64,000 nucleotides of DNA from Valencia hispanica (lineage: Eukaryota; Chordata; Actinopteri; Cyprinodontiformes; Valenciidae): the NCBI GenBank assembly GCA_963556495.2, contig OY747712.1, forward strand, positions 8,086,581 through 8,150,580, read 5' to 3'. Every line of letters starts with the position of its first letter. Positions within the stretch are counted from its first letter, which is position 1. The notes under the pieces are model-generated. The model was not told the origin of the DNA. It was given only the letters and a program-made list of their open reading frames with translations, and ran no database searches. A program made the translations under genes and the position numbers. This document shows, piece by piece, positions 1 to 64,000 of the stretch.

Positions 1-2384
1 CTCAGCATGGCCCTTTAAACAATTCACTGTGTCATAAGTCTTTTTTCAAATGAAGAAACTGGTTGATTTCGTGCTACAGGTGTGAGGGAACAAGCTGTAC
101 TTGCAGTCAGAGAGATAGAGTGCAGCCTCGAAGGATAACTGAAGGTCAGGAACCACATAAACCACCGGACTGCCTCTCAGACACACAAAGCCAAAGTGAT
201 AATTTCAGACTGAGATTGTAATACTGGAACTTGACATGTTCAAGGTCAAATATTGCATGGTACGCCTGAGGCTTTTGTGTCTGTAATCAACTCCTTGTTG
301 CAGCAGTTACATAACGGCATCCAGCAATCTAGCCACTGTGTCAGCTCTCCGTGCCATAACAATCCTCTCGTGCTTTCAGTGCTTAGATTGTGATAAAAGT
401 TGTGAATTGAGGCTGATAGTGAATGACTTCCTGGCTATGAAGTTGTAATGGGATGGAATTTCCTCCCTCCTCCCCATCCTGGAAGTGATCTCAGCCGTCA
501 TTGGTGCACTAAGCTGCCAGTCAGGTGGATACCTGCGTCACAGGCTTTCCAACTTTGGCTTTGGTCTCTATGCCAGATCGTGACGGTCAAAGGCAGATAA
601 AAAAAAAAAAAGAAGACCTATCACTCTATTCCCTTTTCAAGACTCAAAGCAGAAATGAAATTCTAATTAGCAGAAGAGTTGTTGTAAAATGTCACATTTT
701 AGCAGTTATGTAACTCTAGAGCTACAACCAAATAAAATGTATTTGTGGAATTACCACAGATATCTTTTCAATAGTCATGTTTCTGTTTGGGTTTTTATTT
801 CTTTTGGTGTCTGTCATAGAGTTTTCAGATGCTTTATTTGCCACATTTATAATTACCTTTACTGTTTCGTGTCTATAGTTACTGACACAAATTTAAAAAT
901 GGGACTGTGGTTATTAATACCAAAGCCTCTGTTTTAACCACAGCTGAAAATCAACATATGTTTAAAAAAAAAACTAACCCTAACATAAGAAAAACGTTTG
1001 CTCTGCTACATGGTCTGCCTAACCTGACAGACAGTTGACTATATTTGCAGAATAGATTACATATTTTTTTAAGGATCACTATTGAATGTTGTTTAGCATA
1101 TTGAATTTCCTCCACATATGATGTTATACTGATAACTGTTGTCCAACACACAGATCAGAAGGTTAAATACCTGATAAATGTTTCAGTTCTCCAAAAGAAA
1201 ATATGTAATATGTAATTTTTTTACATGTAAATAAATTTGTGAATGGCTGAAGAATCCAATTAATATGAGAACTAAAAACTCAAGTTAATAATAGTTGAAT
1301 CTACATAAGTAGGTTCTTTATTGTCCTAACTAACAAAATGATATGTTCATGGCCTACTTTACAAAGCTATGTCTTTTGTGGTATCACTGTTTCCCTTGCA
1401 GGGGGTTGGAGATTACATTATTTTTCATACCTGGTTATTTAATGTATTTTTTAAATTGCAGGCGAGAAACTAAACATTACAAAACGTGGGTGAAAACTTC
1501 AACTTGAAGTCAGAAACACGACTTTGGAAAAAAAGCGCCCTCTGTGGTCAGAAATTCAATTTGAGTTTCCAAAACATCAAAAAACACAACGGATCAAAAA
1601 CACAATAGGGAAACAGGAACCTTTCACAACAACCACAACTTTAAAAACAAAATAGAAACAGAAATTCCGTCAATGACAAAGAAAAATAGATATTCAAAAA
1701 ATTATTAAGAAGGAAAAGAAAATCCCTCAAGTCTTCAAGACACTCCAAATGTAAGAGAGCAAAATAACCACAAAAGAAGAAATATCACAAAACAGAAAAA
1801 CGGACAACGTTTCAAAATGACATGAAGAAAATAGGGACGTTTTTTGTTGTTTTCATTTTTAATTGTATTAATGTGGAAAAAAATAGAAAAATAAGACAGG
1901 CAACGACAGTGGAGAGATAACAGATAACCTCAACCTCTAAGAAAACCCAATTTCTCCCTTCTTCAGTTTGTAACTCTATTCTGTATCCAGATATTACATT
2001 TTGTTTATTGAAAATAAGTTCGATTAATTATGGAATAAATGATCCTAAAATGCCCCAATCTCTTTTATAATTTGATTTAATTCAATTATAGGTTATAGGT
2101 TCCTATTTCAGCTGATTGTGGTTCTGGTTTCCGTTTGAGCCACTTGAAACTTATGAAATATGAAGGATTATGATCCCTGATGAAACGATAAAAAACAAAC
2201 GACCGGGTAGCACGTCTGATTTCCGAGGAAAATTGCTTTAAATCGTCGTTTGTCAGAGTGGAAAAGCACAAAATTAGCGTTTAAGACTAAAATTAAAACG
2301 AATACAGGTGATTGAAAAAAGAGTGCTACGTTGCTGCTGTCCCCTCTGTCTCTGGCTCTTACTCAGAGATGCAATGGAAAATCC
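1..2384. other. AT-rich intergenic/upstream DNA, no gene seen
   Basis: This stretch lies upstream of the pfkp start codon. It holds A-rich runs near 600 and 960, and an A-rich tract from about 1560 to 1830. The open frames are short, lack splice context and match no family I recognise. It may contain distal regulatory DNA or an untranslated exon of pfkp, but nothing in the sequence lets me place one. Confidence 0.5.
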
Positions 2385-2618
2385 TCATCCTTGTAAGGAA
2401 GGGAGGCGGCAATCTGTCCTAATGTAGGATCTTCGAAGGGGGAGGTGGAGGGTGAGGGGGGCGGTACCAGCTGCGGTCCTACAACTGTGTCCCTCTCCTG
2501 TGCCACAGATACCCCCCACCACCCCACCACCCCCAGTGATATCCTCCGGTGAGCTTTCTGAAGAGTTCATCTAAACTTTCCTGACAGCCGCCAAGAGACC
2601 CCGGGGGCAGACTGAGAG
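2385..2618 (+). promoter_or_regulatory. pfkp: Probable pfkp proximal promoter and 5' UTR
   Basis: The segment just before the start codon changes abruptly from AT-rich to GC-rich, with a G-rich tract around 2437-2465 containing a GC-box-like GGGGCGG and a C-rich tract around 2512-2535. No clear TATA box is visible, which fits a GC-rich housekeeping promoter. The transcription start and any 5' UTR splicing cannot be fixed from sequence alone. Confidence 0.45.
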
Positions 2619-2727
2619 ATGGCCGGAGCGACGGGACCTAAGCGGCAGGACACCCGGAAATTTTTCGAGAATCTTTCTGGTGCTGGAAAATCCATCGCAG
2701 TGCTGACCAGCGGTGGAGATGCTCAAG
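2619..2727 (+). CDS. pfkp: 6-phosphofructokinase, platelet type: coding exon 1
   Basis: This exon encodes residues 1-36 plus the first base of codon 37. The protein phosphorylates fructose 6-phosphate with ATP in the cytosol, the committed step of glycolysis, and works as a tetramer. The start ATG has a purine at -3 and G at +4. The translation includes KFFENLSGAGKSIAVLTSGG, followed by DAQ; the GGD of this segment is the ATP-binding loop of the PFK family. The variable N-terminus followed by KFFENLSGAGK resembles the P isoform more than the M isoform. The exon ends CAAG and the donor is GTAACA at 2728. Teleosts often have two pfkp copies, and I cannot tell which this is. Confidence 0.9.
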
Positions 2728-3455
2728 GTAACAGAGTTCAGTTGGGCTGTAAGAACCGCCAACTGGAGTCGGGATCAGAGAGCTGACAGAGGAGAAAAGA
2801 GCGTCTCACTCCGCTTCTAACATATGCTGTCATGGTAGTTTCTGCCCAAGCCTTTTTCGTTACTTCCAAGTATAAACACGTAATATTTTCCCCATCATTT
2901 ATTAGGCTTTAAGTCTATCGATTGCTCATTTTCAGTCAGAGAAACGCTGCAGACACGCGTCTGTCCGATAAAGGGTGTATCTGGCTAAGCTTTTCCAAAT
3001 TGCGCATTGCCCATGGAGCAGGAACAGCGTGTGCTTTAATATCAGCGCGTCACAACAAGCTTAGGAGAAAGAAGTTCCTCTGATTAAAATTTCATTTGTA
3101 AAATAGATATTTTCCTGTTAGTACGGGGATTTAAGTGTCTGCTCCTGAGTCTTCCCGACTGTTACGCAACAGCTTGCGCTCACCCGCAGCGTCTCCTTTT
3201 CAGCGCGGATGCTGCAGAGGGTGATGTTACAAGTTTTAATAAAGACCTGCAATCCGCCGCAAACACCTTCAGGGCCTGATTCAAACCTTGTGCATACATT
3301 TAAAAGCGGGCTCGGTATCAACAGGTGACCGAATAACCCGTATCTCTCCAATACAAGGTGTTCTAAATATGCAGCGTCACCTGCTCCATGCATGTTTGCA
3401 CAGATGGCGCAGGCCCTTGCGCGCATCCCCCAGGGGGCATATTATCCGACTTGGC

Positions 3456-3458
<3 letters not shown>

Positions 3459-3537
<79 letters not shown>
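3459..3537. repeat. (TA)n microsatellite, about 39 units
   Basis: An uninterrupted run of TA dinucleotides of about 79 bp lies in intron 1. Long TA tracts tend to be length-polymorphic and can extrude cruciforms. Open frames reading Ile-Tyr repeats through it are artefacts of the repeat. Confidence 0.97.
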
Positions 3538-3539
<2 letters not shown>

Positions 3540-3843
3540 TGTGCATTCAGAATATTGTTAGTCACAATTTTCTCCATAAAGAAACCCTCATAGTGCGCCC
3601 TGTTTCATTTATCAGCTGTATATGGTGAGGTATGGACTTCCTGTCAGCTGTTTTTTTCCTTCTTTTTTTTGCCTCAGAAATAATTCCTCTTGCATCACGG
3701 AAGCTGAGTCACGACTAGTCCAACATCAATGTACCCCGAATAAAACAATCTATCTCCGATGAATCTTTTCAGAATAAAACGACTTCGTTTCATTGCTGGA
3801 GTTTGCGTTTTTATTTCGAAAGAGTTTGGTATGTACTTCCTGT

Positions 3844-3881
3844 GACCTTCAGTGACTTAACTTCTGCTGTCGCTGAAGGTC
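3844..3881. repeat. Short inverted repeat, 13-bp arms
   Basis: Arms GACCTTCAGTGAC and GTCGCTGAAGGTC are reverse complements with one mismatch, separated by 12 bp. Each arm contains a TGACC/GGTCA-like core resembling a nuclear-receptor half site. A hairpin or a paired binding site is possible; chance is also possible in this much DNA. Confidence 0.5.
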
Positions 3882-4857
3882 GATCAAACTACTACGTGAG
3901 GGTTTACAGAGATCGGGACGATGATGATGATGATAGAGATTGAATTCACAATATGTAGAGCAGTATAACAGTAATAATGTTTAACATGTTGCTTTTTTTT
4001 AAGGTTTTGATAACGAAAACGTCATTAAAACAGAACTTTTGGATGATTTATATGTAATCAATGTACTAATTGCACAGAATGCACCTTAAACCTCATTAGA
4101 GTGTGATTACTGATCGGCCCTCCATATGCATGGGACATATTGTACTCTGCCATTTAGGACACACGCATGTACCAGTTAAACCACAGCTATTGTTGGCTGT
4201 TACACAACACTGTGTGCCTATAGGCTGCTGTTGAGAGTGGAGGGATATGCTCTTTCTCACTTGTCTGTGCCACTGCTGTGCATCGTGGACAGCCTTTGTA
4301 TTTAGGACAGGCTCCTCGTGGCAGCAGCTGAGATTTAACTATAACTGCACCTTTAAAACCGTGCAGCCAGTGTGAAAGTGATGCACAGAGTCAAACTCAC
4401 TGAGCTCATCTGGGAGCACTGAGAACCGTCTGCATCTGAAGCCTTGAGCAAATACTACTTCGAAAGTACTACTCCCTTCATGCTATAAGCTGTATATATG
4501 GATCCTATATTGTATAAATGCATGTTGATAATCCATCTAAATTAAATATTACTGTACACTGTATGCTGCAAGGTGGACATCATTAGGAATGGGTGTAAGA
4601 TCTTAGGCAGAAGCAGAAATGACTTACAGTAACATAGACTATCCTTAAAGAGAGCCAGAAAGGGCTTCTAATGCTTACATGAAAAAAAAAAAAACACCAA
4701 TTCAGTTAATCTTTGTGTTTATGCCATTTTTAAAAGCAATCCACAGGTAATTCTTAATCAGGCCTGATTAATGATAATAATACTAATAATATACATTAAT
4801 AGACTTTTGGCCAGTTGGAAAAATCCAGTTTATAACCCTACAGAAGATGATTATCGA

Positions 4858-4945
4858 CAGTGCCTTCCAAAAGTATTCACCCCCTTTTCACCACAAACCT
4901 CAATGCATTTTCTAAAGATTTTAAGTAATTGATTAAACAAAAGTG
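4858..4945. mobile_element. Tc1/mariner-like terminal fragment
   Basis: The segment opens CAGTGCCTTCCAAAAGTATT and continues with a C-rich run. This matches the outer terminal repeat typical of a widespread fish Tc1-like family (CAGTGCCTTGCAAAAGTATT). It continues into AT-rich subterminal sequence and is then lost. It may belong to the same broken copy as the transposase piece near 6 kb, with SINEs inserted between. Confidence 0.7.
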
Positions 4946-5025
4946 TGCATACATATATCATATATAGGAAAAATATCCAAGACATGTCCAAATTCAGTAC
5001 ACTATTGGGGCAACTTTGGCTTGAG

Positions 5026-5239
5026 GGGTGACTGTGGCTCGGTGGGTAGAGTAACCGACTTTTAGTCGGAGGGTTGTAGGTTTTATTTCAGCTTCTGCCT
5101 GTCACATATCTATGTGCTCCTGGGCAAGGCACTTAACCCCAAATTGCCTGCATATTTGTGTATAAATGTGAGTGCGAATGGGTGAATGTGGCTCCAGTAT
5201 AAAGTGCTTTGAGTGATCAGGACTATATAAGTTCAGTCC
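5026..5239 (+). mobile_element. tRNA-derived SINE, plus orientation
   Basis: The head (about 5030-5095) looks like a degenerate tRNA with an A-box-like GGCTCGGTGGGTAGAGT and a B-box-like GGGTTGTAGGTT. It is followed by a body with TCCTGGGCAAGGCACTTAAC and a tail GTGCTTTGAGTGATCAGGAC then CTATATAA, similar to LINE2-type 3' ends. This layout (tRNA head, unrelated body, LINE tail) is standard for teleost SINEs. An antisense relative lies at 12165-12286. Confidence 0.75.
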
Positions 5240-5264
5240 TCTTATTGATAAGGCATGTTTGATA

Positions 5265-5600
5265 TCGGCTTTTATTTTTTACTGAACTCCGATGAACCAA
5301 TATAGTCTAAATCTTCATTTCTGATACCGATGTAAACCGATAACGCTGATAGTCGTCTACCTGAACCTTCGAGGTTGGCTCATAAACGCAGAAGCCACAA
5401 GACATATTGTGAATTTTGCCAAACAAACAAAAATGTCTGAAAACTAAACCTCGGTTATGTCATATTTCGACCTTTTGAGTGAGAGGAAATAGCTGAAGAG
5501 TTTGAAGTATAAATATGTGCAAAGTAAAAAAGAAAGGTCTAAAACTTGTCACAAAAAAGTAAAAACTGGTATAAATAATTTCCGATATAACATTTTAATG
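5265..5600. other. Unclassified DNA, possible DNA-transposon remnant
   Basis: The stretch at 5268-5350 repeats GAT-ATCGG and ACCGAT-like words, reminiscent of terminal regions of fish non-autonomous DNA transposons, but I cannot assign a family. The rest is AT-rich with no gene. Confidence 0.25.
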
Positions 5601-5947
5601 TGTGGCTGCACAGTGCCACAGCTGGTAGCGCTTTTGCCTTGCAGCAAGAAGGTCCTGGGTTCTAATTCCGGCCTCTTCCTGCATGGAGTTTGTACGTTCT
5701 CCCTGTGCATGCCTGGGTTCCCTCCGGGTTCCTCCCACAGTCCAAAAGCATGACTGTTAGGTTAATTGCTTTCTCTAAAATATCCTTAGGTGCGAGTGCG
5801 TGCATGGTTGTTTGTCCTGTGCGTCTCTGTGTTGCCCTGCAATAAACTGGTGACCTCTCCAGGTTGGACCCCGCGTCTCGCACAATCACCGCTGGAGATA
5901 GGCACCAGCAACCCCACGACCCTCCAAGAATAAGCAGTATAGATAAG
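5600..5947 (+). mobile_element. SINE-like dispersed repeat with tRNA-like head
   Basis: The element begins with a degenerate tRNA-like head (GTGCCACAGCTGGTAGCGCT, then AAGGTCCTGGGTTCTAATTC as a B-box-like stretch). It continues through GCATGGAGTTTGTACGTTCT and CCTCCCACAGTCCAAAAGCA, and ends near CTGGAGATAGGCACCAGC and TAAGCAGTATAGATAA. I know this string of blocks as a highly repeated teleost element. It carries point changes and small losses, so it is an old copy. Open frames on either strand through it are fortuitous. Confidence 0.7.
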
Positions 5948-5964
5948 GGACATTTTAATGGCAA

Positions 5965-6310
5965 TATTGCTGATAATAATGGTAGATCCATAATATCAGA
6001 CATCCCAACTATTGATGGAACACATCATCACCATGGACGCATCAAACACATCATCCTCGTAGTGAAAAATGGGGATAGCAGCATCATGCTGTGGGAATTC
6101 ATTTCTTGTGGAATGACACAGAAGCTGATCAGGCTTTATGGGAAGATGGATGGAGCAAAATACCGTTTAACCCTGGAAGAAAACCTGTAAGATGCTGCAT
6201 AAGATTTGAGATGGGCAGAAGTTCACCTTCCAGCAGGACAATCAAAACACACATCCAGACATCAAAACATGGCCATGTGACGTAAAGTCAGTTGTGAATC
6301 TAGAGCAATA
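5965..6310 (+). pseudogene. Tc1-like transposase remnant, C-terminal half
   Basis: Blocks such as GGGGATAGCAGCATCATGCT, GGGAAGATGGATGGAGCAAA, CTGGAAGAAAACCTGT and TTCACCTTCCAGCAGGACAA follow the order of the catalytic-core region of fish Tc1-like transposases; the last block encodes the FQQD-type motif. The reading frame is broken by stops and indels and the C-terminus fades out after 6300. It is an inactive relic without its own ends. Confidence 0.75.
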
Positions 6311-6415
6311 CTTGAATATCAATCAGACCAAAAAGAAACCTAAATAAGGTAGGTTTAGTAAATATACCTTTATAAAATGACACAAAAAACAAAATAAGAT
6401 GGCTTCTGAAGTGTC

Positions 6416-6492
6416 TGAATAATAAAATAATAATAATAAAAAATACTACAACTAATTCTACTACTACTAATGATTATAATAATTATAATACA
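6416..6492. repeat. AT-rich (AAT/ACT)n low-complexity tract
   Basis: A run of AAT, CTA and ATT triplets with interruptions. It looks like a decayed trinucleotide microsatellite and has no coding content. Confidence 0.7.
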
Positions 6493-7410
6493 AAGGTTAA
6501 GAATGTCATGCTTTTTAAAAATCTTTTTGTTTTAAGTCTGGATTTCTGGCTGTTGTAACCGCGGTGCGATGGCTCAATCAGGTGTCACCAGGGCTTGTTG
6601 ATGGTGGGAGGTGATAACCTCACAGCATTTTCACAATTTGTTAGATATTCCATCTGTTTCACAAAAAAACACGCAAACACAAAAACAGTCACTCACTGCA
6701 GGTAGATAAACTGGTGTGTAGCCCATCTACCAAGAGTTTCTTGTTGATTTGTATTTATTTGTAATATTGATTTCTCTAAAACTCATTAGGTTTGCTGTCA
6801 AATTCAAACACATTTGACATGTTTGCATTGACCCCTGGTAACCAATCAGGACTCATCCCTTAGCAACACTGGTATCTTGGTTAGCACACAGTTAACTGCT
6901 CGAACACAAAGGCCAACATGTGCATGGGTCACCTCATTAACCAATAGGACATTGTTTACAACCTGCACAGAATCAAAAATAACAATTTATTGACTAAAGC
7001 GACCTTTGGACAGAGATAAACTACAGTGTAACATGTCTTTCAAATAACTGCTAAGTTATGTGTCATGATGAGCTAGATTTTTATTTTTGCACTTTAAATG
7101 AAACATTTTGCAGAAATCCGACAAACAGAGGAGGAAAAAAATCAACTGGAGATGCAACATAGATTCACAGTTTCAGAAACAAACTTTATATCCTCAACAT
7201 CACAGATTTTTTTTTACATCAGATAAAAAGCTCTCCGTTTTGGCCAACTAAGAAAAAAATGATCGAGCATCGCTACGTGAATTCTGGCTTGCTGTAAATG
7301 GGACAAATTTGTGGAGTGGGCATGTAACAGTGTGAACATGTTCTCCCACCTGAGTGGTTCATCTCTGTGGTTCCTCCAGAGTTACCATGGGCATCTTGGC
7401 TGCTTCAACT

Positions 7411-7466
7411 CAATTGAATTCAAAAATACTTTATTTATCACAAAGGGAAATTAAATGTCATAATTC
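7411..7466. mobile_element. LINE 3'-end-like fragment
   Basis: The segment TCAAAAATACTTTATTTATC followed by ACAAAGGGAAATTAAATGTC resembles the 3' tail shared by many teleost LINE copies. Only the tail is recognisable. The next 200 bp (7510-7710) contain a moderately GC-rich stretch that I cannot assign. Confidence 0.45.
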
Positions 7467-8042
7467 ATATCATCAAAATATCTTCCATTTTTATCTATAT
7501 ATATCTATCTTGGAGTGTCGCTCCCAAGAGCCCGGTGTTGTGCCAACCCCCAGTGCATTCTGTGGGATTTCCTCCAGCTGAAGCGATAGCTTGTGGGTCA
7601 CAAAATGGCTTGTCCAGAGAGTCTTTTCCACTTCGGATCACTTCAAATGCAGAATTGTCCCCTGATTTCAAAACTTTTGCTGTTGTGGAGCTTAAAGTGG
7701 AACTGAACCCCATGGAAAATCACCTTCACAGTCAGATGCTCTTAAAAAAGCAGAACATGCATAAAAATCAAAGAAAGATTGTTTTACACTGTTATCCTTA
7801 CCTTAATTTGTTTTCATCATAACCCCGCCACCAGCCAACATTTGAAAAATTCTACAAAGTGGGCAGTGCCAGCAAGAACGGAGGGTATGGCCAAGAATGG
7901 AGGATGAGCGGAGGGGGGAACGTGGGGGTGTGGTCAGGAGGACAGTGATATCTAGCTTAATCTGACACTGAAACATGGACAGTGACCGAAGCGACGTTGG
8001 CAGTTTTGCAACTGATCGATCTGATCGACGTTCATCTGTTTT

Positions 8043-8341
8043 GAACGTTAGCATTACCACTCAGAGACTGGACCCATCATGTCTCCCTCTGCCTCAGCAG
8101 CACCGGTAGCACCGGCCTCAGGGAGCACTGACTCAGCGCCCTGAGCCAGTGGATCTCCTCAGCCGTCACCCGAGGTAGAGGGAAGCTTTATGGAGCCCAG
8201 CTGCCCCGAGCCGTATCCATTCGGGCCGCTGGCTCAGGGAGTGCTGAGTCAGCGCTGCCCGAGGCCGGTGCTGCTGCCGAGGCAGAGGGAGACAGGAGGA
8301 GTCCAGTCTCTGAGTGGTAATGCTAACGTAGGCTAACGTTC
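8043..8341. repeat. Large imperfect palindrome, arms about 105-111 bp
   Basis: Left arm 8043-8147 and right arm 8231-8341 are reverse complements over their whole length, with a few mismatches and one 10-bp insertion in the right arm that duplicates a CTAACGT-like piece. The 83-bp loop is GC-rich. The arms are far richer in GC than the surrounding intron. This fits the core of a fold-back or non-autonomous DNA transposon; possible outer limits near 7690 and 8565 are not certain. No transposase is encoded. Confidence 0.8.
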
Positions 8342-8716
8342 AAAACAGTATGTTAGCTATGCTAACTAAGTGCTAATGTGATAATAATGGTAACCTGAAA
8401 AAAGCAATCCAACTTTTGTCTGAGAGATGGTTTTATACCCAAACCCATGGGGCGTGTCTGTGAGACCATGCCTGTGACATAAAGAGTGGAAAAGATGTAC
8501 CGCTCTCCACCAATCACAAAATTCAAATGCAGTCACCACAGTTCAACCCTAAGAGGGCAGCAGTAAGATGTTTTTAGATCAAAAAGCGTAGAATTAAACA
8601 AGTTTACACGAAAATGTTAAACAATCCCCAGAAACTGAAAGATTGCATTGGTAAAGACCCATTTACACAGTTTAAAGGCAAAAAAAGTTGTTTGGGGGAT
8701 CAGTTATTCTTTAATT

Positions 8717-8860
8717 ACAGTCTCCTGTGTGGCAGTGGAGCGGGTATTCAGCCTCCAGAACAACATCTAAACCCTCATGAGAAGTCATCTGTCTGAACCA
8801 AAAATCCAGAACGTCATGACAATAACCTCTGCAGCAACCCAACTATTTGATTATGCACAA
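8717..8860 (+). pseudogene. hAT-family transposase C-terminal remnant
   Basis: One frame reads TVSCVAVERVFSLQNNI, a stop, then TLMRSHLSEPKIQNVMTITS. The ERVFS followed by a basic RS-LSE stretch is the layout of the C-terminal dimerisation region of hAT transposases and of host genes derived from them. An in-frame stop at the usual lysine position and the absence of the rest of the protein make it a relic. Confidence 0.6.
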
Positions 8861-9100
8861 GTGGGTGTGGTTTTCAGCTTCATGAAGGAACTTGTGAAAC
8901 TCTGCGTTCAGACCACTGTTCATATTTAAAGTGCAATCGTTCTTGAAGAACTTGAAGATCTTTGGTCTTCATGATGCTATTTGTTCTCTAATGTTATCTA
9001 ACCAACGTCTTAGACCTTCAAAGAAAATCTGCATTTACACTGATATTAAATCACACACATGGGACTCCCTTTTTTAATAAGTAAGTAATAGTAATAGTGA

Positions 9101-9334
9101 GTTCTGAAGGCGATTGGTTGCACTCAAAATTAATTTGAGGTATCAGTCCAAAGGTGGCTAAATAAAATGCAAGCCTCACTTTTCATCCTTTCTCACCCTT
9201 TTCCTTCCAGTTCACACCAATTAACTACTCTGTGTTGGTGTTTCATATGTAAACTGTTGATAACATGTATGGATGTTTGTTGCAATGACAAAATGGGAAA
9301 AAGCTCTAGGGGTATAAATACTTTTGCACTATAC
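9101..9334 (+). mobile_element. Tc1-like element, 3' terminal region
   Basis: The segment runs from TCTGAAGGCGATTGGTTGCA through TGAGGTATCAGTCCAAAGG and GTTGGTGTTTCATATGTAAA to GGGGTATAAATACTTTTGCA. These are, in order, the blocks of the 3' non-coding end of a common fish Tc1-like family, ending in the inverted terminal repeat. The terminal CAGTGCC complement is degraded. It could be the far end of the broken copy near 4.9-6.3 kb, or a separate insertion. Confidence 0.7.
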
Positions 9335-11157
9335 ATGCCTTAAAGAGACAGACACCTGAAGGCAGATATAATATTGCAGACATTATCTGGACAGCAGCAA
9401 TGAGATTTTAAAAAAATGGCTGATAAAGGTTCCACCATTATGTTATCAGCATGTGTGTACTTGTGTAAAATAACAACATGTAGTGGTAAAATAGATCATC
9501 TGCTCATTCATACTCCTCTATTATAAAAATGTCTGCTTTCCGTTCTTCTTCTTTGTGAAATAATTGGTGGCTAATCCCTAACACGTTGCAATAATGGAAG
9601 CTAATTGTGACTTTTTGAGACTAGTTGAAGTACAGAAATATGTGATCCAGGTTCTGTCCTAGTGTTACACATTTTTAAACAGTCACTGCTTTTTTAAGGT
9701 GGCTGATGGTTGCTTTTGTGCTTCAATGCTGCACACTGCATGTTGATCAATTAAAGTTGTTTCTTTGGTGGTTGTCCTTGATGGAAAATAACTGGGCCTG
9801 ATTTAGACTAATGCACTGGTCTGTCGTCACCTAACTGGCATGAAGCTGGGAATTGCTGCTGCCCTGCTTTTATTCATGCAACTAATTGTATAGCCCTGTG
9901 CAACTTGTTTTCACGAGTAGTTTGTTTTGAGAGATTTATGGTCTCAAACCGATCTTGTCTTGCTTGAACCAATCTCAGATCACATCTGAAACATCATCCG
10001 TGCATATATGTATGAGGGACGGAAGGTAAACAATACAGATAGGCACAGTAATATATTTAGCGCCTTGTTGTTGTGGGCTTCTGCTTGGGCCCCCTCTGCT
10101 CTGCCAAGTTTAGTGAATGAGCCCTTGTGATGATGTCTTTGAGCAGAGTCTAAAGAATGAGGTCGCCATCCGATGAGTAGTAACGTCCTATATACACTGT
10201 GCAGACTCATGCCAGGGAAAGGGGATGGGCTGTTAGTGCCGGTGTGTGCTTTCAGAATGTCAAATATGAGACATATGAGATCAATACACGCAGGCACAGA
10301 GATAATCAGGTAAAGGTTTGTCTAAATACCATCCAAATTACTAAATTCAGAAAAAGACGTAGCAAACAGAAAACCAGTCTGGCATCGTAGAAAGCCTTCA
10401 GCAGCAGCTTCTCTCCACCTCATCAGTAGGTGCTGGGTGTTGTCTCTTCAGATGGTCTTCATGTTTGTGTTTGCTGTGCTTTCCGGAGCATCTAAACCCC
10501 TGTTGACCCTCAGCTTAACCAAAATACTCCCATACTTTAGACCTTTTCGATGGAAATCCGTGATAAACATTTATGACCCAGCTCATCTGAGCGGGCTATC
10601 ACATGCTTTATCAACCATGTTTTTTTTTTTATATCACTGGTTAAATAAAACAAAGTGATGAACTTCACTCATGTACATACAAGTACCAGTGAAGATTTCA
10701 CACATAGTGTTTCAGAGGAAAATAGTACCTTTGATGAAAACATTATAAAAATAAAAAAAGTTAAATTCATAAAAAATGTTTGCTGACTTAAAATATTATT
10801 TTGGCAGAATAAGAAAGCGCTGCTCCAATCCTCTTTTTTCCCCCCAGTGCTTTTACATCTCCTGTAAATGATGGATATATTTTAATAGATGTTTCAGGTG
10901 TAACCCAGTAAAATGTGTTAAACATTGTACGTATTTCACCTAAACAAAGACGCTAAAAGTCAGGACTGAATAACCTATTTATTCCACCCTAACAGCTTTT
11001 TAGTCATATTCAAATATCAGTAGCATTCATCTTGTAGATTTTTGCTTGCCTTTTGCTGTTTACGTTTGAACGTTTTTATGTTGTTCAGACTGAGGTTATG
11101 TGGGTTTAAAAAATACTTTAAATACCACAGAATAAAGTACAAAAAAACCCATGCAAA

Positions 11158-11240
11158 TCAATCAATCAAATCAATCAAACTTTATTTATAAAGCACCTTT
11201 CATACACTGCATCAACCAGGGCACCGACCCAGGGCGCCCA
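11158..11240. mobile_element. LINE tail-like fragment with (ATCA)n
   Basis: A short (ATCA)n-type run leads into AACTTTATTTATAAAGCACC and TTTCATACACTGCATC. This is a familiar teleost retroelement tail, here in isolation. Sequence after 11240 is not recognisable. Confidence 0.5.
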
Positions 11241-12164
11241 GAGGAGGGAGGGTAGAGCAATAACTCTACTAATAATAGTTAGGCTATCCAAATCCAAACT
11301 AAAACTGTATCTCAGAAGACAGTTAGTCAAACAAACGTAGCAGAGATGTAGGCCGAGACAATAAACTATTGGTGAACAAAAGGAAAATGTAAACAGGAAA
11401 AGTCACGGATTAACAAGGCGTGTGTGACAGGCAGCAAACAATTACCAGGTGTCATAGGTCAGAGGTTACCAGAGGAACACGCTTCACAAAATGAAACAGG
11501 AAAAATTGCTAACTAGACCAGAAAATGTAGAAAATTTTCCAAACAGAAAAAAAAAAAAGAAAAAACATCCAAATCAAACCAAGAAACATCAACAAGAAAC
11601 CAGGGACTGAGAATAAGCAACCATAACAGCAATATTTAGACTGCAGGCAGATATGTTTTAAGCACTTTTTAGTGCTAGTGTTAGTAGTTTTATAATTAAA
11701 TAATTGCATCTTGTGTTCCAAGTCTAAAACATTTAATACAGACAAAAACATTCACTCTAACAGGAAATGTATGTCTGTTCTTCACTTTTCTGTTATTGTG
11801 CACACTTAGATAAATGTCATATGGGGAATGCACTGTGCAGCTGAACATTGGGACTGAACAACATGTCCTGCAGACACTTGACCCCAGATTGCTGTAAGGT
11901 CAAAGCAGGAACATTTAGCAGCAGCACAGGAAAGACTCCACTGGACTATAGACCTTATGGGCCTGAAAACAATCTTTTAAACATGCTCTTTTTTTCCCAC
12001 TGAATGAATGTACTCAAATAAAACATTGCAGATTGCAAGTTATTTAAGCACTTTTTAATCTTTGCCAAAAAAAATCCATATCTAAAAATGATTATAAATT
12101 ACATCTCTGTTCTCTGTGGAAACCATGTGTTTTTCATTATGGCTGCCATTCTTTCATTTCATTA

Positions 12165-12286
12165 GTGCTTGGGGTTAAAGGCCTTACTCAGGGGCACATC
12201 TATGTGTGGCAGGAGAAAGCTGGAATTAAACCCACAACTTTTGGATTACAAGACAACTACTCTTCCTACCAAGTCACCACAGTCCC
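12165..12286 (-). mobile_element. tRNA-derived SINE, minus orientation, truncated
   Basis: Read on the minus strand, the segment begins GGGACTGTGGTGACTTGGTA, passes a B-box-like TGTGGGTTTAATTCC and reaches a body block CTGAGTAAGGCCTTTAACCC. This is the same order and wording as the SINE at 5026-5239, so the two are members of one family. The LINE-like tail is absent here. Confidence 0.7.
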
Positions 12287-12834
12287 CTTCCTTAGAGAGA
12301 TCTAAGTCTAAGGAACAATGTAAACTTCAATCCACATTTTCATCAGATAGAGACCATCTAAAGGTATCAACTGACACATAAATAAGCTATCTTCTGATCT
12401 TATCAAGCTGTTTATATAAAACCACCATACCTCTGTGATTCCAGACTCAGTCTGAGATTTAAAGCCTGTCTCACGACTAAATGCACTAAGTGCTTTGACT
12501 GGCTTTTTTGTATCTTGGCACAACAACCTCCTGCTCTCTCTCCTGTCTCAGCTTCCCTCTGTTTTGACCTCTTTTACCCCAGCCTTCATCTTGGTTCTTG
12601 TCGCACCCTGTTAATGCTGCTGCTTTCGGCTTATTTAAAGATCAGGACACTGAGGTCTCTCGATGGATAGGTAAACAAGGCCATTATGGTATCAGATTTT
12701 CACTACATGATTATTAAGATTATAGGATTTACACAACGGTATCATATGAATATCCGTATGTGTTACTGTGAAATTAGTAAAAGTGTTGCAGCTATAATTC
12801 ATTAAACCATCTCTTTTTTTGACGGTTTTTGATA

Positions 12835-13200
12835 CAGTGCCTTGAATTTTTCCACATTTTGTCACCTTACAATAACAAATCCTTTGTTGTTTCATTTCAT
12901 TGGGATTTCATTGGGATTTTATGTGATAGACTAATACAAAGTAGCACATAATTGTGGGAAATATAATACATTTTCACATTAACACAGGAAAACACCAGAT
13001 AGGTCAATAATATAGAAGAATAATGCAAGCTTGGTTTTTAAACAATATTCCATCTTTAAACAACTCAGATCATTGTTCCACCCATCATCTAAAAATAGAA
13101 AGAGTACGATACTAAAGCAAACCTACCAAGACATTGGCATACACCTACACTTGACAGGTCAGGCAAGGAGGGTGCTCATCAGAGAATCAAGAGAGTTATG
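12835..13200 (+). mobile_element. Tc1-like element, 5' end and transposase N-terminal relic
   Basis: The piece starts at a TA followed by CAGTGCCTTGAATTTTTCCA, then CATTTTGTCACCTTACAATA and TTATGTGATAGACTAATACA, the 5' terminal region of a Tc1-like element. From about 13066 it reads ATCATTGTTCCACCCATCAT and CAAACCTACCAAGACATTGG, then ACTTGACAGGTCAGGCAAGG, which corresponds to the start of the DNA-binding part of the transposase. It breaks off near 13200, so the catalytic part is missing. Confidence 0.75.
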
Positions 13201-13538
13201 AAGTTATGGGTTGAGCTTTGTTTATACAGTGTGTCGGGACTGGATAATCTTTGTGTAATATTTTCAGCATTTACTGCATATTTCCACATTGACATAAATA
13301 ATGCATGTTTTTTTACAATCTTTTTAAGCACTTTTAACTCTTAAATATTAACAAGTACCTCCAAGAAACAGTCCTTCTGGGTTGTTTTGGAAAAAGAAAC
13401 AACCATGAGACATTACTCACTAGTCAGTATGTGACAGATAAGGATACTGTATACCACATGACACAGATCTTATGTCTATTGCAATAATTACTTTTATGAA
13501 AATATAAAAAAAGCCTCTGATTTTCTCTTTGTTCCCAG

Positions 13539-13612
13539 GCATGAATGGAGCTGTCCGGGCCGTAGTCCGAATGGGGATTTATGTGGGAGCCAAAGTCTAC
13601 TTCATTAACGAG
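13539..13612 (+). CDS. pfkp: 6-phosphofructokinase, platelet type: coding exon 2
   Basis: Seventy-four bases complete codon 37 and encode residues 38-61 (MNGAVRAVVRMGIYVGAKVY, then FINE). With exon 1 this gives SGGDAQGMN, the conserved nucleotide-binding turn. VGAKVYF matches the P isoform better than the TGARVFF of the muscle form. Most family members have Ala where this copy has Gly at residue 40. The acceptor is TTCCCAG and the donor GTGAGAGT; the exon ends on a codon boundary. Confidence 0.93.
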
Positions 13613-16407
13613 GTGAGAGTGACTCAGAGTCCAGACATGGACTAGGGAGAGTCTGCAGTATCTGTCGCTCTCAGCTACACACTAAGTCTGTGCTGACAAC
13701 TCTTCTGTACTGGGCTATCAGTGGGTTTCAGGGACCTAGCATGATTCAAACCTGCTTTTCCAGTTTTGGCCTTTGCGTTATGTTCCAAAAATCTCTTTAA
13801 ACATAACATTACATTTAATTGCTGAACACTAATTTCAGTCTTTATCCACTAAAACCTGCTATAAAAGAAAGAATATTTGCGAGTAACCCGAGCTCTAGTC
13901 AAACATTATTGTAAACAAATGAAGATAAAAATTTACAGTCAATATTTCACATCAGGCTCACAAATACGAATACATAAGTGGCAGAAACAACACATCATGC
14001 ATTCAAATATAAAATAAATATTTTTATAAAATATAAACCCTTACATTACAGTAGATCAAACATTGATAGAAACACCCCTTTGAGATTTTTTGTTAGTTTC
14101 TTAATTTAATTTTAAAGACTGGGGTGCAGGTTGAATTTAGGCCAAAATCTTCTCAACCCACACAACTTTGTCAACTTATAGAGCCACGTTAACGTTAATG
14201 TAATTGGTAATGTCCTTACTTGTTCTACTGATTTGTATTAATATTTAATTAAAATAGCAAAGTTTAGAGAGTTAAAATTTGGTCATTCAAAGACTAATGT
14301 GTGCTTTAAAATATGGCCCATTGAAAACTGCACTCAACACTATTTCCATTTTTGATCAACAAAATTTTTTCTGAAAGCTCAAAATGACACAATTATAAAC
14401 TGAGTAAAGGGAGCATATTTCTAACCTGTACAATTAAGGTTAGACATTATTTTTTAGAGATGGTCTGTAGTTATTTGTTTTTATTGGATTTTAACAAAAT
14501 AGTTAAATAATGTTTAACTTGGTCTGAAGGAAACACTTATATTTTTGTCTTTAATTTGTGGTTATAAGTTGTTGTTGTTTTTTCTCTCTTATTGTGTACA
14601 TTTTATATTTTTGGCTACGAATTCCCTGGAAAGACATCTGGTCACTCTATATTCTTTGCATATATTTATAGCCCACAATCAGCCTGACAGGTGTGAGCCT
14701 TTGCATATATTTGTTATGTTTTATGCAATTTGCATGTTATTTAGCAACATCTTTTTGTCCCATGTCTTAAATTTGATGATAATACATGGATTTATTTATT
14801 TACCACAATTGTAGATAATAGCAGAATCATTCCTGTAAAAAGAAGGTTTTAATTTATATACTTATATCCTGCTATTTTCAAAGTGTGTTTAAATGTATTA
14901 GAAAGTATGTATTGTTAAATCTCTTAAAACAGCTCTTGTTGTGGTGGCTCCAGGGGAGATAAATCGCATATTAAACTGCTGATATTTCCGTTAAAGCAGA
15001 TTACTACAGAAAAAGGTGAAGTAACAATAATTCAGTTGTCTGACTCTTGTCTAGTAATGACTATTAGAACACACAAAAATGGGCTGTTTTTATTTGACAA
15101 AACAACTGTAGGTAGAGCCAACCTGGTCTTGGAGTGGATTTAAATGAATTACCAGAGGCAGGATTCATCCATCACTGACTGCATTTTGGTTCTTATCAAC
15201 CTGGTGAAACCACTGGGCTGTGAGTAAGGAAAACTAAGGGCAAAGATGCTTCACTTTTACCCTAGATGTCTCCTAGTGATTTTAAAGCCTTTGGTGTGTC
15301 TATGGAAACAGTGAGATCTCAACTATAATTGCCACAGTGTGTGTTTTAAGTCACTTAAATTAGTTTATATCAGAAAAGCAGCAATTTTCCCCCATTGGAA
15401 TGTGATCAGAGATTATGCAATAGTAACTTTAACACAACAACTTTAGTGAATGAACATTTCACCTTAGAAATGTTTTCTTAAAAACTGACTAGATAAGGTC
15501 TGAGTAGGGGACTCAACTGACTGCAAATGTTCTGCAGGGTTTGATGTCCAGTCCATAGGTGTGCTTATAACACACAGTGAAAGTGGATGTTCACCATAGG
15601 AGATAATTTATGTCTTTGCAATAGTCAGTCAACCCTGCTTCTTTCCTTGTTTTTAGTTGGTATGTCCCATCACCCTTCATCAGTTTTCATGAAACCATTG
15701 TCTTCCTGAAGGGGTTTTCCTTAAATTGGTGGATCTTTCTTCTTCTTCTTCTCTTTATGCTCCTCTCTGCTTGCTACACAGAAAGGTTGTGATGGTGTCA
15801 AACATATAGCAACCTGTTCTTATTTTTTGGAATATGTAACTTACAAGACTTCTTGAGTAAAGACATGACCAAGCTGAGATATCTGCATAGTGATATTGCT
15901 GTCTGTTCCAGTTATTGAAACTTGCTACACACCATGTTGTCAAGAATGGCATCCATAAACATTTTTAAATGACAAAATTTAAAGCAATTTGGTTGCTATT
16001 ATTTAAATTCTTTCTGATGTAATAGGGCTGTATTCCCACCGACCTTTAATCTAAAAATGTTTGTCACTGCTACTGTGTTTTGAAATGTTCTCTGCTCTGT
16101 CATTGGTCAGCTGTCGATGAACATTGCTTTCTCTTTTTTGATATACGCCAATTAATGTTCAAGTCTATTGATTAAAGGAAAGTAATCTTCAAATAAGTAA
16201 CTTTATATAGTGAACTGTGCTCATGTGTCATAATAACACCTTTGTAACTATACCTGCACAAAAAGCCCCAAAATCTTCTAAAAGCTTTTTTTATCTTTAT
16301 ATTCTTACTGCTTCTTATTGCTTTGATATTTGTATTTTCTTTTTGAAATAACAGTTAAATTATGTTTTGGCTGTTTTGTCTGTCTTGGTGTTTATTTTTA
16401 ATTTCAG
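13613..16407 (+). other. pfkp: pfkp intron 2, no other gene seen
   Basis: A 2.8-kb AT-rich intron in phase 0 with GT donor and ATTTCAG acceptor. Apart from T-rich runs and a short TTC run near 15740 it shows no repeat, RNA gene or coding signal that I can support. Confidence 0.85.
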
Positions 16408-16485
16408 GGGTACCAGGGGATGGTAGACGGCGGACACTACATCAAAGAGGCGAAGTGGGAAAATGTTTCCAGTGTGTTGCAAGTG
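16408..16485 (+). CDS. pfkp: 6-phosphofructokinase, platelet type: coding exon 3
   Basis: Seventy-eight bases encode residues 62-87 (GYQGMVDGGHYIKEAKWENV, then SSVLQV). GYQGMVDGG is invariant in animal PFKs and SSVLQV resembles the P isoform. Length and phase equal those of the corresponding vertebrate exon (26 codons, phase 0 at both ends). The donor is GTGAGCAG. The next expected peptide, beginning GGT and containing GSARC, is not found before the window ends, so exon 4 lies beyond 64000. Confidence 0.93.
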
Positions 16486-17340
16486 GTGAGCAGAACCTTT
16501 TACTTACATTTTTGGTCACATGCCCTTCATGTTCCCTGTTGTATGCTGTAAACAAGGTTGCATTCATGTGCCATAAATTGTAATACAAAAGTTTTTAGCA
16601 TTAATGAAGCAGACTCAGTGTTGTGGTCCTAATAATCTGAAGGCAAGATCTTTAAAAGCTTCATATTGGGTGACTGAATTAGAACTTTATTCTGTGAAGT
16701 TTGTGTGGATTTCTAATCTAAAACTGAGGGAATCCTCCAGTGAACATCCAGCAGTATCTGAATAAATACAATTATTCCCAAAGTCATATCACATTATTAT
16801 AGGGATATGTCAAGTGTTTCCAAAATGTAAAATTCCAACTTATGCATAAAGCAGTTTAATTCTTTGTCTGATTAAATCAAATAACGTTTTAGCAGCTGAC
16901 GAGAGTTTTAACAGTGTTCTGCTAAGATTCATTTTACCATTCCAAACTAACCCAAAAGTCTCAAACAACATAATAATCATGGTGTATTCTGGTTATAAAT
17001 GTCAGCAAATGCAGATATTTCTAAGCTTTACTTCCTTTGTCACAGGCTCTCTTTCTCAAATCCTTTAACCCAGCACTTAGTAAATAAGATACTAGAGAGG
17101 AATGAATGTGGGGTCATAAGTCAAGTGTGAAGGAAAGTTTGCAATAAAAAAACAATAAATGGCGAAGTTCATTCTCTTTCAGTGTGGACACTCAAAAAGA
17201 AGAAAGATACACAATGGAATGGCAGTAAATCTAAACATTTAAAGAACTCAATTAAACTTTTACATTACCTATTCCAAGTCAAACTATTCTGAAATAATCC
17301 TGCTTAACCTGCTTAACTACTGTAATAATTATTTAATTCG
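16486..17340 (+). other. pfkp: pfkp intron 3, unique part before the array
   Basis: AT-rich sequence with no gene or recognised repeat. It separates exon 3 from the tandem array by 0.86 kb. Confidence 0.8.
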
Positions 17341-17399
17341 TTAAAAAGAAAGTTATTTTGGATTGCATATTATGCAATGCATAGTAACTTTCTTTTTAT
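17341..17399. repeat. Palindromic left junction of the tRNA array
   Basis: Arms 17341-17369 and 17371-17399 are reverse complements at 25 of 29 positions with a 1-bp centre. The right arm is the first recognisable piece of the tandem monomer; the left arm is the same piece inverted, closest to the monomer subtype reading CCAAAGTAACTTTC. The array therefore starts with a head-to-head inverted monomer scrap, a signature of fold-back priming or inverted-duplication repair. Confidence 0.8.
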
Positions 17400-17651
17400 T
17401 GCTGCTTGCAAGTGGTCAAACAATTGGGTCATGGTAGATTGCAAGAAGCGTGCAGCTGAAAAGCTTTTTGCCATGTCTTTGTCTTGAAGAAAGAAAGTCA
17501 TGCTAGTTGGTAGTGTGCATTATTTAAAAATAGGAAGGTTTTCATGGAGTCTGTTTTTAGCAATATAAAAATTCCGAGGTAGTTCACATTCCACTCACAT
17601 AACATAACTCTGTGTGTCTGACATAACTTAGCTTGAAAATATGCAACATCG

Positions 17652-17738
17652 CAACTTTGGTGGGACTCAAACCAACAATCTTTGAATTACCTCTTTTTAT
17701 CTAGAAGTCCAATGCGCTGTCCATTGTGCCACAGAGCC
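17652..17738 (-). pseudogene. tRNA-Arg(UCU) pseudogene, decayed class
   Basis: First tRNA-like copy and type member of the decayed class. The B box reads GGTTTGAGTCC, losing the invariant C56. There are mismatches in the T stem (U51-C63), D stem (A12-C23) and acceptor stem (C5-A68). The intron is 14 nt (GATAAAAAGAGGTA) rather than 13. The anticodon UCU is kept. Poor transcription is expected. Confidence 0.8.
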
Positions 17739-18105
17739 ACAAATCAGGGTCAGTTTGCACTACAAATCGCATCCTCAGAGAAACAGTTGTTTCTTCTGAC
17801 TGCCTGACAGACGTTAAGTATGCCATCCATAGTAACTTTCTTCTTAATGCTGCTTGCAAGTGGGCAAACAATTGGGTCATGGTAGATTGCAAGAAACATG
17901 CAGCAGAAAAGCTTTTTGCCATGGCGTTGTCTTGAAGAAAGAAAGTCATGCTAGTTGGTAGTGTGTACTATTTAAATATACAAAGGTTTTCACGGAGTCT
18001 GTTTTTAGCAATATAAAAATCCTGAGGTAGTTCACTTTCCAGTCATATAAGATAAGTCCACCATAATGTGTCGGACATGAGTTAGTTTCAAAATTGGTAA
18101 CATTA

Positions 18106-18188
18106 CGACTCTGGTGGGAGTTAAAACTACAACCTTTGAATTACCCCTTTTTGTATAGAAGTCCAATGCGCTGTCCATTGCGCCACAA
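18106..18188 (-). pseudogene. tRNA-Arg(UCU) pseudogene, 5' end lost
   Basis: The T-arm is rewritten (GTGGGAGTTAAAACTAC on the plus strand), so the B box is gone. The 5' acceptor strand is deleted at CCACAAGTCAG. It is unique to this copy and lies in the eroded left end of the array. Confidence 0.8.
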
Positions 18189-18545
18189 GTCAGATCCTGT
18201 TTGTACTTAAAATCACATCCTCAGATAAACAGTTATTACATCTGACTGCCTGACAGACGTTAATATCAAAAGTAACTTTCTTTTTAATGTGGTCTGGAAG
18301 TGGTCAAACAATTGGGTCATGGTGGATTACAAGAGACACGCAGCAGAAAAGCTTTTGGCCATGGCGTTGTCTTGAAGAAAGAAAGTCATGCTAGTTGGTA
18401 TTGTGTACTATTTAAATATACGAAGGTTTTCATGGAGTCTGTTTTTAGCAATATTAAAATCCTGAGGTAGTTCACTTTCCAGTCATTTAAGATAACTCCA
18501 CCATAATGTGTCTGACATAACTTAGCTTGAAAATTGGTAACATTG

Positions 18546-18578
18546 CGATTCTGGTGGGACTCGAACCCACAACCTTTG
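18546..18578 (-). pseudogene. tRNA-Arg(UCU) 3'-half fragment
   Basis: Only the acceptor 3' strand and T-arm remain. The sequence jumps from CAACCTTTG straight into the TTACTTCTGAC of the next block. The same junction occurs at 42348. Confidence 0.85.
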
Positions 18579-18878
18579 TTACTTCTGACTGCCTGACAGA
18601 CATTAAGTATGCAATCCATAGTAACTTTCTTCTTAATGCTGCTTGCAAGTGCTCAAACATTTGGGTCATGGTAGATTGCAAGAAACATGCAGCAGAAAAG
18701 CTTTTTGCCATGGCGTTGTCTTGAAGAAAGAAAGTCATGCTAGTTGTTAGTGTGTACTATTTAAAAATACAAAGGTTTTCATGGAGTCTGTTTTTAGCAA
18801 TATAAAAATCCTGAGGTAGTTAACTTTCCAGTCATATAAGATAACTCCACCATAATGTGTCTGACATAACTTAGCTTG

Positions 18879-18882
18879 AAAA
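18879..18882 (-). terminator. Pol III T4 terminator (representative)
   Basis: On the minus strand four T residues start 12 nt beyond G73 of the tRNA at 18895-18980. The same run, or five T in trailer class R3, follows the other complete copies, so each gene has its own stop signal. Confidence 0.75.
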
Positions 18883-18894
18883 TTGGTAACATCG

Positions 18895-18980
18895 CGACTC
18901 TGGTGGGACTCGAACCCACAACCTTTGAATTACACTTTTTGTCTAGAAGTCCAATGCGCTGTCCATTGCGCCACAGAGCC
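18895..18980 (-). tRNA. trnar-ucu: tRNA-Arg (anticodon UCU), intron-containing; reference copy
   Basis: Eighty-six bases fold, after removal of a 13-nt intron (GACAAAAAGTGTA, directly after base 37), into a 73-nt cloverleaf. The parts are acceptor GGCTCTG/CAGAGTC with G73, D stem GCGC/GCGC, anticodon arm TTGGA-CTTCTAA-TTCAA and T arm GTGGG-TTCGAGT-CCCAC. The A box (TGGCGCAATGG) and B box (GGTTCGAGTCC) match Pol III consensus. Vertebrate tRNA-Arg(UCU) genes usually carry an intron at this place, and the sequence is close to the human gene as I recall it. It decodes AGA codons. Leader L1, trailer R2. It is the first complete copy from the left. Confidence 0.95.
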
Positions 18981-19312
18981 ACAAATCAAGGTCAGTGTGC
19001 GCTTCAAATCACATCCTCAGAGAAACAGTTGTTACTTCTGACTGCCTGACAGACATTAAGTATGCAATCCATAGTAACTTTCTTCTTAATGCTGCTTGCA
19101 AGTGGGCAAACAATTGGGTCATGGTAGATTGCAAGAAACATGCAGCAGAAAAGCTTTTTGCCATGGCGTTGTCTTGAAGAAAGAAAGTCATGCTAGTTGG
19201 TAGTGTGTACTATTTAAATATACGAAGGTTTTCATGGAGTCTGTTTTTAGCAATATTAAAATCCTGAGGTAGTTCACTTTCCAGTCATATAAGATAACTC
19301 CAGCATAATGTG

Positions 19313-19330
19313 TTGTTACATCTAACTACC
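19313..19330. other. Monomer junction with tRNA deleted
   Basis: Sequence passes from the block end CATAATGTG directly into TTGTTACATCTAAC, skipping the whole tRNA and its leader. The following monomer block (19314-19480) is one of the most diverged in the array. Confidence 0.75.
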
Positions 19331-19629
19331 TAACACACGTTAAATATGCAATCCATAGTAACTTTCTTCTTAATGTTGCTTGCAAGTGGTCAAACAATTG
19401 GGTCATGGTGGATTACGAGAGACACAGCAAAAAAACGTTTTGCCATGTCTTTGTCTTGAAGAAAGAAAGTCATGCTATTTGGTAGTGTGTACTATTTAAA
19501 TATACAAAGGTTTTCATGGAGTCTGTTTTTAGCAATATAAAAATCCTGTGGTAGTTCATTTTCCAGTCATATAAGATAACTCCACCATAATGTGTCGGAC
19601 ATAACTTAGCTTGAAAATTGGTAACATTG

Positions 19630-19715
19630 CGACTCTGGTGGGACTCGAACCCACAACCTTTGAATTACACTTTTTGTCTAGAAGTCCAATGCGCTGTCCA
19701 TTGCGCCACAGAGCC
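19630..19715 (-). tRNA. trnar-ucu: tRNA-Arg (UCU)
   Basis: Identical to the reference copy; leader L1, trailer R2. Confidence 0.93.
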
Positions 19716-20082
19716 ACAAATCAGGGTCAGTGTGCGCTTCAAATCACATCCTCAGAGAAACAGTTGTTACTTCTGAGTGCCTGACAGACATTAAGTATGC
19801 AATCCATAGTAACTTTCTTCTTAATGCTGCTTGCAAGTGCTCAAACATTTGGGTCATGGTAGATTGCAAGAAACATGCAGCAGAAAAGCTTTTTGCCATG
19901 GCGTTGTCTTGAAGAAAGAAAGTCATGCTAGTTGGTATTGTGTACTATTTAAATATACGAAGGTTTTCATGGAGTCTGTTTTTAGCAATATTAAAATCCT
20001 GAGGTAGTTCACTTTCCAGTCATATAAGATAACTCCACCATAATGTGTCGGACATAAGTTAGTTTCAAAATTGGTAACATGG

Positions 20083-20168
20083 CGACTCTGGTGGGACTCG
20101 AACCCACAACCTTTGAATTACACTTTTTGTCTAGAAGTCCAATGCGCTGTCCATTGCGCCACAGAGCC
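20083..20168 (-). tRNA. trnar-ucu: tRNA-Arg (UCU)
   Basis: Identical gene body; leader L4, trailer R1 with GG instead of CG after the gene. Confidence 0.93.
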
Positions 20169-20535
20169 ACAAATCAGGTGCAGTTTACACTTCAAATCAC
20201 ATCCTCAGAGAAACAGTTGTTACGTCTGACTGCCTGACAGACATTAAGTATGCAATCCAAAGTAACTTTCTTTTTAAAGTTGTTTGGAAGTGGTTAAACA
20301 ATTGGGTCATGGTAGATTGCAAGAGACATGCAGCAGAAAAGCTTTTTGCCATGGCGTTGTCTTGAAGAAAGAAAGTCATGCTAGTTGGTATTGTGTACTA
20401 TTTAAATATACGAAGGTTTTCATGGAGTCTGTTTTTAGCAATATTAAAATCCTGAGGTAGTTCACTTTCCAGTCATATAAGATAACTCCACCATAATGTG
20501 TCGGACATAAGTTAGTTTCAAAATTGGTAACATCG

Positions 20536-20621
20536 CGACTCTGGTGGGACTTGAACCCACAACCTTTGAATTACACTTTTTGTCTAGAAGTCCAATGCGC
20601 TGTCCATTGCGCCACAGAGCC
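20536..20621 (-). tRNA. trnar-ucu: tRNA-Arg (UCU), T-loop variant
   Basis: One change, TTCGAGT to TTCAAGT in the T loop (G57 to A), which many functional tRNAs also have. Leader L4, trailer R1. Confidence 0.9.
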
Positions 20622-20988
20622 ACAAATTAGGTACAGTTTACACTTCAAATCACATCCTCAGAGAAACAGTTGTTACGTCTGACTGCCTGACAGACATTAA
20701 GTATGCAATCCAAAGTAACTTTCTTTTTAAAGTTGTTTGGAAGTGGTTAAACAATTGGGTCATGGTAGATTGCAAGAAACATGCAGCAGAAAAGCTTTTT
20801 GCCATGGCGTTGTCTTGAAGAAAGAAAGTCATGCTAGTTGGTATTGTGTACTATTTAAATATACGAAGGTTTTCATGGAGTCTGTTTTTAGCAATATTAA
20901 AATCCTGAGGTAGTTCACTTTCCAGTCATATAAGATAACTCCACCATAATGTGTCTGACATAACTTAGCTTGAAAATTGGTAACATTG

Positions 20989-21074
20989 CGACTCTGGTGG
21001 GACTCGAACCCACAACCTTTGAATTACACTTTTTGTCTAGAAGTCCAATGCGCTGTCCATTGCGCCACAGAGCC
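20989..21074 (-). tRNA. trnar-ucu: tRNA-Arg (UCU)
   Basis: Identical gene body; leader L3, trailer R2. Confidence 0.93.
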
Positions 21075-21441
21075 ACAAATCAGGGTCAGTGTGCGGTTCA
21101 AATCACATCCTCAGAGAAACAGTTGTTACTTCTGACTGCCTGACAGACATTAAGTATGCAATCCATAGTAACCTTCTTCTTAATGCTGCTTGCAAGTGGG
21201 CAAACAATTGGGTCATGGTAGATTGCAAGAAACATGCAGCAGAAAAGCTTTTTGCCATGGCGTTGTCTTGAAGAAAGAAAGTCATGCTAGTTGGTATTGT
21301 GTACTATTTAAATATACGAAGGTTTTCATGGAGTCTGTTTTTAGCAATATTAAAATCCTGAGGTAGTTCACTTTCCAGTCATATAAGATAACTCCACCAT
21401 AATGTGTCGGACATAAGTTAGTTTCAAAATTGGTAACATTG

Positions 21442-21527
21442 CGACTCTGGTGGGACTCGAACCCACAACCTTTGAATTACACTTTTTGTCTAAAAGTCCA
21501 ATGCGCTGTCCATTGCGCCACAGAGCC
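21442..21527 (-). tRNA. Arg-type tRNA with UUU (Lys) anticodon
   Basis: The body equals the reference copy except for the middle anticodon base: CTTCTA has become CTTTTA, turning UCU into UUU. ArgRS uses C35 as a main identity base, so charging is uncertain. Leader has a 1-nt deletion relative to L1; trailer R1. Confidence 0.85.
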
Positions 21528-21892
21528 ACAAATCAGGGTCAGTGTGCGTTCAAATCACATCCTCAGAGAAACAGTTGTTACTTCTGACTGCCTGACAGAC
21601 ATTAAGTATGCAATCCATAGTAACTTTCTTCTTAATGCTGCTTGCAAGTGGTAAACAATTGGGTCATGGTAGATTGCAAGAAACATGCAGCAGAAAAGCT
21701 TTTTGCCATGGCGTTGTCTTGAAGAAAGAAAGTCATGCTAGTTGGTAGTGTGTACTATTTAAATATACGAAGGTTTTCATGGAGTCTGTTTTTAGCAATA
21801 TTAAAATCCTGAGGTAGTTCACTTTCCAGTCATATAAGATAACTCCAGCATAATGTGTCTGACATAACTTAGCTTGAAAATTGGTAACATTG

Positions 21893-21978
21893 CGACTCTG
21901 GTGGGACTCGAACCCACAACCTTTGAATTACACTTTTTGTCTAGAAGTCCAATGCGCTGTCCATTGCGCCACAGAGCC
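21893..21978 (-). tRNA. trnar-ucu: tRNA-Arg (UCU)
   Basis: Identical gene body; leader L2, trailer R2. Confidence 0.93.
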
Positions 21979-22345
21979 ACAAATCAGGGTCAGTGTGCAC
22001 TTCAAATCACATCCTCAGAGAAACAGTTGTTACGTCTGACTGCCTGACAGACATTAAGTATGCAATCCATAGTAACTTTCTTCTTAATGCTGCTTGCAAG
22101 TGCTCAAACAATTGGGTCATGGTAGATTGCAAGAAACATGCAGCAGAAAAGCTTTTTGCCATGGCGTTGTCTTGAAGAAAGAAAGTCATGCTAGTTGGTA
22201 GTGTGTACTATTTAAATATACAAAGGTTTTCATGGAGTCTGTTTTTAGCAATATAAAAATCCTGAGGTAGTTCACTTTCCAGTCATATAAGATAACTCCA
22301 CCATAATGTGTCTGACATAACTTAGCTTGAAAATTGGTAACATTG

Positions 22346-22431
22346 CGACTCTGGTGGACCTCAAACCCACAACCTTTGAATTACACTTTTTTTCTAGAAG
22401 TCCAATGCGCTGTCCATTGTGCCACAGAGCC
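22346..22431 (-). pseudogene. tRNA-Arg(UCU) variant, B box damaged
   Basis: T arm reads GTGGG-TTTGAGG-TCCAC, so C56 is lost. The intron is A-rich (GAAAAAAAGTGTA) and the D stem carries the decayed-class GCAC. Leader has the decayed-class GCACTTC form. Confidence 0.65.
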
Positions 22432-22798
22432 ACAAATCAGGGTCAGTTCGCACTTCAAATCGCATCCTCAGAGAAACAGTTGTTACTTCTGACTGCCTGA
22501 CAGACATTAAGTATGCAATCCATAGTAACTTTCTTCTTAATGCTGCTTGCAAGTGGGCAAACAATTGGGTCATGGTAGATTGCAAGAAACATGCAGCAGA
22601 AAAGCTTTTTGCCATGGCGTTGTCTTGAAGAAAGAAAGTCATGCTAGTTGGTAGTGTGTACTATTTAAATATACAAAGGTTTTCACGGAGTCTGTTTTTA
22701 GCAATATAAAAATCCTGAGGTAGTTCACTTTCCAGTCATATAAGATAAGTCCACCATATTGTGTCTGACATAACTTAGCTTGAAAATTGGTAACATTG

Positions 22799-22884
22799 CG
22801 ACTCTGGTGGGACTCGAACCCACAACCTTTGAATTACACTTTTTGTCTAGAAGTCCAATGCGCTGTCCATTGCGCCACAGAGCC
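22799..22884 (-). tRNA. trnar-ucu: tRNA-Arg (UCU)
   Basis: Identical gene body; leader L2, trailer R2. Confidence 0.93.
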
Positions 22885-23250
22885 ACAAATCAGGGTCAGT
22901 GTGCACTTCAAATCACATCCTCAGAGAAACAGTTGTTACTTCTGACTGCCTGACAGACATTAAGTATGCAATCCATAGTAACTTTCTTCTTAATGCTGCT
23001 TGCAAGTGCTCAAACATTTGGGTCATGGTAGATTGCAAGAAACATGCAGCAGAAAAGCTTTTTGCCATGGCGTTGTCTTGAAGAAAGAAAGTCATGCTAG
23101 TTGGTATTGTGTACTATTTAAATATACGAAGGTTTTCATGGAGTCTGTTTTTAGCAATATTAAAATCCTGAGGTAGTTCACTTTCCAGTCATATAAGATA
23201 ACTCCACCATAATGTGTCGGACATAAGTTAGTTTCAAAATTGGTAACATG

Positions 23251-23336
23251 CGACTCTGGTGGGACTCGAACCCACAACCTTTGAATTACACTTTTTGTCT
23301 AGAAGTCCAATGCGCTGTCCATTGCGCCACAGAGCC
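23251..23336 (-). tRNA. trnar-ucu: tRNA-Arg (UCU)
   Basis: Identical gene body; leader L3, trailer R1 shortened by one base next to G73. Confidence 0.93.
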
Positions 23337-23703
23337 ACAAATCAGGGTCAGTGTGCGGTTCAAATCACATCCTCAGAGAAACAGTTGTTACTTCTGACTG
23401 CCTGACAGACATTAAGTATGCAATCCATAGTAACTTTCTTCTTAATGCTGCTTGCAAGTGCTCAAACATTTGGGTCATGGTAGATTGCAAGAAACATGCA
23501 GCAGAAAAGCTTTTTGCCATGGCGTTGTCTTGAAGAAAGAAAGTCATGCTAGTTGGTAGTGTGTACTATTTAAATATACAAAGGTTTTCACGGAGTCTGT
23601 TTTTAGCAATATAAAAATCCTGAGGTAGTTCACTTTCCAGTCATATAAGATAAGTCCACCATAATGTGTCGGACATAACTTAGCTTGAAAATTGGTAACA
23701 TTG

Positions 23704-23789
23704 CGACTCTGGTGGGACTCGAACCCACAACCTTTGAATTACACTTTTTGTCTAGAAGTCCAATGCGCTGTCCATTGCGCCACAGAGCC
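23704..23789 (-). tRNA. trnar-ucu: tRNA-Arg (UCU)
   Basis: Identical gene body; leader L2, trailer R2. Confidence 0.93.
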
Positions 23790-24156
23790 ACAAATCAGGG
23801 TCAGTGTGCACTTCAAATCACATCCTCAGAGAAACAGTTGTTACTTCTGACTGCCTGACAGACATTAAGTATGCAATCCATAGTAACTTTCTTCTTAATG
23901 CTGCTTGCAAGTGGTCAAACAATTGGGTCATGGTCGATTGCAAGAAACATGCAGCAGAAAAGCTTTTTGCCATGGCTTTGTCTTGAAGAAAGAAAGTCAT
24001 GCTAGTTGGTAGTGTGTACTATTTAAATATACAAAGGTTTTCATGGAGTCTGTTTTTAGCAATATTAAAATCCTGAGGTAGTTCACTTTCCAGTCATATA
24101 AGATAACTCCACGATAATGTGTCTGACATAACTTAGCTTGAAAATATGCAACATCG

Positions 24157-24242
24157 CAACTTTGGTGGGACTCAAACCAACAATCTTTGAATTACCTCTT
24201 TTTATCTAGAATCCAATGCGCTGTCCATTGTGCCACAGAGCC
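24157..24242 (-). pseudogene. tRNA-Arg(UCU) pseudogene, decayed class
   Basis: Decayed class with an additional 1-nt deletion in the anticodon loop (TAGAATCC for TAGAAGTCC). Confidence 0.8.
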
Positions 24243-24608
24243 ACAAATCAGGGTCAGTTGCACTTCAAATCGCATCCTCAGAGAAACAGTTGTTACTTCT
24301 GACTGCCTGACAGACATTAAGTATGCAATCCATAGTAACTTTCTTCTTAATGCTGCTTGCAAGTGCTCAAACATTTGGGTCATGGTAGATTGCAAGAAAC
24401 ATGCAGCAGAAAAGCTTTTTGCCATGGCGTTGTCTTGAAGAAAGAAAGTCATGCTAGTTGGTAGTGTGTACTATTTAAATATACAAAGGTTTTCACGGAG
24501 TCTGTTTTTAGCAATATAAAAATCCTGAGGTAGTTCACTTTCCAGTCATATAAGATAAGTCAACCATAATGTGTCGGACATAACTTAGCTTGAAAATTGG
24601 TAACATTG

Positions 24609-24694
24609 CGACTCTGGTGGACCTCGAACCCACAACCTTTGAATTACACTTTTTTTCTAGAAGTCCAATGCGCTGTCCATTGCGCCACAGAGCC
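24609..24694 (-). tRNA. trnar-ucu: tRNA-Arg (UCU), T-arm and intron variant
   Basis: T arm GTGGG-TTCGAGG-TCCAC still pairs through one G-U and keeps the B box core. Intron GAAAAAAAGTGTA, 13 nt. Leader L1, trailer R2. Probably expressible. Confidence 0.8.
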
Positions 24695-25061
24695 ACAAAT
24701 CAGAGTCAGTGTGCGCTTCAAATCACATCCTCAGAGAAACAGTTGTTACTTCTGACTGCCTGACAGACATTAAGTATGCAATCCATAGTAACTTTCTTCT
24801 TAATGCTGCTTGCAAGTGCTCAAACATTTGGGTCATGGTAGATTGCAAGAAACATGCAGCAGAAAAGCTTTTTGCCATGGCGTTGTCTTGAAGAAAGAAA
24901 GTCATGCTAGTTGGTATTGTGTACTATTTAAATATACGAAGGTTTTCATGGAGTCTGTTTTTAGCAATATTAAAATCCTGAGGTAGTTCACTTTCCAGTC
25001 ATATAAGATAACTCCACCATAATGTGTCGGACATAAGTTAGTTTCAAAATTGGTAACATCG

Positions 25062-25147
25062 CGACTCTGGTGGGACTCGAACCCACAACCTTTGAATTAC
25101 ACTTTTTGTCTAGAAGTCCAATGCGCTGTCCATTGCGCCACAGAGCC
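25062..25147 (-). tRNA. trnar-ucu: tRNA-Arg (UCU)
   Basis: Identical gene body; leader L2, trailer R1. Confidence 0.93.
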
Positions 25148-25514
25148 ACAAATCAGGGTCAGTGTGCACTTCAAATCACATCCTCAGAGAAACAGTTGTT
25201 ACTTCTGACTGCCTGACAGACATTAAGTATGCAATCCAAAGTAACTTTCTTTTTAAAGTTGTTTGGAAGTGGTTAAACAATTGGGTCATGGTAGATTGCA
25301 AGAGACATGCAGCAGAAAAGCTTTTTGCCATGGCGTTGTCTTGAAGAAAGAAAGTCATGCTAGTTGGTATTGTGTACTATTTAAATATACGAAGGTTTTC
25401 ATGGAGTCTGTTTTTAGCAATATTAAAATCCTGAGGTAGTTCACTTTCCAGTCATATAAGATAACTCCACCATAATGTGTCTGACATAACTTAGCTTGAA
25501 AATTGGTAACATTG

Positions 25515-25600
25515 CGACTCTGGTGGGACTCGAACCCACAACCTTTGAATTACACTTTTTGTCTAGAAGTCCAATGCGCTGTCCATTGCGCCACAGAGCC
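25515..25600 (-). tRNA. trnar-ucu: tRNA-Arg (UCU)
   Basis: Identical gene body; leader L1, trailer R2. Confidence 0.93.
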
Positions 25601-25967
25601 ACAAATCAGGGTCAGTGTGCGCTTCAAATCACATCCTCAGAGAAACAGTTGTTACTTCTGACTGCCTGAAAGACATTAAGTATGCAATCCATTGTAACTT
25701 TCTTCTTAATGCTGCTTGGAAGTGCTCAAACATTTGGGTCATGGTAGATTGCAAGAAACATGCAGCAGAAAAGCTTTTTGCCATGGCGTTGTCTTGAAGA
25801 AAGAAAGTCATGCTAGTTGTTAGTGTGTACTATTTAAATATACAAAGGTTTTCATGGAGTCTGTTTTTAGCAATATTAAAATCCTGAGGTAGTTCACTTT
25901 CCAGTCATATAAGATAACTCCACCATAATGTGTCTGACATAACTTAGCTTGAAAATTGGTAACATTG

Positions 25968-26053
25968 CGACTCTGGTGGGACTCGAACCCACAACCTTTG
26001 AATTACACTTTTTGTCTAGAAGTCCAATGCGCTGTCCATTGCGCCACAGAGCC
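25968..26053 (-). tRNA. trnar-ucu: tRNA-Arg (UCU)
   Basis: Identical gene body; leader L1, trailer R2. The monomer block to its left is locally diverged around 25670-25725. Confidence 0.93.
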
Positions 26054-26420
26054 ACAAATCAGGGTCAGTGTGCGCTTCAAATCACATCCTCAGAGAAACA
26101 GTTGTTACTTCTGACTGCCTGACAGACATTAAGTATGCAATCCATAGTAACTTTCTTCTTAATGCTGCTTGCAAGTGCTCAAACATTTGGGTCATGGTAG
26201 ATTGCAAGAAACATGCAGCAGAAAAGCTTTTTGCCATGGCGTTGTCTTGAAGAAAGAAAGTCATGCTAGTTGGTATTGTGTACTATTTAAATATACGAAG
26301 GTTTTCATGGAGTCTGTTTTTAGCAATATTAAAATCCTGAGGTAGTTCACTTTCCAGTCATATAAGATAACTCCACCATAATGTGTCGGACATAAGTTAG
26401 TTTCAAAATTGGTAACATCG

Positions 26421-26506
26421 CGACTCTGGTGGGACTCGAACCCACAACCTTTGAATTACACTTTTTGTCTAGAAGTCCAATGCGCTGTCCATTGCGCCAC
26501 AGAGCC
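26421..26506 (-). tRNA. trnar-ucu: tRNA-Arg (UCU)
   Basis: Identical gene body; leader L1, trailer R1. Confidence 0.93.
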
Positions 26507-26873
26507 ACAAATCAGGGTCAGTGTGCGCTTCAAATCACATCCTCAGAGAAACAGTTGTTACTTCTGACTGCCTGACAGACATTAAGTATGCAATCCATAG
26601 TAACTTTCTTCTTAATGCTGCTTGCAAGTGCTCAAACATTTGGGTCATGGTAGATTGCAAGAAACATGCAGCAGAAAAGCTTTTTGCCATGGCGTTGTCT
26701 TGAAGAAAGAAAGTCATGCTAGTTGTTAGTGTGTACTATTTAAATATACAAAGGTTTTCATGGAGTCTGTTTTTAGCAATATTAAAATCCTGAGGTAGTT
26801 CACTTTCCAGTCATATAAGATAACTCCACCATAATGTGTCGGACATAAGTTAGATTCAAAATTGGTAACATTG

Positions 26874-26959
26874 CGACTTTGGTGGGACTCGAACCCACAA
26901 CCTTTCAATTACACTTTTTGTCTAGAAGTCCAATGCGCTGTCCATTGCGCCACAGAGCC
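26874..26959 (-). tRNA. trnar-ucu: tRNA-Arg (UCU), stem mismatches
   Basis: C5-A68 mismatch in the acceptor stem, and TTCAA to TTGAA in the anticodon stem facing G. A and B boxes are intact, so it may be transcribed but could be unstable. Leader L2. Confidence 0.65.
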
Positions 26960-27326
26960 ACAAATCAGGGTCAGTGTGCACTTCTAATCACATCCTCAGA
27001 GAAACAGTTGTTACTTCTGACTGCCTGACAGACATTAAGTATGCAATCCAAAGTAACTTTCTTTTTAAAGTTGTTTGGAAGTGGTTAAACAATTGGGTCA
27101 TGGTAGATTGCAAGAGACATGCAGCAGAAAAGCTTTTTGCCATGGCGTTGTCTTGAAGAAAGAAAGTCATGCTAGTTGGTATTGTGTACTATTTAAATAT
27201 ACGAAGGTTTTCATGGAGTCTGTTTTTAGCAATATTAAAATCCTGAGGTAGTTCACTTTCCAGTCATATAAGATAACTCCAGCATAATGTGTCTGACATA
27301 ACTTAGCTTGAAAATTGGTAACATTG

Positions 27327-27412
27327 CGACTCTGGTGGGACTCGAACCCACAACCTTTGAATTACACTTTTTGTCTAGAAGTCCAATGCGCTGTCCATTG
27401 CGCCACAGAGCC
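27327..27412 (-). tRNA. trnar-ucu: tRNA-Arg (UCU)
   Basis: Identical gene body; leader L1, trailer R2. Confidence 0.93.
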
Positions 27413-27779
27413 ACAAATCAGGGTCAGTGTGCGCTTCAAATCACATCCTCAGAGAAACAGTTGTTACTTCTGACTGCCTGACAGACATTAAGTATGCAAT
27501 CCATAGTAACTTTCTTCTTAATGCTGCTTGCAAGTGCTCAAACATTTGGGTCATGGTAGATTGCAAGAAACATGCAGCAGAAAAGCTTTTTGCCATGGCG
27601 TTGTCTTGAAGAAAGAAAGTCATGCTAGTTGGTAGTGTGTACTATTTAAATATACAAAGGTTTTCATGGAGTCTGTTTTTAGCAATATTAAAATCCTGAG
27701 GTAGTTCACTTTCCAGTCATATAAGATAACTCCACCATAATGTGTCGGACATAACTTAGCTTGAAAATTGGTAACATCG

Positions 27780-27865
27780 CGACTCTGGTGGGACTCGAAC
27801 CCACAACCTTTGAATTACACTTTTTGTCTAGAAGTCCAATGCGCTGTCCATTGCGCCACAGAGCC
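27780..27865 (-). tRNA. trnar-ucu: tRNA-Arg (UCU)
   Basis: Identical gene body; leader L1 with a 1-nt deletion (CAGGTCAG), trailer R2. Confidence 0.93.
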
Positions 27866-28230
27866 ACAAATCAGGTCAGTGTGCGCTTCAAATCACATCC
27901 TCAGAGAAACAGTTGTTACTTCTGACTGCCTGACAGACATTAAGTATGCAATCCATAGTAACTTTCTTCTTAATGCTGCTTGCAAGTGGCAAACAATTGG
28001 GTCATGGTAGATTGCAAGAAACATGCAGCAGAAAAGCTTTTTGCCATGGCGTTGTCTTGAAGAAAGAAAGTCATGCTAGTTGGTATTGTGTACTATTTAA
28101 ATATACGAAGGTTTTCATGGAGTCTGTTTTTAGCAATATTAAAATCCTGAGGTAGTTCACTTTCCAGTCATATAAGATAACTCCAGCATAATGTGTCTGA
28201 CATAACTTAGCTTGAAAATTGGTAACATTG

Positions 28231-28316
28231 CGACTCTGGTGGGACTCGAACCCACAACCTTTGAATTACACTTTTTGTCTAGAAGTCCAATGCGCTGTCC
28301 ATTGCGCCACAGAGCC
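28231..28316 (-). tRNA. trnar-ucu: tRNA-Arg (UCU)
   Basis: Identical gene body; leader L4, trailer R2. Confidence 0.93.
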
Positions 28317-28683
28317 ACAAATCAGCCACAGTTTACACTTCAAATCACATCCTCAGAGAAACAGTTGTTACGTCTGACTGCCTGACAGACATTAAGTATG
28401 CAATCCAAAGTTACTTTCTTTTTAAAGTTGTTTGGAAGTGGTTAAACAATTGGGTCATGGTAGATTGCAAGAGACATGCAGCAGAAAAGCTTTTTGCCAT
28501 GGCGTTGTCTTGAAGAAAGAAAGTCATGCTAGTTGGTATTGTGTACTATTTAAATATACGAAGGTTTTCATGGAGTCTGTTTTTAGCAATATTAAAATCC
28601 TGAGGTACTTCACTTTCCAGTCATATAAGATAACTCCACCATAATGTGTCTGACATAACTTAGCTTGAAAATTGGTAACATTG

Positions 28684-28769
28684 CGACTCTGGTGGGACTC
28701 GAACCCACAAACTTTGAATTACACTTTTTGTCTAGAAGTCCAATGCGCAGTCCATTGCGCCACAGAGCC
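28684..28769 (-). tRNA. trnar-ucu: tRNA-Arg (UCU), D-arm variant
   Basis: Two changes: GCGCTGTCC to GCGCAGTCC at the D-loop/D-stem junction, and AACCTTTG to AAACTTTG in the variable region. Promoter boxes largely intact. Leader L2, trailer R2. Confidence 0.75.
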
Positions 28770-29136
28770 ACAAATCAGGGTCAGTGTGCACTTCAAATCA
28801 CATCCTCAGAGAAACAGTTGTTACTTCTGACTGCCTGACAGACATTACGTATGCAATCCAAAGTAACTTTCTTTTTAAAGTTGTTTGGAAGTGGTTAAAC
28901 ATTTGGGTCATGGTAGATTGCAAGAGACATGCAGCAGAAAAGCTTTTTGCCATGGCGTTGTCTTGAAGAAAGAAAGTCATGCTAGTTGGTATTGTGTACT
29001 ATTTAAATATACGAAGGTTTTCATGGAGTCTGTTTTTAGCAATATTAAAATCCTGAGGTAGTTCACTTTCCAGTCATATAAGATAACTCCACCATAATGT
29101 GTCGGACATAACTTAGCTTGAAAATTGGTAACATTG

Positions 29137-29222
29137 CGACTCTGGTGGGACTCGAACCCACAACCTTTGAATTACACTTTTTGTCTAGAAGTCCAATGCG
29201 CTGTCCATTGCGCCACAGAGCC
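29137..29222 (-). tRNA. trnar-ucu: tRNA-Arg (UCU)
   Basis: Identical gene body; leader L1, trailer R2. Last gene before the first pair of tRNA-less units. Confidence 0.93.
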
Positions 29223-29450
29223 ACAAATCAGGGTCAGTGTGCGCTTCAAATCACATCCTCAGAGAAACAGTTGTTACTTCTGACTGCCTGACAGACATTA
29301 AGTATGCAATCCATAGTAACTTTCTTCTTAATGCTGCTTGCAAGTGGTCAAACAATTGGGTCATGGTCGATTGCAAGAAACATGCAGCAGAAAAGCTTTT
29401 TGCCATGGCTTGTCTTGAAGAAAGAAAGTCATGCTAGTTGGTAGTGTGTA

Positions 29451-29890
29451 CTTTTAATCTACGAAGGCTTTCGTATATTTAAACACAGTTCTTACGCCTG
29501 ACTGCCTGACAGACATTAAGTATGCAATCCATAGTAACTTTCTTCTTAATGTTGCTTGCAAGTGGTCAAACAATTGGGTCATGGTAGATTGCAAGAAACA
29601 TGGAGCAGAAAAACTTTTTGCCATGGCTTTGTCTTGAAGAAAGAGAGTACTGCTAGTTGGTAGTGTGTACTTCATAATTCTACGAAGGCTTTCATATATT
29701 TAATCACAGTTGTTACGTCTGACTGCCTGACAGACATTAAGTATGCAATCCATAGTAACTTTCTTCTTAATGCTGCTTGCAAGTGGTCAAACAATTGGGT
29801 CATGGTCGATTGCAAGAAACATGCAGCAGAAAAGCTTTTTGCCATGGCTTTGTCTTGAAGAAAGAAAGTCATGCTAGTTGGTAGTGTGTA
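29451..29890. repeat. Pair of tRNA-less short units (about 221 bp each)
   Basis: After GTAGTGTGTAC the usual TATTTAAATA is replaced by a TTTAATCTACGAAGGCTTTC-type linker that runs straight into CACAGTT and the next TGACTGCCTGACAGAC block. The tRNA and about 230 bp around it are absent. The linker contains a small hairpin, TACGAA-GGCT-TTCGTA. Confidence 0.85.
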
Positions 29891-30028
29891 CTATTTAAAT
29901 ATACAAAGGTTTTCATGGAGTCTGTTTTTAGCAATATTAAAATCCTGAGGTAGTTCACTTTCCAGTCATATAAGATAACTCCACGATAATGTGTCTGACA
30001 TAACTTAGCTTGAAAATATGCAACATCG

Positions 30029-30115
30029 CAACTTTGGTGGGACTCAAACCAACAATCTTTGAATTACCTCTTTTTATCTAGAAGTCCAATGCGCTGTCCA
30101 TTGTGCCACAGAGCC
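30029..30115 (-). pseudogene. tRNA-Arg(UCU) pseudogene, decayed class
   Basis: Same decayed sequence as 17652-17738, directly after a short-unit pair. Confidence 0.8.
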
Positions 30116-30482
30116 ACAAATCAGGGTCAGTTTGCACTTCAAATCGCATCCTCAGAGAAACAGTTGTTACTTCTGACTGCCTGACAGACGTTAAGTATGC
30201 CATCCATAGTAACTTTCTTCTTAATGCTGCTTGCAAGTGGGCAAACAATTGGGTCATGGTAGATTGCAAGAAACATGCAGCAGAAAAGCTTTTTGCCATG
30301 GCGTTGTCTTGAAGAAAGAAAGTCATGCTAGTTGGTATTGTGTACTATTTAAATATACAAAGGTTTTCATGGAGTCTGTTTTTAGCAATATTAAAATCCT
30401 GAGGTAGTTCACTTTCCAGTCATATAAGATAACTCCACCATAATGTGTCGGACATAAGTTAGTTTCAAAATTGGTAACATCG

Positions 30483-30568
30483 CGACTCTGGTGGGACTCG
30501 AACCCACAACCTTTGAATTACACTTTTTGTCTAGAAGTCCAATGCGCTGTCCATTGCGCCACAGAGCC
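30483..30568 (-). tRNA. trnar-ucu: tRNA-Arg (UCU)
   Basis: Identical gene body; leader L2, trailer R1. Confidence 0.93.
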
Positions 30569-30935
30569 ACAAATCAGGGTCAGTGTGCACTTCAAATCAC
30601 ATCCTCAGAGAAACAGTTGTTACTTCTGACTGCCTGACAGACATTAAGTATGCAATCCATAGTAACTTTCTTCTTAATGCTGCTTGCAAGTGCTCAAACA
30701 TTTGGGTCATGGTAGATTGTAAGAAACATGCAGCAGAAAAGCTTTTTGCCATGGCGTTGTCTTGAAGAAAGAAAGTCATGTTAGTTGGTATTGTGTACTA
30801 TTTAAATATACGAAGGTTTTCATGGAGTCTGTTTTTAGCAATATTAAAATCCTGAGGTACTTCACTTTCCAGTCATATAAGATAACTCCACCATAATGTG
30901 TCGGACATAAGTTAGTTTCAAAATTGGTAACATCG

Positions 30936-31021
30936 CGACTCTGGTGGGACTCGAACCCACAACCTTTGAATTACACTTTTTGTCTAGAAGTCCAATGCGC
31001 TGTCCATTGCGCCACAGAGCC
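30936..31021 (-). tRNA. trnar-ucu: tRNA-Arg (UCU)
   Basis: Identical gene body; leader L2, trailer R1. Confidence 0.93.
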
Positions 31022-31388
31022 ACAAATCAGGGTCAGTGTGCACTTCAAATCACATCCTCAGAGAAACAGTTGTTACTTCTGACTGCCTGACAGACATTAA
31101 GTATGCAATCCAAAGTAACTTTCTTTTTAAAGTTGTTTGGAAGTGGTTAAACAATTGGGTCATGGTAGATTGCAAGAGACATGCAGCAGAAAAGCTTTTT
31201 GCCATGGCGTTGTCTTGAAGAAAGAAAGTCATGCTAGTTGGTATTGTGTACTATTTAAATATACGAAGGTTTTCATGGAGTCTGTTTTTAGCAATATTAA
31301 AATCCTGAGGTAGTTCACTTTCCAGTCATATAAGATAACTCCACCATAATGTGTCTGACATAACTTAGCTTGAAAATTGGTAACATTG

Positions 31389-31474
31389 CGACTCTGGTGG
31401 GACTCGAACCCACAACCTTTGAATTACACTTTTTGTCTAGAAGTCCAATGCGCTGTCCATTGCGCCACAGAGCC
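31389..31474 (-). tRNA. trnar-ucu: tRNA-Arg (UCU)
   Basis: Identical gene body; leader L3, trailer R2. Confidence 0.93.
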
Positions 31475-31841
31475 ACAAATCAGGGTCAGTGTGCGGTTCA
31501 AATCACATCCTCAGAGAAACAGTTGTTACTTCTGACTGCCTGACAGACATTAAGTATGCAATCCATAGTAACTTTCTTCTTAATGCTGCTTGCAAGTGCT
31601 CAAACATTTGGGTCATGGTAGATTGCAAGAAACATGCAGCAGAAAAGCTTTTTGCCATGGCGTTGTCTTGAAGAAAGAAAGTCATGCTAGTTGGTAGTGT
31701 GTACTATTTAAATATACAAAGGTTTTCACGGAGTCTGTTTTTAGCAATATAAAAATCCTGAGGTAGTTCACTTTCCAGTCATATAAGATAAGTCCACCAT
31801 AATGTGTCGGACATAACTTAGCTTGAAAATTGGTAACATTG

Positions 31842-31927
31842 CGACTCTGGTGGACCTCGAACCCACAACCTTTGAATTACACTTTTTTTCTAGAAGTCCA
31901 ATGCGCTGTCCATTGCGCCACAGAGCC
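31842..31927 (-). tRNA. trnar-ucu: tRNA-Arg (UCU), T-arm and intron variant
   Basis: Same variant as 24609-24694 (TTCGAGG loop, A-rich intron). Leader L1, trailer R2; precedes a short-unit pair. Confidence 0.8.
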
Positions 31928-32156
31928 ACAAATCAGGGTCAGTGTGCGCTTCAAATCACATCCTCAGAGAAACAGTTGTTACTTCTGACTGCCTGACAGA
32001 CATTAAGTATGCAATCCATAGTAACTTTCTTCTTAATGCTGCTTGCAAGTGGTCAAACAATTGGGTCATGGTCGATTGCAAGAAACATGCAGCAGAAAAG
32101 CTTTTTGCCATGGCTTTGTCTTGAAGAAAGAAAGTCATGCTAGTTGGTAGTGTGTA

Positions 32157-32598
32157 CTTTATAATTCTACGAAGGCTTTCGTATATTTAAACACAGTTGT
32201 TACGCCTGACTGCCTGACAGACATTAAGTATGCAATCCATAGTAACTTTCTTCTTAATGTTGCTTGCAAGTGGTCAAACAATTGGGTCATGGTAGATTGC
32301 AAGAAACATGGAGCAGAAAAACTTTTTGCCATGGCTTTGTCTTGAAGAAAGAGAGTACTGCTAGTTGGTAGTGTGTACTTCATAATTCTACGAAGGCTTT
32401 CATATATTTAATCACAGTTGTTACGTCTGACTGCCTGACAGACATTAAGTATGCAATCCATAGTAACTTTCTTCTTAATGCTGCTTGCAAGTGGTCAAAC
32501 AATTGGGTCATGGTCGATTGCAAGAAACATGCAGCAGAAAAGCTTTTTGCCATGGCGTTGTCTTGAAGAAAGAAAGTCATGCTAGTTGGTATTGTGTA
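32157..32598. repeat. Pair of tRNA-less short units
   Basis: Linker TTATAATTCTACGAAGGCTT in place of the tRNA section, twice. The second linker has TTTCATATATTTAATC instead of TTTCGTATATTTAAAC. Near-identical to the pairs at 40829, 52915 and 55143. Confidence 0.85.
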
Positions 32599-32736
32599 CT
32601 ATTTAAATATACGAAGGTTTTCATGGAGTCTGTTTTTAGCAATATTAAAATCCTGAGGTAGTTCACTTTCCAGTCATATAAGATAACTCCACCATAATGT
32701 GTCGGACATAACTTAGCTTGAAAATTGGTAACATCG

Positions 32737-32822
32737 TGACTCTGGTGGGACTCGAACCCACAACCTTTGAATTACACTTTTTGTCTAGAAGTCCAATGCG
32801 CTGTCCATTGCGCCACAGAGCC
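32737..32822 (-). tRNA. trnar-ucu: tRNA-Arg (UCU), A73
   Basis: Only the discriminator base differs from the reference copy (A instead of G). Trailer R2, unlike most A73 copies; leader is L1 minus one base. Confidence 0.9.
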
Positions 32823-33188
32823 ACAAATCAGGGTCAGTGTGCGTTCAAATCACATCCTCAGAGAAACAGTTGTTACTTCTGACTGCCTGACAGACATTAA
32901 GTATGCAATCCATAGTAACTTTCTTCTTAATGCTGCTTGCAAGTGCTCAAACATTTGGGTCATGGTAGATTGCAAGAAACATGCAGCAGAAAAGCTTTTT
33001 GCCATGGCGTTGTCTTGAAGAAAGAAAGTCATGCTAGTTGTTAGTGTGTACTATTTAAATATACAAAGGTTTTCATGGAGTCTGTTTTTAGCAATATTAA
33101 AATCCTGAGGTAGTTCACTTTCCAGTCATATAAGATAACTCCACCATAATGTGTCGGACATAAGTTAGATTCAAAATTGGTAACATCG

Positions 33189-33274
33189 CGACTCTGGTGG
33201 GACTCGAACCCACAACCTTTGAATTACACTTTTTGTCTAGAAGTCCAATGCGCTGTCCATTGCGCCACAGAGCC
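33189..33274 (-). tRNA. trnar-ucu: tRNA-Arg (UCU)
   Basis: Identical gene body; leader L2, trailer R1 with AGATTC for AGTTTC. Confidence 0.93.
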
Positions 33275-33641
33275 ACAAATCAGGGTCAGTGTGCACTTCA
33301 AATCACATCCTCAGAGAAACAGTTGTTACTTCTGACTGCCTGACAGACATTAAGTATGCAATCCATAGTAACTTTCTTCTTAATGCTGCTTGCAAGTGGT
33401 CAAACAATTGGGTCATGGTAGATTGCAAGAAACATGCAGCAGAAAAGCTTTTTGCCATGGCGTTGTCTTGAAGAAAGAAAGTCATGCTAGTTGGTATTGT
33501 GTACTATTTAAATATACGAAGGTTTTCATGGAGTCTGTTTTTAGCAATATTAAAATCCTGAGGTAGTTCACTTTCCAGTCATATAAGATAACTCCACCAT
33601 AATGTGTCTGACATAACTTAGCTTGAAAATTGGTAACATCG

Positions 33642-33727
33642 CGACTTTGGTGGGACTCGAACCCACAACCTTTGAATTACACTTTTTGTCTAGAAGTCCA
33701 ATGCGCTGTCCATTGCGCCACAGAGCC
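33642..33727 (-). tRNA. trnar-ucu: tRNA-Arg (UCU), acceptor mismatch
   Basis: One change giving a C5-A68 mismatch; all else as the reference. Leader L2, trailer R2. Confidence 0.8.
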
Positions 33728-34094
33728 ACAAATCAGGGTCAGTGTGCACTTCAAATCACATCCTCAGAGAAACAGTTGTTACTTCTGACTGCCTGACAGA
33801 CATTAAGTATGCAATCCATAGTAACTTTCTTCTTAATGCTGCTTGCAAGTGCTCAAACATTTGGGTCATGGTAGATTGCAAGAAACATGCAGCAGAAAAG
33901 CTTTTTGCCATGGCGTTGTCTTGAAGAAAGAAAGTCATGCTAGTTGGTATTGTGTACTATTTAAATATACGAAGGTTTTCATGGAGTCTGTTTTTAGCAA
34001 TATTAAAATCCTGAGGTAGTTCACTTTCCAGTCATATAAGATAACTCCACCATAATGTGTCGGACATAAGTTAGTTTCAAAATTGGTAACATCG

Positions 34095-34180
34095 CGACTC
34101 TGGTGGGACTCGAACCCACAACCTTTGAATTACACTTTTTGTCTAGAAGTCCAATGCGCTGTCCATTGCGCCACAGAGCC
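34095..34180 (-). tRNA. trnar-ucu: tRNA-Arg (UCU)
   Basis: Identical gene body; leader L1 with the CAAGGTCAG form shared with 18895-18980, trailer R1. Confidence 0.93.
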
Positions 34181-34547
34181 ACAAATCAAGGTCAGTGTGC
34201 GCTTCAAATCACATCCTCAGAGAAACAGTTGTTACTTCTGACTGCCTGACAGACATTAAGTATGCAATCCATAGTAACTTTCTTCTTAATGCTGCTTGCA
34301 AGTGCTCAAACATTTGGGTCATGGTAGATTGCAAGAAACATGCAGCAGAAAAGCTTTTTGCCATGGCGTTGTCTTGAAGAAAGAAAGTCATGCTAGTTGG
34401 TATTGTGTACTATTTAAATATACAAAGGTTTTCATGGAGTCTGTTTTTAGCAATATTAAAATCCTGAGGTACTTCACTTTCCAGTCATATAAGATAACTC
34501 CACCATAATGTGTCTGACATAACTTAGCTTGAAAATTGGTAACATCG

Positions 34548-34633
34548 CGACTTTGGTGGGACTCGAAACCACAAACTTTGAATTACACTTTTTGTCTAGA
34601 AGTCCAATGCGCAGTCCATTGCGCCACAGAGCC
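34548..34633 (-). pseudogene. tRNA-Arg(UCU) variant, T stem broken
   Basis: CGAAACCAC breaks one T-stem pair, CTTTGG breaks an acceptor pair, and the D arm has the GCGCAGTCC change. The same combination recurs at 57083. Confidence 0.65.
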
Positions 34634-35000
34634 ACAAATCAGGGTCAGTGTGCACTTCAAATCACATCCTCAGAGAAACAGTTGTTACTTCTGACTGCCT
34701 GACAGACATTAAGTATGCAATCCATAGTAACCTTCTTCTTAATGCTGCTTGCAAGTGGGCAAACAATTGGGTCATGGTAGATTGCAAGAAACATGCAGCA
34801 GAAAAGCTTTTTGCCATGGCGTTGTCTTGAAGAAAGAAAGTCATGCTAGTTGGTATTGTGTACTATTTAAATATACGAAGGTTTTCATGGAGTCTGTTTT
34901 TAGCAATATTAAAATCCTGAGGTAGTTCACTTTCCAGTCATATAAGATAACTCCAGCATAATGTGTCTGACATAACTTAGCTTGAAAATTGGTAACATTG

Positions 35001-35086
35001 CGACTCTGGTGGGACTCGAACCCACAACCTTTGAATTACACTTTTTGTCTAGAAGTCCAATGCGCTGTCCATTGCGCCACAGAGCC
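35001..35086 (-). tRNA. trnar-ucu: tRNA-Arg (UCU)
   Basis: Identical gene body; leader L1, trailer R2. Confidence 0.93.
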
Positions 35087-35452
35087 ACAAATCAGGGTCA
35101 GTGTGCGCTTCAAATCACATCCTCAGAGAAACAGTTGTTACTTCTGACTGCCTGACAGACATTAAGTATGCAATCCATAGTAACTTTCTTCTTAATGCTG
35201 CTTGCAAGTGCTCAAACATTTGGGTCATGGTAGATTGCAAGAAACATGCAGCAGAAAAGCTTTTTGCCATGGCGTTGTCTTGAAGAAAGAAAGTCATGCT
35301 AGTTGGTATTGTGTACTATTTAAATATACGAAGGTTTTCACGGAGTCTGTTTTTAGCAATATTAAAATCCTGAGGTAGTTCACTTTCCAGTCATATAAGA
35401 TAACTCCACCATAATGTGTCGGACATAAGTTAGTTTCAAAATTGGTAACATC

Positions 35453-35538
35453 CGACTCTGGTGGGACTCGAACCCACAACCTTTGAATTACACTTTTTGT
35501 CTAGAAGTCCAATGCGCTGTCCATTGCGCCACAGAGCC
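35453..35538 (-). tRNA. trnar-ucu: tRNA-Arg (UCU)
   Basis: Identical gene body; leader L2, trailer R1 with a one-base loss next to G73. Confidence 0.92.
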
Positions 35539-35905
35539 ACAAATCAGGGTCAGTGTGCACTTCAAATCACATCCTCAGAGAAACAGTTGTTACTTCTGAC
35601 TGCCTGACAGACATTAAGTATGCAATCCATAGTAACTTTCTTCTTAATGCTGCTTGCAAGTGGTCAAACAATTGGGTCATGGTAGATTGCAAGAAACATG
35701 CAGCAGAAAAGCTTTTTGCCATGGCGTTGTCTTGAAGAAAGAAAGTCATGCTAGTTGGTAGTGTGTACTATTTAAATATACAAAGGTTTTCATGGAGTCT
35801 GTTTTTAGCAATATTAAAATCCTGAGGTAGTTCACTTTCCAGTCATATAAGATAACTCCACCATAATGTGTCTGACATAACTTAGCTTGAAAATTGGTAA
35901 CATCG

Positions 35906-35990
35906 CACTCTGGTGGGACTCGAACCCACAACCTTTGAATTACACTTTTTGTCTAGAAGTCCAATGCGCTGTCCATTGCGCCACAGAGCC
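35906..35990 (-). tRNA. trnar-ucu: tRNA-Arg (UCU), acceptor deletion
   Basis: One base of the 3' acceptor strand is missing (CGCACTC for CGCGACTC on the plus strand), so the stem end cannot pair normally. Promoter boxes intact; mature function doubtful. Leader L2, trailer R2. Confidence 0.65.
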
Positions 35991-36357
35991 ACAAATCAGG
36001 GTCAGTGTGCACTTCAAATCACATCCTCAGAGAAACAGTTGTTACTTCTGACTGCCTGACAGACATTAAGTATGCAATCCATAGTAACTTTCTTGTTAAT
36101 GCTGCTTGCAAGTGCTCAAACAATTGGGTCATGGTCGATTGCAAGAAACATGCAGCAGAAAAGCTTTTTGCCATGGCTTTGTCTTGAAGAAAGAAAGTCA
36201 TGCTAGTTGGTAGTGTGTACTATTTAAATATACAAAGGTTTTCATGGAGTCTGTTTTTAGCAATATAAAAATCCTGAGGTAGTTCACTTTCCAGTCATAT
36301 AAGATAACTCCACGATAATGTGTCTGACATAACTTAGCTTGAAAATTGGTAACATCG

Positions 36358-36443
36358 CAACTTTGGTGGGACTCGAACCCACAAACTTTGAATTACACTT
36401 TTTGTCTAGAAGTCCAATGCGCTGTCCATTGCGCCACAGAGCC
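36358..36443 (-). tRNA. trnar-ucu: tRNA-Arg (UCU), mosaic acceptor variant
   Basis: The 3' acceptor strand is of the decayed type (CAACTTTGG) but the T arm and intron are of the reference type, as expected from conversion or crossover inside the gene. Leader L2, trailer R2. Confidence 0.65.
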
Positions 36444-36810
36444 ACAAATCAGGGTCAGTGTGCACTTCAAATCACATCCTCAGAGAAACAGTTGTTACTT
36501 CTGACTGCCTGACAGACATTAAGTATGCAATCCAAAGTAACTTTCTTTTTAAAGTTGTTTGGAAGTGGTTAAACAATTGGGTCATGGTAGATTGCAAGAG
36601 ACATGCAGCAGAAAAGCTTTTTGCCATGGCGTTGTCTTGAAGAAAGAAAGTCATGCTAGTTGGTATTGTGTACTATTTAAATATACGAAGGTTTTCATGG
36701 AGTCTGTTTTTAGCAATATTAAAATCCTGAGGTAGTTCACTTTCCAGTCATATAAGATAACTCCACCATAATGTGTCGGACATAAGTTCGTTTCAAAATT
36801 GGTAACATCG

Positions 36811-36896
36811 CGACTCTGGTGGGACTCGAACCCACAACCTTTGAATTACACTTTTTGTCTAGAAGTCCAATGCGCTGTCCATTGCGCCACAGAGCC
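36811..36896 (-). tRNA. trnar-ucu: tRNA-Arg (UCU)
   Basis: Identical gene body; leader L1, trailer R1 with TTCGTTTC. Confidence 0.93.
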
Positions 36897-37263
36897 ACAA
36901 ATCAGGGTCAGTGTGCGCTTCAAATCACATCCTCAGAGAAACAGTTGTTACGTCTTACTGCCTGACAGACATTAAGTATGCAATCCAAAGTAACTTTCTT
37001 TTTAAAGTTGTTTGGAAGTGGTTAAACAATTGGGTCATGGTAGATTGCAAGAGACATGCAGCAGAAAAGCTTTTTGCCATGGCGTTGTCTTGAAGAAAGA
37101 AAGTCATGCTAGTTGGTATTGTGTACTATTTAAATATACGAAGGTTTTCATGGAGTCTGTTTTTAGCAATATTAAAATCCTGAGGTAGTTCACTTTCCAG
37201 TCATATAAGATAACTCCACCATAATGTGTCTGACATAACTTAGCTTGAAAATTGGTAACATTG

Positions 37264-37349
37264 CGACTCTGGTGGGACTCGAACCCACAACCTTTGAATT
37301 ACACTTTTTGTCTAGAAGTCCAATGCGCTGTCCATTGCGCCACAGAGCC
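37264..37349 (-). tRNA. trnar-ucu: tRNA-Arg (UCU)
   Basis: Identical gene body; leader L1, trailer R2. Confidence 0.93.
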
Positions 37350-37716
37350 ACAAATCAGGGTCAGTGTGCGCTTCAAATCACATCCTCAGAGAAACAGTTG
37401 TTACTTCTGACTGCCTGACAGACATTAAGTATGCAATCCATAGTAACTTTCTTCTTAATGCTGCTTGCAAGTGCTCAAACATTTGGGTCATGGTAGATTG
37501 TAAGAAACATGCAGCAGAAAAGCTTTTTGCCATGGCGTTGTCTTGAAGAAAGAAAGTCATGCTAGTTGGTATTGTGTACTATTTAAATATACGAAGGTTT
37601 TCATGGAGTCTGTTTTTAGCAATATTAAAATCCTGAGGTAGTTCACTTTCCAGTCATATAAGATAACTCCACCATAATGTGTCGGACATAAGTTAGTTTC
37701 AAAATTGGTAACATTG

Positions 37717-37802
37717 CGACTCTGGTGGGACTCGAACCCACAACCTTTGAATTACACTTTTTGTCTAGAAGTCCAATGCGCTGTCCATTGCGCCACAGAG
37801 CC
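37717..37802 (-). tRNA. trnar-ucu: tRNA-Arg (UCU)
   Basis: Identical gene body; leader L1, trailer R1. Confidence 0.93.
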
Positions 37803-38169
37803 ACAAATCAGGGTCAGTGTGCGCTTCAAATCACATCCTCAGAGAAACAGTTGTTACTTCTGACTGCCTGACAGACATTAAGTATGCAATCCATAGTAAC
37901 TTTCTTCTTAATGCTGCTTGCAAGTGCTCAAACATTTGGGTCATGGTAGATTGCAAGAAACATGCAGCAGAAAAGCTTTTTGCCATGGCGTTGTCTTGAA
38001 GAAAGAAAGTCATGCTAGTTGTTAGTGTGTACTATTTAAATATACAAAGGTTTTCATGGAGTCTGTTTTTAGCAATATTAAAATCCTGAGGTAGTTCACT
38101 TTCCAGTCATATAAGATAACTCCACCATAATGTGTCGGACATAAGTTAGTTTCAAAATTGGTAACATCG

Positions 38170-38255
38170 CGACTCTGGTGGGACTCGAACCCACAACCTT
38201 TGAATTACACTTTTTGTCTAGAAGTCCAATGCGCTGTCCATTGCGCCACAGAGCC
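38170..38255 (-). tRNA. trnar-ucu: tRNA-Arg (UCU)
   Basis: Identical gene body; leader L2, trailer R1. Confidence 0.93.
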
Positions 38256-38622
38256 ACAAATCAGGGTCAGTGTGCACTTCAAATCACATCCTCAGAGAAA
38301 CAGTTGTTACTTCTGACTGCCTGACAGACATTAAGTATGCAATCCAAAGTAACTTTCTTTTTAAAGTTGTTTGGAAGTGGTTAAACAATTGGGTCATGGT
38401 AGATTGCAAGAGACATGCAGCAGAAAAGCTTTTTGCCATGGCGTTGTCTTGAAGAAAGAAAGTCATGCTAGTTGGTATTGTGTACTATTTAAATATACGA
38501 AGGTTTTCATGGAGTCTGTTTTTAGCAATATTAAAATCCTGAGGTACTTCACTTTCCAGTCATATAAGATAACTGCACCATAATGTGTCGGATATAAGTT
38601 CGTTTCAAAATTGGTAACATCG

Positions 38623-38707
38623 CGACTCTGGTGGGACTCGAACCCACAACCTTTAATTACACTTTTTGTCTAGAAGTCCAATGCGCTGTCCATTGCGCCA
38701 CAGAGCC
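38623..38707 (-). pseudogene. tRNA-Arg(UCU) variant, anticodon-stem deletion
   Basis: CTTTGAATT has become CTTTAATT, deleting one base of the 3' anticodon stem. The leader is cut 25 bp upstream by a junction into a short unit. Confidence 0.65.
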
Positions 38708-38733
38708 ACAAATCAGGGTCAGTGTGCGCTTCA

Positions 38734-39015
38734 AAAAACTTTTTGCCATGGCTTTGTCTTGAAAAAAGAGAGTACTGCTAGTTGGTAGTGTGTACTTCAT
38801 AATTCTACGAAGGCTTTCATATATTTAATCACAGTTGTTACATCTGACTGCCTGACAGACATTAAGTATGCAATCCATAGTAACTTTCTTCTTAATGCTG
38901 CTTGCAAGTGGTCAAACAATTGGGTCATGGTCGATTGCAAGAAACATGCAGCAGAAAAGCTTTTTGCCATGGCTTTGTCTTGAAGAAAGAAAGTCATGCT
39001 AGTTGGTAGTGTGTA
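38734..39015. repeat. Short-unit site, first unit truncated
   Basis: The leader GTGCGCTTCAAA jumps into AACTTTTTGCCATGG, the end of a short unit. One full short unit follows before the normal monomer resumes. It looks like a deletion derivative of the usual pair. Confidence 0.8.
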
Positions 39016-39153
39016 CTATTTAAATATACAAAGGTTTTCATGGAGTCTGTTTTTAGCAATATAAAAATCCTGAGGTAGTTCACTTTCCAGTCATATAAGA
39101 TAACTCCACGATAATGTGTCTGACATAACTTAGCTTGAAAATATGCAACATCG

Positions 39154-39240
39154 CAAGTTTGGTGGGACTCAAACCAACAATCTTTGAATTACCTCTTTTT
39201 ATCTAGAAGTCCAATGCGCTGTCCATCGCGCCACAGTGCC
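39154..39240 (-). pseudogene. tRNA-Arg(UCU) pseudogene, decayed class
   Basis: Decayed class with CAAGTTTGG and a reference-type CGCGCC D stem but AGTGCC acceptor, so it is a mosaic. Confidence 0.8.
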
Positions 39241-39607
39241 ACAAATCAGTGTCAGTGTGCACTTCAAATCACATCCTCAGAGAAACAGTTGTTACTTCTG
39301 ACTGCCTGACAGACATTAAGTATGCAATCCATAGTAACTTTCTTCTTAATGCTGCTTGCAAGTGGTTAAACAATTGGGTCATGGTAGATTGCAAGAGACA
39401 TGCAGCAGAAAAGCTTTTTGCCATGGCGTTGTCTTGAAGAAAGAAAGTCATGCTAGTTGGTATTGTGTACTATTTAAATATACGAAGGTTTTCATGGAGT
39501 CTGTTTTTAGCAATATTAAAATCCTGAGGTAGTTCACTTTCCAGTCATATAAGATAACTCCACCATAATGTGTCGGACATAAGTTAGTTTCAAAATTGGT
39601 AACATTG

Positions 39608-39693
39608 CGACTCTGGTGGGACTCGAACCCACAACCTTTGAATTACACTTTTTGTCTAAAAGTCCAATGCGCTGTCCATTGCGCCACAGAGCC
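39608..39693 (-). tRNA. Arg-type tRNA with UUU (Lys) anticodon
   Basis: Second copy with CTTTTA in the anticodon loop and an otherwise reference body. Leader L4, trailer R1, so its flanks differ from the copy at 61605. Confidence 0.85.
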
Positions 39694-40060
39694 ACAAATC
39701 AGGTTCAGTTTACACTTCAAATCACATCCTCAGAGAAACAGTTGTTACGTCTTACTGCCTGACAGACATTAAGTATGCAATCCAAAGTAACTTTCTTTTT
39801 AAAGTTGTTTGGAAGTGGTTAAACAATTGGGTCATGGTAGATTGCAAGATACATGCAGCAGAAAAGCTTTTTGCCATGGCGTTGTCTTGAAGAAAGAAAG
39901 TCATGCTAGTTGGTATTGTGTACTATTTAAATATACGAAGGTTTTCATGGAGTCTGTTTTTAGCAATATTAAAATCCTGAGGTAGTTCACTTTCCAGTCA
40001 TATAAGATAACTCCACCATAATGTGTCGGACATAAGTTAGTTTCAAAATTGGTAACATCG

Positions 40061-40146
40061 CGACTCTGGTGGGACTCGAACCCACAACCTTTGAATTACA
40101 CTTTTTGTCTAGAAGTCCAATGCGCTGTCCATTGCGCCACAGAGCC
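40061..40146 (-). tRNA. trnar-ucu: tRNA-Arg (UCU)
   Basis: Identical gene body; leader L1, trailer R1. Confidence 0.93.
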
Positions 40147-40513
40147 ACAAATCAGGGTCAGTGTGCGCTTCAAATCACATCCTCAGAGAAACAGTTGTTA
40201 CTTCTGACTGCCTGACAGACATTAAGTATGCAATCCAAAGTAACTTTCTTTTTAAAGTTGTTTGGAAGTGGTTAAACAATTGGGTCATGGTAGATTGCAA
40301 GAGACATGCAGTAGAAAAGCTTTTTGCCATGGCGTTGTCTTGAAGAAAGAAAGTCATGCTAGTTGGTATTGTGTACTATTTAAATATACGAAGGTTTTCA
40401 TGGAGTCTGTTTTTAGCAATATTAAAATCCTGAGGTAGTTCACTTTCCAGTCATATAAGATAACTCCACCATAATGTGTCGGACATAAGTTAGTTTAAAA
40501 ATTGGTAACATCG

Positions 40514-40599
40514 TGACTCTGGTGGGACTCGAACCCACAACCTTTGAATTACACTTTTTGTCTAGAAGTCCAATGCGCTGTCTATTGCGCCACAGAGCC
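40514..40599 (-). tRNA. trnar-ucu: tRNA-Arg (UCU), A73, D-loop variant
   Basis: A73, plus CTGTCC to CTGTCT, giving AATAGACA in the D loop. Loss of a D-loop G (G18/G19 region) may weaken the tertiary fold. Leader L2, trailer R3. Confidence 0.7.
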
Positions 40600-40828
40600 A
40601 CAAATCAGGGTCAGTGTGCACTTCAAATCACATCCTCAGAGAAACAGTTGTTACTTCTCACTGCCTGACAGACATTAAGTATGCAATCCATAGTAACTTT
40701 CTTCTTAATGCTGCTTGCAAGTGGTCAAACAATTGGGTCATGGTCGATTGCAAGAAACATGCAGCAGAAAAGCTTTTTGCCATGGCTTTGTCTTGAAGAA
40801 AGAAAGTCATGCTAGTTGGTAGTGTGTA

Positions 40829-41270
40829 CTTTATAATTCTACGAAGGCTTTCGTATATTTAAACACAGTTGTTACGCCTGACTGCCTGACAGACATTAAG
40901 TATGCAATCCATAGTAACTTTCTTCTTAATGTTGCTTGCAAGTGGTCAAACAATTGGGTCATGGTAGATTGCAAGAAACATGGAGCAGAAAAACTTTTTG
41001 CCATGGCTTTGTCTTGAAGAAAGAGAGTACTGCTAGTTGGTAGTGTGTACTTCATAATTCTACGAAGGCTTTCATATATTTAATCACAGTTGTTACGTCT
41101 GACTGCCTGACAGACATTAAGTATGCAATCCATAGTAACTTTCTTCTTAATGCTGCTTGCAAGTGGTCAAACAATTGGGTCATGGTCGATTGCAAGAAAC
41201 ATGCAGCAGAAAAGCTTTTTGCCATGGCTTTGTCTTGAAGAAAGAAAGTCATGCTAGTTGGTAGTGTGTA
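40829..41270. repeat. Pair of tRNA-less short units
   Basis: Both linkers match those at 32157-32598. The surrounding block recurs at 52.7-54.6 kb. Confidence 0.85.
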
Positions 41271-41408
41271 CTATTTAAATATACAAAGGTTTTCATGGAG
41301 TCTGTTTTTAGCAATATAAAAATCCTGAGGTAGTTCACTTTCCAGTCATATAAGATAACTCCACGATAATGTGTCTGACATAACTTAGCTTGAAAATATG
41401 CAACATCG

Positions 41409-41495
41409 CAACTTTGGTGGGACTCAAACCAACAATCTTTGAATTACCTCTTTTTATCTAGAAGTCCAATGCGCTGTCCATTGTGCCACAGAGCC
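41409..41495 (-). pseudogene. tRNA-Arg(UCU) pseudogene, decayed class
   Basis: Type sequence of the decayed class, after a short-unit pair. Confidence 0.8.
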
Positions 41496-41862
41496 ACAAA
41501 TCAGGGTCAGTTTGCACTTCAAATCGCATCCTCAGAGAAACAGTTGTTACTTCTGACTGCCTGACAGACGTTAAGTATGCCATCCATAGTAACTTTCTTC
41601 TTAATGCTGCTTGCAAGTGGGCAAACAATTGGGTCATGGTAGATTGCAAGAAACATGCAGCAGAAAAGCTTTTTGCCATGGCGTTGTCTTGAAGAAAGAA
41701 AGTCATGCTAGTTGGTAGTGTGTACTATTTAAATATACAAAGGTTTTCACGGAGTCTGTTTTTAGCAATATAAAAATCCTGAGGTAGTTCACTTTCCAGT
41801 CATATAAGATAAGTCCACCATAATGTGTCGGACATAAGTTAGTTTCAAAATTGGTAACATCG

Positions 41863-41948
41863 CGACTCTGGTGGGACTCGAACCCACAACCTTTGAATTA
41901 CACTTTTTGTCTAGAAGTCCAATGCGCTGTCCATTGCGCCACAGAGCC
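41863..41948 (-). tRNA. trnar-ucu: tRNA-Arg (UCU)
   Basis: Identical gene body; leader L2, trailer R1. Confidence 0.93.
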
Positions 41949-42315
41949 ACAAATCAGGGTCAGTGTGCACTTCAAATCACATCCTCAGAGAAACAGTTGT
42001 TACTTCTGACTGCCTGACAGACATTAAGTATGCAATCCAAAGTAACTTTCTTTTTAAAGTTGTTTGGAAGTGGTTAAACAATTGGGTCATGGTAGATTGC
42101 AAGAGACATGCAGCAGAAAAGCTTTTGGCCATGGCGTTGTCTTGAAGAAAGAAAGTCATGCTAGTTGGTATTGTGTACTATTTAAATATACGAAGGTTTT
42201 CATGGAGTCTGTTTTTAGCAATATTAAAATCCTGAGGTAGTTCACTTTCCAGTCATATAAGATAACTCCACCATAATGTGTCTGACATAACTTAGCTTGA
42301 AAATTGGTAACATTG

Positions 42316-42348
42316 CGATTCTGGTGGGACTCGAACCCACAACCTTTG
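42316..42348 (-). pseudogene. tRNA-Arg(UCU) 3'-half fragment
   Basis: Carries GCGATTCTGG and the same CAACCTTTG/TTACTTCTGAC junction as 18546-18578. Confidence 0.85.
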
Positions 42349-42664
42349 TTACTTCTGACTGCCTGACAGACATTAAGTATGCAATCCATAGTAACTTTCT
42401 TCTTAATGCTGCTTGCAAGTGCTCAAACATTTGGGTCATGGTAGATTGCAAGAAACATGCAGCAGAAAAGCTTTTTGCCATGGCGTTGTCTTGAAGAAAG
42501 AAAGTCATGCTAGTTGTTAGTGTGTACTATTTAAAAATACAAAGGTTTTCACGGAGTCTGTTTTTAGCAATTTAAAAATCCTGAGGTAGTTCACTTTCCA
42601 GTCATATAAGATAAGTCCACCATAATGTGTCTGACCTAACTTAGCTTGAAAATTGGTAACATTG

Positions 42665-42750
42665 CGACTCTGGTGGACCTCGAACCCACAACCTTTGAAT
42701 TACACTTTTTTTCTAGAAGTCCAATGCGCTGTCCATTGCGCCACAGAGCC
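42665..42750 (-). tRNA. trnar-ucu: tRNA-Arg (UCU), T-arm and intron variant
   Basis: TTCGAGG T loop and A-rich intron as at 24609. Leader L1, trailer R2. Confidence 0.8.
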
Positions 42751-43117
42751 ACAAATCAGAGTCAGTGTGCGCTTCAAATCACATCCTCAGAGAAACAGTT
42801 GTTACTTCTGACTGCCTGACAGACATTAAGTATGCAATCCATAGTAACTTTCTTCTTAATGCTGCTTGCAAGTGGTCAAACAATTGGGTCATGGTCGATT
42901 GCAAGAAACATGCAGCAGAAAAGCTTTTTGCCATGGCTTTGTCTTGAAGAAAGAAAGTCATGCTAGTTGGTAGTGTGTACTATTTAAATATACAAAGGTT
43001 TTCATGGAGTCTGTTTTTAGCAATATTAAAATCCTGAGGTAGTTCACTTTCCAGTCATATAAGATAACTCCACGATAATGTGTCTGACATAACTTAGCTT
43101 GAAAATATGCAACATCG

Positions 43118-43204
43118 CAACTTTGGTGGGACTCAAACCAACAATCTTTGAATTACCTCTTTTTATCTAGAAGTCCAATGCGCTGTCCATTGTGCCACAG
43201 AGCC
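43118..43204 (-). pseudogene. tRNA-Arg(UCU) pseudogene, decayed class
   Basis: Type sequence of the decayed class, here not preceded by short units. Confidence 0.8.
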
Positions 43205-43571
43205 ACAAATCAGGGTCAGTTTGCACTTCAAATCGCATCCTCAGAGAAACAGTTGTTACTTCTGACTGCCTGACAGACGTTAAGTATGCCATCCATAGTA
43301 ACTTTCTTCTTAATGCTGCTTGCAAGTGGGCAAACAATTGGGTCATGGTAGATTGCAAGAAACATGCAGCAGAAAAGCTTTTTGCCATGGCGTTGTCTTG
43401 AAGAAAGAAAGTCATGCTAGTTGTTAGTGTGTACTATTTAAATATACAAAGGTTTTCATGGAGTCTGTTTTTAGCAATATTAAAATCCTGAGGTAGTTCA
43501 CTTTCCAGTCATATAAGATAAGTCCACCATAATGTGTCGGACATAAGTTAGTTTAAAAATTGGTAACATCG

Positions 43572-43657
43572 CGACTCTGGTGGGACTCGAACCCACAACC
43601 TTTGAATTACACTTTTTGTCTAGAAGTCCAATGCGCTGTCCATTGCGCCACAGAGCC
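43572..43657 (-). tRNA. trnar-ucu: tRNA-Arg (UCU)
   Basis: Identical gene body with G73 but trailer R3, the only such pairing noted; leader L2. Confidence 0.92.
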
Positions 43658-44024
43658 ACAAATCAGGGTCAGTGTGCACTTCAAATCACATCCTCAGAGA
43701 AACAGTTGTTACTTCTGACTGCCTGACAGACATTAAGTATGCAATCCATAGTAACTTTCTTCTTAATGCTGCTTGCAAGTGGTCAAACAATTGGGTCATG
43801 GTAGATTGCAAGAAACATGCAGCAGAAAAGCTTTTTGCCATGGCGTTGTCTTGAAGAAAGAAAGTCATGCTAGTTGGTAGTGTGTACTATTTAAATATAC
43901 AAAGGTTTTCATGGAGTCTGTTTTTAGCAATATAAAAATCCTGAGGTAGTTCACTTTCCAGTCATATAAGATAACTCCACCATAATGTGTCTGACATAAC
44001 TTAGCTTGAAAATTGGTAACATCG

Positions 44025-44109
44025 CAACTTTGGTGGGACTCAAACCACAATCTTTGAATTACCCTTTTTGTCTAGAAGTCCAATGCGCTGTCCATTGTGC
44101 CACAGAGCC
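44025..44109 (-). pseudogene. tRNA-Arg(UCU) pseudogene, intermediate decayed form
   Basis: Acceptor and D-stem changes of the decayed class, but a 13-nt intron (GACAAAAAGGGTA) and a deletion in the T arm (CTCAAACCACAATC). It sits between the reference and decayed classes. Confidence 0.75.
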
Positions 44110-44476
44110 ACAAATCAGGGTCAGTTTGCACTTCAAATCACATCCTCAGAGAAACAGTTGTTACTTCTGACTGCCTGACAGACATTAAGTATGCAATCCA
44201 TAGTAACTTTCTTCTTAATGCTGCTTGCAAGTGCTCAAACATTTGGGTCATGGTAGATTGCAAGAAACATGCAGCAGAAAAGCTTTTTGCCATGGCGTTG
44301 TCTTGAAGAAAGAAAGTCATGCTAGTTGGTATTGTGTACTATTTAAATATACGAAGGTTTTCATGGAGTCTGTTTTTAGCAATATTAAAATCCTGAGGTA
44401 GTTCACTTTCCAGTCATATAAGATAACTCCACCATAATGTGTCTGACATAAGTTAGTTTCAAAATTGGTAACATGG

Positions 44477-44562
44477 CGACTCTGGTGGGACTCGAACCCA
44501 CAACCTTTGAATTACACTTTTTGTCTAGAAGTCCAATGCGCTGTCCATTGCGCCACAGAGCC
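44477..44562 (-). tRNA. trnar-ucu: tRNA-Arg (UCU)
   Basis: Identical gene body; leader L2, trailer R1 with GG after the gene. Confidence 0.93.
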
Positions 44563-44929
44563 ACAAATCAGGGTCAGTGTGCACTTCAAATCACATCCTC
44601 AGAGAAACAGTTGTTACTTCTGACTGCCTGACAGACATTAAGTATGCAATCCATAGTAACTTTCTTCTTAATGCTGCTTGCAAGTGCTCAAACATTTGGG
44701 TCATGGTAGATTGCAAGAAACATGCAGCAGAAAAGCTTTTTGCCATGGCGTTGTCTTGAAGAAAGAAAGTCATGCTAGTTGTTAGTGTGTACTATTTAAA
44801 TATACAAAGGTTTTCATGGAGTCTGTTTTTAGCAATATTAAAATCCTGAGGTAGTTCACTTTCCAGTCATATAAGATAACTCCACCATAATGTGTCGGAC
44901 ATAAGTTAGTTTAAAAATTGGTAACATCG

Positions 44930-45015
44930 TGACTCTGGTGGGACTCGAACCCACAACCTTTGAATTACACTTTTTGTCTAGAAGTCCAATGTGCTGTCCA
45001 TTGCGCCACAGAGCC
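44930..45015 (-). tRNA. trnar-ucu: tRNA-Arg (UCU), A73, D-stem variant
   Basis: A73 and GCGC to GCAC on the 3' D-stem strand (C11-A24 mismatch). First member of a class that dominates the right end. Leader L2, trailer R3. Confidence 0.75.
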
Positions 45016-45383
45016 ACAAATCAGGGTCAGTGTGCACTTCAAATCACATCCTCAGAGAAACAGTTGTTACTTCTGACTGCCTGACAGACATTAAGGTATG
45101 CAATCCATAGTAACTTTCTTCTTAATGCTGCTTGCAAGTGGTCAAACAATTGGGTCATGGTCGATTGCAAGAAACATGCAGCAGAAAAGCTTTTTGCCAT
45201 GGCTTTGTCTTGAAGAAAGAAAGTCATGCTAGTTGGTAGTGTGTACTATTTAAATATACAAAGGTTTTCATGGAGTCTGTTTTTAGCAATATAAAAATCC
45301 TGAGGTAGTTCACTTTCCAGTCATATAAGATAACTCCACGATAATGTGTCTGACATAACTTAGCTTGAAAATATGCAACATCG

Positions 45384-45470
45384 CATCTTTGGTGGGACTC
45401 AAACCAACAATCTTTGAATTACCTCTTTTTATCTAGAAGTCCAATGCGCTGTCCATTGTGCCACAGAGCC
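45384..45470 (-). pseudogene. tRNA-Arg(UCU) pseudogene, decayed class
   Basis: Decayed class with the private form CATCTTTGG at the 3' end, shared with 47650. Confidence 0.8.
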
Positions 45471-45837
45471 ACAAATCAGGGTCAGTTTGCACTTCAAATC
45501 GCATCCTCAGAGAAACAGTTGTTACTTCTGACTGCCTGACAGACATTAAGTATGCCATCCATAGTAACTTTCTTCTTAATGCTGCTTGCAAGTGGGCAAA
45601 CAATTGGGTCATGGTAGATTGCAAGAAACATGCAGCAGAAAAGCTTTTTGCCATGGCGTTGTCTTGAAGAAAGAAAGTCATGCTAGTTGGTAGTGTGTAC
45701 TATTTAAATATACAAAGGTTTTCATGGAGTCTGTTTTTAGCAATATAAAAATCCTGAGGTAGTTCACTTTCCAGTCATATAAGATAACTCCACCATAATG
45801 TGTCGGACATAAGTTAGTTTAAAAATTGGTAACATCG

Positions 45838-45923
45838 TGACTCTGGTGGGACTCGAACCCACAACCTTTGAATTACACTTTTTGTCTAGAAGTCCAATGC
45901 GCTGTCCATTGCGCCACAGAGCC
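45838..45923 (-). tRNA. trnar-ucu: tRNA-Arg (UCU), A73
   Basis: Reference body apart from A73; leader L2, trailer R3. Confidence 0.9.
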
Positions 45924-46290
45924 ACAAATCAGGGTCAGTGTGCACTTCAAATCACATCCTCAGAGAAACAGTTGTTACTTCTGACTGCCTGACAGACATT
46001 AAGTATGCAATCCATAGTAACTTTCTTCTTAATGCTGCTTGCAAGTGGTCAAACAATTGGGTCATGGTCGATTGCAAGAAACATGCAGCAGAAAAGCTTT
46101 TTGCCATGGCTTTGTCTTGAAGAAAGAAAGTCATGCTAGTTGGTAGTGTGTACTATTTAAATATACAAAGGTTTTCATGGAGTCTGTTTTTAGCAATATA
46201 AAAATCCTGAGGTAGTTCACTTTCCAGTCATATAAGATAACTCCACGATAATGTGTCTGACATAACTTAGCTTGAAAATATGCAACATCG

Positions 46291-46376
46291 CAACTTTGGT
46301 GGGACTCGAACCCACAACCTTTGAATTACACTTTTTGTCTAGAAGTCCAATGCGCTGTCCATTGCGCCACAGTGCC
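46291..46376 (-). tRNA. trnar-ucu: tRNA-Arg (UCU), mosaic
   Basis: Decayed-type trailer and 3' acceptor strand (CAACTTTGG) joined to a reference T arm and intron, with an AGTGCC 5' end. Several acceptor mismatches make function doubtful. Confidence 0.6.
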
Positions 46377-46743
46377 ACAAATCAGGGTCAGTGTGCACTT
46401 CAAATCGCATCCTCAGAGAAACAGTTGTTACTTCTGACTGCCTGACAGACGTTAAGTATGCCATCCATAGTAACTTTCTTCTTAATGCTGCTTGCAAGTG
46501 CTCAAACATTTGGGTCATGGTAGATTGTAAGAAACATGCAGCAGAAAAGCTTTTTGCCATGGCGTTGTCTTGAAGAAAGAAAGTCATGCTAGTTGGTATT
46601 GTGTACTATTTAAATATACGAAGGTTTTCATGGAGTCTGTTTTTAGCAATATTAAAATCCTGAGGTAGTTCACTTTCCAGTCATATAAGATAACTCCACC
46701 ATAATGTGTCGGACATAAGTTAGTTTCAAAATTGGTAACATCG

Positions 46744-46829
46744 CGACTCTGGTGGGACTCGAACCCACAACCTTTGAATTACACTTTTTGTCTAGAAGTC
46801 CAATGCGCTGTCCATTGCGCCACAGAGCC
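46744..46829 (-). tRNA. trnar-ucu: tRNA-Arg (UCU)
   Basis: Identical gene body; leader L2, trailer R1. Confidence 0.93.
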
Positions 46830-47196
46830 ACAAATCAGGGTCAGTGTGCACTTCAAATCACATCCTCAGAGAAACAGTTGTTACTTCTGACTGCCTGACA
46901 GACATTAAGTATGCAATCCATAGTAACTTTCTTCTTAATGCTGCTTGCAAGTGCTCAAACATTTGGGTCATGGTAGATTGCAAGAAACATGCAGCAGAAA
47001 AGCTTTTTGCCATGGCGTTGTCTTGAAGAAAGAAAGTCATGCTAGTTGTTAGTGTGTACTATTTAAATATACAAAGGTTTTCATGGAGTCTGTTTTTAGC
47101 AATATTAAAATCCTGAGGTAGTTCACTTTCCAGTCATATAAGATAACTCCACCATAATGTGTCGGACATAAGTTAGTTTAAAAATTGGTAACATCG

Positions 47197-47282
47197 TGAC
47201 TCTGGTGGGACTCGAACCCACAACCTTTGAATTACACTTTTTGTCTAGAAGTCCAATGCGCTGTCCATTGCGCCACAGAGCC
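47197..47282 (-). tRNA. trnar-ucu: tRNA-Arg (UCU), A73
   Basis: Reference body apart from A73; leader L2, trailer R3. Confidence 0.9.
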
Positions 47283-47649
47283 ACAAATCAGGGTCAGTGT
47301 GCACTTCAAATCACATCCTCAGAGAAACAGTTGTTACTTCTGACTGCCTGACAGACATTAAGTTTGCAATCCATAGTAACTTTCTTCTTAATGCTGCTTG
47401 CAAGTGGTCAAACAATTGGGTCATGGTCGATTGCAAGAAACATGCAGCAGAAAAGCTTTTTGCCATGGCTTTGTCTTGAAGAAAGAAAGTCATGCTAGTT
47501 GGTAGTGTGTACTATTTAAATATACAAAGGTTTTCATGGAGTCTGTTTTTAGCAATATAAAAATCCTGAGGTAGTTCACTTTCCAGTCATATAAGATAAC
47601 TCCACGATAATGTGTCTGACATAACTTAGCTTGAAAATATGCAACATCG

Positions 47650-47736
47650 CATCTTTGGTGGGACTCAAACCAACAATCTTTGAATTACCTCTTTTTATCT
47701 AGAAGTCCAATGCGCTGTCCATTGTGCCACAGAGCC
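47650..47736 (-). pseudogene. tRNA-Arg(UCU) pseudogene, decayed class
   Basis: CATCTTTGG subtype, as at 45384. Confidence 0.8.
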
Positions 47737-48103
47737 ACAAATCAGGGTCAGTTTGCACTTCAAATCGCATCCTCAGAGAAACAGTTGTTACTTCTGACTG
47801 CCTGACAGACGTTAAGTATGCCATCCATAGTAACTTTCTTCTTAATGCTGCTTGCAAGTGGGCAAACAATTGGGTCATGGTAGATTGCAAGAAACATGCA
47901 GCAGAAAAGCTTTTTGCCATGGCGTTGTCTTGAAGAAAGAAAGTCATGCTAGTTGGTAGTGTGTACTATTTAAATATACGAAGGTTTTCATGGAGTCTGT
48001 TTTTAGCAATATTAAAATCCTGAGGTAGTTCACTTTCCAGTCATATAAGATAACTCCACCATAATGTGTCTGACATAACTTAGCTTGAAAATTGGTAACA
48101 TTG

Positions 48104-48189
48104 CGACTCTGGTGGGACTCGAACCCACAACCTTTGAATTACACTTTTTGTCTAGAAGTCCAATGCGCTGTCCATTGCGCCACAGAGCC
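48104..48189 (-). tRNA. trnar-ucu: tRNA-Arg (UCU)
   Basis: Identical gene body; leader L1, trailer R2. Confidence 0.93.
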
Positions 48190-48556
48190 ACAAATCAGGG
48201 TCAGTGTGCGCTTCAAATCACATCCTCAGAGAAACAGTTGTTACTTCTGACTGCCTGACAGACATTAAGTATGCAATCCATAGTAACTTTCTTCTTAATG
48301 CTGCTTGCAAGTGCTCAAACATTTGGGTCATGGTAGATTGTAAGAAACATGCAGCAGAAAAGCTTTTTGCCATGGCGTTGTCTTGAAGAAAGAAAGTCAT
48401 GCTAGTTGGTATTGTGTACTATTTAAATATACGAAGGTTTTCATGGAGTCTGTTTTTAGCAATATTAAAATCCTGAGGTAGTTCACTTTCCAGTCATATA
48501 AGATAACTCCACCATAATGTGTCGGACATAAGTTAGTTTCAAAATTGGTAACATCG

Positions 48557-48642
48557 CGACTCTGGTGGGACTCGAACCCACAACCTTTGAATTACACTTT
48601 TTGTCTAGAAGTCCAATGCGCTGTCCATTGCGCCACAGTGCC
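48557..48642 (-). tRNA. trnar-ucu: tRNA-Arg (UCU), acceptor variant
   Basis: The 5' strand reads GGCACTG instead of GGCTCTG, giving an A4-A69 mismatch; the rest is reference. Leader L2, trailer R1. Member of a class repeated at 53949, 62058 and 63418. Confidence 0.75.
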
Positions 48643-49009
48643 ACAAATCAGGGTCAGTGTGCACTTCAAATCACATCCTCAGAGAAACAGTTGTTACTTC
48701 TGACTGCCTGACAGACATTAAGTATGCAATCCATAGTAACTTTCTTCTTAATGCTGCTTGCAAGTGCTCAAACATTTGGGTCATGGTAGATTGCAAGAAA
48801 CATGCAGCAGAAAAGCTTTTTGCCATGGCGTTGTCTTGAAGAAAGAAAGTCATGCTAGTTGTTAGTGTGTACTATTTAAATATACAAAGGTTTTCATGGA
48901 GTCTGTTTTTAGCAATATTAAAATCCTGAGGTAGTTCACTTTCCAGTCATATAAGATAACTCCACCATAATGTGTCGGACATAAGTTAGTTTAAAAATTG
49001 GTAACATCG

Positions 49010-49095
49010 TGACTCTGGTGGGACTCGAACCCACAACCTTTGAATTACACTTTTTGTCTAGAAGTCCAATGCGCTGTCCATTGCGCCACAGAGCC
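49010..49095 (-). tRNA. trnar-ucu: tRNA-Arg (UCU), A73
   Basis: Reference body apart from A73; leader L2, trailer R3. Confidence 0.9.
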
Positions 49096-49462
49096 ACAAA
49101 TCAGGGTCAGTGTGCACTTCAAATCACATCCTCAGAGAAACAGTTGTTACTTCTGACTGCCTGACAGACATTAAGTATGCAATCCAAAGTAACTTTCTTT
49201 TTAAAGTTGTTTGGAAGTGGTTAAACAATTGGGTCATGGTAGATTGCAAGAGACATGCAGCAGAAAAGCTTTTTGCCATGGCGTTGTCTTGAAGAAAGAA
49301 AGTCATGCTAGTTGGTATTGTGTACTATTTAAATATACGAAGGTTTTCATGGAGTCTGTTTTTAGCAATATTAAAATCCTGAGGTAGTTCACTTTCCAGT
49401 CATATAAGATAACTCCACCATAATGTGTCTGACATAACTTAGCTTGAAAATTGGTAACATTG

Positions 49463-49543
49463 CGACTTTGGTGGGACTCAACCACAACTTTGAATTACCT
49501 TTTTTTCTAGAAGTCCAATGCGCTGTCCATTGGCCACAGAGCC
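49463..49543 (-). pseudogene. tRNA-Arg(UCU) pseudogene with clustered deletions
   Basis: Single-base losses in the T arm (GACTCAACCACAACTTTG) and D arm (ATTGGCCACAG), and an extended T-run in the intron. The leader also lacks a base (AATCCATCC). The clustering may reflect consensus error. Confidence 0.7.
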
Positions 49544-49909
49544 ACAAATCAGGGTCAGTTTGCACTTCAAATCCATCCTCAGAGAAACAGTTGTTACTTC
49601 TGACTGCCTGACAGACATTAAGTATGCAATCCATAGTAACTTTCTTCTTAATGCTGCTTGCAAGTGCTCAAACATTTGGGTCATGGTAGATTGCAAGAAA
49701 CATGCAGCAGAAAAGCTTTTTGCCATGGCGTTGTCTTGAAGAAAGAAAGTCATGCTAGTTGGTAGTGTGTACTATTTAAATATACGAAGGTTTTCATGGA
49801 GTCTGTTTTTAGCAATATTAAAATCCTGAGGTAGTTCACTTTCCAGTCATATAAGATAACTCCACCATAATGTGTCTGACATAACTTAGCTTGAAAATTG
49901 GTAACATTG

Positions 49910-49995
49910 CGACTCTGGTGGGACTCGAACCCACAACCTTTGAATTACACTTTTTGTCTAGAAGTCCAATGCGCTGTCCATTGCGCCACAGAGCC
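49910..49995 (-). tRNA. trnar-ucu: tRNA-Arg (UCU)
   Basis: Identical gene body; leader L1, trailer R2. Confidence 0.93.
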
Positions 49996-50362
49996 ACAAA
50001 TCAGGGTCAGTGTGCGCTTCAAATCACATCCTCAGAGAAACAGTTGTTACTTCTGACTGCCTGACAGACATTAAGTATGCAATCCATAGTAACTTTCTTC
50101 TTAATGCTGCTTGCAAGTGCTCAAACATTTGGGTCATGGTAGATTGCAAGAAACATGCAGCAGAAAAGCTTTTTGCCATGGCGTTGTCTTGAAGAAAGAA
50201 AGTCATGCTAGTTGTTAGTGTGTACTATTTAAATATACAAAGGTTTTCATGGAGTCTGTTTTTAGCAATATTAAAATCCTGAGGTAGTTCACTTTCCAGT
50301 CATATAAGATAACTCCACCATAATGTGTCGGACATAAGTTAGTTTCAAAATTGGTAACATCG

Positions 50363-50448
50363 TGACTCTGGTGGGACTCGAACCCACAACCTTTGAATTA
50401 CACTTTTTGTCTAGAAGTCCAATGCGCTGTCCATTGCGCCACAGAGCC
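50363..50448 (-). tRNA. trnar-ucu: tRNA-Arg (UCU), A73
   Basis: Reference body apart from A73, with trailer R1 and leader L1, the reverse of the usual A73 flanks. Confidence 0.9.
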
Positions 50449-50677
50449 ACAAATCAGGGTCAGTGTGCGCTTCAAATCACATCCTCAGAGAAACAGTTGT
50501 TACTTCTGACTGCCTGACAGACATTAAGTATGCAATCCATAGTAACTTTCTTCTTAATGCTGCTTGCAAGTGGTCAAACAATTGGGTCATGGTCGATTGC
50601 AAGAAACATGCAGCAGAAAAGCTTTTTGCCATGGCTTTGTCTTGAAGAAAGAAAGTCATGCTAGTTGGTAGTGTGTA

Positions 50678-51101
50678 CTTTATAATTCTACGAAGGCTTT
50701 CGTATATTTACAAGTTGTTACCTGATCCTGACAGCATTAAGTATGCATCCATAGTAACTTTTCTTAAGTTGTTGCAAGTGGTCAAACAATTGGGTCATGG
50801 TAGATTGCAAGAACATGGAGCAAAAAACTTTTTGCCATGGCTTTGTCTTGAAAAGAGAGTACTGCTAGTTGGTAGTGTGTACTTCATAATTCTACGAAGG
50901 CTTTCATATATTTAATCACAGTTGTTACTCTGACTGCCTGACAGACATTAAGTATGCAATCCATAGTAACTTTCTTCTTAATGCTGCTTGCAAGTGGTCA
51001 AACAATTGGGTCATGGTCGATTGCAAGAAACATGCAGCAGAAAAGCTTTTTGCCATGGCTTTGTCTTGAAGAAAGAAAGTCATGCTAGTTGGTAGTGTGT
51101 A
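50678..51101. repeat. Pair of tRNA-less short units, first with many deletions
   Basis: Between 50710 and 50880 the first unit lacks at least a dozen single bases relative to the other pairs (for example CTGATCCTGACAGCATTAAG). The second unit is normal after about 50935. Confidence 0.8.
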
Positions 51102-51239
51102 CTATTTAAATATACAAAGGTTTTCATGGAGTCTGTTTTTAGCAATATAAAAATCCTGAGGTAGTTCACTTTCCAGTCATATAAGATAACTCCACGATAA
51201 TGTGTCTGACATAACTTAGCTTGAAAATATGCAACATCG

Positions 51240-51326
51240 CAACTTTGGTGGGACTCAAACCAACAATCTTTGAATTACCTCTTTTTATCTAGAAGTCCAA
51301 TGCGCTGTCCATTGTGCCACAGAGCC
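51240..51326 (-). pseudogene. tRNA-Arg(UCU) pseudogene, decayed class
   Basis: Type sequence of the decayed class, after a short-unit pair. Confidence 0.8.
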
Positions 51327-51693
51327 ACAAATCAGGGTCAGTTTGCACTTCAAATCGCATCCTCAGAGAAACAGTTGTTACTTCTGACTGCCTGACAGAC
51401 GTTAAGTATGCCATCCATAGTAACTTTCTTCTTAATGCTGCTTGCAAGTGGGCAAACAATTGGGTCATGGTAGATTGCAAGAAACATGCAGCAGAAAAGC
51501 TTTTTGCCATGGCGTTGTCTTGAAGAAAGAAAGTCATGCTAGTTGGTAGTGTGTACTATTTAAATATACAAAGGTTTTCACGGAGTCTGTTTTTAGCAAT
51601 ATTAAAATCCTGAGGTAGTTCACTTTCCAGTCATATAAGATAACTCCACCATAATGTGTCGGACATAAGTTAGTTTCAAAATTGGTAACATGG

Positions 51694-51779
51694 CGACTCT
51701 GGTGGGACTCGAACCCACAACCTTTGAATTACACTTTTTGTCTAGAAGTCCAATGCGCTGTCCATTGCGCCACAGAGCC
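51694..51779 (-). tRNA. trnar-ucu: tRNA-Arg (UCU)
   Basis: Identical gene body; leader L4-like (TTTTCACTTC), trailer R1. Confidence 0.93.
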
Positions 51780-52146
51780 ACAAATCAGGTGCAGTTTTCA
51801 CTTCAAATCACATCCTCAGAGAAACAGTTGTTACGTCTTACTGCCTGACAGACATTAAGTATGCAATCCAAAGTAACTTTCTTTTTAAAGTTGTTTGGAA
51901 GTGGTTAAACAATTGGGTCATGGTAGATTGCAAGAGACATGCAGCAGAAAAGCTTTTGGCCATGGCGTTGTCTTGAAGAAAGAAAGTCATGCTAGTTGGT
52001 ATTGTGTACTATTTAAATATACGAAGGTTTTCATGGAGTCTGTTTTTAGCAATATTAAAATCCTGAGGTAGTTCACTTTCCAGTCATATAAGATAACTCC
52101 ACCATAATGTGTCTGACATAACTTAGCTTGAAAATTGGTAACATTG

Positions 52147-52232
52147 CGACTCTGGTGGGACTCGAACCCACAACCTTTGAATTACACTTTTTGTCTAGAA
52201 GTCCAATGCGCTGTCCATTGCGCCACAGAGCC
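52147..52232 (-). tRNA. trnar-ucu: tRNA-Arg (UCU)
   Basis: Identical gene body; leader L1, trailer R2. Confidence 0.93.
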
Positions 52233-52599
52233 ACAAATCAGGGTCAGTGTGCGCTTCAAATCACATCCTCAGAGAAACAGTTGTTACTTCTGACTGCCTG
52301 ACAGACATTAAGTATGCAATCCATAGTAACTTTCTTCTTAATGCTGCTTGCAAGTGCTCAAACATTTGGGTCATGGTAGATTGCAAGAAACATGCAGCAG
52401 AAAAGCTTTTTGCCATGGCGTTGTCTTGAAGAAAGAAAGTCATGCTAGTTGGTAGTGTGTACTATTTAAATATACAAAGGTTTTCATGGAGTCTGTTTTT
52501 AGCAATATTAAAATCCTGAGGTAGTTCACTTTCCAGTCATATAAGATAACTCCACCATAATGTGTCGGACATAAGTTAGTTTAAAAATTGGTAACATCG

Positions 52600-52685
52600 T
52601 GACTCTGGTGGGACTCGAACCCACAACCTTTGAATTACACTTTTTGTCTAGAAGTCCAATGCGCTGTCCATTGCGCCACAGAGCC
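52600..52685 (-). tRNA. trnar-ucu: tRNA-Arg (UCU), A73
   Basis: Reference body apart from A73; leader L2, trailer R3. Positional twin of 40514 in the duplicated block. Confidence 0.9.
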
Positions 52686-52914
52686 ACAAATCAGGGTCAG
52701 TGTGCACTTCAAATCACATCCTCAGAGAAACAGTTGTTACTTCTCACTGCCTGACAGACATTAAGTATGCAATCCATAGTAACTTTCTTCTTAATGCTGC
52801 TTGCAAGTGGTCAAACAATTGGGTCATGGTCGATTGCAAGAAACATGCAGCAGAAAAGCTTTTTGCCATGGCTTTGTCTTGAAGAAAGAAAGTCATGCTA
52901 GTTGGTAGTGTGTA

Positions 52915-53357
52915 CTTTATAATTCTACGAAGGCTTTCGTATATTTAAACACAGTTGTTACGCCTGACTGCCTGACAGACATTAAGTATGCAATCCATAG
53001 TAACTTTCTTCTTAATGTTGCTTGCAAGTGGTCAAACAATTGGGTCATGGTAGATTGCAAGAAACATGGAGCAGAAAAACTTTTTGCCATGGCTTTGTCT
53101 TGAAGAAAGAGAGTACTGCTAGTTGGTAGTGTGTACTTCATAATTCTACGAAGGCTTTCATATATTTAATCACAGTTGTTACGTCTGACTGCCTGACAGA
53201 CATTAAGTATGCAATCCATAGTAACTTTCTTCTTAATGCTGCTTGCAAGTGGTCAAACAATTGGGTCATGGTCGATTGCAAGAAACATGCAGCAGAAAAG
53301 CTTTTTGCCATGGCTTTGTCTTGAAGAAAGAAAGTCATGCTAGTTGGTAGTGTGTAC
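52915..53357. repeat. Pair of tRNA-less short units
   Basis: Near-identical to the pair at 40829-41270, 12.1 kb to the left. Confidence 0.85.
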
Positions 53358-53494
53358 TATTTAAATATACAAAGGTTTTCATGGAGTCTGTTTTTAGCAA
53401 TATAAAAATCCTGAGGTAGTTCACTTTCCAGTCATATAAGATAACTCCACGATAATGTGTCTGACATAACTTAGCTTGAAAATATGCAACATCG

Positions 53495-53581
53495 CAAGTT
53501 TGGTGGGACTCAAACCAACAATCTTTGAATTACCTCTTTTTATCTAGAAGTCCAATGCGCTGTCCATTGTGCCACAGAGCC
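53495..53581 (-). pseudogene. tRNA-Arg(UCU) pseudogene, decayed class
   Basis: Decayed class with the CAAGTTTGG form also seen at 39154. Confidence 0.8.
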
Positions 53582-53948
53582 ACAAATCAGGGTCAGTTTG
53601 CACTTCAAATCGCATCCTCAGAGAAACAGTTGTTACTTCTGACTGCCTGACAGACGTTAAGTATGCCATCCATAGTAACTTTCTTCTTAATGCTGCTTGC
53701 AAGTGGGCAAACAATTGGGTCATGGTAGATTGCAAGAAACATGCAGCAGAAAAGCTTTTTGCCATGGCGTTGTCTTGAAGAAAGAAAGTCATGCTAGTTG
53801 GTAGTGTGTACTATTTAAATATACAAAGGTTTTCACGGAGTCTGTTTTTAGCAATATAAAAATCCTGAGGTAGTTCACTTTCCAGTCATATAAGATAAGT
53901 CCACCATAATGTGTCGGACATAAGTTAGTTTCAAAATTGGTAACATCG

Positions 53949-54034
53949 CGACTCTGGTGGGACTCGAACCCACAACCTTTGAATTACACTTTTTGTCTAG
54001 AAGTCCAATGCGCTGTCCATTGCGCCACAGTGCC
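53949..54034 (-). tRNA. trnar-ucu: tRNA-Arg (UCU), acceptor variant
   Basis: GGCACTG class as at 48557; leader L2, trailer R1. Confidence 0.75.
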
Positions 54035-54401
54035 ACAAATCAGGGTCAGTGTGCACTTCAAATCACATCCTCAGAGAAACAGTTGTTACTTCTGACTGCC
54101 TGACAGACATTAAGTATGCAATCCAAAGTAACTTTCTTTTTAAAGTTGTTTGGAAGTGGTTAAACAATTGGGTCATGGTAGATTGCAAGAGACATGCAGC
54201 AGAAAAGCTTTTTGCCATGGCGTTGTCTTGAAGAAAGAAAGTCATGCTAGTTGGTATTGTGTACTATTTAAATATACGAAGGTTTTCATGGAGTCTGTTT
54301 TTAGCAATATTAAAATCCTGAGGTAGTTCACTTTCCAGTCATATAAGATAACTCCACCATAATGTGTCTGACATAACTTAGCTTGAAAATTGGTAACATT
54401 G

Positions 54402-54466
54402 CGATTCTGGTGGGAATTACACTTTTTGTCTAGAAGTCCAATGCGCTGTCCATTGCGCCACAGGCC
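54402..54466 (-). pseudogene. tRNA-Arg(UCU) pseudogene, T arm deleted
   Basis: GCGATTCTGGTGGG jumps to AATTACACT, removing most of the T arm and the B box. The 5' end is also shortened (CAGGCC). The leader shows further small deletions up to about 54515. Confidence 0.8.
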
Positions 54467-54827
54467 ACAAATCAGGGTCAGTGCCTTAAATCACATCCTC
54501 AGAGAAACAGTTGACTTCTGACTGCCTGACAGACATTAAGTATGCAATCCATAGTAACTTTCTTCTTAATGCTGCTTGCAAGTGCTCAAACATTTGGGTC
54601 ATGGTAGATTGCAAGAAACATGCAGCAGAAAAGCTTTTTGCCATGGCGTTGTCTTGAAGAAAGAAAGTCATGCTAGTTGTTAGTGTGTACTATTTAAAAA
54701 TACAAAGGTTTTCACGGAGTCTGTTTTTAGCAATTTAAAAATCCTGAGGTAGTTCACTTTCCAGTCATATAAGATAAGTCCACCATAATGTGTCTGACCT
54801 AACTTAGCTTGAAAATTGGTAACATTG

Positions 54828-54913
54828 CGACTCTGGTGGGACTCGAACCCACAACCTTGGAATTACACTTTTTTTCTAGAAGTCCACTGCGCTGTCCATT
54901 GTGCCACAGAGCC
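54828..54913 (-). tRNA. trnar-ucu: tRNA-Arg (UCU), several point changes
   Basis: CCTTGG for CCTTTG in the variable region, CCACTGCG for CCAATGCG at the anticodon stem, decayed-type GTGCC D stem, and an A-rich intron. B box intact. Leader L1, trailer R2. Confidence 0.6.
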
Positions 54914-55142
54914 ACAAATCGGGGTCAGTGTGCGCTTCAAATCACATCCTCAGAGAAACAGTTGTTACTTCTGACTGCCTGACAGACATTAAGTATGCAA
55001 TCCATAGTAACTTTCTTCTTAATGCTGCTTGCAAGTGGTCAAACAATTGGGTCATGGTCGATTGCAAGAAACATGCAGCAGAAAAGCTTTTTGCCATGGC
55101 TTTGTCTTGAAGAAAGAAAGTCATGCTAGTTGGTAGTGTGTA

Positions 55143-55586
55143 CTTTATAATTCTACGAAGGCTTTCGTATATTTAAACACAGTTGTTACGCCTGACTGCC
55201 TGACAGACATTAAGTATGCAATCCATAGTAACTTTCTTCTTAATGTTGCTTGCAAGTGGTCAAACAATTGGGTCATGGTAGATTGCAAGAAACATGGAGC
55301 AGAAAAACTTTTTGCCATGGCTTTGTCTTGAAGAAAGAGAGTACTGCTAGTTGGTAGTGTGTACTTCATAATTCTACGAAGGCTTTCATATATTTAATCA
55401 CAGTTGTTACGTCTGACTGCCTGACAGACATTAAGTATGCAATCCATAGTAACTTTCTTCTTAATGCTGCTTGCAAGTGGTCAAACAATTGGGTCATGGT
55501 CGATTGCAAGAAACATGCAGCAGAAAAGCTTTTTGCCATGGCTTTGTCTTGAAGAAAGAAAGTCATGCTAGTTGGTAGTGTGTACT
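55143..55586. repeat. Pair of tRNA-less short units
   Basis: Last short-unit pair seen. Unlike most others it is followed by an A73 gene rather than a decayed pseudogene. Confidence 0.85.
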
Positions 55587-55722
55587 ATTTAAATATACAA
55601 AGGTTTTCACGGAGTCTGTTTTTAGCAATATAAAAATCCTGAGGTAGTTCACTTTCCAGTCATATAAGATAAGTCCACCATAATGTGTCGGACATAAGTT
55701 AGTTTAAAAATTGGTAACATCG

Positions 55723-55808
55723 TGACTCTGGTGGGACTCGAACCCACAACCTTTGAATTACACTTTTTGTCTAGAAGTCCAATGTGCTGTCCATTGCGCC
55801 ACAGAGCC
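55723..55808 (-). tRNA. trnar-ucu: tRNA-Arg (UCU), A73, D-stem variant
   Basis: Same class as 44930; leader L2, trailer R3. Confidence 0.75.
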
Positions 55809-56175
55809 ACAAATCAGGGTCAGTGTGCACTTCAAATCACATCCTCAGAGAAACAGTTGTTACTTCTGACTGCCTGACAGACATTAAGTATGCAATCCAT
55901 AGTAACTTTCTTCTTAATGCTGCTTGCAAGTGGTCAAACAATTGGGTCATGGTCGATTGCAAGAAACATGCAGCAGAAAAGCTTTTTGCCATGGCTTTGT
56001 CTTGAAGAAAGAAAGTCATGCTAGTTGGTAGTGTGTACTATTTAAATATACAAAGGTTTTCATGGAGTCTGTTTTTAGCAATATAAAAATCCTGAGGTAG
56101 TTCACTTTCCAGTCATATAAGATAACTCCACGATAATGTGTCTGACATAACTTAGCTTGAAAATATGCAACATCG

Positions 56176-56262
56176 CAACTTTGGTGGGACTCAAACCAAC
56201 AATCTTTGAATTACCTCTTTTTATCTAGAAGTCCAATGCGCTGTCCATTGTGCCACAGAGCC
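56176..56262 (-). pseudogene. tRNA-Arg(UCU) pseudogene, decayed class
   Basis: Opens the first higher-order repeat of the right end. Confidence 0.8.
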
Positions 56263-56629
56263 ACAAATCAGGGTCAGTTTGCACTTCAAATCGCATCCTC
56301 AGAGAAACAGTTGTTACTTCTGACTGCCTGACAGACGTTAAGTATGCCATCCATAGTAACTTTCTTCTTAATGCTGCTTGCAAGTGGGCAAACAATTGGG
56401 TCATGGTAGATTGCAAGAAACATGCAGCAGAAAAGCTTTTTGCCATGGCGTTGTCTTGAAGAAAGAAAGTCATGCTAGTTGGTAGTGTGTACTATTTAAA
56501 TATACAAAGGTTTTCACGGAGTCTGTTTTTAGCAATATAAAAATCCTGAGGTAGTTCACTTTCCAGTCATATAAGATAAGTCCACCATAATGTGTCTGAC
56601 ATAACTTAGCTTGAAAATTGGTAACATTG

Positions 56630-56715
56630 CGACTCTGGTGGGACTCGAACCCACAACCTTTGAATTACACTTTTTGTCTAGAAGTCCAATGCGCTGTCCA
56701 TTGCGCCACAGAGCC
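56630..56715 (-). tRNA. trnar-ucu: tRNA-Arg (UCU)
   Basis: Identical gene body; leader L1, trailer R2. Confidence 0.93.
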
Positions 56716-57082
56716 ACAAATCAGGGTCAGTGTGCGCTTCAAATCACATCCTCAGAGAAACAGTTGTTACTTCTGACTGCCTGACAGACATTAAGTATGC
56801 AATCCATAGTAACTTTCTTCTTAATGCTGCTTGCAAGTGCTCAAACATTTGGGTCATGGTAGATTGTAAGAAACATGCAGCAGAAAAGCTTTTTGCCATG
56901 GCGTTGTCTTGAAGAAAGAAAGTCATGCTAGTTGGTATTGTGTACTATTTAAATATACGAAGGTTTTCATGGAGTCTGTTTTTAGCAATATTAAAATCCT
57001 GAGGTAGTTCACTTTCCAGTCATATAAGATAACTCCACCATAATGTGTCGGACATAAGTTAGATTCAAAATTGGTAACATCG

Positions 57083-57168
57083 CGACTTTGGTGGGACTCG
57101 AAACCACAAACTTTGAATTACACTTTTTGTCTAGAAGTCCAATGCGCAGTCCATTGCGCCACAGAGCC
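57083..57168 (-). pseudogene. tRNA-Arg(UCU) variant, T stem broken
   Basis: Same three changes as 34548-34633, 22.5 kb away, with trailer AGATTCAAAATTGG. Confidence 0.65.
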
Positions 57169-57535
57169 ACAAATCAGGGTCAGTGTGCACTTCAAATCAC
57201 ATCCTCAGAGAAACAGTTGTTACTTCTGACTGCCTGACAGACATTAAGTATGCAATCCATAGTAACTTTCTTCTTAATGCTGCTTGCAAGTGCTCAAACA
57301 TTTGGGTCATGGTAGATTGCAAGAAACATGCAGCAGAAAAGCTTTTTGCCATGGCGTTGTCTTGAAGAAAGAAAGTCATGCTAGTTGTTAGTGTGTACTA
57401 TTTAAATATACAAAGGTTTTCATGGAGTCTGTTTTTAGCAATATTAAAATCCTGAGGTAGTTCACTTTCCAGTCATATAAGATAACTCCACCATAATGTG
57501 TCGGACATAAGTTAGTTTAAAAATTGGTAACATCG

Positions 57536-57621
57536 TGACTCTGGTGGGACTCGAACCCACAACCTTTGAATTACACTTTTTGTCTAGAAGTCCAATGTGC
57601 TGTCCATTGCGCCACAGAGCC
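57536..57621 (-). tRNA. trnar-ucu: tRNA-Arg (UCU), A73, D-stem variant
   Basis: C11-A24 mismatch class; leader L2, trailer R3. Confidence 0.75.
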
Positions 57622-57988
57622 ACAAATCAGGGTCAGTGTGCACTTCAAATCACATCCTCAGAGAAACAGTTGTTACGTCTGACTGCCTGACAGACATTAA
57701 GTATGCAATCCATAGTAACTTTCTTCTTAATGCTGCTTGCAAGTGCTCAAACAATTGGGTCATGGTCGATTGCAAGAAACATGCAGCAGAAAAGCTTTTT
57801 GCCATGGCTTTGTCTTGAAGAAAGAAAGTCATGCTAGTTGGTAGTGTGTACTATTTAAATATACAAAGGTTTTCATGGAGTCTGTTTTTAGCAATATAAA
57901 AATCCTGAGGTAGTTCACTTTCCAGTCATATAAGATAACTCCACGATAATGTGTCTGACATAACTTAGCTTGAAAATATGCAACATCG

Positions 57989-58075
57989 CAACTTTGGTGG
58001 GACTCAAACCAACAATCTTTGAATTACCTCTTTTTATCTAGAAGTCCAATGCGCTGTCCATTGTGCCACAGAGCC
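57989..58075 (-). pseudogene. tRNA-Arg(UCU) pseudogene, decayed class
   Basis: Type sequence of the class; second higher-order repeat, a three-monomer version. Confidence 0.8.
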
Positions 58076-58442
58076 ACAAATCAGGGTCAGTTTGCACTTC
58101 AAATCGCATCCTCAGAGAAACAGTTGTTACTTCTGACTGCCTGACAGACGTTAAGTATGCCATCCATAGTAACTTTCTTCTTAATGCTGCTTGCAAGTGG
58201 GCAAACAATTGGGTCATGGTAGATTGCAAGAAACATGCAGCAGAAAAGCTTTTTGCCATGGCGTTGTCTTGAAGAAAGAAAGTCATGCTAGTTGGTAGTG
58301 TGTACTATTTAAATATACAAAGGTTTTCACGGAGTCTGTTTTTAGCAATATAAAAATCCTGAGGTAGTTCACTTTCCAGTCATATAAGATAAGTCCACCA
58401 TAATGTGTCTGACATAACTTAGCTTGAAAATTGGTAACATTG

Positions 58443-58528
58443 CGACTCTGGTGGGACTCGAACCCACAACCTTTGAATTACACTTTTTGTCTAGAAGTCC
58501 AATGCGCTGTCCATTGCGCCACAGAGCC
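58443..58528 (-). tRNA. trnar-ucu: tRNA-Arg (UCU)
   Basis: Identical gene body; leader L1, trailer R2. Confidence 0.93.
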
Positions 58529-58895
58529 ACAAATCAGGGTCAGTGTGCGCTTCAAATCACATCCTCAGAGAAACAGTTGTTACTTCTGACTGCCTGACAG
58601 ACATTAAGTATGCAATCCATAGTAACTTTCTTCTTAATGCTGCTTGCAAGTGCTCAAACATTTGGGTCATGGTAGATTGCAAGAAACATGCAGCAGAAAA
58701 GCTTTTTGCCATGGCGTTGTCTTGAAGAAAGAAAGTCATGCTAGTTGTTAGTGTGTACTATTTAAATATACAAAGGTTTTCATGGAGTCTGTTTTTAGCA
58801 ATATTAAAATCCTGAGGTAGTTCACTTTCCAGTCATATAAGATAACTCCACCATAATGTGTCGGACATAAGTTAGTTTAAAAATTGGTAACATCG

Positions 58896-58981
58896 TGACT
58901 CTGGTGGGACTCGAACCCACAACCTTTGAATTACACTTTTTGTCTAGAAGTCCAATGCGCTGTCCATTGCGCCACAGAGCC
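58896..58981 (-). tRNA. trnar-ucu: tRNA-Arg (UCU), A73
   Basis: Reference body apart from A73; leader L2, trailer R3. Confidence 0.9.
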
Positions 58982-59348
58982 ACAAATCAGGGTCAGTGTG
59001 CACTTCAAATCACATCCTCAGAGAAACAGTTGTTACTTCTGACTGCCTGACAGACATTAAGTATGCAATCCATAGTAACTTTCTTCTTAATGCTGCTTGC
59101 AAGTGGTCAAACAATTGGGTCATGGTCGATTGCAAGAAACATGCAGCAGAAAAGCTTTTTGCCATGGCTTTGTCTTGAAGAAAGAAAGTCATGCTAGTTG
59201 GTAGTGTGTACTATTTAAATATACAAAGGTTTTCATGGAGTCTGTTTTTAGCAATATAAAAATCCTGAGGTAGTTCACTTTCCAGTCATATAAGATAACT
59301 CCACGATAATGTGTCTGACATAACTTAGCTTGAAAATATGCAACATCG

Positions 59349-59435
59349 CAACTTTGGTGGGACTCAAACCAACAATCTTTGAATTACCTCTTTTTATCTA
59401 GAAGTCCAATGCGCTGTCCATTGTGCCACAGAGCC
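59349..59435 (-). pseudogene. tRNA-Arg(UCU) pseudogene, decayed class
   Basis: Type sequence of the class; third higher-order repeat. Confidence 0.8.
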
Positions 59436-59802
59436 ACAAATCAGGGTCAGTTTGCACTTCAAATCGCATCCTCAGAGAAACAGTTGTTACTTCTGACTGC
59501 CTGACAGACGTTAAGTATGCCATCCATAGTAACTTTCTTCTTAATGCTGCTTGCAAGTGGGCAAACAATTGGGTCATGGTAGATTGCAAGAAACATGCAG
59601 CAGAAAAGCTTTTTGCCATGGCGTTGTCTTGAAGAAAGAAAGTCATGCTAGTTGGTAGTGTGTACTATTTAAATATACAAAGGTTTTCACGGAGTCTGTT
59701 TTTAGCAATATAAAAATCCTGAGGTAGTTCACTTTCCAGTCATATAAGATAAGTCCACCATAATGTGTCTGACATAACTTAGCTTGAAAATTGGTAACAT
59801 TG

Positions 59803-59888
59803 CGACTCTGGTGGGACTCGAACCCACAACCTTTGAATTACACTTTTTGTCTAGAAGTCCAATGCGCTGTCCATTGCGCCACAGAGCC
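59803..59888 (-). tRNA. trnar-ucu: tRNA-Arg (UCU)
   Basis: Identical gene body; leader L1, trailer R2. Confidence 0.93.
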
Positions 59889-60255
59889 ACAAATCAGGGT
59901 CAGTGTGCGCTTCAAATCACATCCTCAGAGAAACAGTTGTTACTTCTGACTGCCTGACAGACATTAAGTATGCAATCCATAGTAACTTTCTTCTTAATGC
60001 TGCTTGCAAGTGCTCAAACATTTGGGTCATGGTAGATTGTAAGAAACATGCAGCAGAAAAGCTTTTTGCCATGGCGTTGTCTTGAAGAAAGAAAGTCATG
60101 CTAGTTGGTATTGTGTACTATTTAAATATACGAAGGTTTTCATGGAGTCTGTTTTTAGCAATATTAAAATCCTGAGGTAGTTCACTTTCCAGTCATATAA
60201 GATAACTCCACCATAATGTGTCGGACATAAGTTAGTTTCAAAATTGGTAACATCG

Positions 60256-60330
60256 CGACTCGAACCCACAACCTTTGAATTACACTTTTTGTCTAGAAGT
60301 CCAATGCGCTGTCCATTGCGCCACAGTGCC
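60256..60330 (-). pseudogene. tRNA-Arg(UCU) pseudogene, 11-bp deletion
   Basis: CGACT joins directly to CGAACCCAC, removing part of the acceptor and T stem between two short CGACT/GGACT repeats. The 5' end is of the GGCACTG class. Confidence 0.8.
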
Positions 60331-60697
60331 ACAAATCAGGGTCAGTGTGCACTTCAAATCACATCCTCAGAGAAACAGTTGTTACTTCTGACTGCCTGAC
60401 AGACATTAAGTATGCAATCCATAGTAACTTTCTTCTTAATGCTGCTTGCAAGTGCTCAAACATTTGGGTCATGGTAGATTGCAAGAAACATGCAGCAGAA
60501 AAGCTTTTTGCCATGGCGTTGTCTTGAAGAAAGAAAGTCATGCTAGTTGTTAGTGTGTACTATTTAAATATACAAAGGTTTTCATGGAGTCTGTTTTTAG
60601 CAATATTAAAATCCTGAGGTAGTTCACTTTCCAGTCATATAAGATAACTCCACCATAATGTGTCGGACATAAGTTAGTTTAAAAATTGGTAACATCG

Positions 60698-60783
60698 TGA
60701 CTCTGGTGGGACTCGAACCCACAACCTTTGAATTACACTTTTTGTCTAGAAGTCCAATGTGCTGTCCATTGCGCCACAGAGCC
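60698..60783 (-). tRNA. trnar-ucu: tRNA-Arg (UCU), A73, D-stem variant
   Basis: C11-A24 mismatch class; leader L2, trailer R3. Confidence 0.75.
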
Positions 60784-61150
60784 ACAAATCAGGGTCAGTG
60801 TGCACTTCAAATCACATCCTCAGAGAAACAGTTGTTACTTCTGACTGCCTGACAGACATTAAGTATGCAATCCATAGTAACTTTCTTCTTAATGCTGCTT
60901 GCAAGTGCTCAAACAATTGGGTCATGGTCGATTGCAAGAAACATGCAGCAGAAAAGCTTTTTGCCATGGCTTTGTCTTGAAGAAAGAAAGTCATGCTAGT
61001 TGGTAGTGTGTACTATTTAAATATACAAAGGTTTTCATGGAGTCTGTTTTTAGCAATATAAAAATCCTGAGGTAGTTCACTTTCCAGTCATATAAGATAA
61101 CTCCACGATAATGTGTCTGACATAACTTAGCTTGAAAATATGCAACATCG

Positions 61151-61237
61151 CAACTTTGGTGGGACTCAAACCAACAATCTTTGAATTACCTCTTTTTATC
61201 TAGAAGTCCAATGCGCTGTCCATTGTGCCACAGAGCC
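61151..61237 (-). pseudogene. tRNA-Arg(UCU) pseudogene, decayed class
   Basis: Type sequence of the class; fourth higher-order repeat. Confidence 0.8.
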
Positions 61238-61604
61238 ACAAATCAGGGTCAGTTTGCACTTCAAATCGCATCCTCAGAGAAACAGTTGTTACTTCTGACT
61301 GCCTGACAGACGTTAAGTATGCCATCCATAGTAACTTTCTTCTTAATGCTGCTTGCAAGTGGGCAAACAATTGGGTCATGGTAGATTGCAAGAAACATGC
61401 AGCAGAAAAGCTTTTTGCCATGGCGTTGTCTTGAAGAAAGAAAGTCATGCTAGTTGGTAGTGTGTACTATTTAAATATACAAAGGTTTTCACGGAGTCTG
61501 TTTTTAGCAATATAAAAATCCTGAGGTAGTTCACTTTCCAGTCATATAAGATAAGTCCACCATAATGTGTCTGACATAACTTAGCTTGAAAATTGGTAAC
61601 ATTG

Positions 61605-61690
61605 CGACTCTGGTGGGACTCGAACCCACAACCTTTGAATTACACTTTTTGTCTAAAAGTCCAATGCGCTGTCCATTGCGCCACAGAGCC
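61605..61690 (-). tRNA. Arg-type tRNA with UUU (Lys) anticodon
   Basis: Third copy with CTTTTA, in the position occupied by a reference UCU gene in neighbouring higher-order repeats. Leader L1, trailer R2. Confidence 0.85.
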
Positions 61691-62057
61691 ACAAATCAGG
61701 GTCAGTGTGCGCTTCAAATCACATCCTCAGAGAAACAGTTGTTACTTCTGACTGCCTGACAGACATTAAGTATGCAATCCATAGTAACTTTCTTCTTAAT
61801 GCTGCTTGCAAGTGCTCAAACATTTGGGTCATGGTAGATTGTAAGAAACATGCAGCAGAAAAGCTTTTTGCCATGGCGTTGTCTTGAAGAAAGAAAGTCA
61901 TGCTAGTTGGTATTGTGTACTATTTAAATATACGAAGGTTTTCATGGAGTCTGTTTTTAGCAATATTAAAATCCTGAGGTAGTTCACTTTCCAGTCATAT
62001 AAGATAACTCCACCATAATGTGTCGGACATAAGTTAGTTTCAAAATTGGTAACATCG

Positions 62058-62143
62058 CGACTCTGGTGGGACTCGAACCCACAACCTTTGAATTACACTT
62101 TTTGTCTAGAAGTCCAATGCGCTGTCCATTGCGCCACAGTGCC
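62058..62143 (-). tRNA. trnar-ucu: tRNA-Arg (UCU), acceptor variant
   Basis: GGCACTG class with A4-A69 mismatch; leader L2, trailer R1. Confidence 0.75.
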
Positions 62144-62510
62144 ACAAATCAGGGTCAGTGTGCACTTCAAATCACATCCTCAGAGAAACAGTTGTTACTT
62201 CTGACTGCCTGACAGACATTAAGTATGCAATCCATAGTAACTTTCTTCTTAATGCTGCTTGCAAGTGCTCAAACATTTGGGTCATGGTAGATTGCAAGAA
62301 ACATGCAGCAGAAAAGCTTTTTGCCATGGCGTTGTCTTGAAGAAAGAAAGTCATGCTAGTTGTTAGTGTGTACTATTTAAATATACAAAGGTTTTCATGG
62401 AGTCTGTTTTTAGCAATATTAAAATCCTGAGGTAGTTCACTTTCCAGTCATATAAGATAACTCCACCATAATGTGTCGGACATAAGTTAGTTTAAAAATT
62501 GGTAACATCG

Positions 62511-62596
62511 TGACTCTGGTGGGACTCGAACCCACAACCTTTGAATTACACTTTTTGTCTAGAAGTCCAATGTGCTGTCCATTGCGCCACAGAGCC
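62511..62596 (-). tRNA. trnar-ucu: tRNA-Arg (UCU), A73, D-stem variant
   Basis: C11-A24 mismatch class; leader L2, trailer R3. Confidence 0.75.
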
Positions 62597-62963
62597 ACAA
62601 ATCAGGGTCAGTGTGCACTTCAAATCACATCCTCAGAGAAACAGTTGTTACGTCTGACTGCCTGACAGACATTAAGTATGCAATCCATAGTAACTTTCTT
62701 CTTAATGCTGCTTGCAAGTGCTCAAACAATTGGGTCATGGTCGATTGCAAGAAACATGCAGCAGAAAAGCTTTTTGCCATGGCTTTGTCTTGAAGAAAGA
62801 AAGTCATGCTAGTTGGTAGTGTGTACTATTTAAATATACAAAGGTTTTCATGGAGTCTGTTTTTAGCAATATAAAAATCCTGAGGTAGTTCACTTTCCAG
62901 TCATATAAGATAACTCCACGATAATGTGTCTGACATAACTTAGCTTGAAAATATGCAACATCG

Positions 62964-63050
62964 CAACTTTGGTGGGACTCAAACCAACAATCTTTGAATT
63001 ACCTCTTTTTATCTAGAAGTCCAATGCGCTGTCCATTGTGCCACAGAGCC
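62964..63050 (-). pseudogene. tRNA-Arg(UCU) pseudogene, decayed class
   Basis: Type sequence of the class; start of the last, three-monomer repeat in the window. Confidence 0.8.
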
Positions 63051-63417
63051 ACAAATCAGGGTCAGTTTGCACTTCAAATCGCATCCTCAGAGAAACAGTT
63101 GTTACTTCTGACTGCCTGACAGACGTTAAGTATGCCATCCATAGTAACTTTCTTCTTAATGCTGCTTGCAAGTGGGCAAACAATTGGGTCATGGTAGATT
63201 GCAAGAAACATGCAGCAGAAAAGCTTTTTGCCATGGCGTTGTCTTGAAGAAAGAAAGTCATGCTAGTTGGTAGTGTGTACTATTTAAATATACGAAGGTT
63301 TTCATGGAGTCTGTTTTTAGCAATATTAAAATCCTGAGGTAGTTCACTTTCCAGTCATATAAGATAACTCCACCATAATGTGTCGGACATAAGTTAGTTT
63401 CAAAATTGGTAACATCG

Positions 63418-63503
63418 CGACTCTGGTGGGACTCGAACCCACAACCTTTGAATTACACTTTTTGTCTAGAAGTCCAATGCGCTGTCCATTGCGCCACAGT
63501 GCC
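63418..63503 (-). tRNA. trnar-ucu: tRNA-Arg (UCU), acceptor variant
   Basis: GGCACTG class; follows the decayed pseudogene directly, so the reference-gene monomer is missing from this repeat. Leader L2, trailer R1. Confidence 0.75.
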
Positions 63504-63870
63504 ACAAATCAGGGTCAGTGTGCACTTCAAATCACATCCTCAGAGAAACAGTTGTTACTTCTGACTGCCTGACAGACATTAAGTATGCAATCCATAGTAA
63601 CTTTCTTCTTAATGCTGCTTGCAAGTGCTCAAACATTTGGGTCATGGTAGATTGCAAGAAACATGCAGCAGAAAAGCTTTTTGCCATGGCGTTGTCTTGA
63701 AGAAAGAAAGTCATGCTAGTTGTTAGTGTGTACTATTTAAATATACAAAGGTTTTCATGGAGTCTGTTTTTAGCAATATTAAAATCCTGAGGTAGTTCAC
63801 TTTCCAGTCATATAAGATAACTCCACCATAATGTGTCGGACATAAGTTAGTTTAAAAATTGGTAACATCG

Positions 63871-63956
63871 TGACTCTGGTGGGACTCGAACCCACAACCT
63901 TTGAATTACACTTTTTGTCTAGAAGTCCAATGTGCTGTCCATTGCGCCACAGAGCC
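63871..63956 (-). tRNA. trnar-ucu: tRNA-Arg (UCU), A73, D-stem variant
   Basis: Last gene in the window, C11-A24 class; leader L2 is complete but the monomer is cut by the window end. Confidence 0.75.
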
Positions 63957-64000
63957 ACAAATCAGGGTCAGTGTGCACTTCAAATCACATCCTCAGAGAA

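What the first reader, a model, noticed from the sequence alone, without database searches (positions are those of the whole stretch)
17371..64000. At least 46 kb of tandem intron-bearing tRNA-Arg(UCU) genes inside a pfkp intron
A 453-bp monomer with one tRNA-Arg(UCU) gene is repeated about 100 times; 97 tRNA-homologous loci are visible. About 47 keep a fully reference body apart from base 73, with A box, B box, 13-nt intron and T-run terminator. Vertebrate genomes usually have only a handful of this isoacceptor. The locus is at once a satellite and a potential Pol III factory, and it sits in intron 3 of a glycolytic gene. It could be a translational adaptation to AGA codon demand, a tRNA-fragment source, a boundary element, or a selfish tandem expansion that happens to use a tRNA gene.
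Basis: partly seen in the sequence, partly recalled or inferred. Interest (0 to 1): 0.92.

Follow-up and report, generated by a model that had tools for sequence, protein, structure and literature searches.

The report
Fish intron packed with tRNA genes
In a vertebrate genome (probably a fish) one intron of the glycolysis gene pfkp is 98% filled by a 54-kb row of 113 whole or partial copies of one arginine tRNA gene, 55 of them with an unbroken tRNA body and so predicted to be transcribable, which would make it a natural test of whether such rows feed the egg with tRNA or are merely runaway DNA.

Summary
The array runs past the window: 17341-71602 in window coordinates, 54.3 kb, gap-free, 98% of pfkp intron 3. 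It holds 113 tRNA-Arg(UCU)-like loci (110 near full length), all antisense to pfkp. Fifty-five keep the consensus body at positions 1-72, 47 also at 73; 21 carry C56U, expected to kill the B box. Full units differ by 3.8% on average, form 3- and 4-unit higher-order repeats on the right, and the outermost tRNA copy on each side is a C56U type, as in a satellite grown by unequal exchange. The array tRNA differs by 1-3 bases from four dispersed Arg(UCU)-like genes found elsewhere. Rare variants cluster near the gene (flanks about 3-fold over far spacer), resembling a pattern attributed to Pol III transcription; this is weak evidence, since dead units are too few to serve as a control. Copy-by-copy selection was not shown. 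My reading: a tRNA array amplified as a satellite, partly decayed, likely Pol III-active in the germ line. Expression is untested, and most clustered zebrafish tRNA genes look silent in embryos, so a silent satellite is a close rival. New variant of a known kind.

The parts
2619..2727 (+). pfkp exon 1, coding part (MAGATG...GGDAQ)
   Evidence: tblastn with a recalled human PFKP probe, 84% over 25 aa; ATG and donor GT read by eye
13539..13612 (+). pfkp exon 2
   Evidence: tblastn 92% over 25 aa; AG/GT sites read by eye
16408..16485 (+). pfkp exon 3; intron 3 starts at 16486 and ends at 71855, outside the window
   Evidence: tblastn; splice sites read by eye; intron length
17341..17369 (+). 29-bp inverted copy of unit positions 345-373 facing the first unit: left edge of the array
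   Evidence: BLAST of the unit; sequence of the edge
17341..64000 (-). the part of the tRNA-Arg(UCU) array that lies in the window; it continues to 71602
17652..17738 (-). outermost left tRNA copy, C56U class; the outermost right copy (71120-71206, outside the window) is also C56U
   Evidence: Rfam 34.5 bits
18895..18980 (-). first intact tRNA-Arg(UCU) gene: exon 1 37 nt, 13-nt intron after position 37, exon 2 36 nt (intron placement by knowledge of tRNA-Arg(UCU))
20622..21074 (-). the 453-bp unit used as reference, starting at the tRNA 5' end
21442..21527 (-). copy with C35U, anticodon UUU (Lys) on the Arg body; also 39608-39693 and 61605-61690
30029..30115 (-). typical C56U (class B) copy with 14-nt intron
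29223..29695 (-). spacer-only duplication without tRNA (about 221-bp period); similar at 31928-32403, 40600-41075, 50449-50907, 52686-53161, 54914-55389
55809..64000 (-). higher-order repeat section (3- and 4-unit blocks), continuing to about 66.7 kb
   Evidence: unit-by-unit lag comparison and unit classes

Best explanation
A 54-kb head-to-tail array of mostly 453-bp units, most with one tRNA-Arg(UCU) gene antisense to pfkp, fills 98% of pfkp intron 3; it likely grew by unequal exchange from one working tRNA gene and is predicted to be transcribed by Pol III, probably in the germ line or egg. Shown: anatomy, extent, 55 of 113 intact bodies, 21 of 113 C56U copies, higher-order repeats, degenerate edges, a tRNA body that differs from the four dispersed genes found, and an old single relic of the founder unit 76 kb to the right. 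Inferred: the founder was a functional local gene (its body is one base from a dispersed gene while introns and flanks are unlike); tandem exchange spread both good and dead units; intact copies bind TFIIIC and are transcribed at least in the germ line, leaving mutation clusters around the genes; the product tops up Arg(UCU) in the oocyte, as repetitive clusters appear to do for other tRNAs in zebrafish. Selection acts, if at all, on the family, not on single copies.
For: Array extent, continuity and position. Intact bodies, T-runs, Rfam scores up to 59.8 bits. Higher-order repeats at lags 3, 4 and 7 in the right part, 31 pairs of identical units in the whole set, and C56U copies at both edges point to unequal exchange. 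Four dispersed Arg(UCU)-like genes on C17, C4, C15:19.87M and C1 differ from the array consensus at 3, 3, 1 and 2 mature bases and have other introns. The relic at C15:8234634 shares unit positions 391-453 and 1-170 at 65% identity and a 14-nt intron like the C56U class (by eye), so the founder is old while the array tRNA body stayed canonical. Rare variants are denser in the 30-bp flanks than in far spacer: 15 in 60 bp against 23 in 307 bp, ratio 3.3, p 0.0006, in 82 C56-intact units; in 97 full units, alleles private to one misaligned unit dropped, gene plus flanks has 28 in 146 bp against 21 in 307 bp. Elevated variation in the immediate flanks is described for tRNA genes under transcription-associated mutagenesis (passage in PMC8113476; the Thornlow 2018 paper cited there was not held). 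Zebrafish: isodecoders already present in eggs lie in repetitive regions, late ones are dispersed (PMC11417395, passages, section 20).
Against: No expression data. C56U units also show a flank excess (3/60 against 7/307, p 0.22, 14 units), so a Pol III cause is not separated from a mutation hot spot or from alignment effects. Exon diversity is not unusually low: 113 of 453 windows of 73 bp have as little, and rare variants per site are more frequent in exons than in spacer. Dead units were amplified together with good ones. In zebrafish embryos tRNA genes in the large clusters (chromosomes 4, 8, 3) are almost fully CpG-methylated, the majority of tRNA genes show no open chromatin, and genes of tRNAs that fall after the egg stage stay closed (PMC11574265, passages); oocyte chromatin is not covered by those passages. 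The zebrafish clusters described are not said to lie inside a housekeeping gene. ARAGORN calls only one of the four dispersed genes as Arg and the C1 gene has no run of four T in 30 nt, so the 'four' may include a dead one.
Confidence: 0.46

Rival explanations
1. Passive satellite: a tRNA gene happened to lie in a sequence that expanded by unequal exchange; the array is silent and tRNA copies are decaying neutrally.
For: 58 of 113 copies are not intact; dead units in the higher-order repeats and at both edges; no excess conservation of the gene over all 97 full units (mean diversity 0.037 against 0.036; more rare variants in exons); three of the six body changes of the C56U class hit CpGs; clustered tRNA genes are methylated and closed in zebrafish embryos (PMC11574265, passages).
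Against: 47 copies keep an identical 73-nt body; in 83 units outside the dead class exon diversity is 0.019 against 0.052 and 0.082 in the 30-bp flanks; variants cluster around the gene rather than evenly.
Confidence: 0.39
2. Dosage adaptation: selection for more tRNA-Arg(UCU) to decode AGA raised the copy number.
For: 55 intact genes against four dispersed genes found.
Against: Amplified pseudogene units; no signature of copy-by-copy selection; in zebrafish gene copy number did not correlate with tRNA level at any early stage (PMC11574265, passages). AGA demand was not measured.
Confidence: 0.08
3. Regulator of pfkp: antisense Pol III transcription across intron 3 slows Pol II and dampens pfkp where the array is active.
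For: All 113 tRNA-like loci found are antisense to pfkp, and the array occupies 98% of intron 3. An antisense, not a sense, Pol III element lowers expression, shown for the MIR in intron 1 of Polr3e (PMC5358760, abstract and section headings).
Against: Purely by analogy; no expression data; an orientation shared by all units is one event, not 113.
Confidence: 0.05
4. Assembly artefact: the array is inflated or misplaced.
For: Long near-identical repeats are hard to assemble.
Against: No gaps in 264 kb; full units differ by 3.8% on average; both ends join other sequence between pfkp exons 3 and 4. Exact copy number remains unsure; no reads were seen.
Confidence: 0.02

Closest known systems
Repetitive tRNA gene clusters of zebrafish, mostly on chromosome 4 (PMC11417395 section 20 and passages; PMC11075544 and PMC11574265 passages)
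   Same: Many tRNA copies in a repetitive region beside dispersed genes with other sequences
   Different: There: many isoacceptors, 60% of the genes on a heterochromatic chromosome. Here: one isoacceptor, one 453-bp unit, inside an intron of an apparently intact glycolytic gene. Presence of cluster-encoded isodecoders in eggs is reported there, untested here
[quoted passage not shown]
   Same: Parallel orientation, spacing under 1 kb, fifty and more members, pseudogenes interspersed
   Different: That example is heterogeneous (Arg with Thr); this array is homogeneous with higher-order repeats
Arabidopsis SYY tRNA cluster (PMC12308677, abstract and passages)
   Same: Tandem tRNA array with its own tRNA variants and pseudogenes
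   Different: Ser and Tyr genes, touching heterochromatin, root-tip expression shown with deletion lines
Human 1q23.3 tRNA variable-number tandem repeat (PMC4041453, passages)
   Same: Tandem tRNA-bearing units in a vertebrate
   Different: 7.3-kb GC-rich units with five tRNA genes and CTCF binding; here one tRNA, AT-rich spacer, no CTCF core in the unit
Xenopus laevis 3.18-kb tRNA repeat with oocyte-type genes (recalled, not read)
   Same: Large tandem tRNA array in a vertebrate
   Different: Several tRNA species per unit, by recall
Antisense MIR in intron 1 of Polr3e (PMC5358760, abstract and headings)
   Same: Pol III unit antisense in an intron of a Pol II gene
   Different: One SINE, function shown; here about a hundred tRNA genes, function untested

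Membership tests
Tandem tRNA gene cluster (tDNA within 1000 nt, as defined in PMC2888827) | Neighbouring tRNA genes within 1000 nt | tested here: met
   453-bp period for most of 54 kb
Tandem tRNA gene cluster (tDNA within 1000 nt, as defined in PMC2888827) | Genuine tRNA genes with intact body | tested here: met
   55 of 113 identical at 1-72; Rfam up to 59.8 bits
Tandem tRNA gene cluster (tDNA within 1000 nt, as defined in PMC2888827) | Pol III transcription | not testable with these tools
   no expression data; intact bodies and T-runs only
Maternal-type repetitive tRNA cluster as in zebrafish | Isodecoder distinct from dispersed genes | tested here: met
   four dispersed genes differ at 1-3 mature bases; the list may be incomplete
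[quoted passage not shown]
   none
Maternal-type repetitive tRNA cluster as in zebrafish | Lies in a repeat-rich heterochromatic region | tested here: inconclusive
   lies inside pfkp; chromatin unknown
Satellite DNA | Homogenised tandem units with higher-order repeats and degenerate edges | tested here: met
CTCF/tRNA boundary repeat (human 1q23.3 type) | CTCF motif in the repeat unit | tested here: not met
   0 cores in the consensus unit and in the array under three recalled patterns; flanks have 1-5 in 209.7 kb, so absence alone is not beyond chance
tRNA-derived SINE | Dispersed copies of tRNA part plus tail | tested here: inconclusive
   the unit search found only tRNA genes and one relic elsewhere, but it skips common words; the spacer pattern search did not complete (last try)

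The most novel reading that the evidence does not exclude
The array is an egg-type tRNA-Arg(UCU) factory built into a glycolytic gene: when it is switched on in the oocyte, over fifty antisense Pol III genes supply AGA-decoding tRNA and at the same time throttle pfkp, coupling maternal translation capacity to a shutdown of this phosphofructokinase.
Probability: 0.07. Interest if true: 0.85.

Novelty: new variant of a known kind. Interest (0 to 1): 0.5.

Why it matters
The units are marked: a tRNA body, an intron and promoter-dead (C56U) siblings that differ by known letters, all within one intron between two coding exons. That makes an open question directly testable in one animal: are giant tRNA arrays in fishes used (eggs, germ line), or are they selfish or neutral satellites that carry a tRNA gene along? 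It also offers a natural case of about a hundred antisense Pol III genes inside a Pol II gene that has to be spliced over them.

Tried and rejected
Boundary element with CTCF: no CTCF core in the unit or array (motif recalled), though at flank density only about 0.3 to 1.3 would be expected in 54 kb, so this only removes the likeness to the human repeat. Protein-coding spacer: the longest open stretch in a trimer of the unit consensus is 76 codons; nothing followed. Class C56U as a second working isodecoder: rejected, since it loses C56 and has mismatches in the D, T and acceptor stems (changes, positions by recalled tRNA numbering), and its spliced form does not fold better than shuffles (z 0.56). 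The intact mature RNA did not give a textbook cloverleaf as its minimum-energy fold either (z -1.95); the Rfam scores carry that point. Purifying selection on single copies: not shown. Strand-biased mutation as a transcription mark: variant types in the 5' flank are mixed, not pursued.

Not answered: a genome-wide tRNA inventory (RF00005) and a genome-wide spacer search; the genome machine was busy at all but two of the genome-search runs that passed its input check (answered). So whether this genome has arrays of other tRNAs is unknown. One search gave 115 first-look candidates genome-wide for an Arg(UCU) body, 40 scored, 39 of them in this array and one on C17. The Thornlow 2018 and 2020 papers are not held. 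Species was not identified; 'fish' is inferred.
Full report
What was checked. ARAGORN tRNA genes in the window, all on the minus strand; Rfam's tRNA model matches 88 places, all minus; Tandem Repeats Finder reports a 453-bp period with 98 copies from 19312 to the window end. BLAST with the tRNA finds 97 loci in the window, 94 near full length; 46 have the consensus body at positions 1-72 and 39 also at 73.

The array beyond the window. The window is C15:8086581-8150580 of a 1.29-Gb genome in 29 contigs. Twenty contiguous pieces to the right were fetched and joined to the window in a script. The array runs from 17341 to 71602 in window coordinates, without N, as 129 minus-strand matches to the unit, 97 full-length and 32 partial. 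pfkp exons match human PFKP (probe recalled) on the plus strand; exon 3 ends at 16485, exon 4 starts at 71856, and later exons follow to about 107 kb; the whole reading frame was not assembled. Intron 3 is 55,370 bp and the array 54,262 bp of it, 98%. There are 113 tRNA-like loci at E 1e-6 or better, 110 near full length, all antisense to pfkp; a plus-strand search found none in the array. The next 190 kb to the right (L007-L025) hold no ARAGORN tRNA.

The unit. Consensus: tRNA gene of 86 nt (37-nt exon, 13-nt intron, 36-nt exon), then a 367-bp spacer. The body reads as tRNA-Arg(UCU), with A and B boxes inside by recalled consensus, and a T-run of four or five within 30 nt in 91 of 92 loci without C56U and in all 21 with it. 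Of 113 loci, 47 have an identical body including base 73 and 8 more differ only there (55 in all); 21 carry C69T in gene numbering, which is C56U in the mature RNA. C56 is a key B-box base by recalled knowledge, and the class also has mismatches in three stems, so it is expected to be dead. Three copies have C35U, giving a UUU (Lys) anticodon on an Arg body.

How the array evolves. The 97 full units differ at 17.5 of 455 columns on average. In the right part, units repeat in blocks of three and four (lags 3, 4 and 7 are the closest, with identical units), while the left part shows no clear order and no identical units at lags 1 to 10. The dead class takes part in these blocks, and the outermost tRNA copy on both edges is of the dead class. 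Some segments repeat only the spacer, about 221 bp, without a tRNA. The left edge faces a 29-bp inverted piece of the unit. This is the anatomy of a satellite grown by unequal exchange (inference).

Where it came from. A search with one unit found four dispersed Arg(UCU)-like genes (C17, C4, C15:19.87M, C1) and a relic at C15:8234634. It scored 5 of 7 candidates and skips common words, so the list may be short. ARAGORN names only the C4 gene Arg(tct); it calls the C17 gene Pyl, the C15 gene undetermined and the C1 gene not at all, and the C1 gene has no run of four T within 30 nt. A second search with a dispersed gene body gave 115 candidates genome-wide, 40 scored, one on C17 and 39 in the array. 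The dispersed genes have different introns and differ from the array consensus at 3 (C17), 3 (C4), 1 (C15) and 2 (C1) mature bases. The relic, 76 kb right of the array and in opposite orientation, shares the unit from 62 bp before the gene to 84 bp after it at 65% identity and has a 14-nt intron like the dead class. So the founder was an old local gene whose tRNA body stayed canonical while its surroundings changed (inference).

Selection and mutation. Over 97 full units (32 partial matches dropped), gene diversity equals the rest (0.037 against 0.036), and sites with rare variants (three copies or fewer) are more frequent in exons than in spacer (18 of 73 against 33 of 367; one unit there is misaligned at an indel). 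Counting events, with alleles private to that unit dropped, rare variants concentrate on the gene and 30 bp on each side: 28 in 146 bp against 21 in 307 bp, p 0.0003; 13 of 453 offsets of an equal window reach this count. In the 82 C56-intact units the flanks alone have 15 in 60 bp against 23 in 307 bp, p 0.0006; singletons 9 against 17, p 0.018; in 14 C56U units (the misaligned one left out) 3 against 7, p 0.22. The p values treat events as independent, which units under exchange only approach. In 83 units outside the dead class (13 left out for the class, one for alignment) diversity is 0.019 in exons, 0.052 and 0.082 in the two flanks and 0.030 in far spacer; yet 113 of 453 windows are as low as the exons. 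High flank variation with a quieter body is what is described for tRNA genes (passage in PMC8113476). It fits germ-line transcription but does not prove it, since the dead units are too few to serve as a control.

Function, committed reading. The array is most likely a tRNA-Arg(UCU) gene cluster amplified as a satellite, partly decayed, with intact copies used by Pol III in the germ line or egg. The precedent is zebrafish, where isodecoders present in eggs are encoded in repetitive regions and late isodecoders by dispersed genes (PMC11417395, section 20 read; passages); PMC11075544 (passages) proposed the same for the chromosome 4 clusters. Against it: in zebrafish embryos the large clusters are almost fully methylated, the majority of tRNA genes show no open chromatin, and copy number does not predict tRNA level (PMC11574265, passages); and about half of the copies here are damaged. 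An effect on pfkp by antisense Pol III is possible by analogy with Polr3e (PMC5358760, abstract and headings).

Known or new. Large tRNA clusters in teleosts, with fifty and more members, and a mixed cluster with tRNA-Arg(TCT), are in print (PMC2888827, section 6); tandem tRNA arrays with special tRNA variants are known in Arabidopsis (PMC12308677, abstract and passages) and a tRNA macrosatellite in human (PMC4041453, passages). My searches (titles and abstract starts of the listed papers only) showed no single-isoacceptor array inside a coding gene's intron, in the held library only. I rate it a new variant of a known kind.

Noticed in passing
C15, window coordinates 77664-77774 with 78046-78180 (L007), and 90599-90754 with 93197-93352 (L008), outside the window: Two tandem pairs of alternative-looking pfkp exons with AG/GT sites, likely mutually exclusive.
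   Followed up: partly
21442-21527, 39608-39693, 61605-61690: Three copies with anticodon UUU on an Arg(UCU) body; if expressed they could be charged with Lys or misread.
   Followed up: no
17341-17400: Inverted 29-bp repeat at the left junction of the array, perhaps a trace of the founding rearrangement.
   Followed up: no
5025-5110: tRNA-Lys-like stretch resembling the head of a tRNA-derived SINE, seen by eye; not called by ARAGORN or Rfam at gathering score.
   Followed up: no
3459-3537: Perfect (TA)39 microsatellite in pfkp intron 1.
   Followed up: no
C15:8234634-8234704 (L005): Single diverged relic of the array unit in opposite orientation, 76 kb beyond the array.
   Followed up: yes
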